Assembly: GCA_903929355.1 (NCBI GenBank)
Contig: CAIYUN010000034.1
Span: forward strand, 1-64,000
Direction of reading: 5' to 3'
Length of the DNA stretch: 64,000 bases
Source of the DNA: an uncultured Opitutaceae bacterium
GTDB taxonomy: Bacteria; Verrucomicrobiota; Verrucomicrobiia; Opitutales; Opitutaceae
Shown: piece after piece, positions 1-64,000 of the stretch
Numbering within the stretch: position 1 is the first letter of the stretch
Layout of the letters: each line of letters opens with the position of its first letter
The notes under the pieces: generated by a model
Seen by the model: only the letters and a program-made list of their open reading frames with translations
The model's database searches: none
What the model was told of the DNA's origin: nothing
Translations under genes and position numbers: made by a program

Positions 1-339
1 GGGACCAATACCTTTGACGTGAGCAGCCTCTCCAGCGGCAACCGGGCGGTGATCCAGCTCAACCCGGTGGCGGGCAACCTGATCGACGTGCCGTTCACCA
101 ACTACACGTGGACCCTGGTCACCTCGACCAGCGTGGTGAGCTCGTTTGTGAACGACTTCGCGATCAACCCCGGCACGTTCGCTGCGGGCGCGCAGGGCCT
201 GTTCACCCTCAGCGTGGTGGGGAACAGCCTCGACCTGAACTACGTGGGCATCCCCGAGCCCTCGACGGTGGCGCTGCTCACCGGCCTCGGCGTCCTCGGC
301 CTCGTCGCCCTCCGCCGTCGCCGGTCCAACCGGCGCTAA
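1..339 (+). CDS. PEP-CTERM surface protein, C-terminal part (5' cut by window edge)
   Basis: The reading frame is open from base 1, so only the last 112 residues of a larger protein are seen. The C-terminus has the PEP-CTERM sorting signal: PEPST, a hydrophobic stretch (VALLTGLGVLGLVAL), then an Arg cluster. In this family the signal is thought to route exported proteins through an exosortase-type system. The upstream part closely resembles the end of the next gene (784-3843), including the VVxIxPVAGNLxDxPxxYTWTL pattern, so the two are neighbouring paralogues. A hairpin followed by a T-rich run lies about 80 bases downstream. The N-terminus and any repeats lie outside the window. Confidence 0.85.
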   Translation, partial: GTNTFDVSSLSSGNRAVIQLNPVAGNLIDVPFTNYTWTLVTSTSVVSSFVNDFAINPGTFAAGAQGLFTLSVVGNSLDLNYVGIPEPSTVALLTGLGVLGLVALRRRRSNRR

Positions 340-783
340 AGCGCGGCAGGCGCGCGTTGAGGGGATGAGAGGTTGAGAGGATCGAAATCCGCACCCATTC
401 ATCAGTACCAAGCACCAATCCCGCCGCCCCGCCTCACCGGCCGGGCGGCGTTTGATTTGCGGTGATTTCCCTGCCTGCTTTCACCTCCTTCCCAGCTTCG
501 CCCTTCGCGCCTTTGTGCCTTTGCGTTATAGTCGGGAGCCCGCCGCTGGAATTTTTGCATTATCGGCGACAGCCGCCTTGACACCAAGAGCCATTGGCCG
601 CATAAGTTACTCATCTGACGTGGCTGAGTTCCCCGGTGGCCCGTTGGCAGACCTTTTTGCAATTTCGCAATACCCCGACCCTCAACAACAACCTGTGCCC
701 GCACCTCACCGGGCCGTAACGGGCCTTCAACCCCAGGGCCGTTTCACTGTGTTCCAGCTGATCTTTTCAACCTTCAATCTGTC
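340..783. other. Intergenic region with terminator and degenerate repeats
   Basis: No gene is supported here. Small ORFs exist on both strands but have no family features. The region holds a probable terminator (422-458), an AAGCACCAA word near 405 also seen near 39640, and a TTTGTGCCTTTGCG-type phrase near 510-530 of the kind dispersed through spacers of this genome. The promoter of the next gene must lie here, but no convincing -35/-10 pair was seen. Confidence 0.5.
422..458 (+). terminator. Probable Rho-independent terminator
   Basis: The arms CGCCGCCC (422-429) and GGGCGGCG (443-450) form an 8-bp GC stem, followed by TTTGATTT. It lies about 80 bases after the stop of the first PEP-CTERM gene. 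The T-run is interrupted, so strength is uncertain. Confidence 0.5.
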
Positions 784-3700
784 ATGAAAACTTTAGTCGC
801 ACCCTCCTGTTTTCACCCCCTCCGTCCGGCCAGCCTCCGCTCCGCGTTGCACGCCGCCGCCCTGTCCGCCGTCCTGCTGGCGGGCGCCGCGCGCGCGCAG
901 ACCACCATCACGGTTGTCACCACGGGGAACATCAACCTGAGCACGGCCGCCAACTGGAGCTCCGCCAGCGCCCCGGGCGTCACGAACATCCTTTCCTGGA
1001 CCAATGCGGTGACGGGGGCGACCACCGACACCGAGAGCACCGCGCTGAGTGTCGCGGGCCTGCAGATCACCAACCCGGCGGGGGCGGTGACGATCGGGGG
1101 CAGCAACACGCTCACCGTCGGCGCGTCCGGGATTGATCTGTCGGCGGCCACGCAGAGCCTGACCATCAGCGACCTGCTGGCGCTCAGCGCGTCGCAGACG
1201 TGGACCGTCGCGTCGGGCCAGACGCTCGCGGTCACCAACACCAACACCATTTCTGGTGCCGGCAAGAACCTCACCATCGCCGGTGCCGGCAACGTCAATC
1301 TCGCCAGCATCATTGGCACCGGGGCGGGAGGCCTCACCATGAACGGCACCGGCACGCTCACCCTCAGCGGGGCCAGTGCCTACACTGGGAACACCGCGAT
1401 CAACAGCGGCACCGTGGCCATGGGCAATTCCCTCTCCTTCGGGCCCAACACCGTTTCTTCCTTGGTGATCAACGGCGGCACCCTCAGCGTGGGTCCGGGA
1501 TTGAATGCCAGTTATCTGGTCAGCGGGAACAACAACGGGGTCATCCTGCTCACGAGCAATTTGAACTCGGTCATCGGCAATGGTGGCGACCCGGGTGGGT
1601 TCAACTTCCTCGGCACCGTCAACATTGGCAATGCCGGCGTGACCCTCGCCTCCAGCGGCACCGCCACGGTCGGCTCCCTGCTGATGACCAATGGCACCGT
1701 CATCTCCAACGCGGGACTCGTGCTCCCCGCTGGTGGCACCTTCACCGATACCGCCAACCCCACCACCACCAACAGTATCGGCACCGTTGACGGCACCTTT
1801 GTCAATTCGCAGGTCCGCACGGGCACCGGGCCCAGCCCGTCTTTCACCCCGACCTACAGCAACGCCGTCGTGCAGGGGCCCACCGCGACCGGCAGCGCGC
1901 TCGTCTTCGCTGGCGCGCTCAACCAGGGTGGTAGCCTCCTCGGCAACATCAGTATCATCAACGCCTACAACCCCGACAACAATGGCGCGATCGTCACGGC
2001 CAACGGCAACATCACCTTGGGCTCCAATTCCGTGACCACCCTCAACCTTGGCGGTGCCCTGCCCGGGCAGTATGATCAGATCCAGATCATCGGGGGCAAC
2101 TTCACCCTGGGCGGCACCCTCGTCCTCACCACGGTCGGCGTCACCACCACCGGCTCCGCCACCGGCGCGGCCTTTGTTCCGGTGGCCGGCCAGACCTTCG
2201 TCCTCTTCAGCCCCACGGCCACCGTTTCAACGTTGGCCGGGACATTCGGCAATGGCATCAACCTCACCCAGGCCCCGCTTAGCTCCAACCTCCTCGCCTG
2301 GGACACCAGCAAACTCGCGTCCAACGGTGTCGTGAGTGTGGATCTGGCAAATTATTTTTGGACCGGCACGGTCAGTACCGGCACCACCACTGACTCCTGG
2401 GCTGCCGGACGGGGTAATTTTACCGCCACCGACTCCGCCGGCAGCGGGTCCCAGTCCAATGCCTTGGGCAGCTTCAGCAATGTGTTCCTGACCATGACGA
2501 ACGCACTCAAACCCACCACGCAGTCCTTGGGCGCCAATTTCACCATCAACAGCCTCAGTTTCATTGGTGGCGGCGACACCCTGACGGGCACAAAGTCCGC
2601 CAGCACAATTGGTGGTTTTACGCTCACCCTTAGCGCCGCCAACAGCTTCCAGGACCAGAACGGTGCCAACTATGCGGCCGGCACCGGTCTCGTGGTGCAG
2701 ACCAATGCGGCGCCGAGCACTATCAACTCCACGGTTTTGATCAACCTTCTGAACAGCCAGACTTGGGAGCTCGACTCCGCCGCCGGCACGTTGACCGTCG
2801 CTGGCCCCATCGGCGGTGGTGGTGGCCTGACCAAGACGGGCCCTGGCACCCTGATTCTCACCAGCACGGCCAACACCTACTCGGGTGGCCTCACCATTGC
2901 TGGTGGTACCGTGAAGATGTCGGGGAGTGGCGTCCTCGGCGCCACCACCGCCCCCCTCACGGTCGCCGGCGGCACGCTGGACATCAACGGCGTCAACCAG
3001 ACGGTGAGTGCGATCAACCTCTTGTCGGGCACCATCATCAACACCTCGACCAACGCAGCCACCATGAACGGCTCGACCACTTCCGCCACCATCACCAGCA
3101 CGGGCGTAATCACGGCCGCCACCACGACCACCAGCACCCTCGCGGCGGAGCTGGCCGGTTCGATCGGTCTCAACAAGACCGGTCCCGGCACGCTGCAGGT
3201 GCTGGCCAACCAGCTCTACACCGGCGTGACCAACATCACCGGCGGGGTCATGGCGCTCAGCCAGCAGGGCTTGCTGACGGGGGGTGTGAATGTGACCGGC
3301 GGCTCGCTCGCGGGCACCGGCACGGTCTCGGGCGCGGTCACCGTGAGCAGCGGGGCGACGCTCAACCCCGGGGCGGTCGGCGGCGGGGCCGCGGGCCAGC
3401 TCGCCCTCGGCTCGCTGGCGCTCCAGCCCGGCAGCATCCTCGCTTTCAACCTCAATTCCGACGCCAGCGGCACCGCGGGCGTCAACTACAGCACGGTCGC
3501 CGTCACCGGCCCCTTGGATATTTCCGCCCTCAACAGCACCAGCAAGGTCGTCGTCAATATCACTCCGGTGGCCGGCAACCTGCTGGACGGGCCGGTGAAC
3601 TACACCTGGACCCTGCTCTCCTCCGCGACCAGCATCGTGGGTGGGTTTTCGGCGGCCGACTTCACGCTCAACACCAGCGCGTTCGCGACGAATACCTTCG

Positions 3701-3843
3701 GCGCCTTCACGCTCGGCACCTCGGGCAATAATCTGGACCTCTTCTACACTTCCGCCATCCCCGAGCCGTCCACCGTGGCCATGCTCACCGGTCTCGGCGT
3801 GCTCGGCCTCGCCACTCTCCGCCGCCGCCGTTTGTCCCGGTAA
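784..3843 (+). CDS. PEP-CTERM protein with autotransporter-associated beta-strand repeats
   Basis: A 1019-residue exported protein. Residues 1-39 form a signal peptide with a long hydrophobic core ending in ARA-Q. The body is Gly/Thr/Asn/Ser-rich beta-helix-like sequence containing autotransporter-associated (PATR) units such as GTLTLSGASAYTGNT (190-204) and later LTKTGPGTLILTSTANTYSG and LNKTGPGTLQVL. The last 28 residues are a PEP-CTERM signal: IPEPST, a hydrophobic helix, then RRRR. No beta-barrel domain is seen, so it is probably a sorted surface or extracellular-matrix protein rather than a true autotransporter. The ATG at 784 is the first in frame upstream of the signal peptide. It is a paralogue of the preceding partial gene. 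Ligand or role is unknown. Confidence 0.88.
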   Translation: MKTLVAPSCFHPLRPASLRSALHAAALSAVLLAGAARAQTTITVVTTGNINLSTAANWSSASAPGVTNILSWTNAVTGATTDTESTALSVAGLQITNPAGAVTIGGSNTLTVGASGIDLSAATQSLTISDLLALSASQTWTVASGQTLAVTNTNTISGAGKNLTIAGAGNVNLASIIGTGAGGLTMNGTGTLTLSGASAYTGNTAINSGTVAMGNSLSFGPNTVSSLVINGGTLSVGPGLNASYLVSGNNNGVILLTSNLNSVIGNGGDPGGFNFLGTVNIGNAGVTLASSGTATVGSLLMTNGTVISNAGLVLPAGGTFTDTANPTTTNSIGTVDGTFVNSQVRTGTGPSPSFTPTYSNAVVQGPTATGSALVFAGALNQGGSLLGNISIINAYNPDNNGAIVTANGNITLGSNSVTTLNLGGALPGQYDQIQIIGGNFTLGGTLVLTTVGVTTTGSATGAAFVPVAGQTFVLFSPTATVSTLAGTFGNGINLTQAPLSSNLLAWDTSKLASNGVVSVDLANYFWTGTVSTGTTTDSWAAGRGNFTATDSAGSGSQSNALGSFSNVFLTMTNALKPTTQSLGANFTINSLSFIGGGDTLTGTKSASTIGGFTLTLSAANSFQDQNGANYAAGTGLVVQTNAAPSTINSTVLINLLNSQTWELDSAAGTLTVAGPIGGGGGLTKTGPGTLILTSTANTYSGGLTIAGGTVKMSGSGVLGATTAPLTVAGGTLDINGVNQTVSAINLLSGTIINTSTNAATMNGSTTSATITSTGVITAATTTTSTLAAELAGSIGLNKTGPGTLQVLANQLYTGVTNITGGVMALSQQGLLTGGVNVTGGSLAGTGTVSGAVTVSSGATLNPGAVGGGAAGQLALGSLALQPGSILAFNLNSDASGTAGVNYSTVAVTGPLDISALNSTSKVVVNITPVAGNLLDGPVNYTWTLLSSATSIVGGFSAADFTLNTSAFATNTFGAFTLGTSGNNLDLFYTSAIPEPSTVAMLTGLGVLGLATLRRRRLSR

Positions 3844-4158
3844 GCGAACCTGCTGAAGTCTCACGAGCACCCGGCTGGGTCGCGGAGCTAAAACCAAACG
3901 ACCTCAGATTCTGGACGGACAGGCGGGGGAATCGAACCTGCGGCGAGGTCGCCGCAGCTCCAGTCGGGAGCGGCGGGCCCATCCGCCTTCGCCAGGCTTT
4001 GGCGTGACAAGGCGGTCCCGCCCTACCCACAGAAGCGGGCCAATAGTGCAAAGCCTAGGGAGGCTTGGGATAAAACTCAGGAATCCTGTGATGAAGCAAT
4101 TCGTCGAGCGTCAGCCATGACCCGAAGGGCGCCACTATCCGGCTGGGTGCCGGGGGGT
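3844..4158. other. Intergenic region with palindromic repeat
   Basis: This is the gap between convergent genes. It holds one ACC-loop palindrome (3939-3963) followed by a GC-rich stretch with the words CCTTCGCCAGGCTTTGG. A tRNA-like GGAATCGAACC string near 3929 was checked and rejected. No gene is supported. Confidence 0.5.
3939..3963 (-). repeat. GGAGC/ACC-loop palindrome, copy 1
   Basis: TGCGGCGA (3939-3946) pairs perfectly with TCGCCGCA (3949-3956); GCTCCAG follows. On the minus strand this reads CTGGAGC, stem, ACC-type loop, stem, matching the dispersed family described in the findings. Confidence 0.6.
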
Positions 4159-4992
4159 TCATTCGTCCAGCTTGAGCAGCTCGATCTTGCGAAACTCAGT
4201 CGGATGGCTCTCTGCCTGGATGCAGATATAGCCGTCCTCGAGCATCTGGGGCATGCCTTGCGCCAGCAGCAGCCTGGCGTGGGCATCGCTCGGATTCAAC
4301 TGGGGCTGACTGTAACTGATCACCGTCTCCCCATCGAGGATGTGGTTGATCAATTTGCCGCCATGCACTTCTGCCGTGATCGTCACCCACTGGTCGCCCA
4401 GGTAGATTTTCTCCTTCGCCGAAGTGCGATGCACCGTGGTCAACCGGCCATTGTACACGGCCCGGGTGTGAGGCGTGCAAAAGGAACCGTTGTTCTGGTC
4501 GCCGTGGGGATTCCCCCCGCCCAGGATTTGAACCTCGATGGACGCGGGAAAATCCTGGTTCAGCTCCATCGTGCTGGGCGGTTCGCTGAAGATCATGATG
4601 CCGTTGTTGCGGAAACCCCAGGTGGGCCCGCCCGGACACTGCTCGCCGACAAAGCGATATTCCGCCCGGATGATGTAGTGCGACAGCTTCTCCTTCCAGA
4701 ACAGATGCCCAAACTCGCCGTTGAACCGGCTGTATTGGCTGTAGTCCACCTTGAGCAGGCCGTGTTCGACATGAAACGTGTTCTTGTAGTTCACCCCCAT
4801 GACGGAGCCTTTGAATTTTGGGGTCCAGCCGTCGAGGTCCTTGCCGTTGAAGATTTGCACCCACTGCCCCTTGGGTGAGCCCGATTGGTCCGCTGCGGTC
4901 CCGGAGACCGGGGCCCCCGGACCGACCGCGCAGGAGGAGAAGAGGCCAAGGGACAGGCCGAAGCACGCGGCCAAGGGAAGGGTGGGGCGCAT
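4159..4992 (-). CDS. DUF1080 (3-keto-disaccharide hydrolase-type) lipoprotein
   Basis: A 277-residue protein. The chosen ATG at 4992 gives a lipoprotein signal with lipobox FSSC (Cys21); a longer frame to 5139 runs into repeat DNA and is unlikely to be translated. The rest is a single DUF1080 domain, a concanavalin-A-like fold, with the typical opening IFNGKDLDGWTPKF, a central NNGIMIF and a late LLLAQGMPQMLEDGYICIQ..HP.EFRKIEL. DUF1080 proteins are abundant in Verrucomicrobia and Planctomycetes; characterised members act on 3-keto-glycosides. The substrate cannot be predicted here. It is monocistronic as far as can be seen, convergent with the PEP-CTERM gene on one side and followed upstream by a repeat-rich spacer. 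Confidence 0.85.
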   Translation of the reverse strand: MRPTLPLAACFGLSLGLFSSCAVGPGAPVSGTAADQSGSPKGQWVQIFNGKDLDGWTPKFKGSVMGVNYKNTFHVEHGLLKVDYSQYSRFNGEFGHLFWKEKLSHYIIRAEYRFVGEQCPGGPTWGFRNNGIMIFSEPPSTMELNQDFPASIEVQILGGGNPHGDQNNGSFCTPHTRAVYNGRLTTVHRTSAKEKIYLGDQWVTITAEVHGGKLINHILDGETVISYSQPQLNPSDAHARLLLAQGMPQMLEDGYICIQAESHPTEFRKIELLKLDE

Positions 4993-5411
4993 ACCCAAAA
5001 GCAAAGCCCCGCGCGGGATTGGCGTCAAGGCCACCGAAGGTTCCGAACGGGTCGGGTCGTGCTTCCACCGCTGGGCGGGACCAAGGCTCCCGCCGGCCCC
5101 GGCCTGTTCCTGATTTCCTGATTTCCAAATTAACTTCAAATCTGGAACTCAGGAACTCAGGCCGGACCAATCGCTCTGGCCTTGGTCCTCCCTCCGTCCT
5201 CCTCCCCCTCTGTGTCCTCAGATTGTTCCCTCCGTGCACTCAGTGTCCGTGTTAAAGCTCCGATTCATGGCTTCTGAATTGAGCCGTGTATATTCGTGTA
5301 ATCCGTGGTTGAATCCGACTGCAGGTTTTACAGCTCGGCTCCCTCCGGCCCCGGCCTGTTCCTGATTTCCTGATTTCCAAATAACTACAAATCTGGAACT
5401 CCGTGGAACGC
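4993..5411. repeat. Repeat-rich spacer with a 55-bp direct repeat
   Basis: There is no gene. Bases 5095-5150 and 5347-5401 are near-identical direct copies (GGCCCCGGCCTGTTCC, GATTTCC words, then AAATCTGGAACTC). Between them are CCTCTGTGTCCTCAG and GTGTAATCCGTGGTTGAAT phrases of the dispersed TCCGTG-word type. The promoter of the DUF1080 gene should lie at the left end; none could be assigned. Confidence 0.6.
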
Positions 5412-6827
5412 TCACTGCGCCGGTCGCGCGGTCTTGAACGCCACCGGCCGCTCGCCGGGCGGCAGCGCGAGCAGGTCGTAATCCTGACTGCTGGTGATCG
5501 TCACCTCGGCAAACTCACCCACGGGCAGCGTGCGGGGCACATACACCCGGCCGTCGATGTCGGGCGCGTCGGCCTCGCCGCGGGCCACGCCGGGCTCCTC
5601 GACCAGGACCTTCAGCGTGCGGCCGGTCTGGCGGGCGCCGACTTCGGCCGCGATGGATTTCTGCCGCGCCATCAGGCGGTGCCAGCGCGCCTCCTTGAGC
5701 TTGGCGGGAACCTGTTCCTCCATCTTCGCGGCCCGGGTGCCCTCTTCCTGTGAATAACGGAACACGCCCAGCCGCTCAAACCTGGCCTCGCCGATGAAGG
5801 CGTCCAGCTCGTCCACATCCGCCTCGGTCTCGCCGGGGAAGCCCGTGATGAAGGTGGTGCGGATGGCGATCCCGGGGATGCCGGCGCGGATCCGCCCGAG
5901 CAGGCCCCGGATATACCCGCCGCTCGTCTCACGCTGCATTTTCTCCAGCATCCGGTCGCTGATGTGCTGGAGCGGGATATCAATGTAGCGGGCAACCTTG
6001 GGGCACTCCGCGATGGTCTGGATCAGCTCGTCGCTCCAGTGTGCGGGGTGGGTGTAGAGCAGTCGGATCCAGAAATCGCCCTCGATGGCGTTCAGCTCGC
6101 GCAGCAGGGTGGTGAGCGCGGTGCCGCGGGCGGAGTCCACGGGGGTGCGCGGGTTGGGCCGCTCGGCCCAGGTGTCCATGCCGAAGAAGGTCGTGTCCTG
6201 GGAGATCAGGTTCAGCTCCCGCACGCCCTCGGCCACAAGCGCCCGGGCCTCGGCCACGACGCTGGCGACGGTGCGGCTGCGGTGGCGGCCGCGGATTTGC
6301 GGGATGATGCAGAACGTGCAGGGGTGGTTGCAGCCCTCGGCGATCTTGACGTAGGCGAAATGCTTCGGGGTGAGCCGGAAGCGCGGGGTGTCGTAGTCCG
6401 GGATGAAAGTCGAATGCCGGGTGACAAGGTTGGCGGGCGCCTCATCCTTGCCCCGCTCCTTGGCCATGAGCCCCGTGATGATCGGGGCCACGGTCGTGAT
6501 CTGGTCGAGGCCGATGAACGCATCGACCTCGTCGTGCAGCGAGCCGGCGAGATCCCGGGAGAACCGCTGCGCCATGCAGCCGGCGACGATGAGCTTCTGT
6601 TCCCGGCGGCGTTTCCTCAGCCCGCGGCTCTGGTGCACCTCGAGGATGTGCCCGATGGACTCCTCCTTGGAGGAGTCGATGAACGAGCAGGTGTTGACGA
6701 TGACGACATCGGCCTGGGCGGCGTCGGGGATGACGGACATGCCGGCCGCATGCAGGTGGCCGACCATGATCTCGGAGTCCACGAGGTTCTTCGCGCACCC
6801 GAGGGAAAGGAGGCTGACGGTGATCAC
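5412..6827 (-). CDS. rimO: Ribosomal protein S12 methylthiotransferase RimO
   Basis: A radical-SAM methylthiotransferase that modifies an aspartate of ribosomal protein S12. The N-terminal UPF0004 domain has SLGCAKNLVDSE and two further Cys (NTCSFIDSSKEES, VAGCMAQR). The radical-SAM triad is CNHPCTFCIIPQIRGRHRSR, a RimO-type signature rather than MiaB. The C-terminus has a TRAM-like region (GRVYVPRTLPVGEFAEVTITSSQDYDL). The protein has 471 residues from GTG at 6827; the frame extends three codons to a TTG at 6836, so the exact start is open. It lies about 50 bases downstream of a small basic-protein gene (6885-6995), probably in the same transcript. A possible operator at 7143-7159 lies upstream of both. 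Confidence 0.93.
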   Translation of the reverse strand: MITVSLLSLGCAKNLVDSEIMVGHLHAAGMSVIPDAAQADVVIVNTCSFIDSSKEESIGHILEVHQSRGLRKRRREQKLIVAGCMAQRFSRDLAGSLHDEVDAFIGLDQITTVAPIITGLMAKERGKDEAPANLVTRHSTFIPDYDTPRFRLTPKHFAYVKIAEGCNHPCTFCIIPQIRGRHRSRTVASVVAEARALVAEGVRELNLISQDTTFFGMDTWAERPNPRTPVDSARGTALTTLLRELNAIEGDFWIRLLYTHPAHWSDELIQTIAECPKVARYIDIPLQHISDRMLEKMQRETSGGYIRGLLGRIRAGIPGIAIRTTFITGFPGETEADVDELDAFIGEARFERLGVFRYSQEEGTRAAKMEEQVPAKLKEARWHRLMARQKSIAAEVGARQTGRTLKVLVEEPGVARGEADAPDIDGRVYVPRTLPVGEFAEVTITSSQDYDLLALPPGERPVAFKTARPAQ

Positions 6828-6884
6828 GGCGGGCAAAGGACCACGGCGCGGGCCGCGGGGCGGGGGGCGGCGCGGACGCGCGGG

Positions 6885-6995
6885 CTACTTCGACTTCTTG
6901 GCGGCGGCGGTGGCCAGCTTGGCCTTGGAGGTGAGGCGTTTGAGGTAGGCGGCGCGACGGCGCCGTTTGATGATCTTGTTCGTTTGTTGGCCCAT
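6885..6995 (-). CDS. Small very basic protein, 36 residues, upstream of rimO
   Basis: An ATG at 6995 opens a 36-residue frame, MGQQTNKIIKRRRRAAYLKR followed by a Lys/Ala-rich tail ending AAAKKSK. It has 13 Lys/Arg and no acidic residue; the sequence looks like a helix with an RRRR core and a Tyr. This is unlike a chance ORF in GC-rich DNA and resembles very small ribosome- or nucleic-acid-binding proteins. I think similar short MGQQTNK proteins occur in other verrucomicrobia, but this is from memory. It ends about 50 bases before rimO, whose product modifies the ribosome, so a ribosomal role is a reasonable inference. No Shine-Dalgarno sequence is evident. Confidence 0.65.
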   Translation of the reverse strand: MGQQTNKIIKRRRRAAYLKRLTSKAKLATAAAKKSK

Positions 6996-7338
6996 GGTTG
7001 GAAAGTCGCCACAGGATGCGGCCCGCTCGCCCGGCGAGTCAAGCGTGGGTAATGGCTCAGATTGATGTTGCCGGCGGGGTGTCCGCACCCGCACCGGCCA
7101 CTGCTCCAGTGCCGGGCCGGGAAATGTGGCGAGGGCGACAACGTCAACTATTAGTTGACATGATGAACCGGAACCGGTGGCAGGGTGAAGACGCGACCCC
7201 GCTACCATTAAACCCGGCCAAAACTGGGTTGCGCCCGTTTGCCCGGGCCGTCCGCACCCCTCCCGAAAATTATTGCTCATTTTGGACTTGCGGAGGCGAG
7301 GGGCGTGATTTGGATGCCGGTTTCCGGCCAATCCCCGC
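6996..7338. other. Divergent promoter region with palindrome
   Basis: This spacer between divergent genes (basic protein/rimO on the left, protease-like gene on the right) contains the perfect 17-bp palindrome at 7143-7159. No gene is supported. The right half ends in an AT-richer segment (AAAATTATTGCTCATTTTGG) near 7265-7285 that may belong to the rightward promoter. Confidence 0.55.
7143..7159. promoter_or_regulatory. Candidate operator palindrome, site 1
   Basis: GTCAACTATTAGTTGAC has perfect 8-bp arms around a single T. It lies between divergent genes starting at 6995 (minus) and 7339 (plus). Near-identical sites occur at 27214-27234 and 31053-31069, also between divergent genes. The right arm contains TTGACA, a possible -35 element, but no good -10 was found at the usual spacing. 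Confidence 0.6.
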
Positions 7339-8421
7339 ATGCGCACCCGCCGTCTTCCTCTCCTCTGGCTTGCCCTCTGGCTTGCCCTGCTGGGCGGCCG
7401 GGCGGTGGGGTGGGCGGCCGCCGACCCGGCGTCGGACCAACTCGCCAGCGTGGTCATCATCGAGGGTGACGAGGGGGTCGCGACCGGCTTTGTGACGAAA
7501 TACCGGGGCCTCCTGTTTGTCGCGACCAACCTGCACGTACTGGGTCACAACAAGAAGCTTGAGCTGAAAAACATGCGCGGGGACCCGATCAACGTGCAGG
7601 GCATCATCGGCGCGGTGGGCAGCGACATCGCGCTGCTGCGCATCGCCAACCCTTCGGCCGACCTCAAGCCGCTGGCCGCGGCATCCGATGTCATTAACAC
7701 GTCCAAGATTGGCGACGACGTGGAGGTGGTCGGCAACCGGCTCGGGGGCGGGGTCGCCACGCAGACCACGGGCCGCATCGTCGGACTGGGCCCGACCCGG
7801 GTGGAGGTGGACGCCCAGTTCCAGCCCGGCAACAGCGGCAGCCCGATCTTCAGTTCAACCAGCCACGAGGTCATCGCGGTGGCGACCTATGCGGAGACGG
7901 TCAATGTGCAGCTGACCAATCTGGGGGACGGGAGCTCGTCGTCGGGCGGGGCCGATGCCAATCTCCCCAAGGAAACCCGCTGGTTTGGCTACCGGCTCGA
8001 CTCGGTCACAAAGTGGGAGACCATCGATTTTGCCAAATGGCAGACAGAGATGAAACGCGTGGCCGACTGGCACACCACCTCGATGGACCTGCTCGCGCTG
8101 CTGAAAGGGGACTTTGACACCGCGCGGAAGAATCTCCGGCTCCGCCCGATCATCGAGCGCTACGAGGAGCGCAAGGGCCGACCCGCCCAGACCCCCGCCG
8201 CTCGGGCGGAAAATTTGCGCGACATGGTGAGCGCAGTGGTCGCCTTCGCCGGGGATGGCGCGAAGGAGTTTGCGGCGGCCGACTACTATGACTACTTCCA
8301 CAGCAGCCTGTATTGGGCGACGAACGTGCCCGACCAGGCCAGGTTTCGCACCGATCTGGCGCAGGCGTTCAAAGACATTGATGGCAACGTCCAGTCCTAT
8401 GAACAGCGGCTGAAACACTGA
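7339..8421 (+). CDS. Secreted trypsin-fold (S1C/HtrA-like) serine protease-type protein
   Basis: A 360-residue protein with a signal peptide (MRTRRLPLLWLALWLALLGG, cleavage near GWAAA). Residues 37-190 are a two-barrel serine protease fold like HtrA/DegP, with a complete triad in sight: His66 in TNLHVLG, Asp96 in GSDIALLRI and Ser166 in QPGNSGSP. No PDZ domain is present; the C-terminal 170 residues are a family-specific alpha-rich region (RWFGYRLDSVTKWETIDFAKW through DYYDYFHSSLYW). The next gene repeats this whole architecture behind an extra N-terminal domain, so the two are tandem paralogues. Periplasmic or extracellular location is inferred. Substrate is unknown; a bind-only role cannot be excluded. 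Confidence 0.82.
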   Translation: MRTRRLPLLWLALWLALLGGRAVGWAAADPASDQLASVVIIEGDEGVATGFVTKYRGLLFVATNLHVLGHNKKLELKNMRGDPINVQGIIGAVGSDIALLRIANPSADLKPLAAASDVINTSKIGDDVEVVGNRLGGGVATQTTGRIVGLGPTRVEVDAQFQPGNSGSPIFSSTSHEVIAVATYAETVNVQLTNLGDGSSSSGGADANLPKETRWFGYRLDSVTKWETIDFAKWQTEMKRVADWHTTSMDLLALLKGDFDTARKNLRLRPIIERYEERKGRPAQTPAARAENLRDMVSAVVAFAGDGAKEFAAADYYDYFHSSLYWATNVPDQARFRTDLAQAFKDIDGNVQSYEQRLKH

Positions 8422-8513
8422 CCCGCGCCCGGGCGCGGCGTGGTGGTCCGGGAACCGCCCGTCGTCCATGACGGTTCAGGCCGACCCCCTCGAAAAACTT
8501 TCCTTTCCTTCCT

Positions 8514-10583
8514 ATGGCCGGCAAAAAATCCCGTTTTTTCCTCGTGCTGGCGCTGCTCATCGCCCCCGGCCTGAGGGCGGCCGACGTCGCCGCTCCGGGC
8601 GAGGTTCCGGCTCAGGCCGAAGAAGTGCTGGCGCGGGTGGCCAAAGTCTACCAAGACTCAGCCGGCCTCGGTGTGCAGGTCTTCCGTCGGATTTTGCGCG
8701 TGAGTCGTGCCCAGGGTGATGGCGGTCCCCTGACGTCCAATGATTACCAACCGACCGCCAGCACCCAGCAGTCGCTCACTTTCCGCCGGCAGCTTCCGGA
8801 CAGTTTCTACCTTAAATCTTGGCTGATCACCGAAAGCTCCACAACGCAACCCACCGGTCTGGCCTTGGTTTCGTATGCGGGGTCGGCCAGTCTCTATCGT
8901 TTGGGGATCGCTTCGCCGCCCTCCCGTCAGCCCATTGCATCGGCGGCGGGCCGGGGTGAGAACATGAACCTGCGGCCCTTGTCCCTGGCCGGGTCATTGT
9001 TCCGGACCCGGTTGTCCGCCGAACTCGGGGCGGACAACAATGGCTGGCCCGAGTCGCTGTGGCTTCCCGACCATGGGGATGCCGGCTCCCTCCTCAACGC
9101 GGTCATCAGCCGCGAAACGACCGAGGGCAATGAGCCGGCGTATGAACTCGAGCTGCGCACCGGCCCGCGGTCCGTCAAAATCGCCTGGGTTTCAAAGCAA
9201 ACCAATTTGGTCCTCCGCACGGTCGCCCTCGGCCCGGCCTCACCCCTCAGACCGGGGGTCGGCCAGGCCGGGTTGGGCCTTGTTGGCGGCCCCGCCCGGC
9301 TGGGTCGGAATGAGGCCGCGCCCTCCGCCAGCGATCTCGAGCTGGTTGAGTCCATTTATCAGGCGACGCTGGACCCCGAGTTTGGCCGGGAGGATTTTGT
9401 GCTGGAGCCTGGGGCCGCGACCGCGCCCGCGCTCGACGGGCGGCCCCGCTTCACCCCGGTGCATGAACTGCTGGCCATCGCCGCCAGCCGCGATCCCGCG
9501 CTGCCACCGGGAAAATCTGCTTTGGGCGCCGCCGCGCCGCCGGTGCCGGAAAAGCAGCAGATTACCGCAGACCAGTTGAACGGCATTGTGCTGATCGAGG
9601 GCGACAAAGGGGTGGCGACCGGTTTTGTTGCCCGGGTGCATGATATAGCTTTTGTCGTCACCAACCTCCACGTGTTGGGCGACAACGAGAAGCTGTCCGT
9701 CAAGACCATGCAGGGCACGCCGCTCGCCGTGGGCGGCATTGTCGGCGCGGTGGGGGCGGACATCGCGTTGTTGCGCATCACCCAGCCCGAGGCCGGACCG
9801 CCGCCGCTGACCCTCGCCGCCGATGTTTTGCGCACCGCCCAGATCGGCGACCAGGTGGTGGTGGTAGGCAACCGGCTTGGTGGGGACGTCGCCACCCAGA
9901 CCAGCGGCCGGATTCTCGGGGTCGGTCCGAACCGGATTGAGGTGAACGCCCAGTTCCAGCCAGGCAACAGCGGCAGCCCGGTGATCCGCACGGTCGGCGG
10001 CGAGGTCCTCGGTCTGGCGACTTATCAGGAGGAGACCAAGCTGAATGCCAAGGAGATGATGGGCGGGACCGGCCCGATCCAGACCGAGCAGCGGTGGTTC
10101 GCCTTCCGCCTTGATTCGGTGGAGAAGTGGGAGACCATTGACTGGTCTCGCTGGCAGGCCCAGGCCAAACGGGTGGCCGCGTTCCGGGAGAACTCTCTCG
10201 CCCTCCTGGATTTGTTGCGGGGCAAATTCGACCCCGCCAGCCGGAATCCGCGGATCAAGGAGATCATCGCTCACTTCAATAACGCGTTGGCCCGGCCTTC
10301 GGTGACGGTCGGTAGTTCGAAAAATAATCCTCTAGCCGATTCGATCCACGATCTCATCCGTTCCGCCCTGGCCTACGCCAACGAGGGCGCCAAGGATTTT
10401 GCCAACGACACCTATTATGACTTTTTTCGCTCCCAGCCCTATTGGGAGACGAGCGTCGCCGAGCAGGTAAAGTTCCGCGATTTTCTCGTGCAGGCGCTCA
10501 CGGACGCCAACAACAACATGCGCGACTTTCAGATGCGGGTGAGCGGTGGCTTGACTCCCGGCCGCGATCCTTTTGGCGGTTGA
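8514..10583 (+). CDS. Secreted two-domain protein: N-terminal unknown domain plus trypsin-fold domain
   Basis: A 689-residue protein with a signal peptide (MAGKKSRFFLVLALLIAPGLRA). Residues 30-330 form a domain that might be compared to LolA/DUF2092-type outer-membrane lipoprotein carriers (EEVLARVAKVYQDSAGL opening, beta-rich, AYELELRTGPRSVKIAWVSK); this assignment is weak. Residues 355-510 are a trypsin-fold domain closely matching the preceding gene, with His386 (TNLHVLG), Asp416 (GADIALLRI) and Ser486 (QPGNSGSP). The family-specific C-terminal region follows (RWFAFRLDSVEKWETIDWSRW to DTYYDFFRSQPYW). The 92-base gap to the upstream gene suggests cotranscription. A tandem duplication followed by domain fusion, or loss from the shorter copy, is the simplest history. 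Confidence 0.82.
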   Translation: MAGKKSRFFLVLALLIAPGLRAADVAAPGEVPAQAEEVLARVAKVYQDSAGLGVQVFRRILRVSRAQGDGGPLTSNDYQPTASTQQSLTFRRQLPDSFYLKSWLITESSTTQPTGLALVSYAGSASLYRLGIASPPSRQPIASAAGRGENMNLRPLSLAGSLFRTRLSAELGADNNGWPESLWLPDHGDAGSLLNAVISRETTEGNEPAYELELRTGPRSVKIAWVSKQTNLVLRTVALGPASPLRPGVGQAGLGLVGGPARLGRNEAAPSASDLELVESIYQATLDPEFGREDFVLEPGAATAPALDGRPRFTPVHELLAIAASRDPALPPGKSALGAAAPPVPEKQQITADQLNGIVLIEGDKGVATGFVARVHDIAFVVTNLHVLGDNEKLSVKTMQGTPLAVGGIVGAVGADIALLRITQPEAGPPPLTLAADVLRTAQIGDQVVVVGNRLGGDVATQTSGRILGVGPNRIEVNAQFQPGNSGSPVIRTVGGEVLGLATYQEETKLNAKEMMGGTGPIQTEQRWFAFRLDSVEKWETIDWSRWQAQAKRVAAFRENSLALLDLLRGKFDPASRNPRIKEIIAHFNNALARPSVTVGSSKNNPLADSIHDLIRSALAYANEGAKDFANDTYYDFFRSQPYWETSVAEQVKFRDFLVQALTDANNNMRDFQMRVSGGLTPGRDPFGG

Positions 10584-10663
10584 GGACCAGGGGCGGTTAA
10601 GTTTTGGCCCTTTGGATCGGTTGCAAGAGAAGGCGCGCCGGCCCGCGCGTGCCGCCCCGGACT

Positions 10664-10686
10664 GGGGTGCCGGCGACCTCGCCGCC
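10664..10686 (+). repeat. ACC-loop palindrome, copy 2
   Basis: GGGGTGC is followed by the stem CGGCGA-CC-TCGCCG (10671-10684). It lies in the gap between convergent genes. The variant 5' flank is GGGGTGC instead of GGAGC. Confidence 0.45.
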
Positions 10687-10730
10687 GTTGGGGGGCATAG
10701 CCCCTCGCGTCAAAATCACGGGCCGTTGGG

Positions 10731-12383
10731 TCAGCCGGCCGACAACGAGACCGACGGCACGTAGATCTCGGGCGGGCCGCGCCGCCACCACTGGCCGGTC
10801 GCGGCGCGGGTGGCGGGGTCGGTGAAGTGATAGGGGTAGCGCACTGCTCGCACGGCGCGCGGCGGCCGGTCGGGGAAGGGGTTGTGCGCGAGGAGCGCGG
10901 TGACCGCCGGCGTGCCGCGCAGCAGGCGTTCCAGCAGGGAGTAGAACCAGGGGCTCTGCTGCGGCGGGCCGAGCGCGGCAAACCACATCTGCCAGTCGAG
11001 CCGCGGCTGGAAGGGTTCCACAAAGCCGGGCGCGCGCCCCAGGTCGCCAGGCTTCCAGCGGAACTCATAGGGCCGCCATTCCACGCCGTCGTCCGAGCCC
11101 TCGATCACAATCTCCCAGCGTTCGGTGGTCATCACCATGAAGAGGCCGTAGTTGTTGAGGCTGCGGAGGGGCGCGACCGCCGCCCGGGCGCGGAACAGCG
11201 CCTCCGGCCAGGCCGCGCGCGGCGCCAGCGAGGGCAGCGCCTGGCCCGCGGTGAAGACCACGACCAGCACCAGCACTGGAATCACGAGCCAGCGCGGCCC
11301 GAACCCGCGGGGGATGGTCGAAAGGGCCGGCGCGTTGGGGACAACACGCCCCACCACGTCGTCGGCCAAATCGGACGGGATCGGACCGATCGGTCGGATC
11401 GAGGAGTCCGCGGCAACGAACGGCGCGTTGGGGTCAACGCGCCCCACCTCGCCCGGAGTCACCGCGAGCCGCGCGCGGAGCGGCGGCACCAGCCACGCCC
11501 ACCAGTGGTCATCGAGGCAGGGCAGGCAGAGCGCCACCGTGAGGAGGTTGAAATAGGTGTAGTTGCCGGTGAGGGCAATGAGCGACATCAGCCCGGTGAA
11601 CCCGAGCGCGGCGGTGTGGCGCACGTGGCGCGGGCCGAACAGCAGAAACGGCCCGCCCAGCTCGACCGCAAACATCACCGCACCGGCGGCCTGCAAAGCA
11701 CACCCCGGCAACTGGTGCGCATACCACCCCGGCCAGGTTGGCAAGGGCTGGGTCTCGAAGTGAAACTGCAGCGCCGTGAGCCCGCGCCAGGTCGCGTCAC
11801 CGCTCGTCAGCTTGACCACGCCGGACAGGAACATCAGCCGCGCAAGCAGCCACCACAAGAGCCAGCGTGCGGCGGTGGGCGGGGCCGACGCGGCCAGCGG
11901 CGGTCGGAGCCGCCACGGCACCACGAACAGGGCGAGCAGGGTTGTCTCCAGCAGCAGCGCATCCCACTGGAAGCCGAGAAAATCCTGACCGACACTGACG
12001 AGCGACAGGTAACAGACCCACAGGCCGGCGAGACAGGGCCCGGGTGCGAGGTTGGCGAGCAGGAGCAGCGCCAGCCCGATCCCCGCCCCGCACAGCACGT
12101 GTAAAAACCCGTCCGTCCCGCCGAGCCAGCAGAGCGTGGGCACCTCCCAATACGCGACACCGCCGAGTTGCGCCCGGGCGGCCTGCAGGAACCGCCCGGC
12201 GGGCAGCACGCCCTGCGGGCCGAGGAGTCCCTCCACCTGGGTCCAGAGCGACGCAAACGCGACCAGATGCACCAACCCGAGAGTCCGCAGGAATAACCAG
12301 GTGCCGGTGCGATAGGTTGGCGGCCGGTCGCCGCCCTGCCAGCGGCGGCGCCATGGGCCCAGGCGGCTGCCCCCGGCGGCCAT
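10731..12383 (-). CDS. Lipase maturation factor (LMF/HTTM-type) family membrane protein
   Basis: A 550-residue polytopic protein. The opening TYRTGTWLFLRTLGLVHLVAFASLW and SLVSVGQDFLGFQWDALLLETTLLALF, then the late EFRWKPGDLGRAPGFVEPFQPRLDWQMWFAALGP and RYPYHFTD, are typical of the LMF1-like DUF1222 family, related to gamma-carboxylase/HTTM proteins. Eukaryotic LMF1 helps lipases fold; the bacterial function is not established. About eight hydrophobic helices precede a soluble C-terminal half. Two palindromic repeats sit in frame at residues about 312-321 (GRVDPNAPF) and 343-352 (GRVVPNAPA), in a low-conservation linker between the two halves. It starts 3 bases after the amidohydrolase-like gene stops, so it is the last gene of the long minus-strand run. 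Confidence 0.85.
   Translation of the reverse strand: MAAGGSRLGPWRRRWQGGDRPPTYRTGTWLFLRTLGLVHLVAFASLWTQVEGLLGPQGVLPAGRFLQAARAQLGGVAYWEVPTLCWLGGTDGFLHVLCGAGIGLALLLLANLAPGPCLAGLWVCYLSLVSVGQDFLGFQWDALLLETTLLALFVVPWRLRPPLAASAPPTAARWLLWWLLARLMFLSGVVKLTSGDATWRGLTALQFHFETQPLPTWPGWYAHQLPGCALQAAGAVMFAVELGGPFLLFGPRHVRHTAALGFTGLMSLIALTGNYTYFNLLTVALCLPCLDDHWWAWLVPPLRARLAVTPGEVGRVDPNAPFVAADSSIRPIGPIPSDLADDVVGRVVPNAPALSTIPRGFGPRWLVIPVLVLVVVFTAGQALPSLAPRAAWPEALFRARAAVAPLRSLNNYGLFMVMTTERWEIVIEGSDDGVEWRPYEFRWKPGDLGRAPGFVEPFQPRLDWQMWFAALGPPQQSPWFYSLLERLLRGTPAVTALLAHNPFPDRPPRAVRAVRYPYHFTDPATRAATGQWWRRGPPEIYVPSVSLSAG
11330..11356 (-). repeat. GTTG-type palindrome inside the LMF gene, first copy
   Basis: GGCGCGTTGGGGACAACACGCC is a slightly decayed member of the ACC(C)-loop family, followed by CCACC. 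It is translated in frame as part of GRVVPNAP. Confidence 0.6.
11422..11448 (-). repeat. GTTG-type palindrome inside the LMF gene, second copy
   Basis: GGCGCGTTG (11422-11430) and CAACGCGCC (11435-11443) are perfect 9-bp arms around GGGT, followed by CCACC. It is translated in frame as GRVDPNAP. Confidence 0.7.
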
Positions 12384-12386
12384 GGC

Positions 12387-13568
12387 TCAGGGGTTGAACT
12401 CCGGCACCCGCCAGATGGGCTCGCCCCGCCGGTAGGTCGCGAGCACCTCCTCCGGGGTGACGCGGCTCACGATGGAGGCGACGAGGTTCCGGGTGGCGCG
12501 GAGATGCGGATGCTGGAAGTTCAGCACGGCAAAATCGGCGGGCAGCCCCTTTTCCAGATAACCGTGGCAATCGCCACCGAGGACCGGGCGGAGGTTGCTG
12601 GTGACCAGGCGGAGAATCGCGGTGGGGTCGGGACCGGTCTCGCCGCCGGATTGCTGGCGGGCAAGTTTCCAGGCGAAGTCCAGCTCGGCCCACAGGTTGG
12701 GGCTGGTGAGCATCACGCTGCCGGTCCCGAGCAAGAGGGGCACCCGGGCCCGCAGCAAGGCAGCCAGGGGCGGCGGGGCGAGCCCGAGGCTGGCGGTGGC
12801 CCGCAGGGTGAGCACGGCGGCCTTCTGGCGCGCCACCAGCGCGGCGGTTTCCCCCTCGTTGGCCCCGGCGAAGGGTGCGACCAGGTGGGGGTCGAAGAGC
12901 TCAAGCAGGCGCGCGAAATCGGGGGCGGGGCAGGCGAGCGCGCGCAGCTTGCGCCGGTCGGTGGTGAGCAGGCGCATTTCCTCGCACGCCAGCCCGACCA
13001 GGCCGTCGTCGGCGCTGCCGGCAAAACCGTCGACGAGGTTGAGCAAATTGCCGAGCTCGGACCGCACGGCCCCGGCAAGCTGGGTGTCGCCCGCCGCGAG
13101 CTCCTTGGGGGTGGTGGGCGGGCGCTCCAGCCGGCCGAAGCTGAGGGACTCAACGCCGGTCTGCTGCGCGGCCGCGCGGAGCATCTGCGCGGTTTCGGAG
13201 CCCGGCTCGCAAAAGTCCAGGTGCCGCACGACTCCCGTGCGGGCGAGGTAGAGCAGGTGCCCGGTGACATGCTGATACTGCTCCGGCGGCGGCAGGGCCG
13301 TGAGGGCGCGCGCGCGCGGGCCGTCGGGTTGGGCGAACGCCTGGGCCGGCGGGAGCCCGGTCGCGCCGTCCACCGCCGGGCTGTCCCCGAGTTGGGTGAA
13401 GGCGTTGGTCAGGCCGGGGATGACCACCAACGCCCCGCGATTGAGCGACGGGGCCGGCGGGCCCAGGTCGATGGACGTGATCACTCCGCGGTTCCAGGCG
13501 AAACGTGCGCAATGGTGAGGGATGAGATCGGGGCCGTGCAGGACGACGCATTCGCTGAGGGTGGGCAT
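12387..13568 (-). CDS. Amidohydrolase-like protein lacking metal ligands
   Basis: A 393-residue protein. The N-terminal composite beta-sandwich (SECVVLHGPDLIPHHCARFAWNRGVI), a GALVVIPGLTNAFTQLGDS turn and a C-terminal segment (GLPADFAVLNFQHPHLRATRNLVASIV) match the SsnA/chlorohydrolase-type amidohydrolases. The usual HxH metal motif after the NA of PGLxNA is FTQ here (residues 57-59), and the LGTDS Asp is Gly in LLLGTGSVMLTSPN (about 282). It is therefore probably not a zinc hydrolase and may be a binding protein or a degenerate enzyme. It starts 3 bases after the NMT1-like gene stops and ends 3 bases before the LMF gene, so translational coupling is likely. GC and codon use match the neighbours, which argues against recent decay. 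Confidence 0.75.
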   Translation of the reverse strand: MPTLSECVVLHGPDLIPHHCARFAWNRGVITSIDLGPPAPSLNRGALVVIPGLTNAFTQLGDSPAVDGATGLPPAQAFAQPDGPRARALTALPPPEQYQHVTGHLLYLARTGVVRHLDFCEPGSETAQMLRAAAQQTGVESLSFGRLERPPTTPKELAAGDTQLAGAVRSELGNLLNLVDGFAGSADDGLVGLACEEMRLLTTDRRKLRALACPAPDFARLLELFDPHLVAPFAGANEGETAALVARQKAAVLTLRATASLGLAPPPLAALLRARVPLLLGTGSVMLTSPNLWAELDFAWKLARQQSGGETGPDPTAILRLVTSNLRPVLGGDCHGYLEKGLPADFAVLNFQHPHLRATRNLVASIVSRVTPEEVLATYRRGEPIWRVPEFNP

Positions 13569-13571
13569 GGG

Positions 13572-14591
13572 CTACGGCAGGAAAGCAGTCGTCATCGCAT
13601 CGTCCACCTTGATCTTGCCCTTCGGCAGCAGGCCGAGGGATTCAAGCTGGTCGATCTGGGTCTGAAATCGCACCGGGTCGAGGCGGCCAATCTGCCCTGG
13701 TCCGCTGCCGGGGCCGCGGCCCGTGACGAGCTGGTGGTCGATGATCAGCTGGCGCGAGGCGGTCATGAAGTCGTCGGTGTTGTCGGGATTGGCGGCCTGG
13801 AGCGCGGCGTGGGCGGGGGCGGGGTCGCCCTCGAGGTAGTCGCGCCAGCCCCGCGCGCTCGCCTGGAGGAACGCCCGCAGGGCGTCCGGGTGGTCGTGGG
13901 CGTATTTTCTGCCGGTGATGAGCACCGCGTAGGCGCGGAAACCCGCGTCCCACGTCGAGAGGAACCGCGGGGCCTTCCCGCCGGCCTTCACGATGTGGTA
14001 GGGCTCCGCGATGGAGTAGCCCTGCTGGACGGCCTCCTGGTCGCCGAGAAAGGCCGCGACGGAGAAGTTCTGCGGCACGATGTTGAAGGTGACGCCGTAT
14101 TTTTTCTGGATGAACCCGAGGAAGGCCCATTCGGGCCGCGCGATGACGGTCTTGCCCTGCAGGTCCTCGAACCGATGCACGGGGCTGCCCGCGCTCACCA
14201 GCAGACCCGACGGGTCGTCCTGGAACACCGCCCCCACCATCAGCAGCGGCAGTCCCTCGGCGATTTGTTCCAGCGTGTTCGTGCTGTCCGCCTGGCCGAC
14301 ATCCGCCTGACCGGTGGCGATCTTTTCCTTCACCGACGCCCCCGGCCCGCCGGGGATGATGGTCACATCGAGGCCGGCGTCGTGGTAAAACCCGCGGGCC
14401 TGGGCCTGGTAAAAGCCGCCATGCTCCGGCTCGGCGACCCAGTCCAGTTGGAGCGTGAGTTTGGCGGGTGCCCTGGCCGGGCCCGGACCCGCGGGCGCCA
14501 GGTCAGCGGTTGGCTTCGCGCAGCCGCCGAGAAAAAAGGCGGAAACACCCAAGGCTGAAATCTGCAGAAGGTGGCGGTGGACGCGTGGCAT
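13572..14591 (-). CDS. NMT1/THI5-like ABC transporter substrate-binding lipoprotein
   Basis: A 339-residue lipoprotein (lipobox LGGC, Cys24). The sequence KLTLQLDWVAEPEHGGFYQAQARGFYHDAGLDVTI, IATGQADVGQAD and PEWAFLGFIQKKYGV is typical of the NMT1/THI5 (PF09084) binding-protein family. Members bind pyrimidine thiamin precursors, sulfonates, riboflavin or related small molecules. No permease or ATPase gene accompanies it here, so the partner transporter must be elsewhere. It lies 48 bases downstream of pabC and 3 bases upstream of the amidohydrolase-like gene. The ligand cannot be read from sequence. Confidence 0.85.
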   Translation of the reverse strand: MPRVHRHLLQISALGVSAFFLGGCAKPTADLAPAGPGPARAPAKLTLQLDWVAEPEHGGFYQAQARGFYHDAGLDVTIIPGGPGASVKEKIATGQADVGQADSTNTLEQIAEGLPLLMVGAVFQDDPSGLLVSAGSPVHRFEDLQGKTVIARPEWAFLGFIQKKYGVTFNIVPQNFSVAAFLGDQEAVQQGYSIAEPYHIVKAGGKAPRFLSTWDAGFRAYAVLITGRKYAHDHPDALRAFLQASARGWRDYLEGDPAPAHAALQAANPDNTDDFMTASRQLIIDHQLVTGRGPGSGPGQIGRLDPVRFQTQIDQLESLGLLPKGKIKVDDAMTTAFLP

Positions 14592-14639
14592 GCGGGGGCG
14601 GAGAGGGCAGGGGAGCGTGAGGCCGCCCCCCCAGCTCTT

Positions 14640-15554
14640 TCAAGCGTTAAGCGAGCCCAACTGATCCGCGAGCACGGCCATCAGCGAGCGGGTGACCGAA
14701 TTGGCCTGGAGGTCGAAGGCGGTGTCGTCAACCTGCGCCACCGGCATGACCCCGAGGAGCGCGTTGGTCACAAACACCTCCTGCGCCTGCCGCAGCTCTC
14801 CGATCCCGATGTCGCGCTCCCGCACCGTCGCCGGTCCCAGCAGTTGGATGACCCGGGCCCGCATCACGCCGGGGAGGATCCCGGACGACAGGGTGGGGGT
14901 GCTCACGATCCCGTCGCACACGACAAACACATTCGTCACCGATCCCTCCAGCACCCGGCCCCGCCGATCTATCCACAGCGCCTCGTCGAAGCCCGCCGCG
15001 ACTGCCGCCGCCCGCGCGGCCTGATGGTGGGGCCGGTGCAAGGTCTTCAAATTGCAGAACCGGCCGACCGGCGCGTCGCCGGCCAGCGTCTGCAGCCGGA
15101 ATCCCGCGGCATATTGCGCGGGTGCATAGCCGGGAGGACGCGCAAGGATGGTCTCGGACCACGCGCCCGCCTCCCGGAACACCGCGATTTTCAGGCTGCC
15201 GGCCACGAGCGCGTTGGCCGTGATCACAACCGCACACCGCTCGGCCTGCCTGGCGACATCGGCTCCGATGGTGGAGCGCGTTGACCCCAACGCGCTGGCT
15301 TGCTCATCGGCTGGAAGCAGAAGAATCGAGGAATCGCATCGCACGGGGACGGCATCCAGCGCGCGGAGCGCCCCGGCCAGCCGCGCCATGTGCTCCGCCA
15401 GCCCCACCGGCCGACCACCCAGCACCCGCACGGTCTCAAAAACTCCGTCGGCCTCTGCGAATCCCGGGTCGGGCTGCGCGGCCCGTAGCCGGTCGGACTC
15501 CGCGGGCGCGCCGTTGTGCAGGGCGTGGCGGAGAAACCCCGGGGCCGCACTCAT
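14640..15554 (-). CDS. pabC: 4-amino-4-deoxychorismate lyase (class IV aminotransferase fold)
   Basis: A 304-residue PLP enzyme that releases pyruvate from aminodeoxychorismate to give p-aminobenzoate. Family features: ADGVFETVRVLGGRPVGLAEHMARL near the N-terminus, the PLP lysine Lys170 in FCNLKTLHR, then EALWIDRRGRVLEGSVTNVFV and SGILPGVMRARVIQLL. Its start codon overlaps the pabB stop by the ATGA arrangement, and pabB makes its substrate, which favours this role over branched-chain or D-amino-acid aminotransferases of the same fold. A palindromic repeat lies in frame at residues about 86-95 (SALGSTRSTIG), in a loop between helices. Confidence 0.88.
   Translation of the reverse strand: MSAAPGFLRHALHNGAPAESDRLRAAQPDPGFAEADGVFETVRVLGGRPVGLAEHMARLAGALRALDAVPVRCDSSILLLPADEQASALGSTRSTIGADVARQAERCAVVITANALVAGSLKIAVFREAGAWSETILARPPGYAPAQYAAGFRLQTLAGDAPVGRFCNLKTLHRPHHQAARAAAVAAGFDEALWIDRRGRVLEGSVTNVFVVCDGIVSTPTLSSGILPGVMRARVIQLLGPATVRERDIGIGELRQAQEVFVTNALLGVMPVAQVDDTAFDLQANSVTRSLMAVLADQLGSLNA
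15271..15298 (+). repeat. GTTG-type palindrome inside pabC
   Basis: GTGGAGC precedes the hairpin; AGCGCGTTG (15275-15283) pairs perfectly with CAACGCGCT (15288-15296) around ACCC. It is in frame in pabC, read from the opposite strand. Confidence 0.7.
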
Positions 15555-16981
15555 GCCAGATCCTCCCCGCGCAAGGCCGCCCTCATCGCCCGGCCTTTGG
15601 CCAGCGTTTCGGCAAACTCTGCCTCCGGGTCGGAATCAGCCACGATGCCGCCGCCCACCTGATAGCTGGCCCGGCCCGCGCGGCAGACAATCGTGCGGAT
15701 GGCGACGTTGAGGGCGCAGGTCCCGTCGAAGCCCAGCCAGCCGATGGCGCCGGTGTAGACGTGGCGGCGGCCGGGCTCGAGCTCATCGATGATCTGCAGG
15801 GCGCGGATTTTCGGCACGCCGCTGATGGAGCCCCCGGGCAGCATCGCGCGCAAGGCGTCATACAGGTCGCGACCTTCGTCCAACTGGCCGGAGACGGTCG
15901 CCACGAGATGGAACACGGTGGGATGCGTCTCCAGGCGGTGTCTTTCCTCGACCCGCACCGAGCCGGCCCGGCACACCCGGCCGAGGTCGTTGCGTTCCAG
16001 ATCCACGATCATCAGCAGCTCCGCCTGGTCCTTGGCGCTCGCGACCAGTTCGGCGACCAGGTGTTGGTCCTCCGCCGCGGTGCGCCCGCGCGGCCGGGTG
16101 CCTTTGATCGGGCGGGTGCAGGCGCGGCCGGCCCCGTCGACGCGCAGGAACAGCTCGGGTGAGCTGCTCAGGATCTGCCAGCCCCCGGCATCGAGGTACG
16201 CGCCAAACGGCGCGGGGCTGAGGGCGCGCAGCCGCTCGTAGACGGCCTGGGGATGCCCGGCCAGCGTCGTCTCAAAACGCTGCGACAGGTTCACCTGGTA
16301 AATGTCGCCGGCGACGAGGTAGTCCTTGATCCGGCACACGCGCCGGAGGTAGTCCGCCTTGGTCAGGTTTGAAACCGGCTCAACCGGCTCGTAGAGGTGG
16401 GGCGCGATGCCGTGCCCGCCGAAGCCTCGCGCGAAGGCTGGGTCCCCAACGCGCCGTCCGTCCGCGGTTCGCACCGCCGATCGCAAGGCCGCGAGGATGG
16501 CTTGCGCGCTCCGCCCGCCAACCGGGTTTGCGATCAGGTAGGTTTTGCCCGCGGCCAGATCGCAGGCGATGACTCCGTCGTAAAAGCCGAACTGGGCGTC
16601 GGGCAATGCGGGCTCAGCGGGGGCGGAAAGTTCGACGCCGGCCCCGCGCGCGCCAAACTCGAACCCGAAAAAACCAACGGCCCCGCCGCCAAACCGGATT
16701 TCTCCGAGATCGGGGGTGTCGCCGCGGTACCGACCCATGAGCCCGCGCAAATGCGCCAGCGGCTCCGCGCTCACCACCTCCCGTGTGCCTCCCGATTCGA
16801 CGGTGACCAGGCCGCCCTTGGCCCGCCAGAGGAGGAACGGTTCAAACCCCAGGTAGGACCAGGCGCGCCCGGTGTCGGCCTCGGGCCGGGCGCTGTCGAG
16901 ATGGAAAAAACCAGGGCGGTCCCGGAGCGCCCGCGCGAGCGCCTCCGGGGCCGGCGCGTCTTTGAGTTCCTCAACGATCAT
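15551..16981 (-). CDS. pabB: Aminodeoxychorismate synthase component I
   Basis: A 476-residue chorismate-binding enzyme that adds the amino group to chorismate in p-aminobenzoate synthesis. The signature TRPIKGTRPRG (PIKGT with the catalytic Lys of PabB rather than the PIAGT of TrpE), SSSPELFLRV, ELLMIVDLERNDLGRV, LPGGSISGVPKIRAL and TGAIGWLGFDG are all present. The frame is open for 51 more codons upstream, but that stretch is repeat DNA, so the ATG at 16981 (MIVEELKDAPAP) is chosen. It overlaps pabC by ATGA. A glutaminase partner (pabA) is not in the window. A short segment near 16440 (GRRVGDPAFARG) resembles half of the GTTG palindrome and may be an old insertion. Confidence 0.92.
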   Translation of the reverse strand: MIVEELKDAPAPEALARALRDRPGFFHLDSARPEADTGRAWSYLGFEPFLLWRAKGGLVTVESGGTREVVSAEPLAHLRGLMGRYRGDTPDLGEIRFGGGAVGFFGFEFGARGAGVELSAPAEPALPDAQFGFYDGVIACDLAAGKTYLIANPVGGRSAQAILAALRSAVRTADGRRVGDPAFARGFGGHGIAPHLYEPVEPVSNLTKADYLRRVCRIKDYLVAGDIYQVNLSQRFETTLAGHPQAVYERLRALSPAPFGAYLDAGGWQILSSSPELFLRVDGAGRACTRPIKGTRPRGRTAAEDQHLVAELVASAKDQAELLMIVDLERNDLGRVCRAGSVRVEERHRLETHPTVFHLVATVSGQLDEGRDLYDALRAMLPGGSISGVPKIRALQIIDELEPGRRHVYTGAIGWLGFDGTCALNVAIRTIVCRAGRASYQVGGGIVADSDPEAEFAETLAKGRAMRAALRGEDLA

Positions 16982-17065
16982 GGGCAGGGAGCGCAGGCTT
17001 CCAGCCTGCACTGGATGACGGCAGGCAGGGATGCCTGCAACGGGAGGCAAGGCCGTCGGAAAGCG

Positions 17066-17177
17066 GGTGGTGACGCATTTTGAAATGCCACCCCAAGGGT
17101 AGGGGCGGCTCTCCGAGCCGTCCGCGGACGCCACGGAGTGGCGTCCCTACCCAAAGTCGGCAAAATGCGTCACCACC
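17066..17177. repeat. Three-hairpin inverted-repeat element, intact copy
   Basis: The outer 17-bp arms (17066-17082 GGTGGTGACGCATTTTG and its exact complement 17161-17177) enclose a CGGCTC/GAGCCG hairpin and a GGACGCCAC/GTGGCGTCC hairpin. Bases 17101-17149 are identical to 36621-36669, a second copy with a decayed left end. Confidence 0.75.
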
Positions 17178-17181
17178 GAAA

Positions 17182-17208
17182 AGCGGGTTGGGGTCAACCC
17201 GCTCCACC
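17182..17208 (-). repeat. GTTG-type palindrome, pabB-folK gap
   Basis: AGCGGGTTG (17182-17190) pairs with CAACCCGCT (17195-17203) around GGGT; CCACC follows. Compared with the copy in pabC, both arms carry matching changes (GCG to GGG, CGC to CCC). Confidence 0.7.
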
Positions 17209-17254
17209 TTCGGAGCAGGCAGGGGTGCCTGGGCCACAGGCTTGCCTTCACCGG

Positions 17255-17776
17255 TCACTGGGCGACCTCCCGGTTGACGCCCGGCGGCAGGGCTGCCGGC
17301 GGCTCCGCCAACCACAAACCCGCGGGGCCGACCTGGGCGGCGAGGTCCCGCACCGTCAATCCGTGGAGCAACAAGTCCGGTGCCAGCTCCGCCAACGGGG
17401 TCAGCACAAATCCCCGCTCGTGCATCCGCGGGTGCGGGAGCACGAGTTCGGCGTCGTGGCAAGTGAGTCCTTCATAAAGGAGCACATCGATGTCGATGAG
17501 GCGCGGCCCCCAGCGCTCGCGCCGCTCGCGGCCCAGGCGGAGCTCGACGGCGAGGCAGGCGGCGAGCAAGGCCCGCGGTTCGTGGGTGGTCGCGATCTGC
17601 AGCACCTGGTTCAGAAAGTCGGGCTGATCCTCCTTCCCGACCGGCCGGGTCTCGTAGATGCCCGAGGCCCGCACGAGCGTGACGGCCGGGTCGGCGGCCA
17701 GTTCCCGCGCGGCCGCGGCCAGGTGGCCGCGCCGGTCGCCCAGATTTGACCCCAAACCCAGGAAAGCCGTCTTCAT
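17255..17776 (-). CDS. folK: 2-amino-4-hydroxy-6-hydroxymethyldihydropteridine pyrophosphokinase
   Basis: A 173-residue HPPK that transfers pyrophosphate from ATP to the pterin before coupling with p-aminobenzoate. Family motifs: FLGLGSNLGDRRGHL at the N-terminus, ETRPVGKEDQPDFLNQV, and RERRERWGPRLIDIDVLLY with the two metal-binding Asp. The ATG at 17776 overlaps the end of folB by four bases. The last 20 residues (EPPAALPPGVNREVAQ) are proline-rich and outside the conserved core. Confidence 0.94.
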   Translation of the reverse strand: MKTAFLGLGSNLGDRRGHLAAAARELAADPAVTLVRASGIYETRPVGKEDQPDFLNQVLQIATTHEPRALLAACLAVELRLGRERRERWGPRLIDIDVLLYEGLTCHDAELVLPHPRMHERGFVLTPLAELAPDLLLHGLTVRDLAAQVGPAGLWLAEPPAALPPGVNREVAQ

Positions 17777-18138
17777 GCGCGCGACTTCGACGTCTCGAGC
17801 GCGACGCAGTCGAGCGGGCCGCCCAGCGGCACCGAGGGTTTCCGCACGACGACCGCCGCCTCGGTCACGCGCGGGCACAGTGCGAGGACCTGGTCGAGCA
17901 GGTCGTTGGCGAGCGTCTCGAGCAGGCGCACCCGGTCCTGCTCGACGATCTTCCGGCAGAGCGCGTAGATTTTCACATAGTCCACCGTGTCGGCGAGGCT
18001 GTCGGAGCGGGCCGCGTCGGCGATGTCGAGGGTGAGGGTGAGATCCACGAGAAAGCGCTGGCCCAGGGCGTTTTCCTCGGCGAGGGCCCCGTGGTAGCCA
18101 TAGAAGGCCATGTTCTTGAGGTGGATTTTTCCGGTCAT
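17773..18138 (-). CDS. folB: Dihydroneopterin aldolase
   Basis: A 121-residue FolB. The family opening KIHLKNMAFYGYHGALAEENALGQRF contains the conserved YGYHG and E, followed by D-rich TLDIADAARSDSLADTVDYVKIY and LLETLANDLLDQVL. It cleaves dihydroneopterin to the hydroxymethyl pterin used by FolK. Both ends overlap its neighbours by ATGA (folP stop/start at 18135-18138, folK at 17773-17776), which supports a translationally coupled operon. Confidence 0.94.
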   Translation of the reverse strand: MTGKIHLKNMAFYGYHGALAEENALGQRFLVDLTLTLDIADAARSDSLADTVDYVKIYALCRKIVEQDRVRLLETLANDLLDQVLALCPRVTEAAVVVRKPSVPLGGPLDCVALETSKSRA

Positions 18139-19013
18139 GAGGGTTCGGGCCGCGCGTCGCGGATGGCCTTGGCCATGAGCGCGGCGCGCAGATTGGCGCG
18201 CACATCGTGCACGCGCAGATACTCGACCCCGTGCCAGACGGCGATCGCGGTGGTCGCCAGGGTGCCATCCAACCGTTCCTCCGGGGGCAGATCCAGCACG
18301 CGGCCGATGACGGACTTGCGCGAGACCCCCAGCAGGAGCGGGCAGCCCAGCCGACGCAGCTCGCCGAGGCGCGCGAGGATTTCAAGGTTCTGGGTGGGCG
18401 TCTTCGCAAATCCGATGCCCGGGTCCAGAATGACACGCCCGCGGGGCACCCCGGCGGCCAGGGCGCGTTCGAGTGCGCGGCCGAGGAACTCCGCGACCCG
18501 TTCCATCGTGCGTTCCGCTGAAAGCTGAAACGACTCCTCCTGGTGCATGAGTACCACCCCGCAGCCGTGCCGGGCGGCGATGGCGGCCAACTCCGGATCG
18601 CCGTGAAACCCCCGCACGTCGTTGATCAGGGCCGCGCCGGCGGCCAGGGCCGCGCGGGCGACGGCGGGCTTGTCGGTGTCAATCGAGAGGGGGAGGCGCA
18701 GGCGGGTGGCCAGCGCCGTGATCACCGGCACGACCCGGGCGATTTCCTCCTCGGCCGAAATCTCGGTGTGGCCGGGCCGGGTGGACTGGCCGCCCACGTC
18801 GATGATCGCCGCCCCGTCGGCCACCATTTGCTCCGCCTGCCGGACGGCTGCCGCGATCCCCTGGTGCCGGCCCCCGTCATAAAATGAGTCGGGGGTGACG
18901 TTCAGGATCCCCACGATTTTGGGCCGTCCCTCAGGCCCCAATCCCTGAACACGATCCCCGGCCGGGCGCGGCGCCAGTTCCACTGCGACCGGGGAGGTGA
19001 ACGGGGGGGGCAT
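18135..19013 (-). CDS. folP: Dihydropteroate synthase
   Basis: A 292-residue DHPS joining the pterin pyrophosphate to p-aminobenzoate. Motifs: KIVGILNVTPDSFYDGG, IIDVGGQSTRPGH, PLSIDTDKPAVARAAL, INDVRGF, VVLMH, VILDPGIGFAKTPTQNLEIL and PLLLGVSRKSVIG. The ATG at 19013 puts the first motif at the usual distance; a frame extension of 92 codons lies in the promoter region and is not credible. It is the first gene of the folP-folB-folK run and divergent from the DUF1592 gene. Confidence 0.94.
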   Translation of the reverse strand: MPPPFTSPVAVELAPRPAGDRVQGLGPEGRPKIVGILNVTPDSFYDGGRHQGIAAAVRQAEQMVADGAAIIDVGGQSTRPGHTEISAEEEIARVVPVITALATRLRLPLSIDTDKPAVARAALAAGAALINDVRGFHGDPELAAIAARHGCGVVLMHQEESFQLSAERTMERVAEFLGRALERALAAGVPRGRVILDPGIGFAKTPTQNLEILARLGELRRLGCPLLLGVSRKSVIGRVLDLPPEERLDGTLATTAIAVWHGVEYLRVHDVRANLRAALMAKAIRDARPEPS

Positions 19014-19272
19014 CGGGTGGGTGGGTGGGCAAGGCGGGAATGGTCCGGCAGAACGTGAAACTGACCCGGGCCCGGCCGCCGACGCAATGGTTTTTGCCAC
19101 CTGCGGCCAACAAACCGCCGGCTTACGAACCGGTTGGTTGAGCGCGGCACCGCAGGTTGCGGCCGAAGGTAAAATACGGGGTGAGGGCACCCGCCGACCG
19201 GGACCCAATGGAGCCCCGATCCCCGGCGAAAAGGATTTGACCAAGGACCACGCTGGGGCATAGTTTTTCGGC
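19014..19272. other. Divergent promoter region, folP and DUF1592 gene
   Basis: A 259-base gap between divergent genes. It is GC-rich with a G/T-rich tract next to folP. No palindrome of the 17-bp operator type is seen, and no -35/-10 pair could be assigned. Confidence 0.4.
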
Positions 19273-22200
19273 GTGTCCGTCCTTTCCACCCCTCCCCGGC
19301 CATTTCAGATCGCAGCCACCGCTGTCCTCCTCCTGCTGGCCCCCCATGTGCGGGGTTCCGCCGGGGTGGCTTCGGTCGTGATTCCGGCCGGCGCCCCGGC
19401 CGTTTCGGACGAGGCGTTGGCGCGCGACTTCAATCGCACCGTCCGTCCTTTCCTTGCCACCTACTGCGTCAACTGCCACGGGGGGAAAAAGCCGGAGGCC
19501 GATTTGGACCTGAGCGCGGTCACGAATGTCGCCGGGGTGGTGGCCGACGCCGGCCATTGGGATCGGGTGATGGAGCGGTTGGCCGCCGGCGAGATGCCGC
19601 CGGACAAGGCGCCCAAGTATCCCGCCCTGCCGGAGCGTCAGGCCGTGGTCAACTGGGTCCAGGCCATGCGCAAAAACGAAGCCCTGAAAAATGCCGGTGA
19701 TCCGGGCCCCGTCCTCGCCCGCCGCCTGAGCAACTCCGAATACGACTACACCATCCACGACCTGACGGGGGTGGACATTCATCCGGCGCGGGAGTTTCCG
19801 GTGGACCCGGCGAACGAGGCGGGCTTCGATAACTCCGGCGAGTCCCTCGCCATGTCGCCCTCGATGGTGACGAAGTACCTCGAGGCGGCGCGGTCGGTCG
19901 CGAACCACCTGGTGTTCACGCCCTCCGGTTTTGAATTCGCCCCGTACCCGATTGTGACCGACGACGACCGCGACAAATTTGTGGTCAACCGGATTGTGGA
20001 TTTCTACAAGGCGCAGCACCTGGGCTACACCGATTTTTTTGTCGCCGCCTGGCGTTATGCGCACCGCGCCGAACTGGGCCGCCCGGCGGCGACGCCGGCC
20101 GACTTTGCCCGCGAGCTGGCGATCAGCCCCAAGTATCTCACGAAGATCATCGAGCTGGTGAACAGCCCCGGACAGGACATCGGGCCGGTGGCCGTCATCC
20201 AGGCGCACTGGCGCAAGCTGCCCGCGCCGGTGGCCGGCCAGGAGCCGCCGACCCTGCGGCCCGCCTGCACGCAGATCAGGGATTTCATCGTCGAACTGCG
20301 GCCCTTTGTGGCGCAGACCTTTGCCAACCTCCCCGCGCGGGGCATCGCCGGTGGTTCGCAGACCGTGGTGCTGTGGAAGGACAAACAGCTGGCTGCGACC
20401 CGCATGACTTATCCGGCGGGCAGCGCGCTGGCCGTGGACATGTCGTTTTACGCGACAACGGAGCCGCTCATGCTGATCCCGGCGGCGACGGCGGTGCCGG
20501 AGCGCGCCCGCTATGAGGCCTCGTTCAAACTCTTTTGCGCCACGTTTCCCGACGGCTTTTACATCCCGGAGCGCGCGCGGATGTTTCTGAACGATGCGAA
20601 TTCGATCGCCTCGGATCTGGCGGGGCACCGCCTGCTGAGTGCCGGCTTTCACAGCCAGATGGGCTTTTTCCGGGACGACGCGCCGCTGTGCGCACTGGTG
20701 CTCGACGATGTCCAGAAGGCCCGGCTGGACCGGATGTGGCAGGAGCTCGATTTCATCTCGAATGTGCCGGACCGGCAGTTCCGGCAGTTTGTCTGGTTTG
20801 AGCGCGGTGAGCCGCCGAGCTTCATGCAGAGCGCCGAATTCAACGGCTTCCGGCCCGAGGACGACGATCTGACCAGCGAGGCCAGGATCAAGCAGTTGGC
20901 CGCCCTTTATACGGCCAAGGCCGTCAAGGGCGGGGTGACGGGTGCGGGGCTCCAGGCGGTGAAGGACTATTTCGTCGGCATCAACGCCAACATCCGCGCG
21001 GTTGAGGCGACCAGGAAAACGACCGAGCCTCGTCAGCTCCAGGCCTTGATGGACTTTGCCACCCGGGCCTACCGCCGCCCGCTGACTGTGGCGGAGCAGG
21101 ATGATCTGCTGGCCTTCTACAAGTCGCTGCGGACGCAGAAGCTTGACCAAAACGAGGCGATCCGTGACGCGGTGGTGAGCGTTCTGATGGCCCCCAATTT
21201 TTGTTATCGCATCGACCTCGTTGAGGCGGGCGGCCCCGGCCGGCCGGTGGCCGCGGAGGAGTCCGCGCCACGTTCGAACGTGCACCTGGCCGCCGCGCGG
21301 CTGCCGGAGAATTCGTCGCCCGGCACCCCGGCTCTGCGGCCCGGTTCCGCTCCCCTGTCCGATTACGCGCTGGCCAGCCGGCTCAGCTACTTTCTCTGGT
21401 CCAGCATGCCGGACCTGGAGCTGATGGCCCACGCCGCGATCGGCGATCTGCACCGCCCCGAGGTGATCACCGCCCAGGCCCGCCGCATGCTCAAGAACCC
21501 CCGCATACAGAATTTCGCGACCGAATTTGGCGGCAACTGGCTCGATTTCCGCCGCTTCGAGGAGACCAACACAGTGGACCGGGCCACCTTCCCTGCGTTC
21601 ACCAACGATCTGCGCGAGGCGATGTTTCAGGAGCCGGTCCGTTTCCTGACCAACCTCGTGCAGGCGGACGCCCCGGTGCTCGACCTGGTCTATGGCAATT
21701 ACACCTTTGTGAATCCGCTCCTGGCCAAGCATTATGGGATGCCGGTGCCGGCGGGGACCCCGGCCGAGAGCTGGGTGCGGGTGGACGGGGCCGACCAATA
21801 TGGACGCGGCGGGCTGCTCCCGATGGCGGCTTTCCTCACCAAGTTTGCCCCCGGCCTGCGCACCAGTCCGGTGAAGCGCGGCCACTGGGTGGTCACCAAG
21901 ATTCTTGGCGAGGTCATCCCGTCGCCGCCGCCCAATGTGCCCGTCCTCCCCACCGATGAGAAAAAGCTCGGCGATCTCACGCTTGCCCAGGCGCTCGCCC
22001 GGCACCACACCGACCCCAACTGCGCCGGCTGCCATGTGAAATTTGACTCCTTCGGCCTCGTGTTCGAGGGCTACGGCCCCGTGGGCGAACGCCGCGCCAA
22101 GGACTTGGCGGACCGCCCGGTTCAGATCAATGCGACCTTCCCGGATGGCACCAACGAAACCGGCCTCGCCGGCCTGCGCGACTATCTGCACACCAAGGTG

Positions 22201-22419
22201 CAGGGTGAGTTTGTGGAAAACCTGTGCCGCAAACTTGCCGCCTACGGCCTCGGCCGCACCTTGCGGTTGTCGGACGACTCGCTGATTGACAGCATGAAGG
22301 CGGGCCTGGCCGCCCACCAGGATCATTTCAGCGCCCTGGTGGAATGCCTTGTCACCAGCCCCCAATTTCTCAACAAAAGGGTCGTGGCTCCCGCCCCGGC
22401 CGGACTCGCAACCAACTAA
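19273..22419 (+). CDS. Secreted cytochrome-c-like DUF1587/DUF1592/DUF1588/DUF1585 protein
   Basis: A 1048-residue exported protein with a GTG start at 19273. After a signal peptide, residues 50-130 form a planctomycete-type cytochrome c domain with heme motif CVNCH (Cys65-Cys68-His69) and a methionine in AAGEMPPDKAPKYP. Next come DUF1587 (RRLSNSEYDYTIHDLTGVDI), DUF1592/1595 (TRAYRRPLTVAEQ, ALASRLSYFLWSSMPD) and DUF1588 (GRGGLLPMAAFLTKFAPGLRTSPVKRGHWV). A second CxxCH, CAGCH at 917-921, lies ahead of DUF1585. Such proteins are abundant in Planctomycetes and Verrucomicrobia, usually paired with DUF1552; they are suspected to act in oxidative polymer degradation, but no reaction is proven. The DUF1552 gene follows 4 bases downstream. 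Confidence 0.9.
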   Translation: MSVLSTPPRPFQIAATAVLLLLAPHVRGSAGVASVVIPAGAPAVSDEALARDFNRTVRPFLATYCVNCHGGKKPEADLDLSAVTNVAGVVADAGHWDRVMERLAAGEMPPDKAPKYPALPERQAVVNWVQAMRKNEALKNAGDPGPVLARRLSNSEYDYTIHDLTGVDIHPAREFPVDPANEAGFDNSGESLAMSPSMVTKYLEAARSVANHLVFTPSGFEFAPYPIVTDDDRDKFVVNRIVDFYKAQHLGYTDFFVAAWRYAHRAELGRPAATPADFARELAISPKYLTKIIELVNSPGQDIGPVAVIQAHWRKLPAPVAGQEPPTLRPACTQIRDFIVELRPFVAQTFANLPARGIAGGSQTVVLWKDKQLAATRMTYPAGSALAVDMSFYATTEPLMLIPAATAVPERARYEASFKLFCATFPDGFYIPERARMFLNDANSIASDLAGHRLLSAGFHSQMGFFRDDAPLCALVLDDVQKARLDRMWQELDFISNVPDRQFRQFVWFERGEPPSFMQSAEFNGFRPEDDDLTSEARIKQLAALYTAKAVKGGVTGAGLQAVKDYFVGINANIRAVEATRKTTEPRQLQALMDFATRAYRRPLTVAEQDDLLAFYKSLRTQKLDQNEAIRDAVVSVLMAPNFCYRIDLVEAGGPGRPVAAEESAPRSNVHLAAARLPENSSPGTPALRPGSAPLSDYALASRLSYFLWSSMPDLELMAHAAIGDLHRPEVITAQARRMLKNPRIQNFATEFGGNWLDFRRFEETNTVDRATFPAFTNDLREAMFQEPVRFLTNLVQADAPVLDLVYGNYTFVNPLLAKHYGMPVPAGTPAESWVRVDGADQYGRGGLLPMAAFLTKFAPGLRTSPVKRGHWVVTKILGEVIPSPPPNVPVLPTDEKKLGDLTLAQALARHHTDPNCAGCHVKFDSFGLVFEGYGPVGERRAKDLADRPVQINATFPDGTNETGLAGLRDYLHTKVQGEFVENLCRKLAAYGLGRTLRLSDDSLIDSMKAGLAAHQDHFSALVECLVTSPQFLNKRVVAPAPAGLATN

Positions 22420-22423
22420 AGCC

Positions 22424-23788
22424 ATGAGCCACCCCAACGAAAAGACCGCCGCCGCCCGCCAATACCGTCTCTCCCGCCGCAAGTTCCTCCGCGGCACCGG
22501 CGTCGCCATGGCGTTGCCGTGGCTTGAGTCCATCCCGGTCTGGGGCGAGGAGACGATGACGAAGGCCGGCGAGCCGGTGGCCACCCCCAAGCGTCTCGCC
22601 GTCCTCTTCATGGGCAATGGGGTGAACCCGAAATACTGGACCGCCTCCGGCGAGGGCGCCAAGATGGTGTTGGGCGAGTCCCTGACCCCGCTTGAGCCGA
22701 TCAAGACCAAGGTTAATTACATCAAGGGCCTTTTCAATGCCGCCGCCGACATCAAGAAGGTCGGCATCCATCCCGGGATGACCGGCAACCTCCTCTCCGG
22801 TGCGCCCCTGACCAAGGGGGCCGACCTGCACGGCGGGGTCACCATGGACCAGGTGCTGGCCCAGCACATCGGCGACCAGACCGTGCAGCCCAGCCTCGTC
22901 ATCGGCTGCGAGCAGCCCGTCACCGGCTACCACGAGACCAATTTCTCGATGTCGTACAGCTCGCACATCTCCTGGCAGACGCCGACTTCGCCGATGCCCA
23001 TGGAGGTCTATCCCTCGCTCGCCTTTGACAGCCTCTTTGACAACCATGGCAACCAGCGCAACGAGAGCGTCCTCGACCGCGTGATGGGGCAGGCCTCCGC
23101 CCTCAGCCGCCAGGTCAGCTCGACTGACAAGGCCAAGCTCGACGAATACCTCACCAGTGTCCGCGAAATCGAGCAGCGCGCGGAGAACATGCGCGCCCTC
23201 AAGGCCAAGGCCGACGCCCGCGCCCAGGCCACCGGCCAGCCCGTCATGATGATGAAGCGGCCCGAAGACGGCCTCCCCGAGGACATCCGCGAGCACATGC
23301 GGCTCATGTGCGACATCCTCGCGATCGCCTTCCAGACCGACAAGACCCGGCTCGCCACACTGCTGATGTGCCGCGACATCTCCGGCCTGTTCTACCCGTT
23401 CATCCCCGACGCCAAGCTCGCGCACCATCTGGCCAGCCATGAGCAGGACGACGCGTTCATGCACATCAACAAGTTTTATGTCAGCCAGTTCGCCTATCTC
23501 ATCCAAAAGCTTGATTCGATGAAGGAGGGCAAGGGAACCGTGCTCGACAACTCCGGCATCGTCTTCATGTCCAACATGTGGTCCGGCAAGGACCATGACA
23601 GCAGCAAGGTGCCGATGCTGACCGGGGGCTCCCTCGGCGGCACGCTGGCCACCGGGCGGGTGCTGGACTACACCAACGACGGCGACCAAAACCGCAAGCT
23701 CTGCAGCCTCTACCTCTCACTGATGGACCGCATGGGCGTGAAGCTCGACAAGTTCGGCGACGCCACCTCGCGCCTCGCCCGCCTCTGA
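22424..23788 (+). CDS. DUF1552 protein with Tat signal
   Basis: A 454-residue DUF1552 protein. Residues 17-24 (SRRKFLRG) plus VAMALPWLES form a twin-arginine signal, implying export in a folded state. Conserved-looking segments include RLAVLFMGNGVNPKYW, HPGMTGNLLSG, SLVIGCEQPVTGYHETNFSMSYSSHISW and DNSGIVFMSNMWSGKDHD. Family function is unknown; its fold is considered related to sulfatase-like or DUF1501 proteins. The start ATG at 22424 follows the DUF1592 stop by 4 bases; a longer frame to 22349 overlaps that gene and is rejected. The pair is a common planctomycete/verrucomicrobial unit, so a joint extracytoplasmic role is likely. Confidence 0.9.
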   Translation: MSHPNEKTAAARQYRLSRRKFLRGTGVAMALPWLESIPVWGEETMTKAGEPVATPKRLAVLFMGNGVNPKYWTASGEGAKMVLGESLTPLEPIKTKVNYIKGLFNAAADIKKVGIHPGMTGNLLSGAPLTKGADLHGGVTMDQVLAQHIGDQTVQPSLVIGCEQPVTGYHETNFSMSYSSHISWQTPTSPMPMEVYPSLAFDSLFDNHGNQRNESVLDRVMGQASALSRQVSSTDKAKLDEYLTSVREIEQRAENMRALKAKADARAQATGQPVMMMKRPEDGLPEDIREHMRLMCDILAIAFQTDKTRLATLLMCRDISGLFYPFIPDAKLAHHLASHEQDDAFMHINKFYVSQFAYLIQKLDSMKEGKGTVLDNSGIVFMSNMWSGKDHDSSKVPMLTGGSLGGTLATGRVLDYTNDGDQNRKLCSLYLSLMDRMGVKLDKFGDATSRLARL

Positions 23789-23820
23789 GCCAGAGGGCAT
23801 CGCTCCGGTCCGCTCCAGTC

Positions 23821-23843
23821 TGGAGCTGCGGCGACCTCGCCGC
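23821..23843 (+). repeat. GGAGC/ACC-loop palindrome, copy 3
   Basis: TGGAGCT is followed by the stem GCGGCGA-CC-TCGCCGC (23828-23843, perfect). It lies in the gap between the DUF1552 gene and the convergent GH71/99-like gene. Confidence 0.6.
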
Positions 23844-23950
23844 CGTCCCTGCCTGTTTGGACCATGTCACGTGAGGGCGGAACGACGTCATCTCGTGCAT
23901 CCCGGTCGGCGCGCTCAGCGTCGCGCCCTACCCTCGAACCTGGTTCCGCC

Positions 23951-25147
23951 TCATGGTCCTGCCGCAGGTGTAGCCTGGTCCGGCAGAACCCACGGTGTGG
24001 TGTGGGTGGCTTGGTAGGGAATCAGGCCCTTGAGCATCAGCCCGCCATTTTTCACGAGCCGCAGGTAAAAGTCCGAGGAAACATGCACCCCGTCCGCGTC
24101 CAACGGGAGCAACCAGTGGTCGGTCGGCAGCATGGAAGCGTCCTCCGCGCACTTGAAAATGGAGGTGGCCTCGTTCAATTCGTCGAACATCGCGATGTAG
24201 ACGCTCTTGACCCCGAGCGACCGCAGGGTGGCAAACTGAAACCACATGAAATCACCGTGCAGCCGCGGGATCAGGTTCCGGCCCGAGCCGTTGGTGTTGG
24301 CAAAGGAAGTGCCCGGATAGATGCAGGGCTGATATTCAATCTTATGCGCCAGGCAGAAATCCCGGTCGCCTTTGATCCAAGGGGCGTAGGCGGCATCCAT
24401 GCGCCGGCCCACGCCCCACGCGGAGAGCAGGTCGAAGGCGGAGTAAACCGGGGCAAAATCCGGCCGGGAGTCGCCGGTGCCCATGCGCCATTGCCCCGGG
24501 ACGGAGCCGACCACATAGCATCCCTGCGCCTTGAACCAGTTGATCACGTCCAGGGCGGCCTGGGGGGTGGCGGGCCAGCCCACATAGCCCATGCCGTAAA
24601 CACCGACCACCGGTTTGCCGTCCTGCCGGGCGTAGGCCGGGGACGACGTCAGGTGGAGCTGGTTGATCATCGTGTTGGTCCAGTCGGCCTCCAGCCCTCG
24701 GAGGCCCCAGCCCGAGGTGTCATACATGATGTAAAATTTCCGGCCTGCATTCTCGGCGGCCTGCCTCACCTTCACCGCCATCCCGTCCCGCTGGGCCTTG
24801 ATGCGGCTGCCGGGTTGGAGCTCGTTGGCAAAGCGCTGGAGGGCGGCGCAGTCGATGCCGCTTTCGGCCATCCAGCGAAAATGGGTCTGCACCACCTGGT
24901 CGTCATAGGAGGAAAACATGCGCGCCGGCCGGCCGTCGCCCAGGTTGGCGTGCGAGGTTGGATAGGTGGTGGTGTATTCCCGGACATCCGGCCACATCTC
25001 AAGGTTGCCATGACCCCAGGCGTTCACCGGCGACCCGTCGCCCGGGGCGGAAAACCAGCCTTGGTAGCCAACCGTCACCTTGCCGACAACATCGCCGACA
25101 ACGGAAGCAGCGCCGGCCGAAGCGGCCACGAGATAGCTGAAGCCCAT
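23951..25147 (-). CDS. Glycoside hydrolase family 71/99-like secreted protein
   Basis: A 398-residue protein. The opening KVTVGYQGWFSAPGDGSPVNAWGH, then FSSYDDQVVQTHFRWMAESGIDCAALQRF, FYIMYDTSGW and WVGRRMDAAYAPWIKGDRDFC..HKIEYQP and YIAMFDELNEATSIFK match bacterial GH71/99-like (often annotated xylosidase/arabinosidase) proteins. GH99 enzymes cleave internal alpha-mannosidic bonds, but this subgroup is uncharacterised. The ATG at 25147 begins a short hydrophobic segment ending ASAGAAS; the frame extends to a TTG at 25315, but the added residues look like translated spacer. The signal peptide is weak as drawn, so the true start is uncertain. Confidence 0.8.
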   Translation of the reverse strand: MGFSYLVAASAGAASVVGDVVGKVTVGYQGWFSAPGDGSPVNAWGHGNLEMWPDVREYTTTYPTSHANLGDGRPARMFSSYDDQVVQTHFRWMAESGIDCAALQRFANELQPGSRIKAQRDGMAVKVRQAAENAGRKFYIMYDTSGWGLRGLEADWTNTMINQLHLTSSPAYARQDGKPVVGVYGMGYVGWPATPQAALDVINWFKAQGCYVVGSVPGQWRMGTGDSRPDFAPVYSAFDLLSAWGVGRRMDAAYAPWIKGDRDFCLAHKIEYQPCIYPGTSFANTNGSGRNLIPRLHGDFMWFQFATLRSLGVKSVYIAMFDELNEATSIFKCAEDASMLPTDHWLLPLDADGVHVSSDFYLRLVKNGGLMLKGLIPYQATHTTPWVLPDQATPAAGP

Positions 25148-25458
25148 CCAGAAAGGGATCAGGGAGCTGATCAGGTGACCGGTCGGGCGGGTTGATGGGG
25201 GGAGGATCTTCAGGGTGGGGCCAATGAGACGAGGAAACCGTGCCCCTGAACTTCCCGGGCCGCAAGCCAGCAACCCAGGAGGTGGTGTAGTCGGACGTCG
25301 CTCGAATGAGCGCAAAGCCGTGACCCCGTCCTCCGTTCCTATCGCCGGGTATGCGCCCGCAGAACCGGCCCTTTCCCACTTGTCACTGAACTGAATTTAA
25401 TCAGGATCCGCACCGCGCTTCGCTCCCCCAAGTTCAGCTCCAACCCCAATCAATCCCC
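25148..25458. other. Divergent spacer, GH71/99-like and jelly-roll genes
   Basis: About 310 bases between two divergent genes for secreted carbohydrate-type proteins. The left part is open in the GH71/99 frame but lacks protein-like features. Around 25376-25402 an AT-rich patch (CCACTTGTCACTGAACTGAATTTAATC) may hold rightward promoter elements. No repeat family member was recognised. Confidence 0.4.
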
Positions 25459-26319
25459 ATGAATCCCCATCACCGTCTCTCGCTGGTTGTCTTCGCGCTC
25501 GGTGTTGCTGCCAGTGCCCCGCGGCTTGCCGCCCAGGCCACCGCCGCCCCGGTTTTGTCCGAGAGTTTTGAATCCGGCAAGCTGGACCCGGCCGTCTGGG
25601 ACTCCCGCACCAACAACGGGGCGGTGGTGAAGGTGCAGACGGACATCGTGCATGGCGGCAAGTATGCCTTGCAGGTGCATTATCCGGCGGCGGCGGGTGC
25701 CTGGGGTTTCATCGTCGCCCCCCATCTGCCGGACTCGGTACGGACGCATTTCTTCGGCCGGGCCTATATGTACGTCACGCCGGGCATGCCGGCCGGGCAT
25801 GACCCGCTGCTCAGCGCCGGCGGCGCGGGCTGGCCAATCTCCAACTTTCTCGAGATCGCCGCCTCGGGCGGAAAACGGGTGATGACGTCCTACCAGCAAA
25901 ACGCCGCCAACATCGACCGCAACGAGACCATCACCAACGGCCCCGCGTATCCGGTCGGCAAATGGTTTTGCCTCGAATGGGAATTCAACGACCAGCCCGA
26001 CAGCATCAATGTTTGGATTGACGGGGTCGCGTCGGGCGAGCTGAAGAACTTTGTCGTCAAGCCCCGTGCGCCCGCCGCCCCCCGTCGCGGTGCCGGCGCG
26101 CCTGCCGGTGCCGCCGGTGCCGCGCCCGCCGCCCCTGCGCCCGTGGCCGACGCCGCGTCGGCGGCGCCAAAGCCGACCGTCAAGGGAGATGGTTTGGTCA
26201 AAGGCTTTGTCGATTTTGCCTTTGGTTTCCGCGCCTGGGGCAAGGCCCCGACTGCGGAATACGACCTATACTACGACGACATCGCGATCAGCACCCAGCG
26301 CATCGGGCCGGTGAAGTGA
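25459..26319 (+). CDS. Secreted jelly-roll (concanavalin-A-like) carbohydrate-binding or lyase-like protein
   Basis: A 286-residue protein with a signal peptide (SLVVFALGVAASAPRLAAQ). The segments SESFESGKLDPAVWDSRTN, YALQVHYPAA, GRAYMYVTPGMPAGHDPLL, KWFCLEWEFNDQPDSINVWIDG and AEYDLYYDDIAIS suggest a Cip1- or polysaccharide-lyase-like beta-sandwich; DDIAIS is the usual last strand. Residues about 196-240 are an Ala/Pro-rich insertion inside the last sheet, unusual for this fold and likely a flexible loop. It is divergent from the GH71/99-like gene, consistent with a shared role in polysaccharide use. No catalytic residues can be assigned. Confidence 0.7.
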   Translation: MNPHHRLSLVVFALGVAASAPRLAAQATAAPVLSESFESGKLDPAVWDSRTNNGAVVKVQTDIVHGGKYALQVHYPAAAGAWGFIVAPHLPDSVRTHFFGRAYMYVTPGMPAGHDPLLSAGGAGWPISNFLEIAASGGKRVMTSYQQNAANIDRNETITNGPAYPVGKWFCLEWEFNDQPDSINVWIDGVASGELKNFVVKPRAPAAPRRGAGAPAGAAGAAPAAPAPVADAASAAPKPTVKGDGLVKGFVDFAFGFRAWGKAPTAEYDLYYDDIAISTQRIGPVK

Positions 26320-26377
26320 TCCGCCCCGACGGGTCTCCAGCGCGACAAGTCGGGCCTTCCCATCCAGGGGTAATGGG

Positions 26378-27142
26378 CTAACTCTCCCCCGCGAGGAAGT
26401 CGAGCTGGTCCGGATCCACCCGGCGGGCGAGAAGCTTGCGCAGGAACAGCTCGCGGTGCTGGGGGCAGCGGCCGAGGCGCAGCACCGCTTCGCGGTGCTC
26501 CTCCGTGCCATAGCCTTTGTGTTGGGTGAAGCCATAGCCGGGGTGTTGGGCGTCGAGCTCGTTCATGAGGCGGTCGCGGGTGACCTTGGCGACGATGCTC
26601 GCCATGGCGATGCAGAGGGAGCGCCCGTCGCCATTGACCAGCGGCGTGTGGGGATACGGGAAATGGCGCAGGCGCAGCCCGTCAATGATGATGTGCGCCG
26701 AGACGGTCGGCTGGTAATTGTTGATCTCCTCGGCGCTGGCGAAGAGGTCGGGTTCGGTCGCCCGCGCGAAGGCCGACGGCGGGCAGATGCCCTCGAGCGC
26801 GCGGCGCATGGCAAGCTTGGTCGCGCCGAGGATGTTGAGCGACTCGATCTCGGCCACGTCGGCGGTGCCGGTGTGCGCGTGAATCTGCCCCTGGATGGCC
26901 AGCGCCTCAAACTCGACCATCAGTTCCTCGCGGTCGGCGGGGGTGAGCAGCTTGGAGTCGTTGACGCGCCCCGCCCGGGCGACCGCCCAGCGACCCTCGA
27001 GAAACCCTTGATTGACGACCACCGCCGCGGCGACGACCGGCCCGGCGAGCGCGCCGCGGCCGGCCTCGTCCACCCCGATGAGGCTGGCGAAGCCGGCAAG
27101 CTGCTTCAGGTCAAAGGCGCGGAGCTGGCGGCGCTTGGGCAT
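26378..27142 (-). CDS. rnhB: Ribonuclease HII
   Basis: A 254-residue enzyme that removes ribonucleotides from DNA:RNA hybrids. Motif GVDEAGRGALAGPV holds the catalytic Asp25 and Glu26. VNDSKLLTPADREEL, a central IDGLRLRHFPY and SICL-type ASIVAKVTRDRLM with HPGYGFTQHKGYGTEEHREAV complete the type II pattern. It is followed to the right by a divergent J-domain gene, with the 27208-27240 palindrome in between. RNase HIII is encoded 0.6 kb away. Confidence 0.95.
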   Translation of the reverse strand: MPKRRQLRAFDLKQLAGFASLIGVDEAGRGALAGPVVAAAVVVNQGFLEGRWAVARAGRVNDSKLLTPADREELMVEFEALAIQGQIHAHTGTADVAEIESLNILGATKLAMRRALEGICPPSAFARATEPDLFASAEEINNYQPTVSAHIIIDGLRLRHFPYPHTPLVNGDGRSLCIAMASIVAKVTRDRLMNELDAQHPGYGFTQHKGYGTEEHREAVLRLGRCPQHRELFLRKLLARRVDPDQLDFLAGES

Positions 27143-27207
27143 GGGGGAAAATTAGCGACCCAGCCGGGCCGCCTGCAAGCATGCGGGGTGCCTCCCCTTG
27201 AGGGACT

Positions 27208-27240
27208 GCTACAATGTCAACTATCAGTTGACATCGTAGC
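27208..27240. promoter_or_regulatory. Candidate operator palindrome, site 2 (extended)
   Basis: The core ATGTCAACT (27214-27222) / AGTTGACAT (27226-27234) has perfect 9-bp arms around ATC. Past one mismatch on each side, GCTAC (27208-27212) pairs with GTAGC (27236-27240), so the dyad covers 33 bases. It lies between divergent rnhB and the J-domain gene, about 65 bases upstream of the rnhB start. Confidence 0.65.
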
Positions 27241-27337
27241 CACCGGCCGCGCGTTTAGGTCGGCGGCATCGTGGGAGTGCCCGGGGGACGAGTTTGGGAT
27301 TGCCGGGGCAGGAGCGGAGGTGCAGTTTTGGCCGGAG

Positions 27338-27772
27338 ATGGACGACCTGCGCGAATGTTACCGAATGCTCGAGGTTGATCCCGGCGCCTCACCGGAGCTG
27401 GTGAAGCGCGCCTATCGCGATCTGGTCAAGGTCTGGCATCCTGACCGTTTCACCGACGACCCCGGGCTGCAAAGTCGCGCGCAGGAAAAACTGAAGCAGA
27501 TCAACCTCGCCTACGGGAAGGCCCGGGAGGCGCGCGTGATCCTGCCGCCCCAGCCGCCACCGGCGGCCGCGTCGCGCCGTCCCGCCCCGCCGGTCTGGAC
27601 GCCAAACGACGCTGCTCCCGACGATGACCACGAGCCACCCGGGGCTCCGCCACGGCGCAAACGGAACTGGGAACCGGCGCTGGCGCGCGCCGGACTTTCG
27701 TTTATCATCGTCTTCGAGCTCGCCGTCGTGCCGGCCCTCTGCTGGGTCATCATCACCGCGCTCGCGGGGTAG
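27338..27772 (+). CDS. J-domain protein with C-terminal membrane anchor
   Basis: A 144-residue protein. Residues 3-60 form a J domain: DLRECYRMLEVDPGASPELVKRAYRDLVKVWHPDRF, including the HPD motif that stimulates an Hsp70 ATPase. A Pro-rich linker (ILPPQPPPAAASRRPAPPVW) leads to a C-terminal hydrophobic helix (LSFIIVFELAVVPALCWVIITAL), so the J domain is probably tethered to the inner membrane facing the cytoplasm. No Gly/Phe or zinc-finger region is present; it is a class III (DnaJ-like) co-chaperone. ATG at 27338 is chosen; a GTG at 27320 is an alternative. Confidence 0.85.
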   Translation: MDDLRECYRMLEVDPGASPELVKRAYRDLVKVWHPDRFTDDPGLQSRAQEKLKQINLAYGKAREARVILPPQPPPAAASRRPAPPVWTPNDAAPDDDHEPPGAPPRRKRNWEPALARAGLSFIIVFELAVVPALCWVIITALAG

Positions 27773-27780
27773 CCGTCAAT

Positions 27781-28788
27781 CTACCGCCACTCCGTTTTCT
27801 CCTGCGGCTCGGGCAGCGGCAGCTCGCCGAGCTTGCCGGCCGCCGACACGACTTCGTAGGCGGTGCGGAAATGCAGCTTGGCAAAATCACCGAGGGCCCG
27901 CGCGCCGAACCGGTTGATGATTTCATGCGCCTGCTGCTTCACCAGCGGGCCCGCCCCTTTCTGGAGCTTGGCGCCAAATTTTTTTGAGAGCGTGTGCATC
28001 TGCCGCACAAACTCCGCCCGGGCGACGATGGAGGCGGCGGCGACGACCGGGTCCTCCTCCGCCTTGGTCCGCATCGCCAGCTCGAAATCCTTCACCCCCT
28101 TTTTCGCCAGCTCGCGCTGGACGAGGGGTTGCTTGGTGAACTGGTCGAGCAGCCCGCGGGGGACGCGCTTGCTCGCGAGCGCCTTCTCCAGCGCGGTGGC
28201 GTGCTGCCAGGCCAGCAGCCGGTTGAGGTTCGCCCCGGGGCGGGACATCAGCTCGTTGTATTTGGGCATCCCACAGAGACAGGTTTCCACGGCAACCCCG
28301 CGGGTTTCGCGGATGAGCCGGTCCAGTTTGATGATCTGGCTCTCCGCGATCTTCTTGGAGTCCTGCACCCCGGCCGCGCGCCAGGCCTCGATGGCGGGCT
28401 TGTCCGCGATGACGGTGGCGGCGACCACCGGGCCGAAGAAATCGCCCTTGCCGCTTTCGTCGAGGCCGGCGTGCGGCTCAAACCAGTCAGGATGCAGCAC
28501 CTCGTCATAGCCGAGCCGGGCCGCACCGATCACGTCGGGCTCCAGCGTCATGGTGACAAACTCCTCGGTCCCCTTGCCGGCGACGACGACCTTGCCGCTT
28601 TCGTAGGCGGTGACATTGACCTTCAGGTGGTCGGCCTTGAAGGCGAACCGGGTGTAGGCGACGTCAAAGGGCATCCAGCCGCGCTCCTCGCAGATCGCCT
28701 GGAGCTTCGCCATCTGGGCGTCGTCGAGCTTGGCGGTGTAGGACGCGAGCTTCTTGGGTTTTTCCTCCTCCGGGGGCGGCTTGGGCAT
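27781..28788 (-). CDS. rnhC: Ribonuclease HIII
   Basis: A 335-residue enzyme. The N-terminal TBP-like substrate-binding domain (residues about 10-95, ERGWMPFDVAYTRFAFKADHLKVNVTAYESGKVVVAGKGTEEF) is the mark of type HIII. The catalytic domain begins HAGLDESGKGDFFGPVVAA with Asp110 and Glu111, followed by VQDSKKI and ASIVARAEFVRQM. The ATG at 28788 is preferred to one six codons upstream. It is convergent with the J-domain gene and divergent from mutY. Having both HII and HIII close together is notable. Confidence 0.94.
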   Translation of the reverse strand: MPKPPPEEEKPKKLASYTAKLDDAQMAKLQAICEERGWMPFDVAYTRFAFKADHLKVNVTAYESGKVVVAGKGTEEFVTMTLEPDVIGAARLGYDEVLHPDWFEPHAGLDESGKGDFFGPVVAATVIADKPAIEAWRAAGVQDSKKIAESQIIKLDRLIRETRGVAVETCLCGMPKYNELMSRPGANLNRLLAWQHATALEKALASKRVPRGLLDQFTKQPLVQRELAKKGVKDFELAMRTKAEEDPVVAAASIVARAEFVRQMHTLSKKFGAKLQKGAGPLVKQQAHEIINRFGARALGDFAKLHFRTAYEVVSAAGKLGELPLPEPQEKTEWR

Positions 28789-28876
28789 GCGATGAGTTGG
28801 GCACAAAATGGCCCAAAGCCCACGATAAATATCTCAGGCTTCATTTTGTCCCGATTTGTGGTTTTTGTGCTGCTTT

Positions 28877-29956
28877 GTGCCCGATTCCTTCTCCCAGCTC
28901 CCCGCGGCCAAGGCCGGTTTCCAGCGCGCGCTCCGGCGGTGGTTTCGCGCGGAGGCGCGGGTGCTGCCCTGGCGTTCGTCGCCGTCGCTCTATCGGACGG
29001 TGGTGAGCGAGTTCATGCTGCAGCAGACACAGGTGAAAACGGTGCTGCCCTATTTTGCGCGCTGGCTGGAGGCGTTGCCGGATTTTGCCACGCTGGCCGC
29101 GGCGCCGGAGGAACAGGTGCTCAAGCTGTGGGAGGGCCTGGGCTACTACTCGCGGGCCCGGAACCTGCACCGGCTGGCCCAAATCATGGCGACGCGGTCC
29201 GCGCCCCCGCGCACGCCGGAGTCATGGCGCGAGCTGCCCGGCGTGGGACCCTACACGGCGGCGGCGATCACCAGCATCGCCTTGGGTGCGCGGGCGGCGT
29301 GTGTGGACGGCAATGTCGTGCGCATCCTCGCGCGGCTCACGGCCGACGGCCGGGAGTTCCGCGACAGCGCCATGGCGGCGAAGACATTCGCCCCGCTGGC
29401 CGTCGCGCTCCTGCCGGCGGCCGGCGCCGGGGAGCACAACGAGGCGATGATGGAGCTGGGTGCGACGGTGTGCCTGCGGTCGAACCCGCGCTGCGGGGTG
29501 TGCCCGGTGCGCCGCTTTTGTGCGGCCGCCCGCCTCGGTGCGCCGCAGCAATATCCGCGCCTTGCGCCGAGGAAAACCGAACGCCGCGAGGTGGTGCGGG
29601 TGTGGTGCCTTCGTGGGGGTGCCCTCCTGTTGCACCGTGCGTCCGTCGGCGCGCGCCGGCTGGCGGGCCAGTACGAGCTGCCGACAGCGGCGCAGGCGGG
29701 CCTGAGCGAGGCCGCCGTGGCGTGCGGACCACTGCTCGCACGCCGGCAACGCCGCATCACCCGCTTTGCCATCACGGAGACGATTTACGCGCTGCCGCCA
29801 CCGCGGGGAAAACTGGGCGAAGGTTTGGGGTGGGTGCCGCGGGCGAAACTCGCCACGATCACCTTGTCGGGACCGCACCGGAAGTGGGTGGGGGAGCTGT
29901 TGTGCCGGCCGGCCGCCGCTCCTACCGCACCGGGGCCCCGACAGCTGGAACCGTGA
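28877..29956 (+). CDS. mutY: A/G-specific adenine DNA glycosylase
   Basis: A 359-residue base-excision repair enzyme removing adenine opposite 8-oxoguanine. Features in order: LPWRSSPSLYRTVVSEFMLQQTQVKTVLPYF with the catalytic Glu, LPGVGPYTAAAITSIALG helix-hairpin-helix, CVDGNVVRILARL with the catalytic Asp, and the iron-sulfur ligands C-x6-C-x2-C-x5-C in CLRSNPRCGVCPVRRFC. A NUDIX-like C-terminal domain follows. No ATG is near the expected start; a GTG at 28877 or a TTG at 28856 are candidates. Its 3' end overlaps the convergent TPR gene by 35 bases. Confidence 0.93.
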   Translation: MPDSFSQLPAAKAGFQRALRRWFRAEARVLPWRSSPSLYRTVVSEFMLQQTQVKTVLPYFARWLEALPDFATLAAAPEEQVLKLWEGLGYYSRARNLHRLAQIMATRSAPPRTPESWRELPGVGPYTAAAITSIALGARAACVDGNVVRILARLTADGREFRDSAMAAKTFAPLAVALLPAAGAGEHNEAMMELGATVCLRSNPRCGVCPVRRFCAAARLGAPQQYPRLAPRKTERREVVRVWCLRGGALLLHRASVGARRLAGQYELPTAAQAGLSEAAVACGPLLARRQRRITRFAITETIYALPPPRGKLGEGLGWVPRAKLATITLSGPHRKWVGELLCRPAAAPTAPGPRQLEP

Positions 29957-30878
29957 TATTGGCAGACGCGGCGGGGGCCGGCAGGGCGGCCAGCTCGGCG
30001 GCGAGGACCTGCCGGGCCGTGGCCAGCTGGAGGTCGTCCACGGTGGCGAGCATGGTCCGGGCCTCGTCCAGCCGCCCTTGTTTGAGCAGCACCTTGGCCT
30101 GGTAAAGGTGAATGGTCTGCTGGATCAGTTTGGGCTTGGGCAGGGACAACACCTGGAGCCTGGATTCGAGCGAGCGCCAGTAATTCATGGCTCCGTCCCA
30201 ATCCGGTTTTTCGAGTTCGAAGAACGACTTGCCGTAGGCGAGGGCATACTCGACGTTGCCGGGCGCGAGCGTCGTCGCCTGGTGAAACGCCTCCTGCATG
30301 GCGTCGTCGAGGACGGGCCGTTGCCATTCGCCGCTGGCCAGGAAATCATCGCGCGCGGCGGCCAGCAATGTGCCCAGCTGGTAATGGTAAAGGGGCTCGG
30401 CCGGGGCGAGCCGGATGGCCGCGAGAAAATAGTTCACGGCCTGCAGGGGCTTGCCGTCCTCGGCGAGATAGTTCCCGAGCTGGTTTTTGACCAGCGGCTG
30501 GTCGGGGTCGAGCTGGTTGGCCTTGAGGAGGAGCGCGGCGGCGCGCGCGCGTTCGCCCAGCACCGGCCGGCTGAGCAGCAGGGCGTAGCTCACATAGCCG
30601 GCGGCGACATCCGGGTGGTCCTTGAGGAACTGTTCGTAGTCCACGATGAGCCGCTGGAAATCCGGCCGCAACGCCTCGACCCCGGCCTGATCGGCCGCCT
30701 TGTCCGCCTGGGCGAGGAGCGCGCGCTGGCGGTCGACGAGCGTCTTGAGCTCCGCCGGCACGACCGGCTCCGCGACCGCCGGTGGCGGGGCGGCGGAGGC
30801 CGCGATCGGATCGGCGGCCCGTAGGGGCGCAGCGGCCAGGCAAAGCGCGAGCAGCGCCGGTGTGAGGATCTCCCGCAT
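29922..30878 (-). CDS. Secreted tetratricopeptide-repeat protein
   Basis: A 318-residue protein with a signal peptide (MREILTPALLALCLAAAPLRAA). Helical repeats of TPR type follow: DVAAGYVSYALLLSRPV, DQPLVKNQLGNYLAEDGKPLQAVNYFLAAIRLAP, EPLYHYQLGTLLAAARDDF, and PGNVEYALAYGKSFFELEKPDWDGAMNYWRSL. TPR arrays mediate protein contacts; the partner is unknown. The frame extends upstream to 31052, but the ATG at 30878 gives the signal peptide. It is divergent from a HAD phosphatase, with a palindrome in the gap. Confidence 0.85.
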   Translation of the reverse strand: MREILTPALLALCLAAAPLRAADPIAASAAPPPAVAEPVVPAELKTLVDRQRALLAQADKAADQAGVEALRPDFQRLIVDYEQFLKDHPDVAAGYVSYALLLSRPVLGERARAAALLLKANQLDPDQPLVKNQLGNYLAEDGKPLQAVNYFLAAIRLAPAEPLYHYQLGTLLAAARDDFLASGEWQRPVLDDAMQEAFHQATTLAPGNVEYALAYGKSFFELEKPDWDGAMNYWRSLESRLQVLSLPKPKLIQQTIHLYQAKVLLKQGRLDEARTMLATVDDLQLATARQVLAAELAALPAPAASANITVPAVGAPVR

Positions 30879-30953
30879 GGTGAGGGGTGCAGCCAAGCAC
30901 AGACAAGGGCGGTTCACAGCTCCAAATTGCAGCGGTTCGACCCATTGCCGACC

Positions 30954-30980
30954 TGGTGCTGCAGCGACCCCGCCGCAGTC
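30954..30980 (+). repeat. ACCC-loop palindrome, copy 4 (imperfect)
   Basis: CTGCAGCG-ACCC-CGCCGCAG pairs except for one position. The 5' flank is GGTG rather than GGAGC. Confidence 0.45.
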
Positions 30981-31052
30981 CGCCCTGCTGCCTGCCTCTT
31001 GGTCGACGCGAGCGAAACCGCCATCCCCCATGCACGACCGCCAACCAAACAT

Positions 31053-31069
31053 GACAACTAATAGTTGAC
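31053..31069. promoter_or_regulatory. Candidate operator palindrome, site 3
   Basis: GACAACTAATAGTTGAC differs at one base from the reverse complement of site 1. Perfect arms CAACTA/TAGTTG flank a single A. It lies between the divergent TPR (start 30878) and HAD (start 31254) genes. Confidence 0.6.
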
Positions 31070-31253
31070 GTATATGGCGTCAGCCCCGGCGGTGCAACCG
31101 GGTGCTGGATCATGGCCGGTCACATAAGCCAGGGGGCAAAAAATGGAGTCAAGAGGCTCGAAGGGCTCCCGCCACGGGGGGCGTTTCCGCAAAGTCGCAG
31201 GACTGCGAGCGCCCGGGCTTGCCCGTTGGCCCGCCACCGCCTCCACTCGCCCC

Positions 31254-31970
31254 ATGCCCGCCCGCGATCTCACCATCGGCTTCGACGCCGACGACACCCT
31301 CTGGCACAACGAGAATGTGTTCGCGGACATGCACGCCCGCTTTGGCGCACTGCTGGCCCACCATCACGACGCCGCCACGGTCGAGCGTGAGCTCCTCGCC
31401 ACGGAGCTGCGCAACCTCGAAATCTACGGCTACGGGGTGAAAAGCTTCACCCTCTCCGCCATCGAGACCGCCATCCATCTCTCCTCCGGCCAGATCAGTG
31501 CGGCGGAGGTCCAGCACCTGATCGACCTGGGCCGCGGGATGCTGGTGCATCCGGTCGAGCTGCTCGACGGCGTGGCCGAGACACTGGCCGGCCTCACGGC
31601 CGCCGGCGCGCACCGGTTGCTGGTGATCACCAAGGGCGACCTGCGCGACCAGCAGAGCAAGCTCGACCGCTCCGGCCTCGCCGGGCATTTTAAGGAGGTC
31701 GAGATCGTCGCCGAAAAGGACGCGTCCGCCTATGCGGCCATCCTGCGCCGGCACGGCATCGCGCCGCAGAATTTCCTGATGGTCGGCAATTCGATGAAAA
31801 GTGACATCCTGCCCGTGCTCGCGCTGGGCGGCGCGGCGGCCCATGTTCCCTACCCGCTGATGTGGCTGCACGAGCAGACGGCGGAGGTGCCGCCGGCGGG
31901 CGGCCGCTATTTCGAGCTGAAAAGCCTCCACGATCTGCCGGCGGTGGTGGCGCGGTGGGCGGCGGGGTGA
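31254..31970 (+). CDS. HAD-superfamily hydrolase
   Basis: A 238-residue haloacid-dehalogenase-fold enzyme. Motif I is FDADDTLW with nucleophile Asp11 and Asp13; motif II is VITKG in LLVITKGDLRDQQ; Lys and the late acidic motif lie in FLMVGNSMKSDILPVLALG. A helical cap sits between motifs I and II (EIYGYGVKSFTLSAIETAIHL). It is probably a phosphatase of small metabolites; the substrate is not readable. ATG at 31254 is chosen over an in-frame extension into the spacer. Confidence 0.85.
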   Translation: MPARDLTIGFDADDTLWHNENVFADMHARFGALLAHHHDAATVERELLATELRNLEIYGYGVKSFTLSAIETAIHLSSGQISAAEVQHLIDLGRGMLVHPVELLDGVAETLAGLTAAGAHRLLVITKGDLRDQQSKLDRSGLAGHFKEVEIVAEKDASAYAAILRRHGIAPQNFLMVGNSMKSDILPVLALGGAAAHVPYPLMWLHEQTAEVPPAGGRYFELKSLHDLPAVVARWAAG

Positions 31971-31973
31971 TGC

Positions 31974-31990
31974 GATCACAAATTGTGATC
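31974..31990. promoter_or_regulatory. Perfect palindrome between HAD gene and holA
   Basis: GATCACAAATTGTGATC has 8-bp arms around one A and begins 4 bases after the HAD stop. The half-sites face the opposite way to a CRP site. TTTAACC follows, so a weak terminator is an alternative to an operator for holA. Confidence 0.4.
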
Positions 31991-32067
31991 TTTAACCTAC
32001 CAGATCGCACCATTCCCGCTTTTTCGCGTGCATGGCGCGCGCCCTCGGCGCAACCTCCCCCCTTTTC

Positions 32068-33168
32068 ATGCCCGCCGCCCAGAAAACCTTCACCTTCATC
32101 TGCGGGGCCGACGATTTTCTCGTCGGCCGGCTGGGGAAGGAGCGTTACGACGCGCTCGTGGCCGAGACCGGCGCGGACGAGTTTTCCCGCGAGGTCATCA
32201 GCGGCTTCGCGGCCAACGTCGGCGAGGTGGAGGCGGCCGTGAACCGGTTCCGCGAGAGCGTGCAGACGGTCGCGATGTTTGGGGGGCGGCGCTTGGTGTG
32301 GCTCAAGGATGCGAACTTCCTGGCCGACACCGTCACCGGTCGCGCCGAGGGCACGCTCAAGGCTGTCGAGGACTTGCAGCAACTGCTGGAGAAGAACAAT
32401 CCGGAGGAGACGGTGGTCCTCATCACCGCGGCGCCGGTGGACCGTCGGCGTTCTTTTGCCAAATGGTGCGAGAAGCACGGGGACTGCACCGTGGTCGGCA
32501 GCGACGGCGACAACGCCGCCGAGGCCCTCGCCGGCGTGGCTCTGGCCGAGGCGCGTGCGCTGGGGGCGACCTTCGGGCCCGACGCGCTGCAGTTGCTCCT
32601 CGCCCGCGTCGGCGCCAACACCCGCCTGCTCATCGAGGAGGTCCGCAAGCTGGCCACCCACGCCGGCGATGATGGAGTCATCACCGAGGCGCATGTCGCC
32701 GAACTGACGCCCAATGTCGCCGAGGGCGATTTCTTCGAGGTGGCGGAAGCGTTTTTCAGCGGCGACCTGCCCTGGACGCTGACGGCCCTGCAGCGGCATT
32801 TCTTCACCGGAGGCGACGCACGACCGATCATCAGCGCGCTGCAGAACCGCAACCGGATCCTGCTGCAGGTGCGCGCGCTGGCCGACGCGGGGGAGGTGAG
32901 CGTGGGCCCGCGCGGGCTCGACGGCCTGCCGCGCGCGCAGGCGGCCCATGCGCGGCATTTCACCGGCGCGACGGAGAAGAGCTCGTTCAACCTGTTCAGC
33001 CAGAATGCGTGGTATGTGGGCAAGCTGGCCGGGAGCGCCCAGCTGCCCCCGCTCCGCCGCCTGGTGGACAACCAACTGGAGCTCGTTGTGGCCTTTGAGG
33101 AGATCGTGGCCCGCCCCCACGAGCAGGCCGAGGTGCTGCGCGACTTGGCGGTGCGGTGCTTGACGTAA
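32068..33168 (+). CDS. holA: DNA polymerase III subunit delta
   Basis: A 366-residue clamp-loader subunit. The pattern TFTFICGADDFLVGRL, SVQTVAMFGGRRLVWLKDANFL, EETVVLITAAPVDRRRSFAKWCEKHGDC, ALQLLLARVGANTRLLIEEVRKLATHAG and DFFEVAEAFFSGDLPWTLTALQRHFFTGGDARPIISALQNR follows the delta family (degenerate AAA+ module without a Walker A). The ATG at 32068 is chosen; another lies 12 codons upstream. Confidence 0.88.
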   Translation: MPAAQKTFTFICGADDFLVGRLGKERYDALVAETGADEFSREVISGFAANVGEVEAAVNRFRESVQTVAMFGGRRLVWLKDANFLADTVTGRAEGTLKAVEDLQQLLEKNNPEETVVLITAAPVDRRRSFAKWCEKHGDCTVVGSDGDNAAEALAGVALAEARALGATFGPDALQLLLARVGANTRLLIEEVRKLATHAGDDGVITEAHVAELTPNVAEGDFFEVAEAFFSGDLPWTLTALQRHFFTGGDARPIISALQNRNRILLQVRALADAGEVSVGPRGLDGLPRAQAAHARHFTGATEKSSFNLFSQNAWYVGKLAGSAQLPPLRRLVDNQLELVVAFEEIVARPHEQAEVLRDLAVRCLT

Positions 33169-33244
33169 GCGGCCGGGCCTCATCGCCAGCGGTGGCCAAA
33201 AAGGTTGCCGCCACCCGCCCCGCGCGCTTCGCTCGTCCGACGCC

Positions 33245-34672
33245 ATGCCCTCACCCGCCCCCATCCCCAACGTCCTCGCCGAGCGGTATGCCTCGCCGGC
33301 GGTCAAAGCCCTTTGGTCGCCCGCCGGGCGGATCGCGCTCGAGCGCGATTTCTGGATCGCCGTGCTCAAGGCGCACCGCGACCTCGGCCTCGCCGTCCCC
33401 GCCGCCGCCATCGCCGACTACGAGCGGGTCAAGGGCCGCATCAACCTGACGGCCATCGCCGCGCGCGAGCGCGTCACCCTGCACGACGTGAAGGCGCGCA
33501 TCGAGGAGTTCAACGCCCTCGCCGGCCGCGAGTTGATTCATCTGGGCCTGACCTCCCGCGACCTCACCGAGAACACCGAGCAGCTCCAGATCGCCCGCTC
33601 GCTCGCCGTCGTGCGGATGAAGACCGCCGCCGCGCTGCTCGCGTTCGGGAGGCGGGCAAAACAGTTCCGCGCCGTGATGATCACGGGCCGGACCCACAAC
33701 GTGCCCGCGCAGCCAACCACGCTCGGCAAGCGTTTCGCGATGTCGGGTCAGGAGCTGCGGCTCGCCTTCACCCGGCTCGACGAGTTGGTCGCGCGCTATC
33801 CCGCCCGCGGGCTCAAGGGGGCCGTGGGCACGCAGCTCGACCAGCTCACGCTCCTTGGCGGCGACGCCAAAAAAGTCACACGCCTCGAGCAACGGGTGCT
33901 CGCGCACCTCGGCTTCCGCCATGTGTTGGGCGCCGTCGGCCAGGTGTATCCGCGCTCGCTCGACTTTGAGGTGGTGACGGCGCTGCATCAGATCGGCGCG
34001 GCGGCGGCGAGCTTTGCCACGACGCTGCGCCTCATGGCCGGGCACGGGCTGCTGACGGAGGGCTTTCAAAAAGGCCAGGTGGGCTCGTCCGCGATGCCGC
34101 ACAAGGTCAACGCCCGCAACTGCGAGCGCATCTGCGGCCTCTCCACCGTGCTGGGCGGCTATGTCACGATGACGGCCGGGCTGGCCGGCCACCAGTGGAA
34201 CGAGGGCGACGTCTCCTGCTCGGTGGTGCGACGCGTCGCGCTGCCCGATGCGTTTTTCGCCCTCGACGGGCTGCTGGAGACCCTGCTCACGGTGCTTGCG
34301 CAAATGGACGTTTTCCCCGCGGCGCTCGCGGCCGAGAATGCCCGGCACCTGCCTTTCCTCGCGACGACGACCATCATGATGGAGGCGGTCAAGGCGGGCG
34401 CGGGCCGGGAGACCGCGCACGCCGCGATCAAGGAGCACGCGCTGGCGGCGGCGCGCGCCCTGCGCGAGGGCGGCGAGGCCGACCTGGCCGGCCGTCTCGC
34501 CGGTGATCCCCGCCTCGGCCTGTCGCGCGCAAAGCTCGACGCGATCCTGCGGGACGGCAAACGCTTCGTCGGCGCAGCCCCGCAACAGGCGGATGATTTT
34601 GCCCGGACGGTCGCGCCGCTGTCGCGCCAGGTGCCGGGCGCCGCGGGATACCAGCCCGGCAAGCTGTTGTAA
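33245..34672 (+). CDS. purB: Adenylosuccinate lyase
   Basis: A 475-residue fumarase-superfamily enzyme acting twice in purine synthesis. Conserved regions: ELIHLGLTSRDLTENTEQLQI (TSxDxxxN), MITGRTHNVPAQPTTLGKRFA and the signature QVGSSAMPHKVNARNCERICG with the mobile-loop serines. The length is normal. It starts 76 bases after holA and is probably read with it. No other purine genes are in the window. Confidence 0.93.
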   Translation: MPSPAPIPNVLAERYASPAVKALWSPAGRIALERDFWIAVLKAHRDLGLAVPAAAIADYERVKGRINLTAIAARERVTLHDVKARIEEFNALAGRELIHLGLTSRDLTENTEQLQIARSLAVVRMKTAAALLAFGRRAKQFRAVMITGRTHNVPAQPTTLGKRFAMSGQELRLAFTRLDELVARYPARGLKGAVGTQLDQLTLLGGDAKKVTRLEQRVLAHLGFRHVLGAVGQVYPRSLDFEVVTALHQIGAAAASFATTLRLMAGHGLLTEGFQKGQVGSSAMPHKVNARNCERICGLSTVLGGYVTMTAGLAGHQWNEGDVSCSVVRRVALPDAFFALDGLLETLLTVLAQMDVFPAALAAENARHLPFLATTTIMMEAVKAGAGRETAHAAIKEHALAAARALREGGEADLAGRLAGDPRLGLSRAKLDAILRDGKRFVGAAPQQADDFARTVAPLSRQVPGAAGYQPGKLL

Positions 34673-34794
34673 GTGGCCCGCGTCTTCCTGTCGGCCAGGG
34701 CGCCGCCTGGCTTCGGCTTTGATCCCCATCAGTGATTCCAGTCTCCCCCTCCGCTTCGAACCCATAAATTAAGCACCGGGGCCAACCTCCGACC

Positions 34795-35313
34795 ATGAAA
34801 GTTCATCCCGCTGGTATCTTGATCTGTCTCCTCAGCCCGTTGCTCGGCGCGGATGCCACCATCAAGCCGGTGCAGTCCGACCCCTCCGCCCCCAAGGCTG
34901 GGGCCGAACCCGACTACATCATAGTCCATTCCGACGACTTCCTCGATCACTATCCCACCTCTAGCCCCGGTGGTTTTGATCTCAGCCAATTCGCGCAGGA
35001 GGCTCCCGAGGTGGCTTGGAACGGCTTGGACCATCAGCGAAAGGTCACCGTCTCCCGCACTGACGGGACCAAGTATGGAGATGAAGATCAAAAGGCTGTC
35101 ATTCGGATCGAAGGCCGCGGTCTGGCCAAGCCTGAGGAGTTGTGGATGAAGGGTTTCCGGGTCATCACGGTCACCTGGATCAACGACAAGCTCATCTTCA
35201 TCGACGCCAACATCAGTCACACCACGAACGTTCAGGCCATCTACGACGTTGAAAAGCAGGTTTGGATTTACCGGGAATCCGTCCGATATCTGGACGTCCA
35301 GCCCGGCGCTTGA
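34795..35313 (+). CDS. Small secreted protein of unknown function
   Basis: A 172-residue protein with a short signal peptide (MKVHPAGILICLLSPLLGAD). The mature part is acidic and beta-rich (YIIVHSDDFLDHYPTSSPGGFDLSQF, KVTVSRTDGTKYGDEDQKAVIRIEG, FRVITVTWINDKLIFIDANISHTTNVQAIYDVEKQVWIY). No family was recognised. Its base composition is somewhat lower in GC than the neighbours. It stands alone between purB and the lactonase-like gene. Confidence 0.7.
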   Translation: MKVHPAGILICLLSPLLGADATIKPVQSDPSAPKAGAEPDYIIVHSDDFLDHYPTSSPGGFDLSQFAQEAPEVAWNGLDHQRKVTVSRTDGTKYGDEDQKAVIRIEGRGLAKPEELWMKGFRVITVTWINDKLIFIDANISHTTNVQAIYDVEKQVWIYRESVRYLDVQPGA

Positions 35314-35351
35314 CCAGGACAAAGCGGCGGCCCAAGCGAGTGCCTCACCCC

Positions 35352-35378
35352 AACCGGTTGGGGTCAACCGGTTCCACC
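35352..35378 (-). repeat. GTTG-type palindrome before the lactonase-like gene
   Basis: AACCGGTTG (35352-35360) pairs with CAACCGGTT (35365-35373) around GGGT; CCACC follows. The stem sequence differs from the other copies but pairing is kept. Confidence 0.7.
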
Positions 35379-35461
35379 AGCACGAGGAACGAAGCACCAA
35401 GAACCGCCGCGCCATTTTCCGCCTTGCCCCACGCGCCGCGCGCACGCACCGTCGTTTTCCC

Positions 35462-36592
35462 ATGTCCTCCCACCCCGCCTCTTCCCTGCTGGCGCTGGCC
35501 GCCACGCTTTCGCTCCTCACGCCGCTGCGGTCCGCCGCCGCCCAGTTCGATGTATTCTACGGCTCGCCCAACGACGGGGCCGGCAACGGCATTTCGATCG
35601 GTCGCTTCGACAGCACGACCGGCACGCTCACCTCCCCCCACCTCGCGGTCGAGGCCGCCGGGCCGTCGTTCTTCATCATCGCCCCCGACGGCAAGCACCT
35701 CTACGCCTGCCTCGAGAAGGCCGCGAAGGTCGCCGCCTATGAAATCAGCCCGACCGACCATGCGCTGAAACTGCTGAACACCCAACCCTCCGGCGGCGCG
35801 GGCCCCTGCCACATCAGCCTCGACCAGACCGGCCGCTTCGCCCTGGTGGCCAACTACGATGCCGGCAGCGTCTCGGTGTTGCCCATTTCGGCCGACGGCT
35901 CGCTCGGCGCGAGCACGGGCTTCGACCAGCAGGCGGGCACAGGCCCGGACAAGGACCGCCAGGAGGGCCCGCACGCCCATGGCATCATCACCGACCCCTC
36001 CAACCGTTTCGCCCTTTGCTGCGATCTCGGCAACGACCGGGTGTATGTCTATCATTTCGACGCCAAAACCGGCAAGTTGACGCCGAACGACCCGGCCTGG
36101 GGCGTGGTGTCGCCGGGCTCCGGTCCGCGTCATCCAATCTTCAGCAAGGACGGCAAGGTGCTTTATGTGATCAATGAGATGGGCGCCACCGTCACCGCCT
36201 TCAACTGGGACCCCGCCAAAGGCACCCTGACCGAGTTTCAAACGGTCAAAACCCTCCCCGCCAATTTCACCGCTTTCAACAAGGACGCCGAGATCAAGCT
36301 CGATCCGTCCGGCAAGTTTCTCTACGCCTCGTCGCGCGGCCACGACTGCATTGCGGTCTACAGCATCGACAAGACCGGCGGGCTGTCCCAAATTCAGGAC
36401 GTGGACAACCGCGGCAAGACCCCGCGCTACTTCAGCTTCGACCCCACCGGCCATTGGGTCATCTCCGGCAGCCAGGACTCCAACACCGTGGCCGTCTTCC
36501 GCGCGGACTCCGGAATGCTGACGCCCGTGGGGGACCCCGTCGCCGCCCCCGCCCCCATCTGCATGCAATTCCTGCCAGTGGCGGGGAGGTAA
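35462..36592 (+). CDS. Secreted lactonase-like seven-bladed beta-propeller protein
   Basis: A 376-residue protein with a signal peptide (SSLLALAATLSLLTPLRSAAAQ). The repeats GISIGRFDSTTGTLTSPHLA, PSFFIIAPDGKHLYACLE, GPCHISLDQTGRFALVANYDAGSVSVLPI, HAHGIITDPSNRFALCCDLGNDRVYVYHFD and GKTPRYFSFDPTGHWVISGSQDSNTVAVF are typical of the lactonase/6-phosphogluconolactonase (PF10282) family. Export makes a pentose-phosphate role unlikely; such secreted members are common in Verrucomicrobia. The start is the ATG at 35462; the frame upstream includes a repeat. Confidence 0.88.
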   Translation: MSSHPASSLLALAATLSLLTPLRSAAAQFDVFYGSPNDGAGNGISIGRFDSTTGTLTSPHLAVEAAGPSFFIIAPDGKHLYACLEKAAKVAAYEISPTDHALKLLNTQPSGGAGPCHISLDQTGRFALVANYDAGSVSVLPISADGSLGASTGFDQQAGTGPDKDRQEGPHAHGIITDPSNRFALCCDLGNDRVYVYHFDAKTGKLTPNDPAWGVVSPGSGPRHPIFSKDGKVLYVINEMGATVTAFNWDPAKGTLTEFQTVKTLPANFTAFNKDAEIKLDPSGKFLYASSRGHDCIAVYSIDKTGGLSQIQDVDNRGKTPRYFSFDPTGHWVISGSQDSNTVAVFRADSGMLTPVGDPVAAPAPICMQFLPVAGR

Positions 36593-36618
36593 GGGCATTC
36601 TGAAATTACGCCTCAAAG

Positions 36619-36698
36619 GCAGGGGCGGCTCTCCGAGCCGTCCGCGGACGCCACGGAGTGGCGTCCCTATCCAATGACGGCAAACTGCGTCACCACCG
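36619..36698. repeat. Three-hairpin element, second (decayed) copy
   Basis: Bases 36621-36669 are identical to 17101-17149. The right arm survives as CAAACTGCGTCACCACC with one change, while the left arm is degenerate. It lies directly after the lactonase-like stop codon and may serve as a terminator-like structure. Confidence 0.7.
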
Positions 36699-36749
36699 CC
36701 CGCGGTTCCCGCTTGCCGCGCCTGGCCGGGTGCGGCAGCTTCTCCGGTC

Positions 36750-37481
36750 ATGATTGAAGTCCTCGGCCTCGCCAAGCGCTATGGCGGCTTCACGGCGGTG
36801 CGCGAGCTGTCGTTCACCGTGCGGCCGGGGGAGGTGCTCGGACTCGTCGGCCCGAACGGCGCGGGCAAGACCAGCACGCTGCGCTGCCTCGCGGGCATCA
36901 TCCCGCCCAGCGACGGGACGGCGCGCATCGCGGGCCACGACATCACGGCCGACCCGGTTGCGGCCAAGCGCTCACTCGCTTTTTTTGCCGACGAGCCCCG
37001 GCTGTTTGACTACCTCACGGTGCGGCAGCACCTGGCGTTTGTCGCCCGCATCTACGGCGTCGCCCACCACGAGGCCATCGCGGAACCGCTGTTGGAGGAG
37101 CTTGAGATCGCCGACAAGGCCGACCAGCTCCCCGGCGAGCTCTCCCGGGGCATGAAGCAGAAGCTCGCCATCGCCTGTGGTCTGCTGCACGCGCCCCAGG
37201 TGATTTTTTTCGACGAGCCGCTTACCGGCCTCGACCCGCTCGGCATCCGCCGCATGAAGGACTCCATCCGCCGCCGCGCCACCGCCGGTGCGGCGATTGT
37301 GCTCAGCTCGCACCTGCTGCACCTGCTCGAGGAGGTGTGCTCGCATGTGCTCATTCTCAAGCAAGGCGAGAAAATCGCGGACGGCACCCTGGCCGAGGTG
37401 GCGGCCCGGTTCGCGAACGGCGAGACCGGGGTGGACCTGGAGGAGGTGTTTCTCCGGGCGACCGGAACGTCTGCGCCGTGA
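36750..37481 (+). CDS. ABC transporter ATP-binding protein
   Basis: A 243-residue ATPase. Walker A is GPNGAGKTS (Lys40), the signature is ELSRGMKQKLAIACGL, Walker B is VIFFDEPLTGLDPLG, and the switch His lies in VLSSHLLHLLEEV. The divergent signature (LSRGM) fits the ABC-2/drug-export subgroup. The membrane partner follows at 37637 after an inverted repeat. Confidence 0.9.
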   Translation: MIEVLGLAKRYGGFTAVRELSFTVRPGEVLGLVGPNGAGKTSTLRCLAGIIPPSDGTARIAGHDITADPVAAKRSLAFFADEPRLFDYLTVRQHLAFVARIYGVAHHEAIAEPLLEELEIADKADQLPGELSRGMKQKLAIACGLLHAPQVIFFDEPLTGLDPLGIRRMKDSIRRRATAGAAIVLSSHLLHLLEEVCSHVLILKQGEKIADGTLAEVAARFANGETGVDLEEVFLRATGTSAP

Positions 37482-37610
37482 TTGGTTATGGCTTATTGGT
37501 TAACGCTCATTGGGCCATGGCCGAGCCGGCCGCGCGCACCTGCCGTCGCCATGCCTATGGCGCGCCAAGGAGAGCCCGCCTCCGTAATTAACCCAATAAG
37601 CGATAACCAT
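37481..37610. repeat. Imperfect inverted repeat between ABC genes
   Basis: The left arm 37481-37503 (ATTGGTTATGGCTTATTGG then TTAA) pairs with the right arm 37588-37610 with about three mismatches, around an 84-base GC-rich core. The arms are AT-rich, unlike the flanks, and resemble terminal inverted repeats of a small non-coding element. The gap splits an otherwise compact ABC gene pair. Confidence 0.5.
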
Positions 37611-37636
37611 TATCCAATAACAAATCCTCCTCCCCC

Positions 37637-39403
37637 GTGTTTTCCGCGCTTCTCTACCTCAAGCTGACCTCGTTCCGCAACTGGCTGCGCCAGCGGTTGC
37701 GGCGGCTGCGACGGCCGAAGTATCTGATGGGCGCGGTCGTGGGGGCGGCTTATTTTTGGTTCTTCTTATTCCGGCAGTTTTACGGCGGTCCCGGCGGGCG
37801 CACCCCGCTGGCGGGGATGCCGCCGATTTCGACCGAGGGGCGGACGATGGTGGCCGGACTCGGTGCCCTCGCGCTGGTGACTTGGGTGACGTTGTTCGGC
37901 TGGCTGCTGCCCGGGGACAAACCCGGGCTCGGGTTCAGCGAGGCGGAGGTGGCTTTTTTCTTTCCGGCGCCGGTCACCCGTCGCTGGCTCATCCACTACA
38001 AGCTGCTCAGCGCGCAGCCCCGCATCCTGTTCGGCGCCCTATTCTTCACCTACTTTTCCAACCGATGGAGTTTCCTGGGCGGCGGCGCGGGCATCCATGC
38101 GGCGGGCTGGTGGTTGATCCTGGCCACGCTCAACCTGCATATGATCGGGGCGGGCTTCGTGGTCGCCCGCCTGACGGACCAGGGAGTGGACCGGCGGCGG
38201 CGGCGGTGGGGGCTGTTGGGCGCGATCGCGCTGGTGGTGGTGGCCGCCGGTCTGGCCGAGTGGCACGGGCTTCACGCGCCGGGCGCGGGCGATCTCGCCA
38301 GTCTGGCGACGATCGCGCACTACCTTGCGCCGCTGCTGACCCAGGGACCGTTGGGCTGGGTGCTGTGGCCTGCCCGTCTCATGGTCGGGCCCTTTCTCGC
38401 GCCCGACGCGGCGGGGTTCCTCCGTGCGCTTGGGCCGGCGTTGCTTTTGCTCGCGGTCCACTATGTCTGGGTGCTGCGGGCGGAGACCCCGTTTGAGGAG
38501 GCGTCGCTGGCCCAGGCGGAAAAACGCGGCGCCCGGATCGCCGCGGTGCGGTCGGGCGGTCTGGCGGCCCTGCGCGCACCCACGAAAGGGCGGCGCGATC
38601 CCTTCCGGCTCGCCCCGGGCGGCGGCCGGCCGGAATTGGCGTTTTGGTGGAAGAACCTGCTTTCGACGCGGCCCTATTTCAACCTGCGGGTCTTCGGCGG
38701 GCTCGCGGCGTTCATTGTCCTCGGCTGCCACTGGCTGGGCCGCCAGCCGGATTTTCAGGAGGCGTTGCCGGCCATCGCGATGATGGCCGCGGGGTTCGCG
38801 GGCTATGTGCTGTTGTTCGGGCCGTCCTTTGCGCGGCAGGACCTGCGGGGCGATCTCGGGCAGGTGGACCTGATGAAGACCTACCCGTTGCCCGGCTGGC
38901 AGATCGTGCTCGGGGAGATGCTGACGCCGGTTTCGATCCTCACCGGGGTGCTGTGGCTCACGCTGCTGGCCGGGGCGATGGCATTTCCGGACGGGTACGC
39001 CGGGTTCACGCCGGGGGTGCGCGCCGTGGTCGTGGTCGCCGTCGCGGTGGTGATTCCGCCCCTGTGCCTGCTCCAACTGCTGGTGCCCAACGCCGCCACG
39101 CTGGTTTTCCCCTCATGGGCGCCGGGCCCGCGCCCGCGCGGGGCGGGCGGCATCGATATGATGGGGCAGCGGCTGATTTTTGTGATCGGCCAGCTGCTGG
39201 TGGTGGGGCTCGCAATGCTCCCCGCCGGGCTGGTTGCGCTGGGTATCGTGGTGGGGATCGGTCTTCTGCTCGGCCCGATCCCGGCCGTGGTGCTGGCGAC
39301 GGGGGCGGTGCTCCTCATCCTGGCCGCCGAGCTGTGGCTGGGCCTGAAGTGGCTGGGCCGGCGGTTCGAACAACTGGATGTGTCCGCGGACCTGCAAGCG
39401 TGA
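37637..39403 (+). CDS. ABC exporter membrane protein
   Basis: A 588-residue polytopic protein starting at GTG 37637. The N-terminus LYLKLTSFRNWLRQRLRRLRRPKYLMGAVVGAAYFWFFLF and about ten further hydrophobic segments match a putative ABC exporter family seen mostly in Verrucomicrobia and Planctomycetes. The central AFWWKNLLSTRPYFNLRVFGGLAAFIVLG and MKTYPLPGWQIVLGEMLTP are characteristic. It forms a transporter with the upstream ATPase; cargo is unknown. Confidence 0.82.
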   Translation: MFSALLYLKLTSFRNWLRQRLRRLRRPKYLMGAVVGAAYFWFFLFRQFYGGPGGRTPLAGMPPISTEGRTMVAGLGALALVTWVTLFGWLLPGDKPGLGFSEAEVAFFFPAPVTRRWLIHYKLLSAQPRILFGALFFTYFSNRWSFLGGGAGIHAAGWWLILATLNLHMIGAGFVVARLTDQGVDRRRRRWGLLGAIALVVVAAGLAEWHGLHAPGAGDLASLATIAHYLAPLLTQGPLGWVLWPARLMVGPFLAPDAAGFLRALGPALLLLAVHYVWVLRAETPFEEASLAQAEKRGARIAAVRSGGLAALRAPTKGRRDPFRLAPGGGRPELAFWWKNLLSTRPYFNLRVFGGLAAFIVLGCHWLGRQPDFQEALPAIAMMAAGFAGYVLLFGPSFARQDLRGDLGQVDLMKTYPLPGWQIVLGEMLTPVSILTGVLWLTLLAGAMAFPDGYAGFTPGVRAVVVVAVAVVIPPLCLLQLLVPNAATLVFPSWAPGPRPRGAGGIDMMGQRLIFVIGQLLVVGLAMLPAGLVALGIVVGIGLLLGPIPAVVLATGAVLLILAAELWLGLKWLGRRFEQLDVSADLQA

Positions 39404-39664
39404 TGACGTTGGAAAGTAACAAGTATCAAGTGGCAAGTCAGGGTCGTCCGCCTTCGAGGGTAAACTTTTTCCTATTCCCCCGCCGCAGGGAGCGCGAACA
39501 CCAATCCGACGAACCGTTCTTAACCACTTAGGCACACTAATCGGCACTGATCCGGCCACCAAACCCGCGGCGGGGTCGCCGCGGCTCCAGCCAGGCACCC
39601 TCCTTCGCAAGGCTTTGGAGGGCACGCCAGGAACCAAGCACCAAGCACTATAAGCCAAGCACCC
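39404..39664. other. Intergenic spacer with palindrome and repeat words
   Basis: About 260 bases holding an ACCC-type palindrome (39565-39590), the word CTTCGCAAGGCTTTGGAGGG and tandem AAGCACCAAGCACT words just before the DUF3142 gene. No gene is supported. Confidence 0.45.
39565..39590 (-). repeat. GGAGC/ACCC-loop palindrome, copy 5
   Basis: CCGCGGCG (39565-39572) pairs perfectly with CGCCGCGG (39577-39584) around GGGT; CTCCAG follows. On the minus strand it reads CTGGAGC, stem, ACCC, stem. Confidence 0.65.
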
Positions 39665-40924
39665 GTGCGCGCTCTCCTCTATCTCGTCCTCTCCACCGTT
39701 TGCACCGTTTCCGCCCGCGCGGCGTGGACGCAGGAGATTTATGTCTGGCAACGGCAGCCGGCGCCGGAGGTTGCGGCGGCGATGCAGGAGGCGAAGACAC
39801 TCGCCGACGGCTTCAATGTCCTTGCCGCCGAAGTGGCATGGAGCGGCGGGACGCCCCAGGTGTCGCGGTTCGCACCGGACTACGCGCAGCTCGCCAAGCT
39901 CGGAAAACCGGTCGGCCTGTCACTGCGCATCGGGCCGTTTCCCGGCCCCTTCGCAGCCGACGACGCGGAGGGGAAAACCCTGGCCGCGCTGGCGGGAACT
40001 TTGCTCGCCGAGGCGCAGGCCGCCGGGCTGTCGCCCAGTGAGCTCCAGGTGGATTTCGACTGCGCCGAGGCGAAGCTCGCCGGCTACCGGACCTGGCTCG
40101 GCGCGCTGAAAGCCGCCGCCGGCCGAACGCCGCTGGTCTTCACCGCGCTGCCGGTGTGGCTCAACCACGAGGCCGACTTTGCCGCGCTCGCCCATGCGGC
40201 CGACGGATTCATCCTGCAAGTCCACTCCCTGGAACGCCCGACCGCGCCCGACGCCCCGTTTTCGCTCTGCGACCCCGTACGGGCGCAGGCCTGGGCGGTG
40301 CAGGCGGGGCGGGTGGGCGTGCCGTTCCGGGTGGCGCTCCCGACCTACGGCTACCTCGTCGCCTTCGATGCGGCAGGAAAGTTCTTCGGGCTGGCGGCCG
40401 AAGGTCCGACCCCGACCTGGCCGGTCGGAACGCAGGTGCGGGTGGCCCGGGCCGACGCGGTGCAGGTGGCGGGGCTCGCGCACAAGCTCGCCGCCCAACC
40501 GCCCCCGCATTGCAACGGCGTGATCTGGTTCCGCCTGCCGGTGGCGGGCGACCGCCTGAACTGGGACTGGACGACACTGGCAACTGTGCTGCACGGGGGC
40601 ACACCCGCTGCGAAAATGACCGTGGTTGTCGCCTGGCCTGAACCGGGCCTCGCGGAGATTTATGCCGTCAACGCCGGCACCACCACGGAGCCGCCGCCTG
40701 CGCGGGTGACCCTGCGCTGGCCGGCGGGCGAGAAGATGCTGGCGGCGGACGGACTGGGCGGATTTCAACTTGAAATCCAGCCCGGGGCGGCGCAGATGGA
40801 GGCTGCCGCCACCGCCGTGCCGCCCGACGCGCTCCTTGCGCCCGGCGCACGCCGCCAGATCGCGTGGCTGCGTTTTTCCCATGCCCTTTCCCTGGAAGCG
40901 AGTGTGCCGGCCACCGCGCCTTAG
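39665..40924 (+). CDS. DUF3142 secreted protein
   Basis: A 419-residue protein, GTG start at 39665, signal peptide LLYLVLSTVCTVSARAAW. TQEIYVWQRQ, ADGFNVLAAEVAW, LSPSELQVDFDCAEAKLAGYRTWLGALKAA, FTALPVWLNHEADFAALAHAADGFILQVHSLE and VPFRVALPTYGYLVAFD are typical of DUF3142, a TIM-barrel-like family of unknown activity. It overlaps the next gene by 44 bases, a strong sign of coupled expression. Confidence 0.85.
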   Translation: MRALLYLVLSTVCTVSARAAWTQEIYVWQRQPAPEVAAAMQEAKTLADGFNVLAAEVAWSGGTPQVSRFAPDYAQLAKLGKPVGLSLRIGPFPGPFAADDAEGKTLAALAGTLLAEAQAAGLSPSELQVDFDCAEAKLAGYRTWLGALKAAAGRTPLVFTALPVWLNHEADFAALAHAADGFILQVHSLERPTAPDAPFSLCDPVRAQAWAVQAGRVGVPFRVALPTYGYLVAFDAAGKFFGLAAEGPTPTWPVGTQVRVARADAVQVAGLAHKLAAQPPPHCNGVIWFRLPVAGDRLNWDWTTLATVLHGGTPAAKMTVVVAWPEPGLAEIYAVNAGTTTEPPPARVTLRWPAGEKMLAADGLGGFQLEIQPGAAQMEAAATAVPPDALLAPGARRQIAWLRFSHALSLEASVPATAP

Positions 40925-43121
40925 CCTGGCGGCGGGGCTGGGCTTGGTTGCCGTCGTTCCTGCGCCTGCGTGCGGACCGGATTTCCCGAACAGTTATCTG
41001 GCGGCGCCCGAGTCCGATCTGCTCTCCTCTCCTGAAGGTTTTTTTGCCGATGAGCTCGCGCGGCTCGCCGTCACCCGGCCGCCCGAGCGCTCCGCCACGG
41101 TCCCGGACTCCGAGACCGGCCGCGCCTTCAGCGCTCGCAACGACATTGCCGAAGTCCGCGGTGCCCTCGCCGCCGGCGGCCTGCCGGCCGCACGCGTCAA
41201 AGAGCTCGGCGACGCCTATGAGGCGGCCCGGACGAAACTCGAGGCGTGGGTTCTGACTGGCGACCAACTGCGCGCCCCGGACTACCGGTATATCGAACCT
41301 GCCCAGCGGGAAGAGGCCGGGAAACAGCTGCAGGCTGCGGTGGCCGAGCACAACGCCGCGCGACCCGACCTCCCGCTGCCCGCCGACCTTCCGGAGGAGT
41401 TTGCCGTTTATTTTTCCGGGGCCGTCGCCTGGCACGAGGACCGCAAGGACGATGCCCTCGCCGCCTGGGTCAAACTGCTCACGCTGCCCGAAGCCGCGCG
41501 GCGCCATCGCTCCATCTGGGCGGCCTTCATGCTCGGCCGCCTGTGGGCCGAAAAAGCCGCCGCCCTGGGTGAAAACGCCGGCGGCCCGGCGGCCGCCGGA
41601 ACCGCAGCGGCGGAGGCCGCGCGCTATTGCCGGCAGGTGCGCACTTTGGCCGCCTCAGGCTTTCCCGACCCCCTCGGGCTCGCCGCCTCCAGCTACGGCT
41701 GGGAAGCCCGGGCGGATACCGCCCGCGGCGACCATGCCGGAGCGATTCAGCGGTATCTCGACCAGCTCGCGACCGGCGACCGCACCGCCCTCCCGTCCCT
41801 GCGCTCGACCGCCGCACGCCTTGCCGGGCAGGACAACAAAACGCTGGCTCCGCTCGCCCGTGATGAGGCCGCCCGCCGCGTCCTCACCGCGTATTTGGTC
41901 TCACTGGGCGGACCCGCCAGCCGGTGGGACGACACCCGGGGGCAGATCCCCGCCGAGGCCCGACAATGGGGGGTCGTTTTGGAGCAAGCCGGACTCCACG
42001 ACATGCCCGACGCCGACCGGCTGGCCTGGCTGGCCTATGAAGGCGGCCTCTTTGCCCTCGCCGACCAATGGGCGGCGCTGGCGCCGAAGAAAAACTCCAC
42101 CGCCGAGTGGATCCGCGCCAAGCTCGCGCTGCGTTCGGGCAAACTGCAGGAGGGAGTAGTCCATTTGCGCGGAGCGCTCGCCGCGCTGGCGCCGGGCAGG
42201 ACTCCGCTCGGTGAGTCCGAGGTCAACGAACTCCGGGGGCTCTATCTTGAGCGGGGCGGCGCGGTGACAGCCCATGAGGAGTATCGCGCGCGCTTGTTGG
42301 GCGAACTCGGCCGGGTGTGTCTGGCCGAGGACGACGCCCCGGCCGCCCTTGCCGCCTGGATGGAGGGGAAACATTGGGAAGACGCCTCCTATCTGGCCGA
42401 ACATGTCCTCACCCTGGCCGAGCTCCGGAGTTACGTTGATGCCCATTGCCCTTCCGGCAAACTGCCTGCGGACCGGCCTTACTGGCCCGCCTGGACCACG
42501 GACTACCTCGGCTTGGAACTGCGCCACCTTTTCGCGCGGCGGCTCGCCCGGGCGGACCTGTTCGAGGAGGCGGTGAAATACTTTCCGGAGGATTTGCGGG
42601 CAACCTACGTCAGCTACCTTGCGGGTGTGCGGCTGGGCTTCGACAACGCGAAGCCGGCTGCGGATCGCGCCGCGGCCTTCTGGCGGGCGGCGCAGAGCGC
42701 GCGCACCAACGGCATGGCGCTGTTTGGCACCGAGCTGGAGCCCGACTGGTCAATCTGGCAGGGCGAATATGATCTCGGCTCGGCGGCAGCCGACCGCCAG
42801 AGCGCCCCCCGGCTGGCTGGCGGAGTCTTCGCCCCGACGCCAGAGGAGTTGGCCAGCCTGAAGGAGAACCCCGTGCCCGAAAAACGTTTTTCCTACCGCT
42901 ACCGGGCCGCCGATCTCGCGTGGTGGGCGGCGGCGCTGCTACCGAACGACAGCAATGATACCGCGCAGATCCTCAACGAGGCGGGCGGCTGGCTGGCGGC
43001 CCGCGACCCGGCGGCGGCGAACCGATTTTATCAGGCGCTGGTCATCCGCTGCGGCAACACCGACCTGGGCCGCGCGGCGGCGGCCAAGCACTGGTTCCCG
43101 CCGAAGAAACCAGGGACGTAG
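40881..43121 (+). CDS. Large secreted protein with helical repeats, unknown function
   Basis: A 746-residue protein. The N-terminal hydrophobic segment ends VVPAPACGPDFPN; the Cys could be a lipidation or simple export site. The body is mostly helical and Ala/Leu-rich, with TPR-like passages (AWHEDRKDDALAAWVKLLTLPEAARRHRSIWAAFMLGRLW, WIRAKLALRSGKLQEGVVHLRGALAAL). It is recognisable as the ACGPDFPNS-type hypothetical family, often next to DUF3142. ATG 40881 lies inside the end of the DUF3142 gene. The two probably act together at the cell surface; the role is unknown. Confidence 0.75.
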   Translation: MPFPWKRVCRPPRLSLAAGLGLVAVVPAPACGPDFPNSYLAAPESDLLSSPEGFFADELARLAVTRPPERSATVPDSETGRAFSARNDIAEVRGALAAGGLPAARVKELGDAYEAARTKLEAWVLTGDQLRAPDYRYIEPAQREEAGKQLQAAVAEHNAARPDLPLPADLPEEFAVYFSGAVAWHEDRKDDALAAWVKLLTLPEAARRHRSIWAAFMLGRLWAEKAAALGENAGGPAAAGTAAAEAARYCRQVRTLAASGFPDPLGLAASSYGWEARADTARGDHAGAIQRYLDQLATGDRTALPSLRSTAARLAGQDNKTLAPLARDEAARRVLTAYLVSLGGPASRWDDTRGQIPAEARQWGVVLEQAGLHDMPDADRLAWLAYEGGLFALADQWAALAPKKNSTAEWIRAKLALRSGKLQEGVVHLRGALAALAPGRTPLGESEVNELRGLYLERGGAVTAHEEYRARLLGELGRVCLAEDDAPAALAAWMEGKHWEDASYLAEHVLTLAELRSYVDAHCPSGKLPADRPYWPAWTTDYLGLELRHLFARRLARADLFEEAVKYFPEDLRATYVSYLAGVRLGFDNAKPAADRAAAFWRAAQSARTNGMALFGTELEPDWSIWQGEYDLGSAAADRQSAPRLAGGVFAPTPEELASLKENPVPEKRFSYRYRAADLAWWAAALLPNDSNDTAQILNEAGGWLAARDPAAANRFYQALVIRCGNTDLGRAAAAKHWFPPKKPGT

Positions 43122-43190
43122 GGATGAGGTGGAAAGCTCCTCGCCTCCGGCGGCCAAACGCGGTGTAGCATCCCTTGCGCGCGGAATAAT

Positions 43191-43213
43191 CGGTTGGGTC
43201 AACCGGTTCCACC
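43191..43213 (-). repeat. GTTG-type palindrome, decayed copy
   Basis: CGGTTG-GGT-CAACCG with CCACC downstream; one loop base is missing compared with other copies. It lies in the gap between the convergent 746-residue gene and the SNF2 gene. Confidence 0.55.
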
Positions 43214-43227
43214 TCTGACCCCTCCGT

Positions 43228-45927
43228 TCACTCCAGGATCTGGCGGAGGCTTTCAAGGTCGAGGATGCTGGCGAGGCTGTCCTCTTGCACCACGGCGGCG
43301 GCGAGGGCGGATTTCTCGCGCTGCATGAGGCGGATCTTCTGCTCGACGGTGTCGGCCGCGACGAGCCGGTAGGCGACCACGGGCTGGGTCTGCCCGATGC
43401 GGTGGGTGCGATCGATCGCCTGGGCCTCCACCGCCGGGTTCCACCACGGGTCACAGAGGATGACATAGCTCGCGGCCGTGAGATTGAGGCCGAAGCCGGC
43501 GGCTTTGAGCGAGAGGAGAAACACCGTCTGGGTGCGGTCGGTCTGAAATTTCTCCACCAGCTCGGCGCGGTTTTCGGTCTGCCCGGTGAGCACGAGGTGG
43601 TTGATGCCGGCGGCCACGAGGCGGGGCTGGATGAGCTTGAGCAGCTCGACGAACTGGCTGAACACGAGCACCTGCATGCCCTCGTCGCGCAGCTCCTCCA
43701 GGCGCTCCAGGAGCGCCTCGAGCTTGGCGCTGGGGAGTTCGGCGTGGGCGGGGGAGACCAGCGCGGGGTGGCAGCAGATCTGGCGCAGGCGCAGCAGGCT
43801 GGCGAGGACGTTGAAGCGCACGGCGTCGAGCGCGCGGTCGGTCTCGACCCCCAGCAACTGCGCGCGGGCACGCTTGAGCTCGGCGTCGTAGAGGCGGCGT
43901 TGCCCACCCTCGAGGTCCACCAGGATCTCGTCCTCCGTGCGCGGGGGCAGCTCGGGCGCTACCTGGGCCTTGGTGCGGCGCAGCATGAAGTGGCGGACGC
44001 GGCGGCGCAGGCGGGCGGCGGCGGCCGGGTCGTCCGCCGGGAACTGGCGACGAAAGCCCGCCTGCGGGCCGAGCAGGCCCGGTTGCACAAAGGCGAACAG
44101 GCTCCACAAGTCGAGCAGCCGGTTTTCGATGGGCGTGCCGGTGAGCGCGAGCCGTTGCGCGGCCGGGATCGCGCGGGCCGTGACGGCGGTCTGGCTGAGG
44201 GGGTTCTTGATGAACTGTGCCTCGTCGAGGATGACGGCGTCCCAGTGGTGCCGTTTGAACCACGCCGCGTGGTTGCGGAGCTGGACGTAATTGGCGACGA
44301 GGATCGCCGGGCCGTCGGTCGGGCCGGGCGGGGCCGGTTCGCCGGCGTGCTCGGGGGTGAAGAGGATAGCGCCCAAGGTCGGGGTGAAACGCTCGGTCTC
44401 GGTCAGCCAGCCGTGCATCACACTTTTGGGGCAGACGACGAGGGCGCGATACGGCGCGGGGATCAGGCTGGTGGCCTGACTTCCGGACGAGGGAGCCGCG
44501 ACGACCCCGGCGCGGTTTCGGCCGGTCTGGTCGCCCGGACTTCCGGGCGCGTGCCGGACCGCCGCCGCATGCAGGAGCCAGGTGAGCGCCTGCACGGTTT
44601 TACCGAGACCCATGTCGTCGGCGAGGATGCCGCCGAAGCCGTTGGCCGCCAGATGGGCGAGAAAATGAAAACCTTCCTCCTGATAGTGCCGCAGTGTCGC
44701 GCGCAGGCCGGCGGGCAACGGAGGCGCGGGGAGGGCGGCGAGCGAGGCGGCGCGCTCGCGCAGTTCGGCGGCGAGCGCGGCGTCGCGCGCCATGAAGGTC
44801 GCGGCCTCGCCCGCCAGCTGGAGCGCGTGCAGCCGGTGCCGGGCCGGGCGCCCTTGGGTGAGCAGGTCCTCGGCGCGCAGGCCGAGTCGGTCGAGCGCGG
44901 CGGTCGTCGCGGCCGAACCGGCGGCGGCGGGCGCGAGCTCGAGGCGGCGCCAGCCGACCCCGGCGAGCCGCACCCATTGGCCGCCGGCCTTCATCAGCAG
45001 CGCGAGTTCGTCCGGCGTGAGCGTGGTGTCGTCCACCTGCAGTTCGGCGGTGAGGTCGAACCAATCGCGGCCCCCGCCCGCCGCCGGCACGGCGGTGAAC
45101 TCCACCCGGGCGTGCAGGGGCGGATCCAGCAGGCCGGTGAGCTCGGGCGAGGCCTCAACCACCACGTCCGGCGGGAGCGTCGCCCGCCAGGCGATGAACT
45201 CGTCGGGAAAGTTTTTTCCGGCGGACCGGGTCCAGGCACCGGCCCAGACATTCCAGCGGAGGCGGAAGTCCGCGAACAAGGCGCCGGCGGCGTTGGCGGC
45301 GGCGACCTCGGGGGCCACCGCGGCCTCGCCCGGTGCGCGGGGCGGGGGGGCACCCCCGGGGGTCCACTGCCAGCCGCCATCACCGCTCCAGTGTTGCTCG
45401 CAGGGCGGGTCGGCGGACCGAACGAGGAGCCGGGCGTGAAACAGCAACGGGTCGTATTCCGCCTCCTCCGAGCTGAGCCAGCATTTCACGATCCCCTGCG
45501 CCGGGACCAGCCGCACCGGCCCCAAGGGCTGGCCGGCACCGGGAGCCACCGGAGGCGGCGGGGCGGGGGCGGGCTCGATGACGGCGGCCCGGGTCGCGGC
45601 GGCCTCGCATTCGGCCAGCCAGGCCAGGCCGGCGGCGTGGCCATGTTCGCAGTTTTTGGACCGCGGGCAGGTGCAGAGGGAGCTCCACTGGCCACGGGTG
45701 AGGAAGAGCTTGACGTCAAACGGGTGTTCCTCGCCGGTCACACGAGACTGGACAAAGTGGTCGGCGTCGGCCCACACCGTCTGGACCTGGCCGGCCGCGA
45801 AGCAGTCCTCGCCGAGTTGGCGGACACGAGGTTCACGCGCGTCGAGCCAGGCCCGGAGCGCGATCAGCGCCCCGGGGGCCTGCACGCTGCGCCCGGGGGG
45901 CGCGCGGTCGCGAAGTTTGGCGGCCAT
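43228..45927 (-). CDS. SWIM zinc-finger SNF2-family helicase
   Basis: An 899-residue protein. The N-terminal SWIM zinc finger is CTCPRSKNCEHGHA (about 77-90). After a spacer domain, a SNF2 motor has motif I ILADDMGLGKTVQAL, DEAQ box VILDEAQFIKNPLSQ, LTGTPIENRLLDLWSLF, and C-terminal motif VI QAIDRTHRIGQTQPV. These proteins remodel protein-DNA or RNA polymerase complexes; the bacterial role is not well defined. An extra loop rich in Gly/Ala/Ser (HAPGSPGDQTGRNRAGVVA) lies between motifs I and Ia. ATG 45927 is chosen; the upstream frame overlaps the glyQS end. Confidence 0.9.
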   Translation of the reverse strand: MAAKLRDRAPPGRSVQAPGALIALRAWLDAREPRVRQLGEDCFAAGQVQTVWADADHFVQSRVTGEEHPFDVKLFLTRGQWSSLCTCPRSKNCEHGHAAGLAWLAECEAAATRAAVIEPAPAPPPPVAPGAGQPLGPVRLVPAQGIVKCWLSSEEAEYDPLLFHARLLVRSADPPCEQHWSGDGGWQWTPGGAPPPRAPGEAAVAPEVAAANAAGALFADFRLRWNVWAGAWTRSAGKNFPDEFIAWRATLPPDVVVEASPELTGLLDPPLHARVEFTAVPAAGGGRDWFDLTAELQVDDTTLTPDELALLMKAGGQWVRLAGVGWRRLELAPAAAGSAATTAALDRLGLRAEDLLTQGRPARHRLHALQLAGEAATFMARDAALAAELRERAASLAALPAPPLPAGLRATLRHYQEEGFHFLAHLAANGFGGILADDMGLGKTVQALTWLLHAAAVRHAPGSPGDQTGRNRAGVVAAPSSGSQATSLIPAPYRALVVCPKSVMHGWLTETERFTPTLGAILFTPEHAGEPAPPGPTDGPAILVANYVQLRNHAAWFKRHHWDAVILDEAQFIKNPLSQTAVTARAIPAAQRLALTGTPIENRLLDLWSLFAFVQPGLLGPQAGFRRQFPADDPAAAARLRRRVRHFMLRRTKAQVAPELPPRTEDEILVDLEGGQRRLYDAELKRARAQLLGVETDRALDAVRFNVLASLLRLRQICCHPALVSPAHAELPSAKLEALLERLEELRDEGMQVLVFSQFVELLKLIQPRLVAAGINHLVLTGQTENRAELVEKFQTDRTQTVFLLSLKAAGFGLNLTAASYVILCDPWWNPAVEAQAIDRTHRIGQTQPVVAYRLVAADTVEQKIRLMQREKSALAAAVVQEDSLASILDLESLRQILE

Positions 45928-46003
45928 GGGACAGGGAGGGGAGCGCGGCGGCGGGGCCGGTTGGGGAAACCCGCGCCCCGGGGGGCGGCACGCTCCCGGG
46001 AGA

Positions 46004-47545
46004 TCAAAACACCTGTTCCTCGAGCAGGGCGAAGAGCTCGGCCTCGGTGACCCGCCGCTGCTGCATCGAGTCGCGCTCGCGCAACGTGAAGGTGTCGCCC
46101 GGCTGCTCGAGGGTGTCGAAGTCAATGGTCACGCACCACGGCGTGCCGATCTCGTCCTGCCGACGGTAGCGTCGGCCGATGGCCCCGCCGTCGTCATAGA
46201 ACACCGCGTGGCGGCGCTTGAGCTTCGCGTGCAGTGCGCGGGCGCGGGCGACGAGCGGCTCCTTGTTCTTCAGGAGCGGGAGCACGGCGACCTTCACGGG
46301 GGCGAGGCGGGGCGACAGGCGGAGCACGGTGCGTTTCTCCACGTTGCCCTTCTCGTCGGTCACGTCCTCCTCGGCATAGCCGGCGCAGAGCACCGCGAGC
46401 AGGATGCGGTCCACGCCGACGGCCGGCTCGATGACATGGGGGACGAATTTCTTCTTCGTGGCCTCGTCAAAAATCTCCTGCGGCCGGCCGCTGGCGTTGG
46501 CGTGCTGGGTGAGGTCGTAGCTGCCGCGCGCCGCGATGCCCCACAGCTCCTGCACCCCGAACGGGTAGCGGAACATGATGTCGGTGGTGCCCTTCGAGTA
46601 AAACGCGAGCTTGGCCTTGGGGTGGTCGTATTCGCTCAGGTGCGTGTCGGGCAGGCCGATGGAGCGCAGCCAGTCCTTGCACCAGTCGATCCAGTGGCGG
46701 TGCCATTTCGCCCAGTCGTCGTCCTCGTGAATGAAGAACTCCATCTCCATCTGCTCGAACTCGCGGGAGCGGAAGATGAAATTGCGCGGGGTGATCTCGT
46801 TGCGAAACGATTTGCCGATCTGGGCGATGCCGAAGGGGAGCTTCACCCGGCCCGTGTCCACGATGGTCTTGAAGTCCACAAACATGCCCTGCGCCGTCTC
46901 GGGGCGGAGGTAGGCCACCGACGAGGCGTCGGTCATCGCGCCCACGTTCGTTTGAAACATCATGTTGAAGGAGCGCGGCGGCGTGAGGCTGCCGGGCTCG
47001 CCGGTGGCGGGGGAGGGGATGAGGGGGATTTGGTCGGGGGTGGCGGTTTCGAACGACAGCGGGACGATCCCCTCCAGTTTGCCGCGGGCGGCCTTCTTGC
47101 GCTTCAGCTCCTCGGCGAGTTTCTGCAGCTCGGCCGAGGTGTCCTCGCTTTCCAGTGCGCAAACAAACCCCAGGTCAACCGGGACGCCGTCCTCCTGGGC
47201 GACGATCACTGGGGCGAAAAACAACTGGTCCGCCCGGTACCGCTGCTTGCTCACCTTGCAGTCCACCAGCGGGTCGCTGAAGCCGGCAACGTGGCCGGAG
47301 GCCTCCCAGACCTTCGGGTGCATGATGATGGAGGATTCGAGGCCGACGATGTCGTCGCGGCGGCGCACCAGGTCATTCCACCAACAGTCGCGGATGTTTT
47401 TCTTCAGCTCGACGCCGAGCGGACCGTAGTCAAAAAAACCGTTGAGGCCGCCATAGATTTCGGAGGAGGGAAAGATGAAGCCGCGGCGCTTGGCGAGCGA
47501 GACAACGGCTTCCATGAGGTTGGCGGAGGGCGCGGGGGTGGACAT
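46004..47545 (-). CDS. glyQS: Glycyl-tRNA synthetase, dimeric (alpha2) type
   Basis: A 513-residue class II synthetase, homologous to the archaeal/eukaryotic and Gram-positive homodimer form rather than the alpha2beta2 bacterial type. Motifs: [39 protein letters not shown] (motif 1/2 region), [25 protein letters not shown], and the C-terminal [14 protein letters not shown] with a HGTP anticodon domain. The start is ATG 47545. It is followed 76 bases downstream by the SNF2 gene. Confidence 0.94.
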
Positions 47546-47633
47546 AGGAACGGGCAGCACTACGCTAGCGGGAGCCTGCGGTCAATGGTCGCGTGGAGGA
47601 GATTTTAGTGGGGGAGGGCGGTTGGGTTCAGCC

Positions 47634-47659
47634 ATGGAGCCGGGGCGACCCCGCCCCGG
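47634..47659 (+). repeat. GGAGC/ACCC-loop palindrome, copy 6
   Basis: ATGGAGC precedes the stem CCGGGGCG-ACCC-CGCCCCGG (47640-47659), perfect 8-bp arms. Confidence 0.65.
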
Positions 47660-47773
47660 TCATGGGCCGCGCGGGATGCGGCGAGGTTGTCGGGCAGCTC
47701 CAGTTTCATCCTTGTCGTGCGCGGAAGACCCCGGAGCGTCCTCACCGAAGTCGGCCCCATCCCGGCCCAAACG

Positions 47774-47814
47774 ACCAAAATAGAAACAGCCGGCGGCCCC
47801 ACGCCGCCGGCTGT
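47774..47814 (-). terminator. Rho-independent terminator of the EF-hand gene
   Basis: The 12-bp arms ACAGCCGGCGGC (47786-47797) and GCCGCCGGCTGT (47803-47814) flank a 5-base loop. Read on the minus strand the stem is followed by TTCTATTTTGG. It lies about 50 bases beyond the EF-hand stop codon. Confidence 0.85.
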
Positions 47815-47865
47815 TCGTTGTGCTATGCGTTCCTGGTGTATGAGCGCGAACGCAAAAGGTTTATT

Positions 47866-48579
47866 TTAGCCGCCACCGCCACGGCCGCCACGGCCCCCAC
47901 CGGGGGGCGGACCACCAGGACCGCCACCGGGCGGACCGCCGCCGGGACCGCCGCCGGAGGGTGCGTTGCCGCCGTTGCGGCGGGCGCCCGGAGGAGGAGG
48001 CTGGCGGAACTCGTCGAGCGTGATCACGCCATCGCCATTCTGGTCGAGGGCGCGCAGCACGTCGGAGGCGGCGGCGATCTCGTTGCCGTCGATCACCCCG
48101 TCACGGTTCGTGTCAAACAGCTGCATGAGCCGGTTGGCCGCCGGAGCGCCAGGCGGACCACCCCGACCGCCGCCGGGAGGTCCACCCGCGGGACCGCCGG
48201 CCCCGGATTGGGCGGCATTGGGGTTGTAGCTGTTGCCGGCACTGTCCGTGGTGGCGGTGCCGCCACCGTTCGGACCGCCGGACCGCCGCCCGCCGCGTGG
48301 CGGAGGCGGGGCCAGACGGAGCTCGTCGGGTGTGAGCACGCCGTCGCCGTTTTGGTCGAGGCCGCGGAGCCCATCCGGCGCGGCGGCGATCTCGCTGGCA
48401 TCGATCACCCCGTCATCATTGGAGTCCAAGAGTCGGAACACCGGATCGGGCCCCGGGTTGCCCCGGGCGCCACGACCGGCGGGAGGGCTGCCGGCCGGAC
48501 CGCCGGAGGGTTGGGCGAAGGAAAGCGCCGCCGACACCAAGGTCAGCGCGCCGAGCAGGAGGAGGTTTTTGGTCTTCAT
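47866..48579 (-). CDS. Secreted EF-hand calcium-binding protein
   Basis: A 237-residue protein with a signal peptide (MKTKNLLLLGALTLVSAALSFAQ). It has two pairs of EF-hand loops: DSNDDGVIDASE and DQNGDGVLTPDE, then DTNRDGVIDGNE and DQNGDGVITLDE, each with the canonical Dx[DN]xDG ligands. The pairs are joined and followed by very Gly/Pro-rich linkers, and the C-terminus ends in a Gly/Arg tract. It probably binds calcium in the periplasm or outside the cell. It is flanked by its own terminator. It neighbours a small membrane protein and a two-component system whose sensor has a similar Gly/Pro-rich region. Confidence 0.88.
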   Translation of the reverse strand: MKTKNLLLLGALTLVSAALSFAQPSGGPAGSPPAGRGARGNPGPDPVFRLLDSNDDGVIDASEIAAAPDGLRGLDQNGDGVLTPDELRLAPPPPRGGRRSGGPNGGGTATTDSAGNSYNPNAAQSGAGGPAGGPPGGGRGGPPGAPAANRLMQLFDTNRDGVIDGNEIAAASDVLRALDQNGDGVITLDEFRQPPPPGARRNGGNAPSGGGPGGGPPGGGPGGPPPGGGRGGRGGGG

Positions 48580-48665
48580 GGTTGGGGTTGGGTTGACGCG
48601 ATGAGGCTAAGCGAGATTCGTTAAGGGGTGATGTGCGCGGCGGGCGAAAATTGTTTAGCGCGGGT

Positions 48666-48685
48666 AAAAACCGGGGACGGTTTTT
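48666..48685 (-). terminator. Terminator after the small membrane protein gene
   Basis: AAAAACCG (48666-48673) pairs with CGGTTTTT (48678-48685) around GGGA, giving an A/T-rimmed hairpin that could act on both strands. It lies 12 bases past the stop at 48697 and separates that gene from the EF-hand gene. Confidence 0.75.
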
Positions 48686-48696
48686 CGCCAGATAAC

Positions 48697-48888
48697 TTAT
48701 TCCGGGGCGCCGCCGGAGCTGTTCAAAGCCGGGTCAACATTGCCCCCGGCCGTGGACAGCGGGGTTAGGGCCGGGCGATTTTGGGTGCCGTGCGAGCCGG
48801 TGGACGGAACGAGGACGAACACGGCGGCGGCGAGGAGCCAGGCTCCGGCGAGGGCGGTGAGCAGGGTCTTGTTGGTCAGGTTGGTCAT
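48697..48888 (-). CDS. Small single-span membrane protein, unknown
   Basis: A 63-residue ORF from ATG 48888. Residues 8-30 form one hydrophobic helix (LLTALAGAWLLAAAVFVLV); the rest is polar, Ser/Gly/Pro-rich. It is followed directly by a strong hairpin terminator and lies about 100 bases downstream of the histidine kinase, so it is likely the last gene of the two-component operon. No homology was recognised. Confidence 0.55.
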   Translation of the reverse strand: MTNLTNKTLLTALAGAWLLAAAVFVLVPSTGSHGTQNRPALTPLSTAGGNVDPALNSSGGAPE

Positions 48889-48986
48889 GGGGATTTGATC
48901 GGCCCTGACCATACCCGGGAATTGTAAAGCTATGATGTGGGTCGGCCGGGAAAATCATTGGGGGACTGTAAAATCCCCCGCGCGGT

Positions 48987-50597
48987 TCAGACCGCAGCCA
49001 GGCGCACCTCGGCGCGGAAGCCATGGGGTTCGCGGTTGGAGAAGCGGACGGTGCCGCGGCAGGCCTCGACCGCGCTGCGCACGATGGCGAGGCCCAGACC
49101 CGCGCCCCCGGTCTCGCGGGTGCGCGCAAACTCAGGCCGGTAAAACGGCTCGCCCAGGCGGGTGAGCGTGTCGGCCGGCACCCCCGGACCCTGGTCCTCG
49201 ACCGTAATGACGACTTCCGTCCCCTCCGCGCGCGCCGTGAGGGTGACCGGGCCGGCGGCGCCGGCATAGCGGAGGGCGTTGCGCACGAGATTGGCCAGGG
49301 CGCGGGACAGCAGCGCGGCGTCGGCGCGCACGGCGAGGCCGGCGGGCACATCCACCGTGACAGTCCCCGCCCCCGTGGCCTCCCGGGCCAGCACCCCGGC
49401 CGCCAGCGGGGCGAGCACGACCTCGTCGAGTGCGGCATCGCGGGGCTTGAGGCCGGCCTTGGTGAAGGCCAACAGCTCCCCGATGAGCCCGGACATCTGC
49501 TGCACCTCCTCCCGCACATCGTCGATGGCGGGTTGGAGCGCCGGGTCGGCGCTGGTTTCGAGGATGCCGACGGCGACCTGCAGCCGGCCGACCGGCGAGC
49601 CGAGCTCGTGCGCGATGTCGCCCAGGAAGCGCTTCTGGCCCGTGGCGGCCCGGTCAAGCTGCACCGCCATGCGGTTCACGGCGCCGCCGAGACGGCCGAG
49701 TTCGTCGCGGCGGGTGTCGTCCACATGGGTGTCGAAATGGCCCTCGGCGATTTGCTCGGTGGCGCGGGTGAGCTGGCCAAGCGAGCGGGTGATGCTGCGC
49801 ACGAGGGGAAGCCAGAAGAGGACCGACAGCCCCATCGCGGCGGCTGCGGCGACGAGCCAGGGGGTGAGATCGAGCAGAGGCACGACGGCGCCGAGCGAAT
49901 CGGCCTGCATCAACAACGTGCTGGCGGGCAGGTAGCCACCGTTGACATCGGCGACCGGCGGCAGGCGCACCCCGGCCCAATAACCGGACGGATCCTCTGC
50001 CCGGAGGAGAAAGCGTGCGTCGCGCGGACCGGCGGGCGGGCGACCGCCAAACGGAGGCGGCCCGGCGTTTGCGCCGGGGGGCTGCCCCGGGCCGACGGGC
50101 GTCGCAACCGCCTCCGCGTCATTGGGCGGGGGCGCACCCTGGCCGCGCGGGCCGTCGGGTGGGGGCGCCTGGTTGCCGCGATTATTGTTTCTCGGGCCGG
50201 GCGGCTGGCCGCCGCGCGGGCCAAAGCCGGGGCCGCGGCCACCCTCAAGCAGCCGCACGCGCACCGCCACCGGCAGGGTCATCGTCGGACCGGCCAGCTG
50301 GCGGCCGTTGTTTTGGAAAAGGTAAAACTTCGCGGCATGCGGCTCCGCCTCGCCAAAATGATCCGTCACCACCGACTGCAACACGTCGTCACGGGCGCCG
50401 GGTGCGGCGGTGCGCAGCTCGACGGCGATGATCTCCGCCACCGTCTGGAGGCGGGCCCCGGCCCGGCCGGCGATGAGGGCATCCCAGTTGAAGCCCGATT
50501 CACGCACCAGGAAACCTCCGCCCACGGCGGTCAGCAACACCAGGTTGAGCAGCAACCAGAGGGAGACCTTGAGCGAGAGCGGAAAGGAGACTTTCAT
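48987..50597 (-). CDS. Sensor histidine kinase
   Basis: A 536-residue membrane kinase. An N-terminal TM helix (SLWLLLNLVLLTAVGGGFLV) precedes a periplasmic domain of about 230 residues, which includes a Gly/Pro/Asn-rich stretch of about 80 residues (GPGFGPRGGQPPGPRNNN...). A second TM helix, a HAMP domain (RSLGQLTRATEQIAEGHFDTHV), the H-box FLGDIAHELGSPVGRL with His330, and the ATPase motifs NLVRNALRY, VEDQGPGVPADTL and GGAGLGLAIV follow. It resembles CpxA-type sensors. The cognate regulator is encoded 10 bases upstream. The Gly/Pro-rich sensor loop recalls the linkers of the neighbouring EF-hand protein. Confidence 0.92.
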   Translation of the reverse strand: MKVSFPLSLKVSLWLLLNLVLLTAVGGGFLVRESGFNWDALIAGRAGARLQTVAEIIAVELRTAAPGARDDVLQSVVTDHFGEAEPHAAKFYLFQNNGRQLAGPTMTLPVAVRVRLLEGGRGPGFGPRGGQPPGPRNNNRGNQAPPPDGPRGQGAPPPNDAEAVATPVGPGQPPGANAGPPPFGGRPPAGPRDARFLLRAEDPSGYWAGVRLPPVADVNGGYLPASTLLMQADSLGAVVPLLDLTPWLVAAAAAMGLSVLFWLPLVRSITRSLGQLTRATEQIAEGHFDTHVDDTRRDELGRLGGAVNRMAVQLDRAATGQKRFLGDIAHELGSPVGRLQVAVGILETSADPALQPAIDDVREEVQQMSGLIGELLAFTKAGLKPRDAALDEVVLAPLAAGVLAREATGAGTVTVDVPAGLAVRADAALLSRALANLVRNALRYAGAAGPVTLTARAEGTEVVITVEDQGPGVPADTLTRLGEPFYRPEFARTRETGGAGLGLAIVRSAVEACRGTVRFSNREPHGFRAEVRLAAV

Positions 50598-50607
50598 GAC
50601 GGGGGGA

Positions 50608-51342
50608 TCAGTCGGCGTCGGCCGGATTGACCAGCATGTACCCGGCGGAGCGGAGGGTGCGGATGAAGCGCGGGTTCTTCGCGTCGTCCCCGAGTTTCTT
50701 GCGGAGGGCGGAGATGTGGACATCAATGGAACGGTCGAACACGTCGTAGTTCCGGTCGCGGATCTCCTCCAGGAGCGCCTCGCGGGATTTCACGCGGCCG
50801 CGGGCCTTGGCCAGGCTGGCGAGCAGGTCAAACTCGACCGGGGTGAGGGTGAGGGGGGTGTCGCCGAGCACGGCGGTGCGCGTGTCGGGACTGACCCGGA
50901 GGGGGCCGACGACGTATTCGGCCGCGGGCGCGTCGCCGGCGGCGGGGGTGCGGGCGGTGCGGCGGAGCACGGCGCGCAGCCGGGCCAGCAGCTCGCGGGT
51001 GGAAAAAGTCTTGGGCAGGTAGTCGTCGGCGCCCACCTCGAGGCCGACAATGCGGTCGGTCTCATCGCCGCGCGCAGTCAGCATCAGCACGGGCAGGTCA
51101 CGCTTGGCGCGGATGCGTCGGAGGACCTCGAAACCGTCGAGCCCCGGCATCATCACATCGAGAATGATGGCGTGCCAGGTCTCGTCGTCCGCCGTGGCGC
51201 GTTCCACCCCGGTAAGGCCGTCGTGGACGGCCGTCACGTCGAAACCGAGCGGGCCGAGGTAGCCGGCGACGAGACGGCAGAGCTTGCGGTCGTCGTCGAT
51301 CATCAGGAGCCGGGTGCGGCCGGCGGAATCGGGCGCGTTCAT
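50608..51342 (-). CDS. OmpR-family response regulator
   Basis: A 244-residue regulator. The receiver domain has LLMIDDDRK, phospho-acceptor Asp62 in ILDVMMPGLDG, and Lys111 in DDYLPK. The winged-helix domain has LTLTPVEFDLLASLAKARGRVKSREAL and DRSIDVHISALRKKLGDDAKNPRFIRTLRSAGYML. It closely resembles CpxR-type regulators. ATG 51342 is chosen. It is first in a run with the kinase and probably the small membrane gene. Two copies of ACATTTTTCTG in the upstream spacer are candidate binding sites. Confidence 0.92.
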   Translation of the reverse strand: MNAPDSAGRTRLLMIDDDRKLCRLVAGYLGPLGFDVTAVHDGLTGVERATADDETWHAIILDVMMPGLDGFEVLRRIRAKRDLPVLMLTARGDETDRIVGLEVGADDYLPKTFSTRELLARLRAVLRRTARTPAAGDAPAAEYVVGPLRVSPDTRTAVLGDTPLTLTPVEFDLLASLAKARGRVKSREALLEEIRDRNYDVFDRSIDVHISALRKKLGDDAKNPRFIRTLRSAGYMLVNPADAD

Positions 51343-51894
51343 GGGTGCGGGCCAAGCAAGCACGTTTCCGGGGGGAAATCAGCCCAGATTACACCTGCTT
51401 AACATTTTTCTGGATTTTTCCTAAGAAAATGCCCCTGAACGTGTCTTAGCTACAGCTCCCTGTGTCTCATTCCTTTCTCCACTCCGCCGGGTGCGGTCAT
51501 GACATTTTTCTGACAACTATTTTGCAGGCTGATGACAATTCCCCGACCGGAATGCGCTATTCTCGTGCGTCACCCTTATGAACCCCCTCGCTCAATTCTC
51601 CCACCGGCGCGCCTCTCCATTCTTGAACCCAATCGTCCAAAGCCCGCTTGCGTTCTGGATGTGCTGGGGCTTGCACGCCGTGGTGGGTCGCTGGCTCCGG
51701 TCCGATGTTTTTTGCCCCGGCACCGGGTCAGTCAGCCCGGCTACCATCGAATCTGCCCGAAAACGGGGATGCGCCTCGCCCAACCTCCCTTGGTGAATGC
51801 GGTTGCGCCGCGTCCGGCCTTCGCCAGCCTGCAACCCACCAGCCGGGTGCCCCACGATTCAGTCCCGCCCCCCTCCCCTCCGTTTCCCTCCGCC
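51343..51894. other. Long divergent spacer between response regulator and MuiA genes
   Basis: A 552-base gap. The left half is AT-rich and regulatory-looking: ACATTTTTCTG at 51402-51412 and again at 51502-51512, CTAAGA/TCTTAG arms at 51421-51449, and TGACAACTAT near 51511 that matches half of the 17-bp operator. The right half is open in the MuiA frame from 51532 but looks like translated spacer. A 72-codon frame at 51578 has no supporting feature. Confidence 0.5.
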
Positions 51895-53712
51895 ATGAAA
51901 ACGTCTTCCCCTTCCCTCTGCGTCCGGCTTCTGGCCGCTTGCCTCTGGCTTCTGGCCTCTGGCGCGTTGCGCGCGGCCGCCGCCCCCGAACCGGTGGAAT
52001 CAACCCTGGGCGCCGCGACGGTCTACACCGACCGCGCGGTCGTCACCCGCACGGCCACCCTGGATCTGGCCGCCGGCGAGCACGAGCTGACGTTTGAGAA
52101 CCTGCCGTCCGCCCTGCTGGATGACTCGCTCCAGGTCACCGCCCACGGCACCGCGGAGGCCACGATCCTCGACGTCAACGCCCGCAACACGTTCGTCGAG
52201 GCCACGCCTGACCCGAAGGTGAAGGAGCTCGAGGACCAGCTCAAGGATCTCGCCCGCCGGCAACGCGTGCTCGACGACCGTGGCGCCGTCCTCGGCCAGC
52301 AGCGTGATTATCTCCTCAAGATCCAGACGGCCTCGACCACGCCCGTCAGCGGCGCGAAGGATGCCAATCCCGCCGATGTGGACGGGTGGGCCAGACTTTT
52401 GGCATTCACCGACTCCGGGCTGGGGAAAATCGCCGATGAACTGCGCGGGCTCGACCAGGACCGCGAAAAGCTCCGCGACCAACAAACCGCCCTCGAGGCA
52501 CAGCTCAACCAGCTCCGCAACGGCGGCCCCGTCGCCGCCAACGGTGGCCTCATCCGCCCCAACCCCAACCGGGGTCGCAATGTGAAGACCGTCACCGTGC
52601 GCCTGTCCGTGGCCGGCCCCGGCCGGCTCCAGCTCGCCCTCGCCTACGGCGTGCGCGGCGCGTCCTGGACGCCGTCCTATGATGCCCGCCTCCATGCCGA
52701 CGCCACTTCGCCGACGGTGGAGCTGTCCTATTATGGCAACATCCGCCAAAACACCGGCGAGGATTGGAAGGATGTGCAGCTGACCCTATCGACCGCCCGG
52801 CCCAGCCTCGGTGGCGGTGCGCCCGAGCTGCCCGCCTGGGTGCTGGACATGCGCCCGGCCCCACAGCCCATGCAGCGAACCAATGTGCGGGTGGGGGCCG
52901 CCGGCCGCGGGGGTGGGGGCGGGGTCGGGGGCGCGATGACGCTGAATGGGGGGACGCTGGCCGTCAGCCAGTCCTTCAATCGCTTGGGCGGCGAGAACGG
53001 TTTTGGCCTCGAAACCGGCAACAATGTTGACGCCGCCTTTTCCACCGCCGTCGTCGAGACCGGCGTGACGAGCGCCTCCTACAAGATTCCCGTCACCACC
53101 ACCATCCTCAGCGACAACGCGCCGCAAAAGGCCGGCATCGCGAGCGTCCGGCTCGCGACCAGGCTCCAATACGAGTCCACTCCGCGCCTGCTGGAGGCGG
53201 CGTTCCTGAGCGCCTACGTCACCAACACGAGTGACTTCCCTTTCCTCGCCGGTCCGATGAACACTTTCCTGGACGACGATTTCATCGCCGCCAGCAGCCT
53301 CAAAACCGTCATGCCCACGGAAAAGTTTGGGCTGAACCTCGGGGCCGACGAAGGCATTGCCATCAAACGCCGGCTGGTGAACCGCCTCACCGAGTCGGCC
53401 GGCCTCACCGGCAAATACACCCGAATCACCTACGAGTTTCTCGTCACCGTCACCAACCACAAGCCGGCGCTGGCGCACGTGGTGTTCAAGGAGCTGCTTC
53501 CTCTCGCCCGCAATGAAAAGATCGTGGTCAAGCTCCTGACCCCGGCCGAGCGTGAGGTGGGAACGACGGACAAGCCTGGCGCGGAAATCACCCGCGAGGA
53601 GGACGGCAAGCTCGTCTGGCGGGTGGACCTGAAGCCTGGGGAAAAGCGGGAATATCCGCTTAAATTCTCAGTCGAGTATCCCAACGACTTCGCCATCTCC
53701 GGCCTCGAGTGA
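51895..53712 (+). CDS. MuiA-family (DUF4140/DUF4139) secreted protein, copy 1
   Basis: A 605-residue protein with a signal peptide (LCVRLLAACLWLLASGALRAA). The N-terminal DUF4140 region (ATVYTDRAVVTRTATLDLAAGEHELTFENLP) is followed by a coiled coil (residues about 95-215) and DUF4139 (LALAYGVRGASWTPSYDARL, NTGEDWKDVQLTLSTARPSLGG, FPFLAGPMNTFLDDDFIAASSLKTV, WRVDLKPGEKREYPLKFSVEYP). The family name comes from a mucoidy inhibitor; molecular function is unknown. A Gly-rich variable insert (GAAGRGGGGGVGGAMTLNGGTLAVSQ) interrupts DUF4139. A second copy lies 28 bases downstream. Confidence 0.88.
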   Translation: MKTSSPSLCVRLLAACLWLLASGALRAAAAPEPVESTLGAATVYTDRAVVTRTATLDLAAGEHELTFENLPSALLDDSLQVTAHGTAEATILDVNARNTFVEATPDPKVKELEDQLKDLARRQRVLDDRGAVLGQQRDYLLKIQTASTTPVSGAKDANPADVDGWARLLAFTDSGLGKIADELRGLDQDREKLRDQQTALEAQLNQLRNGGPVAANGGLIRPNPNRGRNVKTVTVRLSVAGPGRLQLALAYGVRGASWTPSYDARLHADATSPTVELSYYGNIRQNTGEDWKDVQLTLSTARPSLGGGAPELPAWVLDMRPAPQPMQRTNVRVGAAGRGGGGGVGGAMTLNGGTLAVSQSFNRLGGENGFGLETGNNVDAAFSTAVVETGVTSASYKIPVTTTILSDNAPQKAGIASVRLATRLQYESTPRLLEAAFLSAYVTNTSDFPFLAGPMNTFLDDDFIAASSLKTVMPTEKFGLNLGADEGIAIKRRLVNRLTESAGLTGKYTRITYEFLVTVTNHKPALAHVVFKELLPLARNEKIVVKLLTPAEREVGTTDKPGAEITREEDGKLVWRVDLKPGEKREYPLKFSVEYPNDFAISGLE

Positions 53713-53740
53713 ACCCCGGCTGCCACCCTTCTTTCCCGCC

Positions 53741-55582
53741 ATGAAAACTTCCTTTACCCGCCGATCCGTCAGGTTTCTGACCTCTGGCCTCTGGCTTCTG
53801 GCCTCTGGCGCGTTGCGCGCCGCCGCCGTCCCGGTTGATTCGCAGATCACGGCCGCGACCGTCTACACTGACCGGGCCGTCGTCACCCGCACCGCCGCGC
53901 TCGATCAACTGACCGTGGGTGAGCACGAGCTGACGTTTGAGAATCTGCCGGCGGCCCTGATGGACGACTCGCTCCAGGTCACCGCGCACGGCACCGCGCA
54001 GGCCACCATCCTCGATGTCAACGCCCGCAACACCTTTGTCGAGGCCACGCCCGACCCCAAGGTCAAGGAGCTGGAGGATCGGCTCCAGGACCTCGCCCGC
54101 GAGCGCCGCGGCTATGACGATCGCACCACCATCATCGGCCAGCAGCGCGACTACCTCCTCCGCATCCAGACCGCCTCGACCACGCCGGTGAACGGCACCA
54201 GTGCCGTGCCGGTCTCCCGCCCCGGGGTGGACGACTGGACCAAGCTCATGGACTTCACCGAGAAAAACCTCACCGCCCTCAACGCTGAATCCGAAACCCT
54301 CGACCAAAAACGGGATGACCTCCAGGCCCGCCAGACCGCGCTGGAAGCCCAGCTCAACCAGCTCCGCTCAGGTGGCGCCACCGGCGGCAACGGGGGGCGC
54401 ATTCGGCCGAATCCCAATCGCAACCGGAACGTCAAGACGGTCACGGTGCGGATCGCCGTCGCCACGGCGGGCAACCTCTCGCTGGCGCTCGCCTACGGGG
54501 TGCGCGGAGCCTCCTGGTCGCCGTCCTATGACGCCCGGCTCCGCACCGGGGCGGACCAACCGGCCGTGGATCTCGGCTACTTCGGCAACATCCGGCAGAA
54601 TACTGGCGAGGACTGGAAAAATGTCGCCCTCACCCTTTCGACCGCGCGCCCCAGCCTCGGCGGCGGCGCGCCCGAGCTGCACGCGTGGGTGCTCGATGAG
54701 TCCAAGGGCGGGAATGGGACTTTAGTTTTGAGCGGCTCCAACAACTATACGGGCGGCACCGCGGTCGGCAGCAATTTGGCGCTGAATGGCGGCATGTTGT
54801 CGGGAAGCAACACGGCCATGATGAACAATTTCGCCGTTGCAGTCCCGGCGACCACCCAAGCCGCGCCGATGGAAAAGGACGCCTCCTATGCCGGCGCCGC
54901 GGTCGAATCCGGGGTGACGAGCGCTTCCTACAAGATCCCCGGCACCAACACCGTGCTCAGCGACAATGCCCCGCAGAAAGTCGGCATCACCACCGCCCGG
55001 CTCGCCGCACTCCTCCAATACCAGGCGGCCCCGCGCACCATCGAGGCGGCGTTCCTCAGCGCCTATGTGACCAACACCGGCGATTTCCCCTTCCTCGCGG
55101 GACCGATGAACACCTTTCTCAACGACACCTTCATCGCCACCAGCAGCCTGAAAACCGTCATGCCGAACGAGAAGTTCAACCTCGCCCTTGGGGCCGACGA
55201 GGGCATCGCCGTCAAGCGCCAGCTCGTCAAGCGCTTCACCGAGCAGACGGGTTTCACCAGCAGCGGTGTCCGCATCACCTATGAGTTTCTGATCACCGTC
55301 ACGAACAACAAGAAGACGTCGGAACGGTTGGTCTTCAAGGAGGTGCTGCCGGTCTCGCGCAACGACAAGATCGTGGTGAAGCTGCTCGTCCCTGCCGAGC
55401 GCGACCTGCTCACGCTGGAGCAGGTGGTCACGAACGCCGAGTATCCCAAGGCGGGCATCACCAAGGAGGAGGACGGCCGGCTCGTCTGGCGCGAGGACCT
55501 GAAGCCGGGCGAGAAGCGGGAGTTCCCGTTCAAGTTCTCCGTCGAGTATCCGGCCGACTTTCCGATCATGGGTTTGGAGTGA
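53741..55582 (+). CDS. MuiA-family (DUF4140/DUF4139) secreted protein, copy 2
   Basis: A 613-residue tandem paralogue of the previous gene; large blocks are nearly identical (VTAHGTA, ATILDVNARNTFVEATPDPKVKELED, TSASYKIP). The signal peptide is present. The variable insert in DUF4139 differs completely: residues 326-340 read GTLVLSGSNNYTGGT, a canonical autotransporter-associated repeat unit, followed by LALNGGMLSGSN. The end of the protein is longer by an LTLEQVVTNAEYPKAG segment. The two are likely cotranscribed, with recent duplication and divergence of the exposed insert. Confidence 0.88.
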   Translation: MKTSFTRRSVRFLTSGLWLLASGALRAAAVPVDSQITAATVYTDRAVVTRTAALDQLTVGEHELTFENLPAALMDDSLQVTAHGTAQATILDVNARNTFVEATPDPKVKELEDRLQDLARERRGYDDRTTIIGQQRDYLLRIQTASTTPVNGTSAVPVSRPGVDDWTKLMDFTEKNLTALNAESETLDQKRDDLQARQTALEAQLNQLRSGGATGGNGGRIRPNPNRNRNVKTVTVRIAVATAGNLSLALAYGVRGASWSPSYDARLRTGADQPAVDLGYFGNIRQNTGEDWKNVALTLSTARPSLGGGAPELHAWVLDESKGGNGTLVLSGSNNYTGGTAVGSNLALNGGMLSGSNTAMMNNFAVAVPATTQAAPMEKDASYAGAAVESGVTSASYKIPGTNTVLSDNAPQKVGITTARLAALLQYQAAPRTIEAAFLSAYVTNTGDFPFLAGPMNTFLNDTFIATSSLKTVMPNEKFNLALGADEGIAVKRQLVKRFTEQTGFTSSGVRITYEFLITVTNNKKTSERLVFKEVLPVSRNDKIVVKLLVPAERDLLTLEQVVTNAEYPKAGITKEEDGRLVWREDLKPGEKREFPFKFSVEYPADFPIMGLE

Positions 55583-55819
55583 TCCATTCGCCGTGCCGCC
55601 TTCCGTGGTGGACCGTGCGCTCCTCGCCCGGCTGGATCGCCCTGTCCGCCATGGCCTGCGGGTGACACCAAAATCCTCCCGCCCTTCGATGCCTTTCTCT
55701 GTGACCTCGGATTTTACCCCTGTGGTCTCTGTGACCATTGGCTGTATCTGGGTTCATTGCGACGTTGCCCTGGCGTGTTCCGCCTTGCGCGCGGGGCCGG
55801 GGTCGATGCACTGGCTGGC
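55583..55819. other. Spacer after MuiA genes
   Basis: About 237 bases. It holds CTCTGTGACCTCGG and GTGGTCTCTGTGACC phrases of the dispersed word-repeat type. No terminator of classical form is seen. Confidence 0.4.
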
Positions 55820-56290
55820 ATGAAAATCTCTTTCACGCCCAAGGAATATGCCCGCTTGCTGGAGCTGGTCTATCTCGGCCTGCACGTCGCCGTGCGCCGG
55901 CAGGAGGAGGGCGGCCCCGAGCATCCGCCCACCCGCCGCTATGAGGAGCTGGAGCAGAAGCTGCTGGAACTGGCCGCCCCGCTGGGCTGCCCCGAGTTGG
56001 TGGACGTCGGTGCCCTCGGCCGCCTGGTTCCCTCGGCCAAACTGGCCGAGGACGAACGCGTGCAAAAACTGATCGGAGAATACAACAACGACACTTTCTG
56101 GCATGAACTCGTGGTGCGCCTGGCCGACCGGGATCTCGCCACCCAGCAAACCAAGTTGTCGCTCGCCGGCACGGGCGGGCCACCCATTGACGCCGACCTG
56201 CGCCTCCGCGAGCTGGAGGACGGCTATTGGGAGGAGTTTGAGGCCAATGATCTTGCCAACGTCGTCCTGCTGCGGGGTGGCAAGGGCTGA
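55820..56290 (+). CDS. Conserved hypothetical protein, 156 residues
   Basis: The ATG at 55820 opens a frame reading MKISFTPKEYARLLELVYLG. It is acidic and mostly helical, with HPPTRRYEELEQKLLELAAPLGCPELVDV, DTFWHELVVRLADRDL and RLRELEDGYWEEFEANDL. Composition and length suggest a soluble cytoplasmic protein. No family was recognised, but the frame has normal codon bias for this genome. It lies 117 bases upstream of the phosphofructokinase gene and may share its transcript. Confidence 0.7.
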   Translation: MKISFTPKEYARLLELVYLGLHVAVRRQEEGGPEHPPTRRYEELEQKLLELAAPLGCPELVDVGALGRLVPSAKLAEDERVQKLIGEYNNDTFWHELVVRLADRDLATQQTKLSLAGTGGPPIDADLRLRELEDGYWEEFEANDLANVVLLRGGKG

Positions 56291-56406
56291 AGCCCCCCCG
56301 CGCTTTTCCATTGATTCCCGCCACTTTGGGTTTGCCAGCCGCGCGCCCGACCCCCCAAGCTGTCCCTTCATCCCTCGTTCCAACCCCATTTATCCAAAAC
56401 ATCGTC

Positions 56407-57666
56407 ATGGCTGAACTTTCAGGAAACGCCTTGGTGGGCCAGTCTGGTGGCCCCACCGCCGTCATCAACGCCAGTGTGGCCGGTGTCATCGCCGAAGCCC
56501 TCAACCACACCTGCATCGAGGAGATTTACGGCACGCTGAACGGTGTGCTCGGCCTTCTCCAGGAGGACTTCATCGATCTGGCCGCCGAGTCGCAGCAGAC
56601 GGTCCGTGCGCTCCGCCACACGCCCGGCGCCGCCCTTGGCACCTGCCGCTACAAACTCAAGCGCCCCGAGGACTTCGAGCGCGTCCTCGCCGTCTTCCAG
56701 GCCCACAACATCCGTTACTTTTTCTACGCCGGCGGCAACGACTCGCAGGACACGGCTGACAAGATTTCCCAGCTCGCCAAGACCCAGGGCTACGAGCTCC
56801 GCGTCATCGGCATCCCCAAGACGGTGGACAACGACCTGCCCGTGACCGACCACTGCCCGGGCTATGGTTCGGTCATCAAGTATCTTGGCACCACCATTCG
56901 CGAGCTGGCCTGTGACCATGAGGCGATGGGCCGGCACGATCTCGTCTCCATCGTCGAGGTCATGGGCCGCAACGCCGGCTGGATCGCCGCCGGGGCCTCG
57001 CTGGCCAAGCGCCGCGACCACCCCAACGACCCGCCGCACCTCATTTACCTGCCCGAGGTCGCCTTCGCGCCCGAGAAGTTCATCGCCGATGTGCAGCGCG
57101 TCCTGAAGCGCGAGAAATACTGTCTGGTCGTCGTCGGCGAGGGCCTGATTGACGCCGACGGCAACTACATCGCCGCCGCCGAGGCCACCGATGCCTTCGG
57201 CCACGCCCAGTTGGGCGGCGCCGGCGAGTATTTAAAAAACCTGGTCGAGCAGCAGATCCCGGGGGTGAAAGCCCGGTCCTGCAAGCCGGGCATCGCCCAG
57301 CGCGCCGCCGCCCACGCCGGCTCAAAGACTGACGCCGACGAGGCCTACCTCGCCGGCCAGGCCGCCGTGAAGGCCGCCGTCAACGGTGAGACCGACAAGA
57401 TGATCACGCTCGTCCGCGGCGACGCAGAGCACTACACCTGCGAGACGGGCCTGGCCCCGCTGGCCGACATCGCCAACGGGGTGAAAAAGCTCCCCCGCGA
57501 ATGGATCAACGAGGACGGTGTGAGCATGAACTTCCAGTTCGCCCGCTATGCGCAGCCCTTCATCCAGGGCGAGACCGTGGTCCCGCACGACGCCGGCCTG
57601 CCGGTCTTCGCGCACCTCGAGAAAGTCGCCGTGGAGAAGCTCCTCCCGCCGCACGAGACGGTGTGA
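56407..57666 (+). CDS. 6-phosphofructokinase, probably pyrophosphate-dependent
   Basis: A 419-residue PFK-family enzyme phosphorylating fructose 6-phosphate. Motifs: LVGQSGGPTAVINAS at the N-terminus, FFYAGGNDSQDTADKIS, IGIPKTVDNDLPVTDHCPGYGS and VEVMGRNAGWIAAGA. ATP-type enzymes carry Gly after GGD and Gly in PGTIDND; this protein has Asp in GGND and Lys in PKTVDND, the pattern of PPi-dependent enzymes. The phosphoryl donor is inferred from these two positions only. ATG 56407 is chosen; the upstream frame is spacer. Confidence 0.9.
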   Translation: MAELSGNALVGQSGGPTAVINASVAGVIAEALNHTCIEEIYGTLNGVLGLLQEDFIDLAAESQQTVRALRHTPGAALGTCRYKLKRPEDFERVLAVFQAHNIRYFFYAGGNDSQDTADKISQLAKTQGYELRVIGIPKTVDNDLPVTDHCPGYGSVIKYLGTTIRELACDHEAMGRHDLVSIVEVMGRNAGWIAAGASLAKRRDHPNDPPHLIYLPEVAFAPEKFIADVQRVLKREKYCLVVVGEGLIDADGNYIAAAEATDAFGHAQLGGAGEYLKNLVEQQIPGVKARSCKPGIAQRAAAHAGSKTDADEAYLAGQAAVKAAVNGETDKMITLVRGDAEHYTCETGLAPLADIANGVKKLPREWINEDGVSMNFQFARYAQPFIQGETVVPHDAGLPVFAHLEKVAVEKLLPPHETV

Positions 57667-57766
57667 GGGGGAGGGGTGGCGAGGCCATGGAGCCGCGACG
57701 CCCTGATCGTGGTTCGAGCCCAACGCAGCGCGCCAAGGACGGCGTGCCCCACTTTGGGTGCCGGCC

Positions 57767-57797
57767 GGTATTGACATTCTGCCAGTGTGGTATTACC
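57767..57797 (+). promoter_or_regulatory. Candidate vapBC promoter/operator
   Basis: Direct repeats GGTATTg (57767) and GGTATTa (57789) are 22 bases apart; the second forms GGTA-T-TACC. TTGACA at 57771-57776 is a possible -35. Such repeats suit ribbon-helix-helix autoregulation. The spacing to a -10 is not ideal. Confidence 0.4.
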
Positions 57798-57806
57798 CAT
57801 CCCGCC

Positions 57807-58049
57807 ATGCCCGTGGTCACCGTCAAAATGCCCAAGCCGCTCCACGCCCGCCTTGTGGCCGAGGCGCGGCGGCGCCGCACGACCAAGTCGGCCGTGCTGC
57901 GCGAGGCCTTTGCCGAACGCCAGACCGCCGCGCCGTCCGGCTCGTTCTATGAGCGCGCCAAGCATTTGATTGGCGCTGCCTCCGGACCCGGTGATCTTTC
58001 CACCAACCCCAAATACATGGAAGGTTATGGGGAGTCCCGTCGTCCTTGA
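57807..58049 (+). CDS. Ribbon-helix-helix antitoxin (VapB/CopG-like)
   Basis: An 80-residue protein. Residues 2-40 (VVTVKMPKPLHARLVAEARRRRTTKSAVLREAFAER) form a ribbon-helix-helix DNA-binding domain; the tail would wrap the toxin. It overlaps the PIN-domain gene by 23 bases, the usual antitoxin-first order. Repeats just upstream suggest autoregulation. Confidence 0.82.
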   Translation: MPVVTVKMPKPLHARLVAEARRRRTTKSAVLREAFAERQTAAPSGSFYERAKHLIGAASGPGDLSTNPKYMEGYGESRRP

Positions 58050-58446
58050 TACCGGGCCGCTGGTCGCGTTCCTCAATCAAGAGGACGCCCTTCACGCCTG
58101 GACTGCCGAACAACTCCGTTCGCTGCAGCCGCCCTTTCTGACCTGCGAAGCGGTGATTTCCGAAAGCTATTATCTCCTGAGCCGGGCCCGGCAGGGCGTG
58201 CCCGCGCTTATGAACCTGCTGCAGGAGGACCTGATCCAGACCCCGTTTGTGCTGCGCGACCAGCTTGAGGCCGTGGCCGCCCTGATGGCCAAATATCACG
58301 ATGTCCCCATGTCCCTGGCGGACGCCTGCCTGGTGCGGATGAGCGAGCTGCACGACAGGGCGCGGGTTTTCACCCTGGACGCCGACTTCAAGCTTTACCG
58401 CCGCCACAGCCGGCAGACGATACCGCTCATCTTCCCCCGCGCGTGA
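58027..58446 (+). CDS. PIN-domain toxin (VapC-like)
   Basis: A 139-residue PIN-fold nuclease. Acidic residues typical of the active site are in VVLDTGPLVAFLNQED (N-terminal), CEAVISESYYLL, MSLADACLVRMSEL and FTLDADF. VapC toxins cleave tRNA or rRNA; the target here is unknown. The start ATG 58027 lies within the antitoxin gene. The stop overlaps the GTG start of the following ABC gene by 3 bases, so the module sits in front of a transporter operon. Confidence 0.85.
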   Translation: MGSPVVLDTGPLVAFLNQEDALHAWTAEQLRSLQPPFLTCEAVISESYYLLSRARQGVPALMNLLQEDLIQTPFVLRDQLEAVAALMAKYHDVPMSLADACLVRMSELHDRARVFTLDADFKLYRRHSRQTIPLIFPRA

Positions 58447-60197
58447 AACGCTTCCGCCCCTACCTCCATTACCTCCGTGCCGTGCGGAGTCCGCTCGCCG
58501 GGGCGCTGCTGTGTGCCTTGTTCTATGGCGTGGCCAGTGGCTTCGGCCTGCCTTACATGTGCAGCAATGTGTTTCCCAGGTTCTTCCCCGGTGAACAATT
58601 CGACCCCACCCATCCGCCCACCACCTCGGATCTGCTGCTCACCGCTCTCGCGATTCCCTTGGTCTTCGTCGTCCGCGGCGTGGCAGGCTACCTCAACAGT
58701 TACCTCATTCAGCTCTGCGGCGTGCGGGTGCTGGAGGCGCTCCGCCTCGATTTCTTCCGCAAGCTCCAGGTTCTGCCCCTCTCGTTTCTCCAGCAGCAGA
58801 CCACCGGCGACCTGATCTCGCGCGGCCTGTCCGACACCAACCAGCTCCAAAACACCCTCACCACGGTTGCCAACGACCTCATGAAGCAGCCAGCCACTTT
58901 GGTGTGCGCCGTGGGCTATCTGGCCCTTAAGGCATACATGGAAAAGGGCGTCGTGCTGGTGCTCGTTTGCCTGGCGCTGGTGCCCCTGTGCGTTTTTCCC
59001 ATCCGCTACGTCGGCCGCAAGCTCATCAAGCGCGCGGCGCAAATCCAACGTCACCTCGGCTCGGTGACAGAGCGCTTCAGCGAAAACCTGGGCGCGGCCC
59101 GCGAGGTGCGGGCCTTTGGGCTGGAAGCCCGCGAGGTCGGGCGCTTCGGGGAGGTGACGCGTGCGCTCATCACCTGGCAGATGAAGGCCGTGAAGTACGC
59201 CCAGGCGCTCACGCCGGCGATTGAGATCATCTCGGCCTTTGGCATCTCACTCACGCTGGTTTACGCCCACAATGTGGGGGTGCCATTGAATGCCTTCCTA
59301 GGGATAATCGTTGCACTGTACGCCAGCTACGACCCGATCAAGAAGCTTGGCGCTGTCACCAGCGAGTTGAAGCGCGGCACCGCCTCGCTCGACCGGCTCG
59401 AGGTGATCCTCGACGCCCCGGTCGGAATCGCCGACCCGGTGGAGCCGGTGGCGGTGGGGCGGCTGCGGGGGGCGGTCGGGTTTCAGCACGTTTCCTTTGC
59501 CTATCGGGCCGATACTCCCGTGCTGCGAGACGTCACGGTGAACATCCCCGCCGGCACGGTGTGCGCGCTGGTCGGGCCGACGGGCGCGGGCAAGACCACC
59601 TTCGCCAACCTCGTGCCGCGCTTTTACGAGGCCACCGCCGGCGCGGTCACCATTGACGGGGTTGACGTGCGCGCGATGCGGCTGGCCGACCTGCGGCGCA
59701 ATATCGCCCTGGTCTCGCAGGAGGCGGTCCTCTTTCACGACACCATCCTGAACAACATCCTCCTCGGCCGGCAGGACGCCACTCGGGCCGAGGTCGAGTC
59801 GGCGGCGCGCGACGCCTTTGCCCACGACTTCATCACGGCCTTTCCGCAGGGCTACGACACCATCGTGGGCGAACGCGGGGCGTCCCTCTCCGGCGGCCAG
59901 CGCCAGCGGGTGGCGCTGGCGCGGGCGTTCCTGCGTAACGCGCCGCTGCTCATCCTCGACGAGGCCACGAGCGCGCTGGACAGCGAGAGCGAGAAGTTCA
60001 TCCAGGCCGCGCTCAAGAAGCTGATGGCCGGCCGCACGGTGCTGATCATCGCGCACCGGTTCTCGACCATCCGCGACGCCTCGATGATCCTGGTGTTTGA
60101 ACAAGGGGCCATTGTGGCCTCCGGCCCGCACGCGGAGGTCTACGCCACCAGCCGCCTTTACAAATCGCTCTACGACCTGCAGGGGGTCGCCGGCTAA
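58443..60197 (+). CDS. MsbA-like ABC exporter (membrane and ATPase fused)
   Basis: A 584-residue half transporter. Residues 1-310 form the six-helix exporter domain ([36 protein letters not shown]). The ATPase has Walker [17 protein letters not shown]-loop SQEAVLF, signature [15 protein letters not shown], Walker [13 protein letters not shown] and the H-loop IAHRFST. Lipid-flippase type MsbA is the closest guess; the cargo is unproven. The start is GTG 58443, overlapping the vapC stop. Confidence 0.9.
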
Positions 60198-60620
60198 GGA
60201 AGGCCGCAGAAGTCGGATTTAACCACGGATTGAAGACGGGTTGCTCGTGAAGACGCTTCTGATTTCATCCGTGTGAATCCGTGCCATCCGTGGTTAAAAA
60301 CTTCGTCCGTCAGCGCTTCGCGTCTATCACCGTCCATCCTGTGCCCTCGGCTCGTCCCTCCGTGCTCTCTTTGTCCCACCTCCGATTTCCTCCACCTCCC
60401 GCTGCTCCAACCCCCTTTTTTCGATTCCGTCCATTAGTGCCGATTTGTGAAGATTAGTGGTTTAAACCCTCCGAGGTTCGAGTTCCACCTCTGTGCCCTC
60501 GGTGGCCTCCGTGTTAACATCCTCCGTTCCTTGATTTCTGGCTTCCCCCTTCAATCATGTTTAATCCGTGTCCATCCGTGCCATCCGTGGTTAAAACCCT
60601 GCATTGTTTTCTGATTCCCC
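60198..60620. repeat. Spacer of degenerate TCCGTG-word repeats
   Basis: A 423-base gap without genes. TTTAACCACGGAT (60218-60230) and ATCCGTGGTTAAA (60286-60298) are 13-bp inverted arms, and 60564-60590 has three near-tandem ATCCGTG units before GGTTAAA. Other segments read CTCTGTGCCCTCGGTGGCC and GATTTCTGGCTTCCCCC. The same phrases recur near 5.2, 55.7 and 62.1 kb. Confidence 0.7.
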
Positions 60621-61010
60621 ATGCCGCCAACTGAACCCGCCAAATTTTCCCGCGTGGCCGAGCGGATGATCGCGGACCTGCGCCGCCTGCCCGAAACCAC
60701 CCCTCCGCGGATGCGCCGCCGGCCGACGCGCGAACTCGCCGGGCTGGTGGAGGAGCTGTTGATCAAGCACCAAGTGGGCCGCCCCTCGGTTGAGCAGACC
60801 ATCCGCGACCGCTGGCCGGAGCTGGTGGGCGCGGCCAACGCGGCCTATTCGCACGCCGCGCAGCTTGACCCCCGCGGCAAGCTGGCCGTGCTGGTCACGC
60901 ATTCGGTGGTGCGCAACGAGCTGTTTCTGAACCGGGAGATGATCGTGGACCGCATCCGCGCCCTGCCGGGCTGCGGAGGGGTCCGGAGCCTGCAGTTCCG
61001 AAACGGGTGA
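60621..61010 (+). CDS. DUF721 (DciA-like) protein
   Basis: A 129-residue protein. Residues 40-129 fit the DUF721 pattern: LAGLVEELLIKHQVGRPSVEQTIRDRWPELVGAANAAYSHAAQLDPRGKLAVLVTHSVVRNELFL and a final GGVRSLQFRNG. DciA-type members load the replicative helicase in bacteria lacking DnaC; shorter paralogues exist. The start is ATG 60621. It lies upstream of a small accessory pair. Confidence 0.75.
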   Translation: MPPTEPAKFSRVAERMIADLRRLPETTPPRMRRRPTRELAGLVEELLIKHQVGRPSVEQTIRDRWPELVGAANAAYSHAAQLDPRGKLAVLVTHSVVRNELFLNREMIVDRIRALPGCGGVRSLQFRNG

Positions 61011-61018
61011 ATCTTGTC

Positions 61019-61231
61019 ATGCGCCGGAAATACCAAGGCTACATTTTTCAGTTTACCCGGTCGGATCACGCGGGCCGGCATATCCATGTTTTCAAGGACA
61101 ACCGCCCCATCGGGGTCTACGACCAGGTGGATGGACCGGTGCGCGGGCTGGATCAACACTGGAACAAAGATTTGCAAACGGGCCTCAAGAGCTTTATCGC
61201 TGACCTCCATGAACGTGGTGATTTCCGCTGA
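61019..61231 (+). CDS. Small DUF4160-like protein
   Basis: A 70-residue frame with YQGYIFQFTRSDHAGRHIHVFKDNRPIGVYD, the HxHVF pattern of DUF4160-type proteins. ATG 61019 is used, or a GTG four codons upstream. It overlaps the following small ORF by 23 bases. DUF4160 genes are commonly paired with DUF2442 genes, and some such pairs behave as toxin-antitoxin candidates. Confidence 0.6.
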   Translation: MRRKYQGYIFQFTRSDHAGRHIHVFKDNRPIGVYDQVDGPVRGLDQHWNKDLQTGLKSFIADLHERGDFR

Positions 61232-61472
61232 ATCCCTTCAGATCGAACGGGTCTGGTTCGACGCGACAACCTCGCGCCTGCACGTCCAGTCGGGGGAGTT
61301 TGTCAGCTCGGTTGACTTCACCAGGATCCCCGACAGCGACTTTGAGTCGAAAACTCCGGTGCGCGCCTTTTCCATTGGGCAGTCCGGCGGGGTTGTTGTG
61401 TGCCACCACGTTGACGGGCAGGAAACCTGGCTGCCCGCAGACCTCTGGCTGCCGGAAGGCTTCACACCCTGA
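61209..61472 (+). CDS. Small DUF2442-like partner protein
   Basis: An 87-residue frame, MNVVISAESLQIERVWFD to ETWLPADLWLPEGF. Content and position just after the DUF4160-like gene (23-base overlap) suggest a DUF2442-like partner, but the sequence match is weak. It is acidic and beta-rich, as expected for a small cytoplasmic partner. Confidence 0.5.
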   Translation: MNVVISAESLQIERVWFDATTSRLHVQSGEFVSSVDFTRIPDSDFESKTPVRAFSIGQSGGVVVCHHVDGQETWLPADLWLPEGFTP

Positions 61473-61566
61473 GCGCCCTGCCAGAATGAACTCCCGTTGT
61501 TAGGTCCAAGCGGTTCCTGCGCCGCGATGAGTTGCGCTACGTTCAGCAGGATGACCCGATTTGAAC

Positions 61567-61968
61567 ATGCGTTACCACGACTTTCACTTGAAGGGCTACA
61601 CGGTCTCCGATTTCGGCGCTACGATTGTACTCCACTTGATCTGGAATTATCCGGGTCAAACCAAAGCTGAGTCGCATATCCAATTCTCAGGCGTTGAGTG
61701 CTATCACTTCGTCCACACCCATGGTGCTATCATCACCGAAATCGAAGAGGAAACTTTGAGCGTATTTGTGCGAACGGAAGAAGCGTTTCTCTCATCGTCT
61801 GCCAAAGAGCACGGTCTTCGACTTTGGCGCACCGATGCAGCCGATTATCTCTGCCGGCTCGAAGGGGAAGGCTTTCGTGCTTGGCGGATCGAATCCGCGA
61901 TTGGCTTCACCGGCTTTGTCGTCGGGCGGACGATTGCTGAGGCGAATACGCCGATACCGGCGCGTTAG
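61567..61968 (+). CDS. Hypothetical protein of lower GC
   Basis: A 133-residue protein from ATG 61567 (a TTG two codons upstream is an alternative). MRYHDFHLKGYTVSDFGATIVLHLIWNYPGQTKAESHIQFSGVECYHFVHTHGAIITEIEEETLSVF is beta-rich and soluble-looking. The coding GC is clearly lower than the neighbours, suggesting recent acquisition. Its small-ORF neighbourhood is accessory. No function is known. Confidence 0.65.
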   Translation: MRYHDFHLKGYTVSDFGATIVLHLIWNYPGQTKAESHIQFSGVECYHFVHTHGAIITEIEEETLSVFVRTEEAFLSSSAKEHGLRLWRTDAADYLCRLEGEGFRAWRIESAIGFTGFVVGRTIAEANTPIPAR

Positions 61969-62485
61969 CCACCCTTTGTCGGGGGGACATCCGAGTTTCT
62001 TAAAAATTTTCGCACGCGCTCCCGTCAGGCGCGCCCTGCCAAGAAATGGAGGAGAACGAGTATGAGAACGAGAACGATTCAGTCTCCCTCCGACCTCTCC
62101 GTGCCCTCTGCGGCCTCCGTGTTTAAACCTCAGTCTTCCGGTTCCTGGTTTCCTGGCTTCCCCCTTCAATCCAGCCATATCCGTGCAATCCCTGGTAATC
62201 CGGTATCCTGCCTCCTTCCGGCATCAGCCCAACCCCCTCCGTCCTTTCAACCCTTCAACCCTTCAACCTTCAAAAATACGCTTGCGTCCACCCCCCTTGG
62301 CTGGGATAGGTTGGGGTTGCGTTAGTGGGAATCCGCCGGTTGCGGGTTCCCGCCATGACTGGTCCGGCATTCCGCCGGATTAAGAACGGTGGTGCCGGCT
62401 CAACCGCGATCTCGGTCGCGGCGGGGCGGGTGTCACGGGGGTCCTCCCGGGCTCCTCCAGCCATGCCAACCTAACTCCCAACCAC
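61969..62485. other. Spacer with repeat words and structured rpsO leader
   Basis: A 517-base gap. Bases 62085-62175 are the CTCCGTGCCCTCTGCGGCC and CTGGCTTCCCCCTTCAATCC word repeat also seen at 60.5 kb. Bases 62327-62421 hold three hairpins ahead of rpsO. The left end has an AT-rich TTTCTTAAAAATTTTCG patch that may carry a promoter. Confidence 0.55.
62327..62421 (+). promoter_or_regulatory. Structured leader upstream of rpsO
   Basis: Three successive stems: GGGAATCCGC/GCGGGTTCCC (62327-62351, one non-Watson-Crick pair), TCCGGC/GCCGGA (62363-62379), and CCGCGA/TCGCGG (62404-62421). In many bacteria S15 represses its own mRNA through leader structures; this is a candidate of that kind. Confidence 0.45.
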
Positions 62486-62752
62486 ATGTCCACCACCGTC
62501 GTAAAACCCGCCATCATCGCAGAATACAAAACCCACGATACCGACACCGGCTCCTCCGAGGTCCAGATCGCGCTGCTCACCGCCCGGATCAACCATTTGA
62601 CCGAGCACTTGCGTGAGCATCGCAAGGACTTCCACAGCCGCCGCGGCCTCCTTCAGATGGCCTCCCGTCGGCGCAAGCTCCTCGACTACACCAAACGGCA
62701 CGATCTGCCGAAATACACCGAGTTGCTGCAGAAGCTGAACCTCCGCAAGTAA
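62486..62752 (+). CDS. rpsO: 30S ribosomal protein S15
   Basis: An 88-residue S15 binding 16S rRNA helix 22. It shows the full family pattern: [40 protein letters not shown] and [29 protein letters not shown]. Start ATG 62486. It precedes pnp, the order conserved in most bacteria. A terminator-like hairpin follows. Confidence 0.96.
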
Positions 62753-62764
62753 CCCCTTTCGTCC

Positions 62765-62803
62765 AACGGGCGACCCGATCCGCGGGCCGCCCGTTGTCGT
62801 TTT
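62765..62803 (+). terminator. Terminator-like hairpin after rpsO
   Basis: AACGGGCG (62765-62772) pairs with CGCCCGTT (62788-62795); CCCG/CGGG extends it after one mismatch. GTCGTTTT follows. It begins 13 bases after the rpsO stop. Confidence 0.65.
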
Positions 62804-62826
62804 CGACACCCGCCACCAGCCGGGAC

Positions 62827-62904
62827 ATTTCCATTTGTTGCAAGGCCGGCCGCGCCGATTGAGGTCAATCGGCCCCGCCTTCCAACCGGGCGACAAATGG
62901 AAAT
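62827..62904 (+). promoter_or_regulatory. Long branched hairpin upstream of pnp
   Basis: Perfect 12-bp outer arms ATTTCCATTTGT (62827-62838) and ACAAATGGAAAT (62893-62904) enclose an inner GCCGATT/AATCGGC stem (62854-62873). In E. coli a long hairpin between rpsO and pnp is cut by RNase III for PNPase autoregulation; this could be an analogue. Confidence 0.5.
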
Positions 62905-63039
62905 CTCTCGGACCTGACCGGGAAGACTGAGGCGGTTTTTTTAACCCCCCCAACCCGTAGCGCCGGCCTCCTTGCCTGCCTCCGTTCCCAACCCACCCGT
63001 GGCGTCGGCCTTCCGGCCCGCCCTCCGTTCCCAAATCAT

Positions 63040-63058
63040 GCAGGCTGGAAGCCTGCGC
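63040..63058. repeat. 19-bp hairpin repeat upstream of pnp
   Basis: GCAGGCTGGAAGCCTGCGC, the exact reverse complement of 16991-17009. GCAGGCT/AGCCTGC arms with a 3-base loop. Confidence 0.6.
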
Positions 63059-63090
63059 CACCGCGGCCCCGCCGCATCGAAAGTCATACC

Positions 63091-64000
63091 ATGAATCAGA
63101 AACACAATGTCACCGTTCCCGGCCTCGGGATCACCTTCTCCACCGGCTCCATCGCCGGCCTCGCCAATGGCGCGGTCAATGTCTGCGTCGGCGAGACCAA
63201 CGTCTTCGTCACCGCCTGCGTCGCCCACACCATGCGCCCCGGCCAGGACTTCTTCCCGCTCACCGTGGACTACCGCGACAAATACCACGCGGCCGGCCGC
63301 TTTCCCGGCGGCTACTTCAAGCGCGAGGGCCGTCCCTCCGAGAAGGAAATCCTGACCTCCCGCCTCTGCGACCGCCCCTGCCGCCCGCTGTTCCCCGAGG
63401 GCTTTCTCAATGAGGTCCAGATCATCGGCCAGCTCATGTCGGCCGACCAGCTCAACGACTCCGACATCCCGATGGTCAACGGCGCCAGCGCCGCGCTCGC
63501 CATCTCTGACATCCCGTGGAACGGCCCCATCGGTGCCATCCGCGTGGCGCAGATTGACGGCCAGTTCGTCGCCAACCCCACCATTGAGCAGATGTATTCC
63601 TCGACGCTCGACCTCATCTATGTCGGCAACGAGAAGGACATGCTGATGATCGAGGGCTCCGCCGACCAGATCACCGAGGAGCGTTTCATCGAGGCGCTCG
63701 CGTTCGGCCACCAGGCCATCCAGCCGATCATCGCGGCCATCCGCGAACTCGTCGCCCTCGCCGGCAAGCCCAAGCAACATTTCGCCCTCGTCGGCGCGAC
63801 CCCCGAGGCCCGCGCGATCATCGAGCGGGTCGTCCCCGCCGACCGCATCTCGACCGCCATCTTTGGCCACGAAAAGGCGGTCCGCTCCGCCAACATCAAG
63901 GGCCTCAAGGCCGAGGCGCATGCCGCCCTCACCATCGAGCTGGGCGCGGGCCGCTTCAGCGATGTGGACCTCGCGGTGGTGTTTGAGGACCTCCAATACA
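63091..64000 (+). CDS. pnp: Polyribonucleotide nucleotidyltransferase (3' cut by window edge)
   Basis: The first 303 residues of PNPase, a phosphorolytic 3'-5' exoribonuclease. The first RNase PH-like domain is clear: TFSTGSIAGLANGAVNVCVGETNVFVTACV, PLTVDYRDKYHAAGRFPGGYFKREGRPSEKEILTSRLCDRPCRPLFPEGF, and SDIPMVNGASAALAISDIPWNGPIGAIRV. The all-helical linker domain follows (ERFIEALAFGHQAIQPIIAAI). The catalytic second core and the KH/S1 RNA-binding domains are beyond the window. Start ATG 63091. Confidence 0.96.
   Translation, partial: MNQKHNVTVPGLGITFSTGSIAGLANGAVNVCVGETNVFVTACVAHTMRPGQDFFPLTVDYRDKYHAAGRFPGGYFKREGRPSEKEILTSRLCDRPCRPLFPEGFLNEVQIIGQLMSADQLNDSDIPMVNGASAALAISDIPWNGPIGAIRVAQIDGQFVANPTIEQMYSSTLDLIYVGNEKDMLMIEGSADQITEERFIEALAFGHQAIQPIIAAIRELVALAGKPKQHFALVGATPEARAIIERVVPADRISTAIFGHEKAVRSANIKGLKAEAHAALTIELGAGRFSDVDLAVVFEDLQY

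Follow-up and report, generated by a model that had tools for sequence, protein, structure and literature searches.

Dispersed hairpins in an Opitutaceae genome are very probably GTGG-tagged REP elements of a REP–RAYT system

Stem-loops recur throughout the window analysed here, a stretch of 64,000 nucleotides from a contig of an uncultured Opitutaceae bacterium, and the question is what maintains and multiplies them. A first-pass annotation had described twelve of them as one family with a common GG[AG][GA]C-like 5′ flank. A hairpin, perfect or near-perfect, is indeed present at all 12 places, but the copies belong to two families, namely family A, a 26-nt element with a GGTGG tag, a 9-bp stem ending GTTG/CAAC and an ACCC-type loop, and family B, in which the tag is mostly GGAG and the stem ends GCG/CGC. 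Nor is the proposed flank common to all, as the copy at 10667 lacks GGAG and the copy at 30955 has GGTG. Stems are imperfect at 11329 (a wobble pair) and at 43188, 23822 and 30955 (a broken pair each). A third type, absent from the earlier list, carries a GTAG tag at 17126 and an ATAG tag at 36646 (family C). The copies are as follows, with tag, 5′ arm, loop and 3′ arm in that order, family A copies being very probable REPs (repetitive extragenic palindromes).

11329–11354, minus strand: family A; GTGG, GGCGTGTTG, TCCC, CAACGCGCC; within the LMF1-like gene, in-frame peptide VGRVVPNAP
11422–11447, minus strand: family A; GTGG, GGCGCGTTG, ACCC, CAACGCGCC; within the LMF1-like gene, in-frame peptide VGRVDPNAP
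15271–15296, plus strand: family A; GTGG, AGCGCGTTG, ACCC, CAACGCGCT; within a class IV aminotransferase (pabC-like) frame, 14643–15554 (minus strand)
17182–17207, minus strand: family A; GTGG, AGCGGGTTG, ACCC, CAACCCGCT; between frames 15554–17134 and 17258–18436 (both minus strand)
35352–35377, minus strand: family A; GTGG, AACCGGTTG, ACCC, CAACCGGTT; upstream of a lactonase gene's probable start codon (ATG at 35462)
43188–43212, minus strand: family A, degenerate; GTGG, AACCGGTTG, ACC, CAACCGATT
3938–3961, minus strand: family B; GGAG, CTGCGGCG, ACCT, CGCCGCAG
10667–10688, plus strand: family B, degenerate; GGAG tag missing
23822–23845, plus strand: family B; GGAG, CTGCGGCG, ACCT, CGCCGCCG; one broken pair
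30955–30978, plus strand: family B, degenerate; GGTG, CTGCAGCG, ACCC, CGCCGCAG
39565–39588, minus strand: family B; GGAG, CCGCGGCG, ACCC, CGCCGCGG
47636–47659, plus strand: family B; GGAG, CCGGGGCG, ACCC, CGCCCCGG
17126–17150, minus strand: family C, REP-like; GTAG, GGACGCCAC, TCC, GTGGCGTCC; in a 104-bp repeat, 17075–17178
36646–36670, minus strand: family C, ATAG tag; in a 104-bp repeat, 36595–36698

Comparison with shuffled sequence, a check that had been proposed against chance GC-rich palindromes, left the shuffles well short of the window. Perfect hairpins (stem of at least 9 bp, loop of 3–6 nt) number 13 in the window compared with a mean of 3.1 and a maximum of 4 in 10 Markov shuffles, and the families described here account for 6 of the 13. 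With one mismatch at most allowed, there are 5 occurrences of GTTGGGGTCAAC where 0.30 would be expected, and the family A pattern (GTGG, 5 nt, GTTG, a loop of 3–4 nt, CAAC) occurs six times in the window compared with three times summed over 100 shuffles. Across the 3.8-Mb genome the pattern GTGGN5GTTGN4CAAC yields 101 copies, and a reversed-pattern control none. At least seven family A matches are found in 43 of 150 genomes of the same family, the highest control count being six; one relative has 25 matches against 2 for the control. The sets of 101 and 84 family A copies are selected by the tag, and conservation of the tag was judged from a tag-free search of 324 kb, in which seven of the eight GTTG-loop-CAAC hairpins with at least four of five outer pairs have GTGG in place and the eighth has it shifted by one base. 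Family A thus has the size and copy number of REPs (short palindromes of 20–40 bp in many copies) and, like them, a conserved GT[AG]G tetranucleotide on the 5′ side. A G precedes the tag in 99 of 99 copies, and beyond this one base the set has little in common outside the tag (100 of the 101 copies compared, one being cut by a contig end). On the 3′ side two starts are preferred, TTCC and GG, both of which also occur in dimer spacers.

The claim that stem bases change in a compensatory way is borne out genome-wide for family A. In 40 distinct copies, in which the search pattern itself dictates the four inner pairs, double-sided changes occur in all five unselected outer pairs, the covariation score is 0.231 compared with 0.086 for shuffled and at most 0.081 for slid stems, and double-sided cells number 26 against 6.5 in shuffles, which ignore relatedness. 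Standard pairs make up 94.4% against 85.4% shuffled, which supports the view that pairing rather than stem sequence is conserved. One of the five covariation measures, the number of further pair types, did not rise above the shuffles (7 against 7.7). In 17 relatives, 36 distinct stems drawn from 69 listed dimers make up a second set; its paired fraction is 0.917, and shuffling gave no more than 0.761. The first-pass annotation was right in part, but its choice of a selected structure over a merely copied sequence is a false one, the hairpins having the look of mobile copies.

Family A copies are found singly, in pairs and in tandem. Neighbours no more than 120 bp apart lie head-to-head in 24 cases, tail-to-tail in none and in tandem in 11 (a few chance matches included), which is the inverted pairing known from REPs as REPINs or BIMEs. 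Partners were compared for 18 of the genome's 24 head-to-head pairs (the six left out all have differing stems) and, in other genomes, for plus-strand matches to a dimer pattern with spacers of up to 30 nt; spacers go down to 1 nt. Among the matches listed, 77 of the 87 pairs have partners with different stems, and the 10 identical pairs compare with 17.6 under random pairing within genomes (P 0.008); in the window's own genome alone there is no such deficit (3 against 3.4, P 0.53). The idea that heterodimers give protection from long hairpins, already in print (PMC3733652, section 14), is not secured by our data; when 40 dimers taken from the 69 were folded with RNA parameters, only 8 formed two local hairpins.

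A search for a REP-type transposase (REP-associated tyrosine transposase, RAYT), suggested by the first-pass annotation, met with success in relatives, where such genes adjoin the repeats. RAYT P0001, from one of these genomes, has family A hairpins on either side. It carries a Y1_Tnp domain (PF01797, E 7e-7), matches the solved TnpAREP 4er8 (E 3.4e-4) and scores 72.8 bits (E 2.5e-20) with NCBIfam REP_Tyr_transpos (NF047646), below that model's cut-off of 80 bits; L034, from the window's own genome, scores 90. The P0001 sequence contains DHVHA and YIRRNP, the putative HUH motif and putative catalytic tyrosine. GTGG hairpins lie near the RAYT gene in 27 of 30 loci fetched among the best P0001 matches, loci thus chosen by similarity to P0001. 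Among the first 74 RAYT loci (L031–L034 and L108–L177, all PF01797 matches) a strict family A hairpin is present in only two, and in one of the two its distance from the RAYT is about 1 kb. The tag type follows the phylogeny. A tree was built of 65 RAYTs out of 83 loci with a tblastn match (short or weak ones dropped), themselves drawn from 102 loci after removal of two duplicates; in it the P0001 clade (support 100/99) holds 25 GTGG-flanked, 6 unflagged and no GTAG-flanked members, and one GTGG-flagged RAYT, L165, falls outside. No RAYT of the GTGG clade was found in the searched contigs of the window's own genome, a draft of 91 contigs estimated at 96.2% completeness in which several contigs end in REPs; the sole own-genome match at E ≤1e-8 has 39% identity and sits beside GTAG-tagged hairpins. 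The cognate enzyme of family A, flanked by the same REP, is therefore deduced from relatives, and the copies here may be orphans of a RAYT that was lost or left unassembled.

On the strength of copy number, covariation, head-to-head pairs and RAYT flanking, we are highly confident that family A consists of GTGG-tagged, non-autonomous REP elements of an Opitutaceae-like REP–RAYT system, most likely spread by a RAYT, an IS200-like HUH/Y1 enzyme. When single-stranded, for example as lagging strand in replication, the strand reading 5′-GGTGG-stem-ACCC-stem-3′ would fold into the hairpin, and RAYT would recognise the tag, the loop and the folded stem, cut beside the hairpin and rejoin at another site either a single REP or a REPIN, a head-to-head pair. 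An enzyme that needs the folded stem yet tolerates many stem sequences would explain covarying stems next to an invariant tag and loop. PMC8266576 reports cutting at CC for a tag changed to GTGG; here CC stands at +3/+4 in 33 of the 101 copies.

Transposase recognition in single-stranded DNA is the simplest account of why the hairpin is conserved, but others have to be weighed. The hairpins might instead be RNA elements (terminators, mRNA stabilisers or protein-binding sites) under selection in transcripts; they are strong when folded with RNA parameters (−13 to −15 kcal/mol in three examples), and REPs elsewhere have been hypothesised to act on mRNA, according to PMC3733652. We think this improbable, since the window has no Rfam match at gathering thresholds, wobbles show no strand bias (8 G·T/T·G against 9 A·C/C·A), copies lie in genes on either strand and RAYT flanking is clade-specific; a secondary RNA effect may exist all the same. 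More improbable still is that family A represents fossils of an IS200/IS605-like element, or of a MITE with other terminal repeats. RAYTs do belong to the same Y1 superfamily, and some family B copies sit in a MITE-like repeat, some 200 bp long, whose ends CCAACGTCTG/CAGACGTTGG are inverted; that repeat, however, is seen with family B only, whereas family A copies have so little in common outside the tag, occur in all three arrangements and flank short RAYTs in relatives. The GC content of 67%, at which 34 chance hairpins are expected for stems of at least 7 bp, makes chance palindromes worth considering, but the reversed-pattern and shuffle controls refute them, the tag is conserved in the tag-free search, and the probability we leave to chance is negligible.

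The REP reading of family A places it in a kind of repeat that is already known and has been reported in a relative. GTAG-20 and other GTAG repeats were described for Opitutus terrae in 2013 (PMC3733652) and, by that account, resemble family A in their Verrucomicrobia host, many intragenic copies, stem subfamilies with alternative complementary residues, and dimers and heterodimers; the likeness of GTAG-20 is one of description, and it is only possibly the same element as family A. As presented in PMC2817692, the GTGG REPs of Pseudomonas and Stenotrophomonas share with family A the GTGG or GGTGG tag, a short-loop palindrome and linkage to RAYTs, but differ in stem and loop sequences and in host phylum. 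The REPINs of P. fluorescens SBW25 (as outlined in PMC3116915) are likewise inverted REP pairs, the likely unit, RAYT-linked and with compensatory changes; family A partners, unlike them, mostly differ in stem and have spacers down to 1 nt. A striking pattern is in this way settled as a known mobile-element system, with RAYT–REP pairing documented over one Opitutaceae-like family in which the tag (GTGG or GTAG) tracks the RAYT clade. It also serves as a warning that dispersed covarying hairpins in bacterial genomes are not necessarily RNA genes.

Family B probably represents another REP-like family. It is classed as REP-like only: its tag is mostly GGAG and not GT[AG]G, 25 loci retrieved by family B patterns yielded no RAYT, and no family B stems were seen at the RAYT loci scanned. 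Its pattern has matches in 4 of 150 genomes, the window's own included, and in none of five same-genus relatives. Compensatory changes are visible by eye in its stems, the covariation statistics covering family A only.

Genome-wide, family A is mostly extragenic, as REPs are; among the 92 of 101 copies with enough flank (nine had too little), at least 15 have a coding-like context, compared with 1229 of 2000 random positions, and the 15 are a lower bound because at least one genic copy, that at 15271, escaped the rule. In the window, three of the six copies fall within frames that encode members of recognised protein families, which provides clear examples of intragenic REPs, on either strand. 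Two of the three are in the following gene.

10734–12383, minus strand: LMF1-like gene (lipase maturation factor); PF06762 at aa 137–296, PF25179 at aa 409–543

About 50 extra aa, absent from an Opitutaceae homologue (13 of 80 homologues were used in the comparison), lie between the two Pfam domains and include both REP-coded 9-aa peptides. According to PMC3733652, the palindromic RPEs of Rickettsia conorii also lie in frame in protein-coding genes, but are grouped with CGTC-tagged repeats, not with GTAG or GTGG ones. A gene-adapted GG variant was rejected as a general subtype: in the window's own genome, copies with a GG stem were called coding in 7 of 14 cases against 8 of 78 others (Fisher P 0.0014), and this excess was not repeated in relatives (2 of 18 GG loci against 3 of 27 AG loci). 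Of the 20 copies called coding, 15 from this genome and 5 from relatives, the frame V-x-R-V-x-P-N-A-x is used by 11 and 4 respectively, a total of 15. Genic copies being usually on the same strand and in one frame, the GTGG REP could be a tolerated protein module, shaped by harmlessness inside proteins besides the transposase, a suggestion we regard as doubtful; against it, the copy at 15271 uses another frame and is translated as SALGSTRST, aa 87–95 of the aminotransferase frame.

The GGTGG-tagged hairpins of the window (family A) are a GTGG-tagged repetitive extragenic palindrome (REP) population of a REP-RAYT system (RAYT, REP-associated tyrosine transposase; Y1_Tnp, PF01797), a kind already described in the literature. 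The first-pass annotation had placed twelve sites in a single stem-loop family with a common 5' flank. We found a hairpin at all twelve, but they split into six copies of family A, in which 5'-GGTGG precedes a stem of 9 bp that ends GTTG/CAAC and closes on an ACCC-type loop, and six of family B (stem ending GCG/CGC); the GGAG flank holds for most family B copies and not for family A. The window contains 13 perfect hairpins with stems of at least 9 bp, against a mean of 3.1 in shuffled sequence. Departures from the two patterns, and a third hairpin type, are as follows.

10667: family B hairpin, tag absent
23822: family B hairpin, one broken pair
30955: family B hairpin, tag absent, one broken pair
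17126: third hairpin type, GTAG followed by GGACGCCAC/GTGGCGTCC, inside a 104-bp repeat
36646: third hairpin type with the ATAG variant of the tag, inside a 104-bp repeat

In the window's own genome, 3,796,882 bases in 91 contigs, GTGGN5GTTGN4CAAC is matched exactly 101 times, and the reversed pattern that served as control is never matched; a related pattern, with the same tag taken from the opposite strand, gave 84 matches (control 0). When the tag was not a selection criterion, 324 kb, made up of the window and 13 further 20-kb stretches, yielded eight GTTG-loop-CAAC hairpins with at least four of five outer pairs, six of them inside the window, and GTGG was in place for seven of the eight. 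Among 150 same-family genomes, 43 have at least seven family A matches (maximum 314; highest control 6) and 108 have at least one, low counts being at control level. One of these relatives, G003, has 25 matches and 2 controls.

The proposed covariation of the stems was borne out for family A, with two-sided changes at all five outer pairs, the only free positions in the search. Pairing reaches 94.4% of cells compared with 85.4% under a shuffle that takes no account of relatedness, and double-sided cells number 26 compared with 6.5; further pair types at these positions show no excess (7 compared with 7.7). Pairing drops to 26.9-51.7% once the structure is slid. In 69 dimers (two neighbouring REPs) from 17 relatives, the five free middle pairs are 91.7% paired, compared with 67.9% after shuffling. 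Within the window's own genome, 35 neighbour pairs at most 120 bp apart, drawn from a relaxed set of 129 copies that includes some chance matches, comprise 24 head-to-head, 11 tandem and 0 tail-to-tail. Spacers group at 1-3, 17-23 and 29-30 nt, the dimer pattern having admitted up to 30 nt, and stems are unlike between partners in 77 of 87 pairs from this genome and relatives.

The suspected link to a REP-type transposase was found in relatives, where family A hairpins adjoin RAYT genes. Specifically, a scan of relatives' RAYT loci identified in genome G117 a 158-aa RAYT with family A copies on either side. This protein is matched at E 1e-8 or better in 155 of 252 family genomes, and GTGG hairpins, their stems varied yet paired, lie near the gene in 27 of 30 loci taken from its best matches. 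In a tree of 65 RAYTs it belongs to a clade of 31 rows (support 100/99; 25 GTGG, 6 unflagged, 0 GTAG), and locus L165 is the sole GTGG-flagged row outside; the GTGG label changes 5 times on the tree compared with 20.6 when shuffled (0 of 500 shuffles as low). The window's own genome has four Y1_Tnp matches, with a GTTG-loop-CAAC hairpin at none of these four loci. One of them, L034, has GTAG-GGACGCCTC hairpins on its flanks and is placed in a neighbouring clade that comprises three GTAG rows. RAYTs of the GTGG clade occur in two same-genus genomes (L180 and L195, the latter with an internal stop), and none was found in the searched contigs of the window's genome. Five contigs of that genome (C8, C21, C31, C38, C39) have ends in or beside family A REPs; the repeats therefore probably break the assembly, and a RAYT could be hidden. 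We infer that the enzyme acts on the family A hairpins.

According to PMC8266576 and PMC6006769, RAYTs recognise the tag (consensus GT[AG]G) plus hairpin, and RAYT loss is suspected where genomes retain REPs. PMC3733652, the only REP paper naming Verrucomicrobia among those listed by the literature searches, describes O. terrae REPs tagged GTAG, with one family mostly GTGG, that fall into subfamilies with complementary stems, pair as heterodimers and also lie inside genes; these resemble family A in GTGG tag, complementary stem variation, unlike-stem dimers and copies in genes. The GTGG REPs with RAYTs of Pseudomonas and Stenotrophomonas (PMC2817692) share family A's tag and RAYT link.

A codon-usage rule puts 15 of the 92 family A copies that had sufficient flanking sequence in coding-like context, compared with 1229 of 2000 random positions; the rule overlooked the copy at 15271, within a class IV aminotransferase frame, so the true coding count is above 15. 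One reading frame predominates among copies called coding (11 of 15 in the own genome, 4 of 5 in relatives); the 15271 copy uses a different one. Copies at 11329 and 11422 fall between the Pfam domains of a lipase-maturation-factor-like gene (10734-12383, minus strand), and these REPs (11329-11447), 93 bp apart, are both read in frame. Alignment with 13 of 80 homologues locates both REP-coded peptides in a variable-length linker, where the window protein has about 50 residues more than an Opitutaceae homologue (L278; 51% identity), 18 of them REP-coded.

The family B pattern matches in 4 of 150 family genomes, and some copies sit within a MITE-like repeat that spans about 200 bp (L037, L038, L042, L044, L045; about 1340-1570). 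Its inverted ends, CCAACGTCTG/CAGACGTTGG, are imperfect in some copies of the repeat, which holds one GTAG-type and one family B hairpin. The 104-bp repeat (17075-17178 and 36595-36698, 89% identical) carries a GTAG-type hairpin resembling those flanking L034, the RAYT of this genome. Close to a family B copy, and different in sequence, lies a perfect inverted repeat (47785-47815) whose 13-bp arms enclose a 5-nt loop. A dispersed repeat ending ATCCGTGGTTRAA occurs at 5270-5313, 60255-60298 and 60552-60595 (66-80% identity to a reference copy). Finally, adjoining ORFs at 51532-55582 contain long direct repeats (73-83% identity, spacing 1843-1870 bp), probably a tandem gene duplication.
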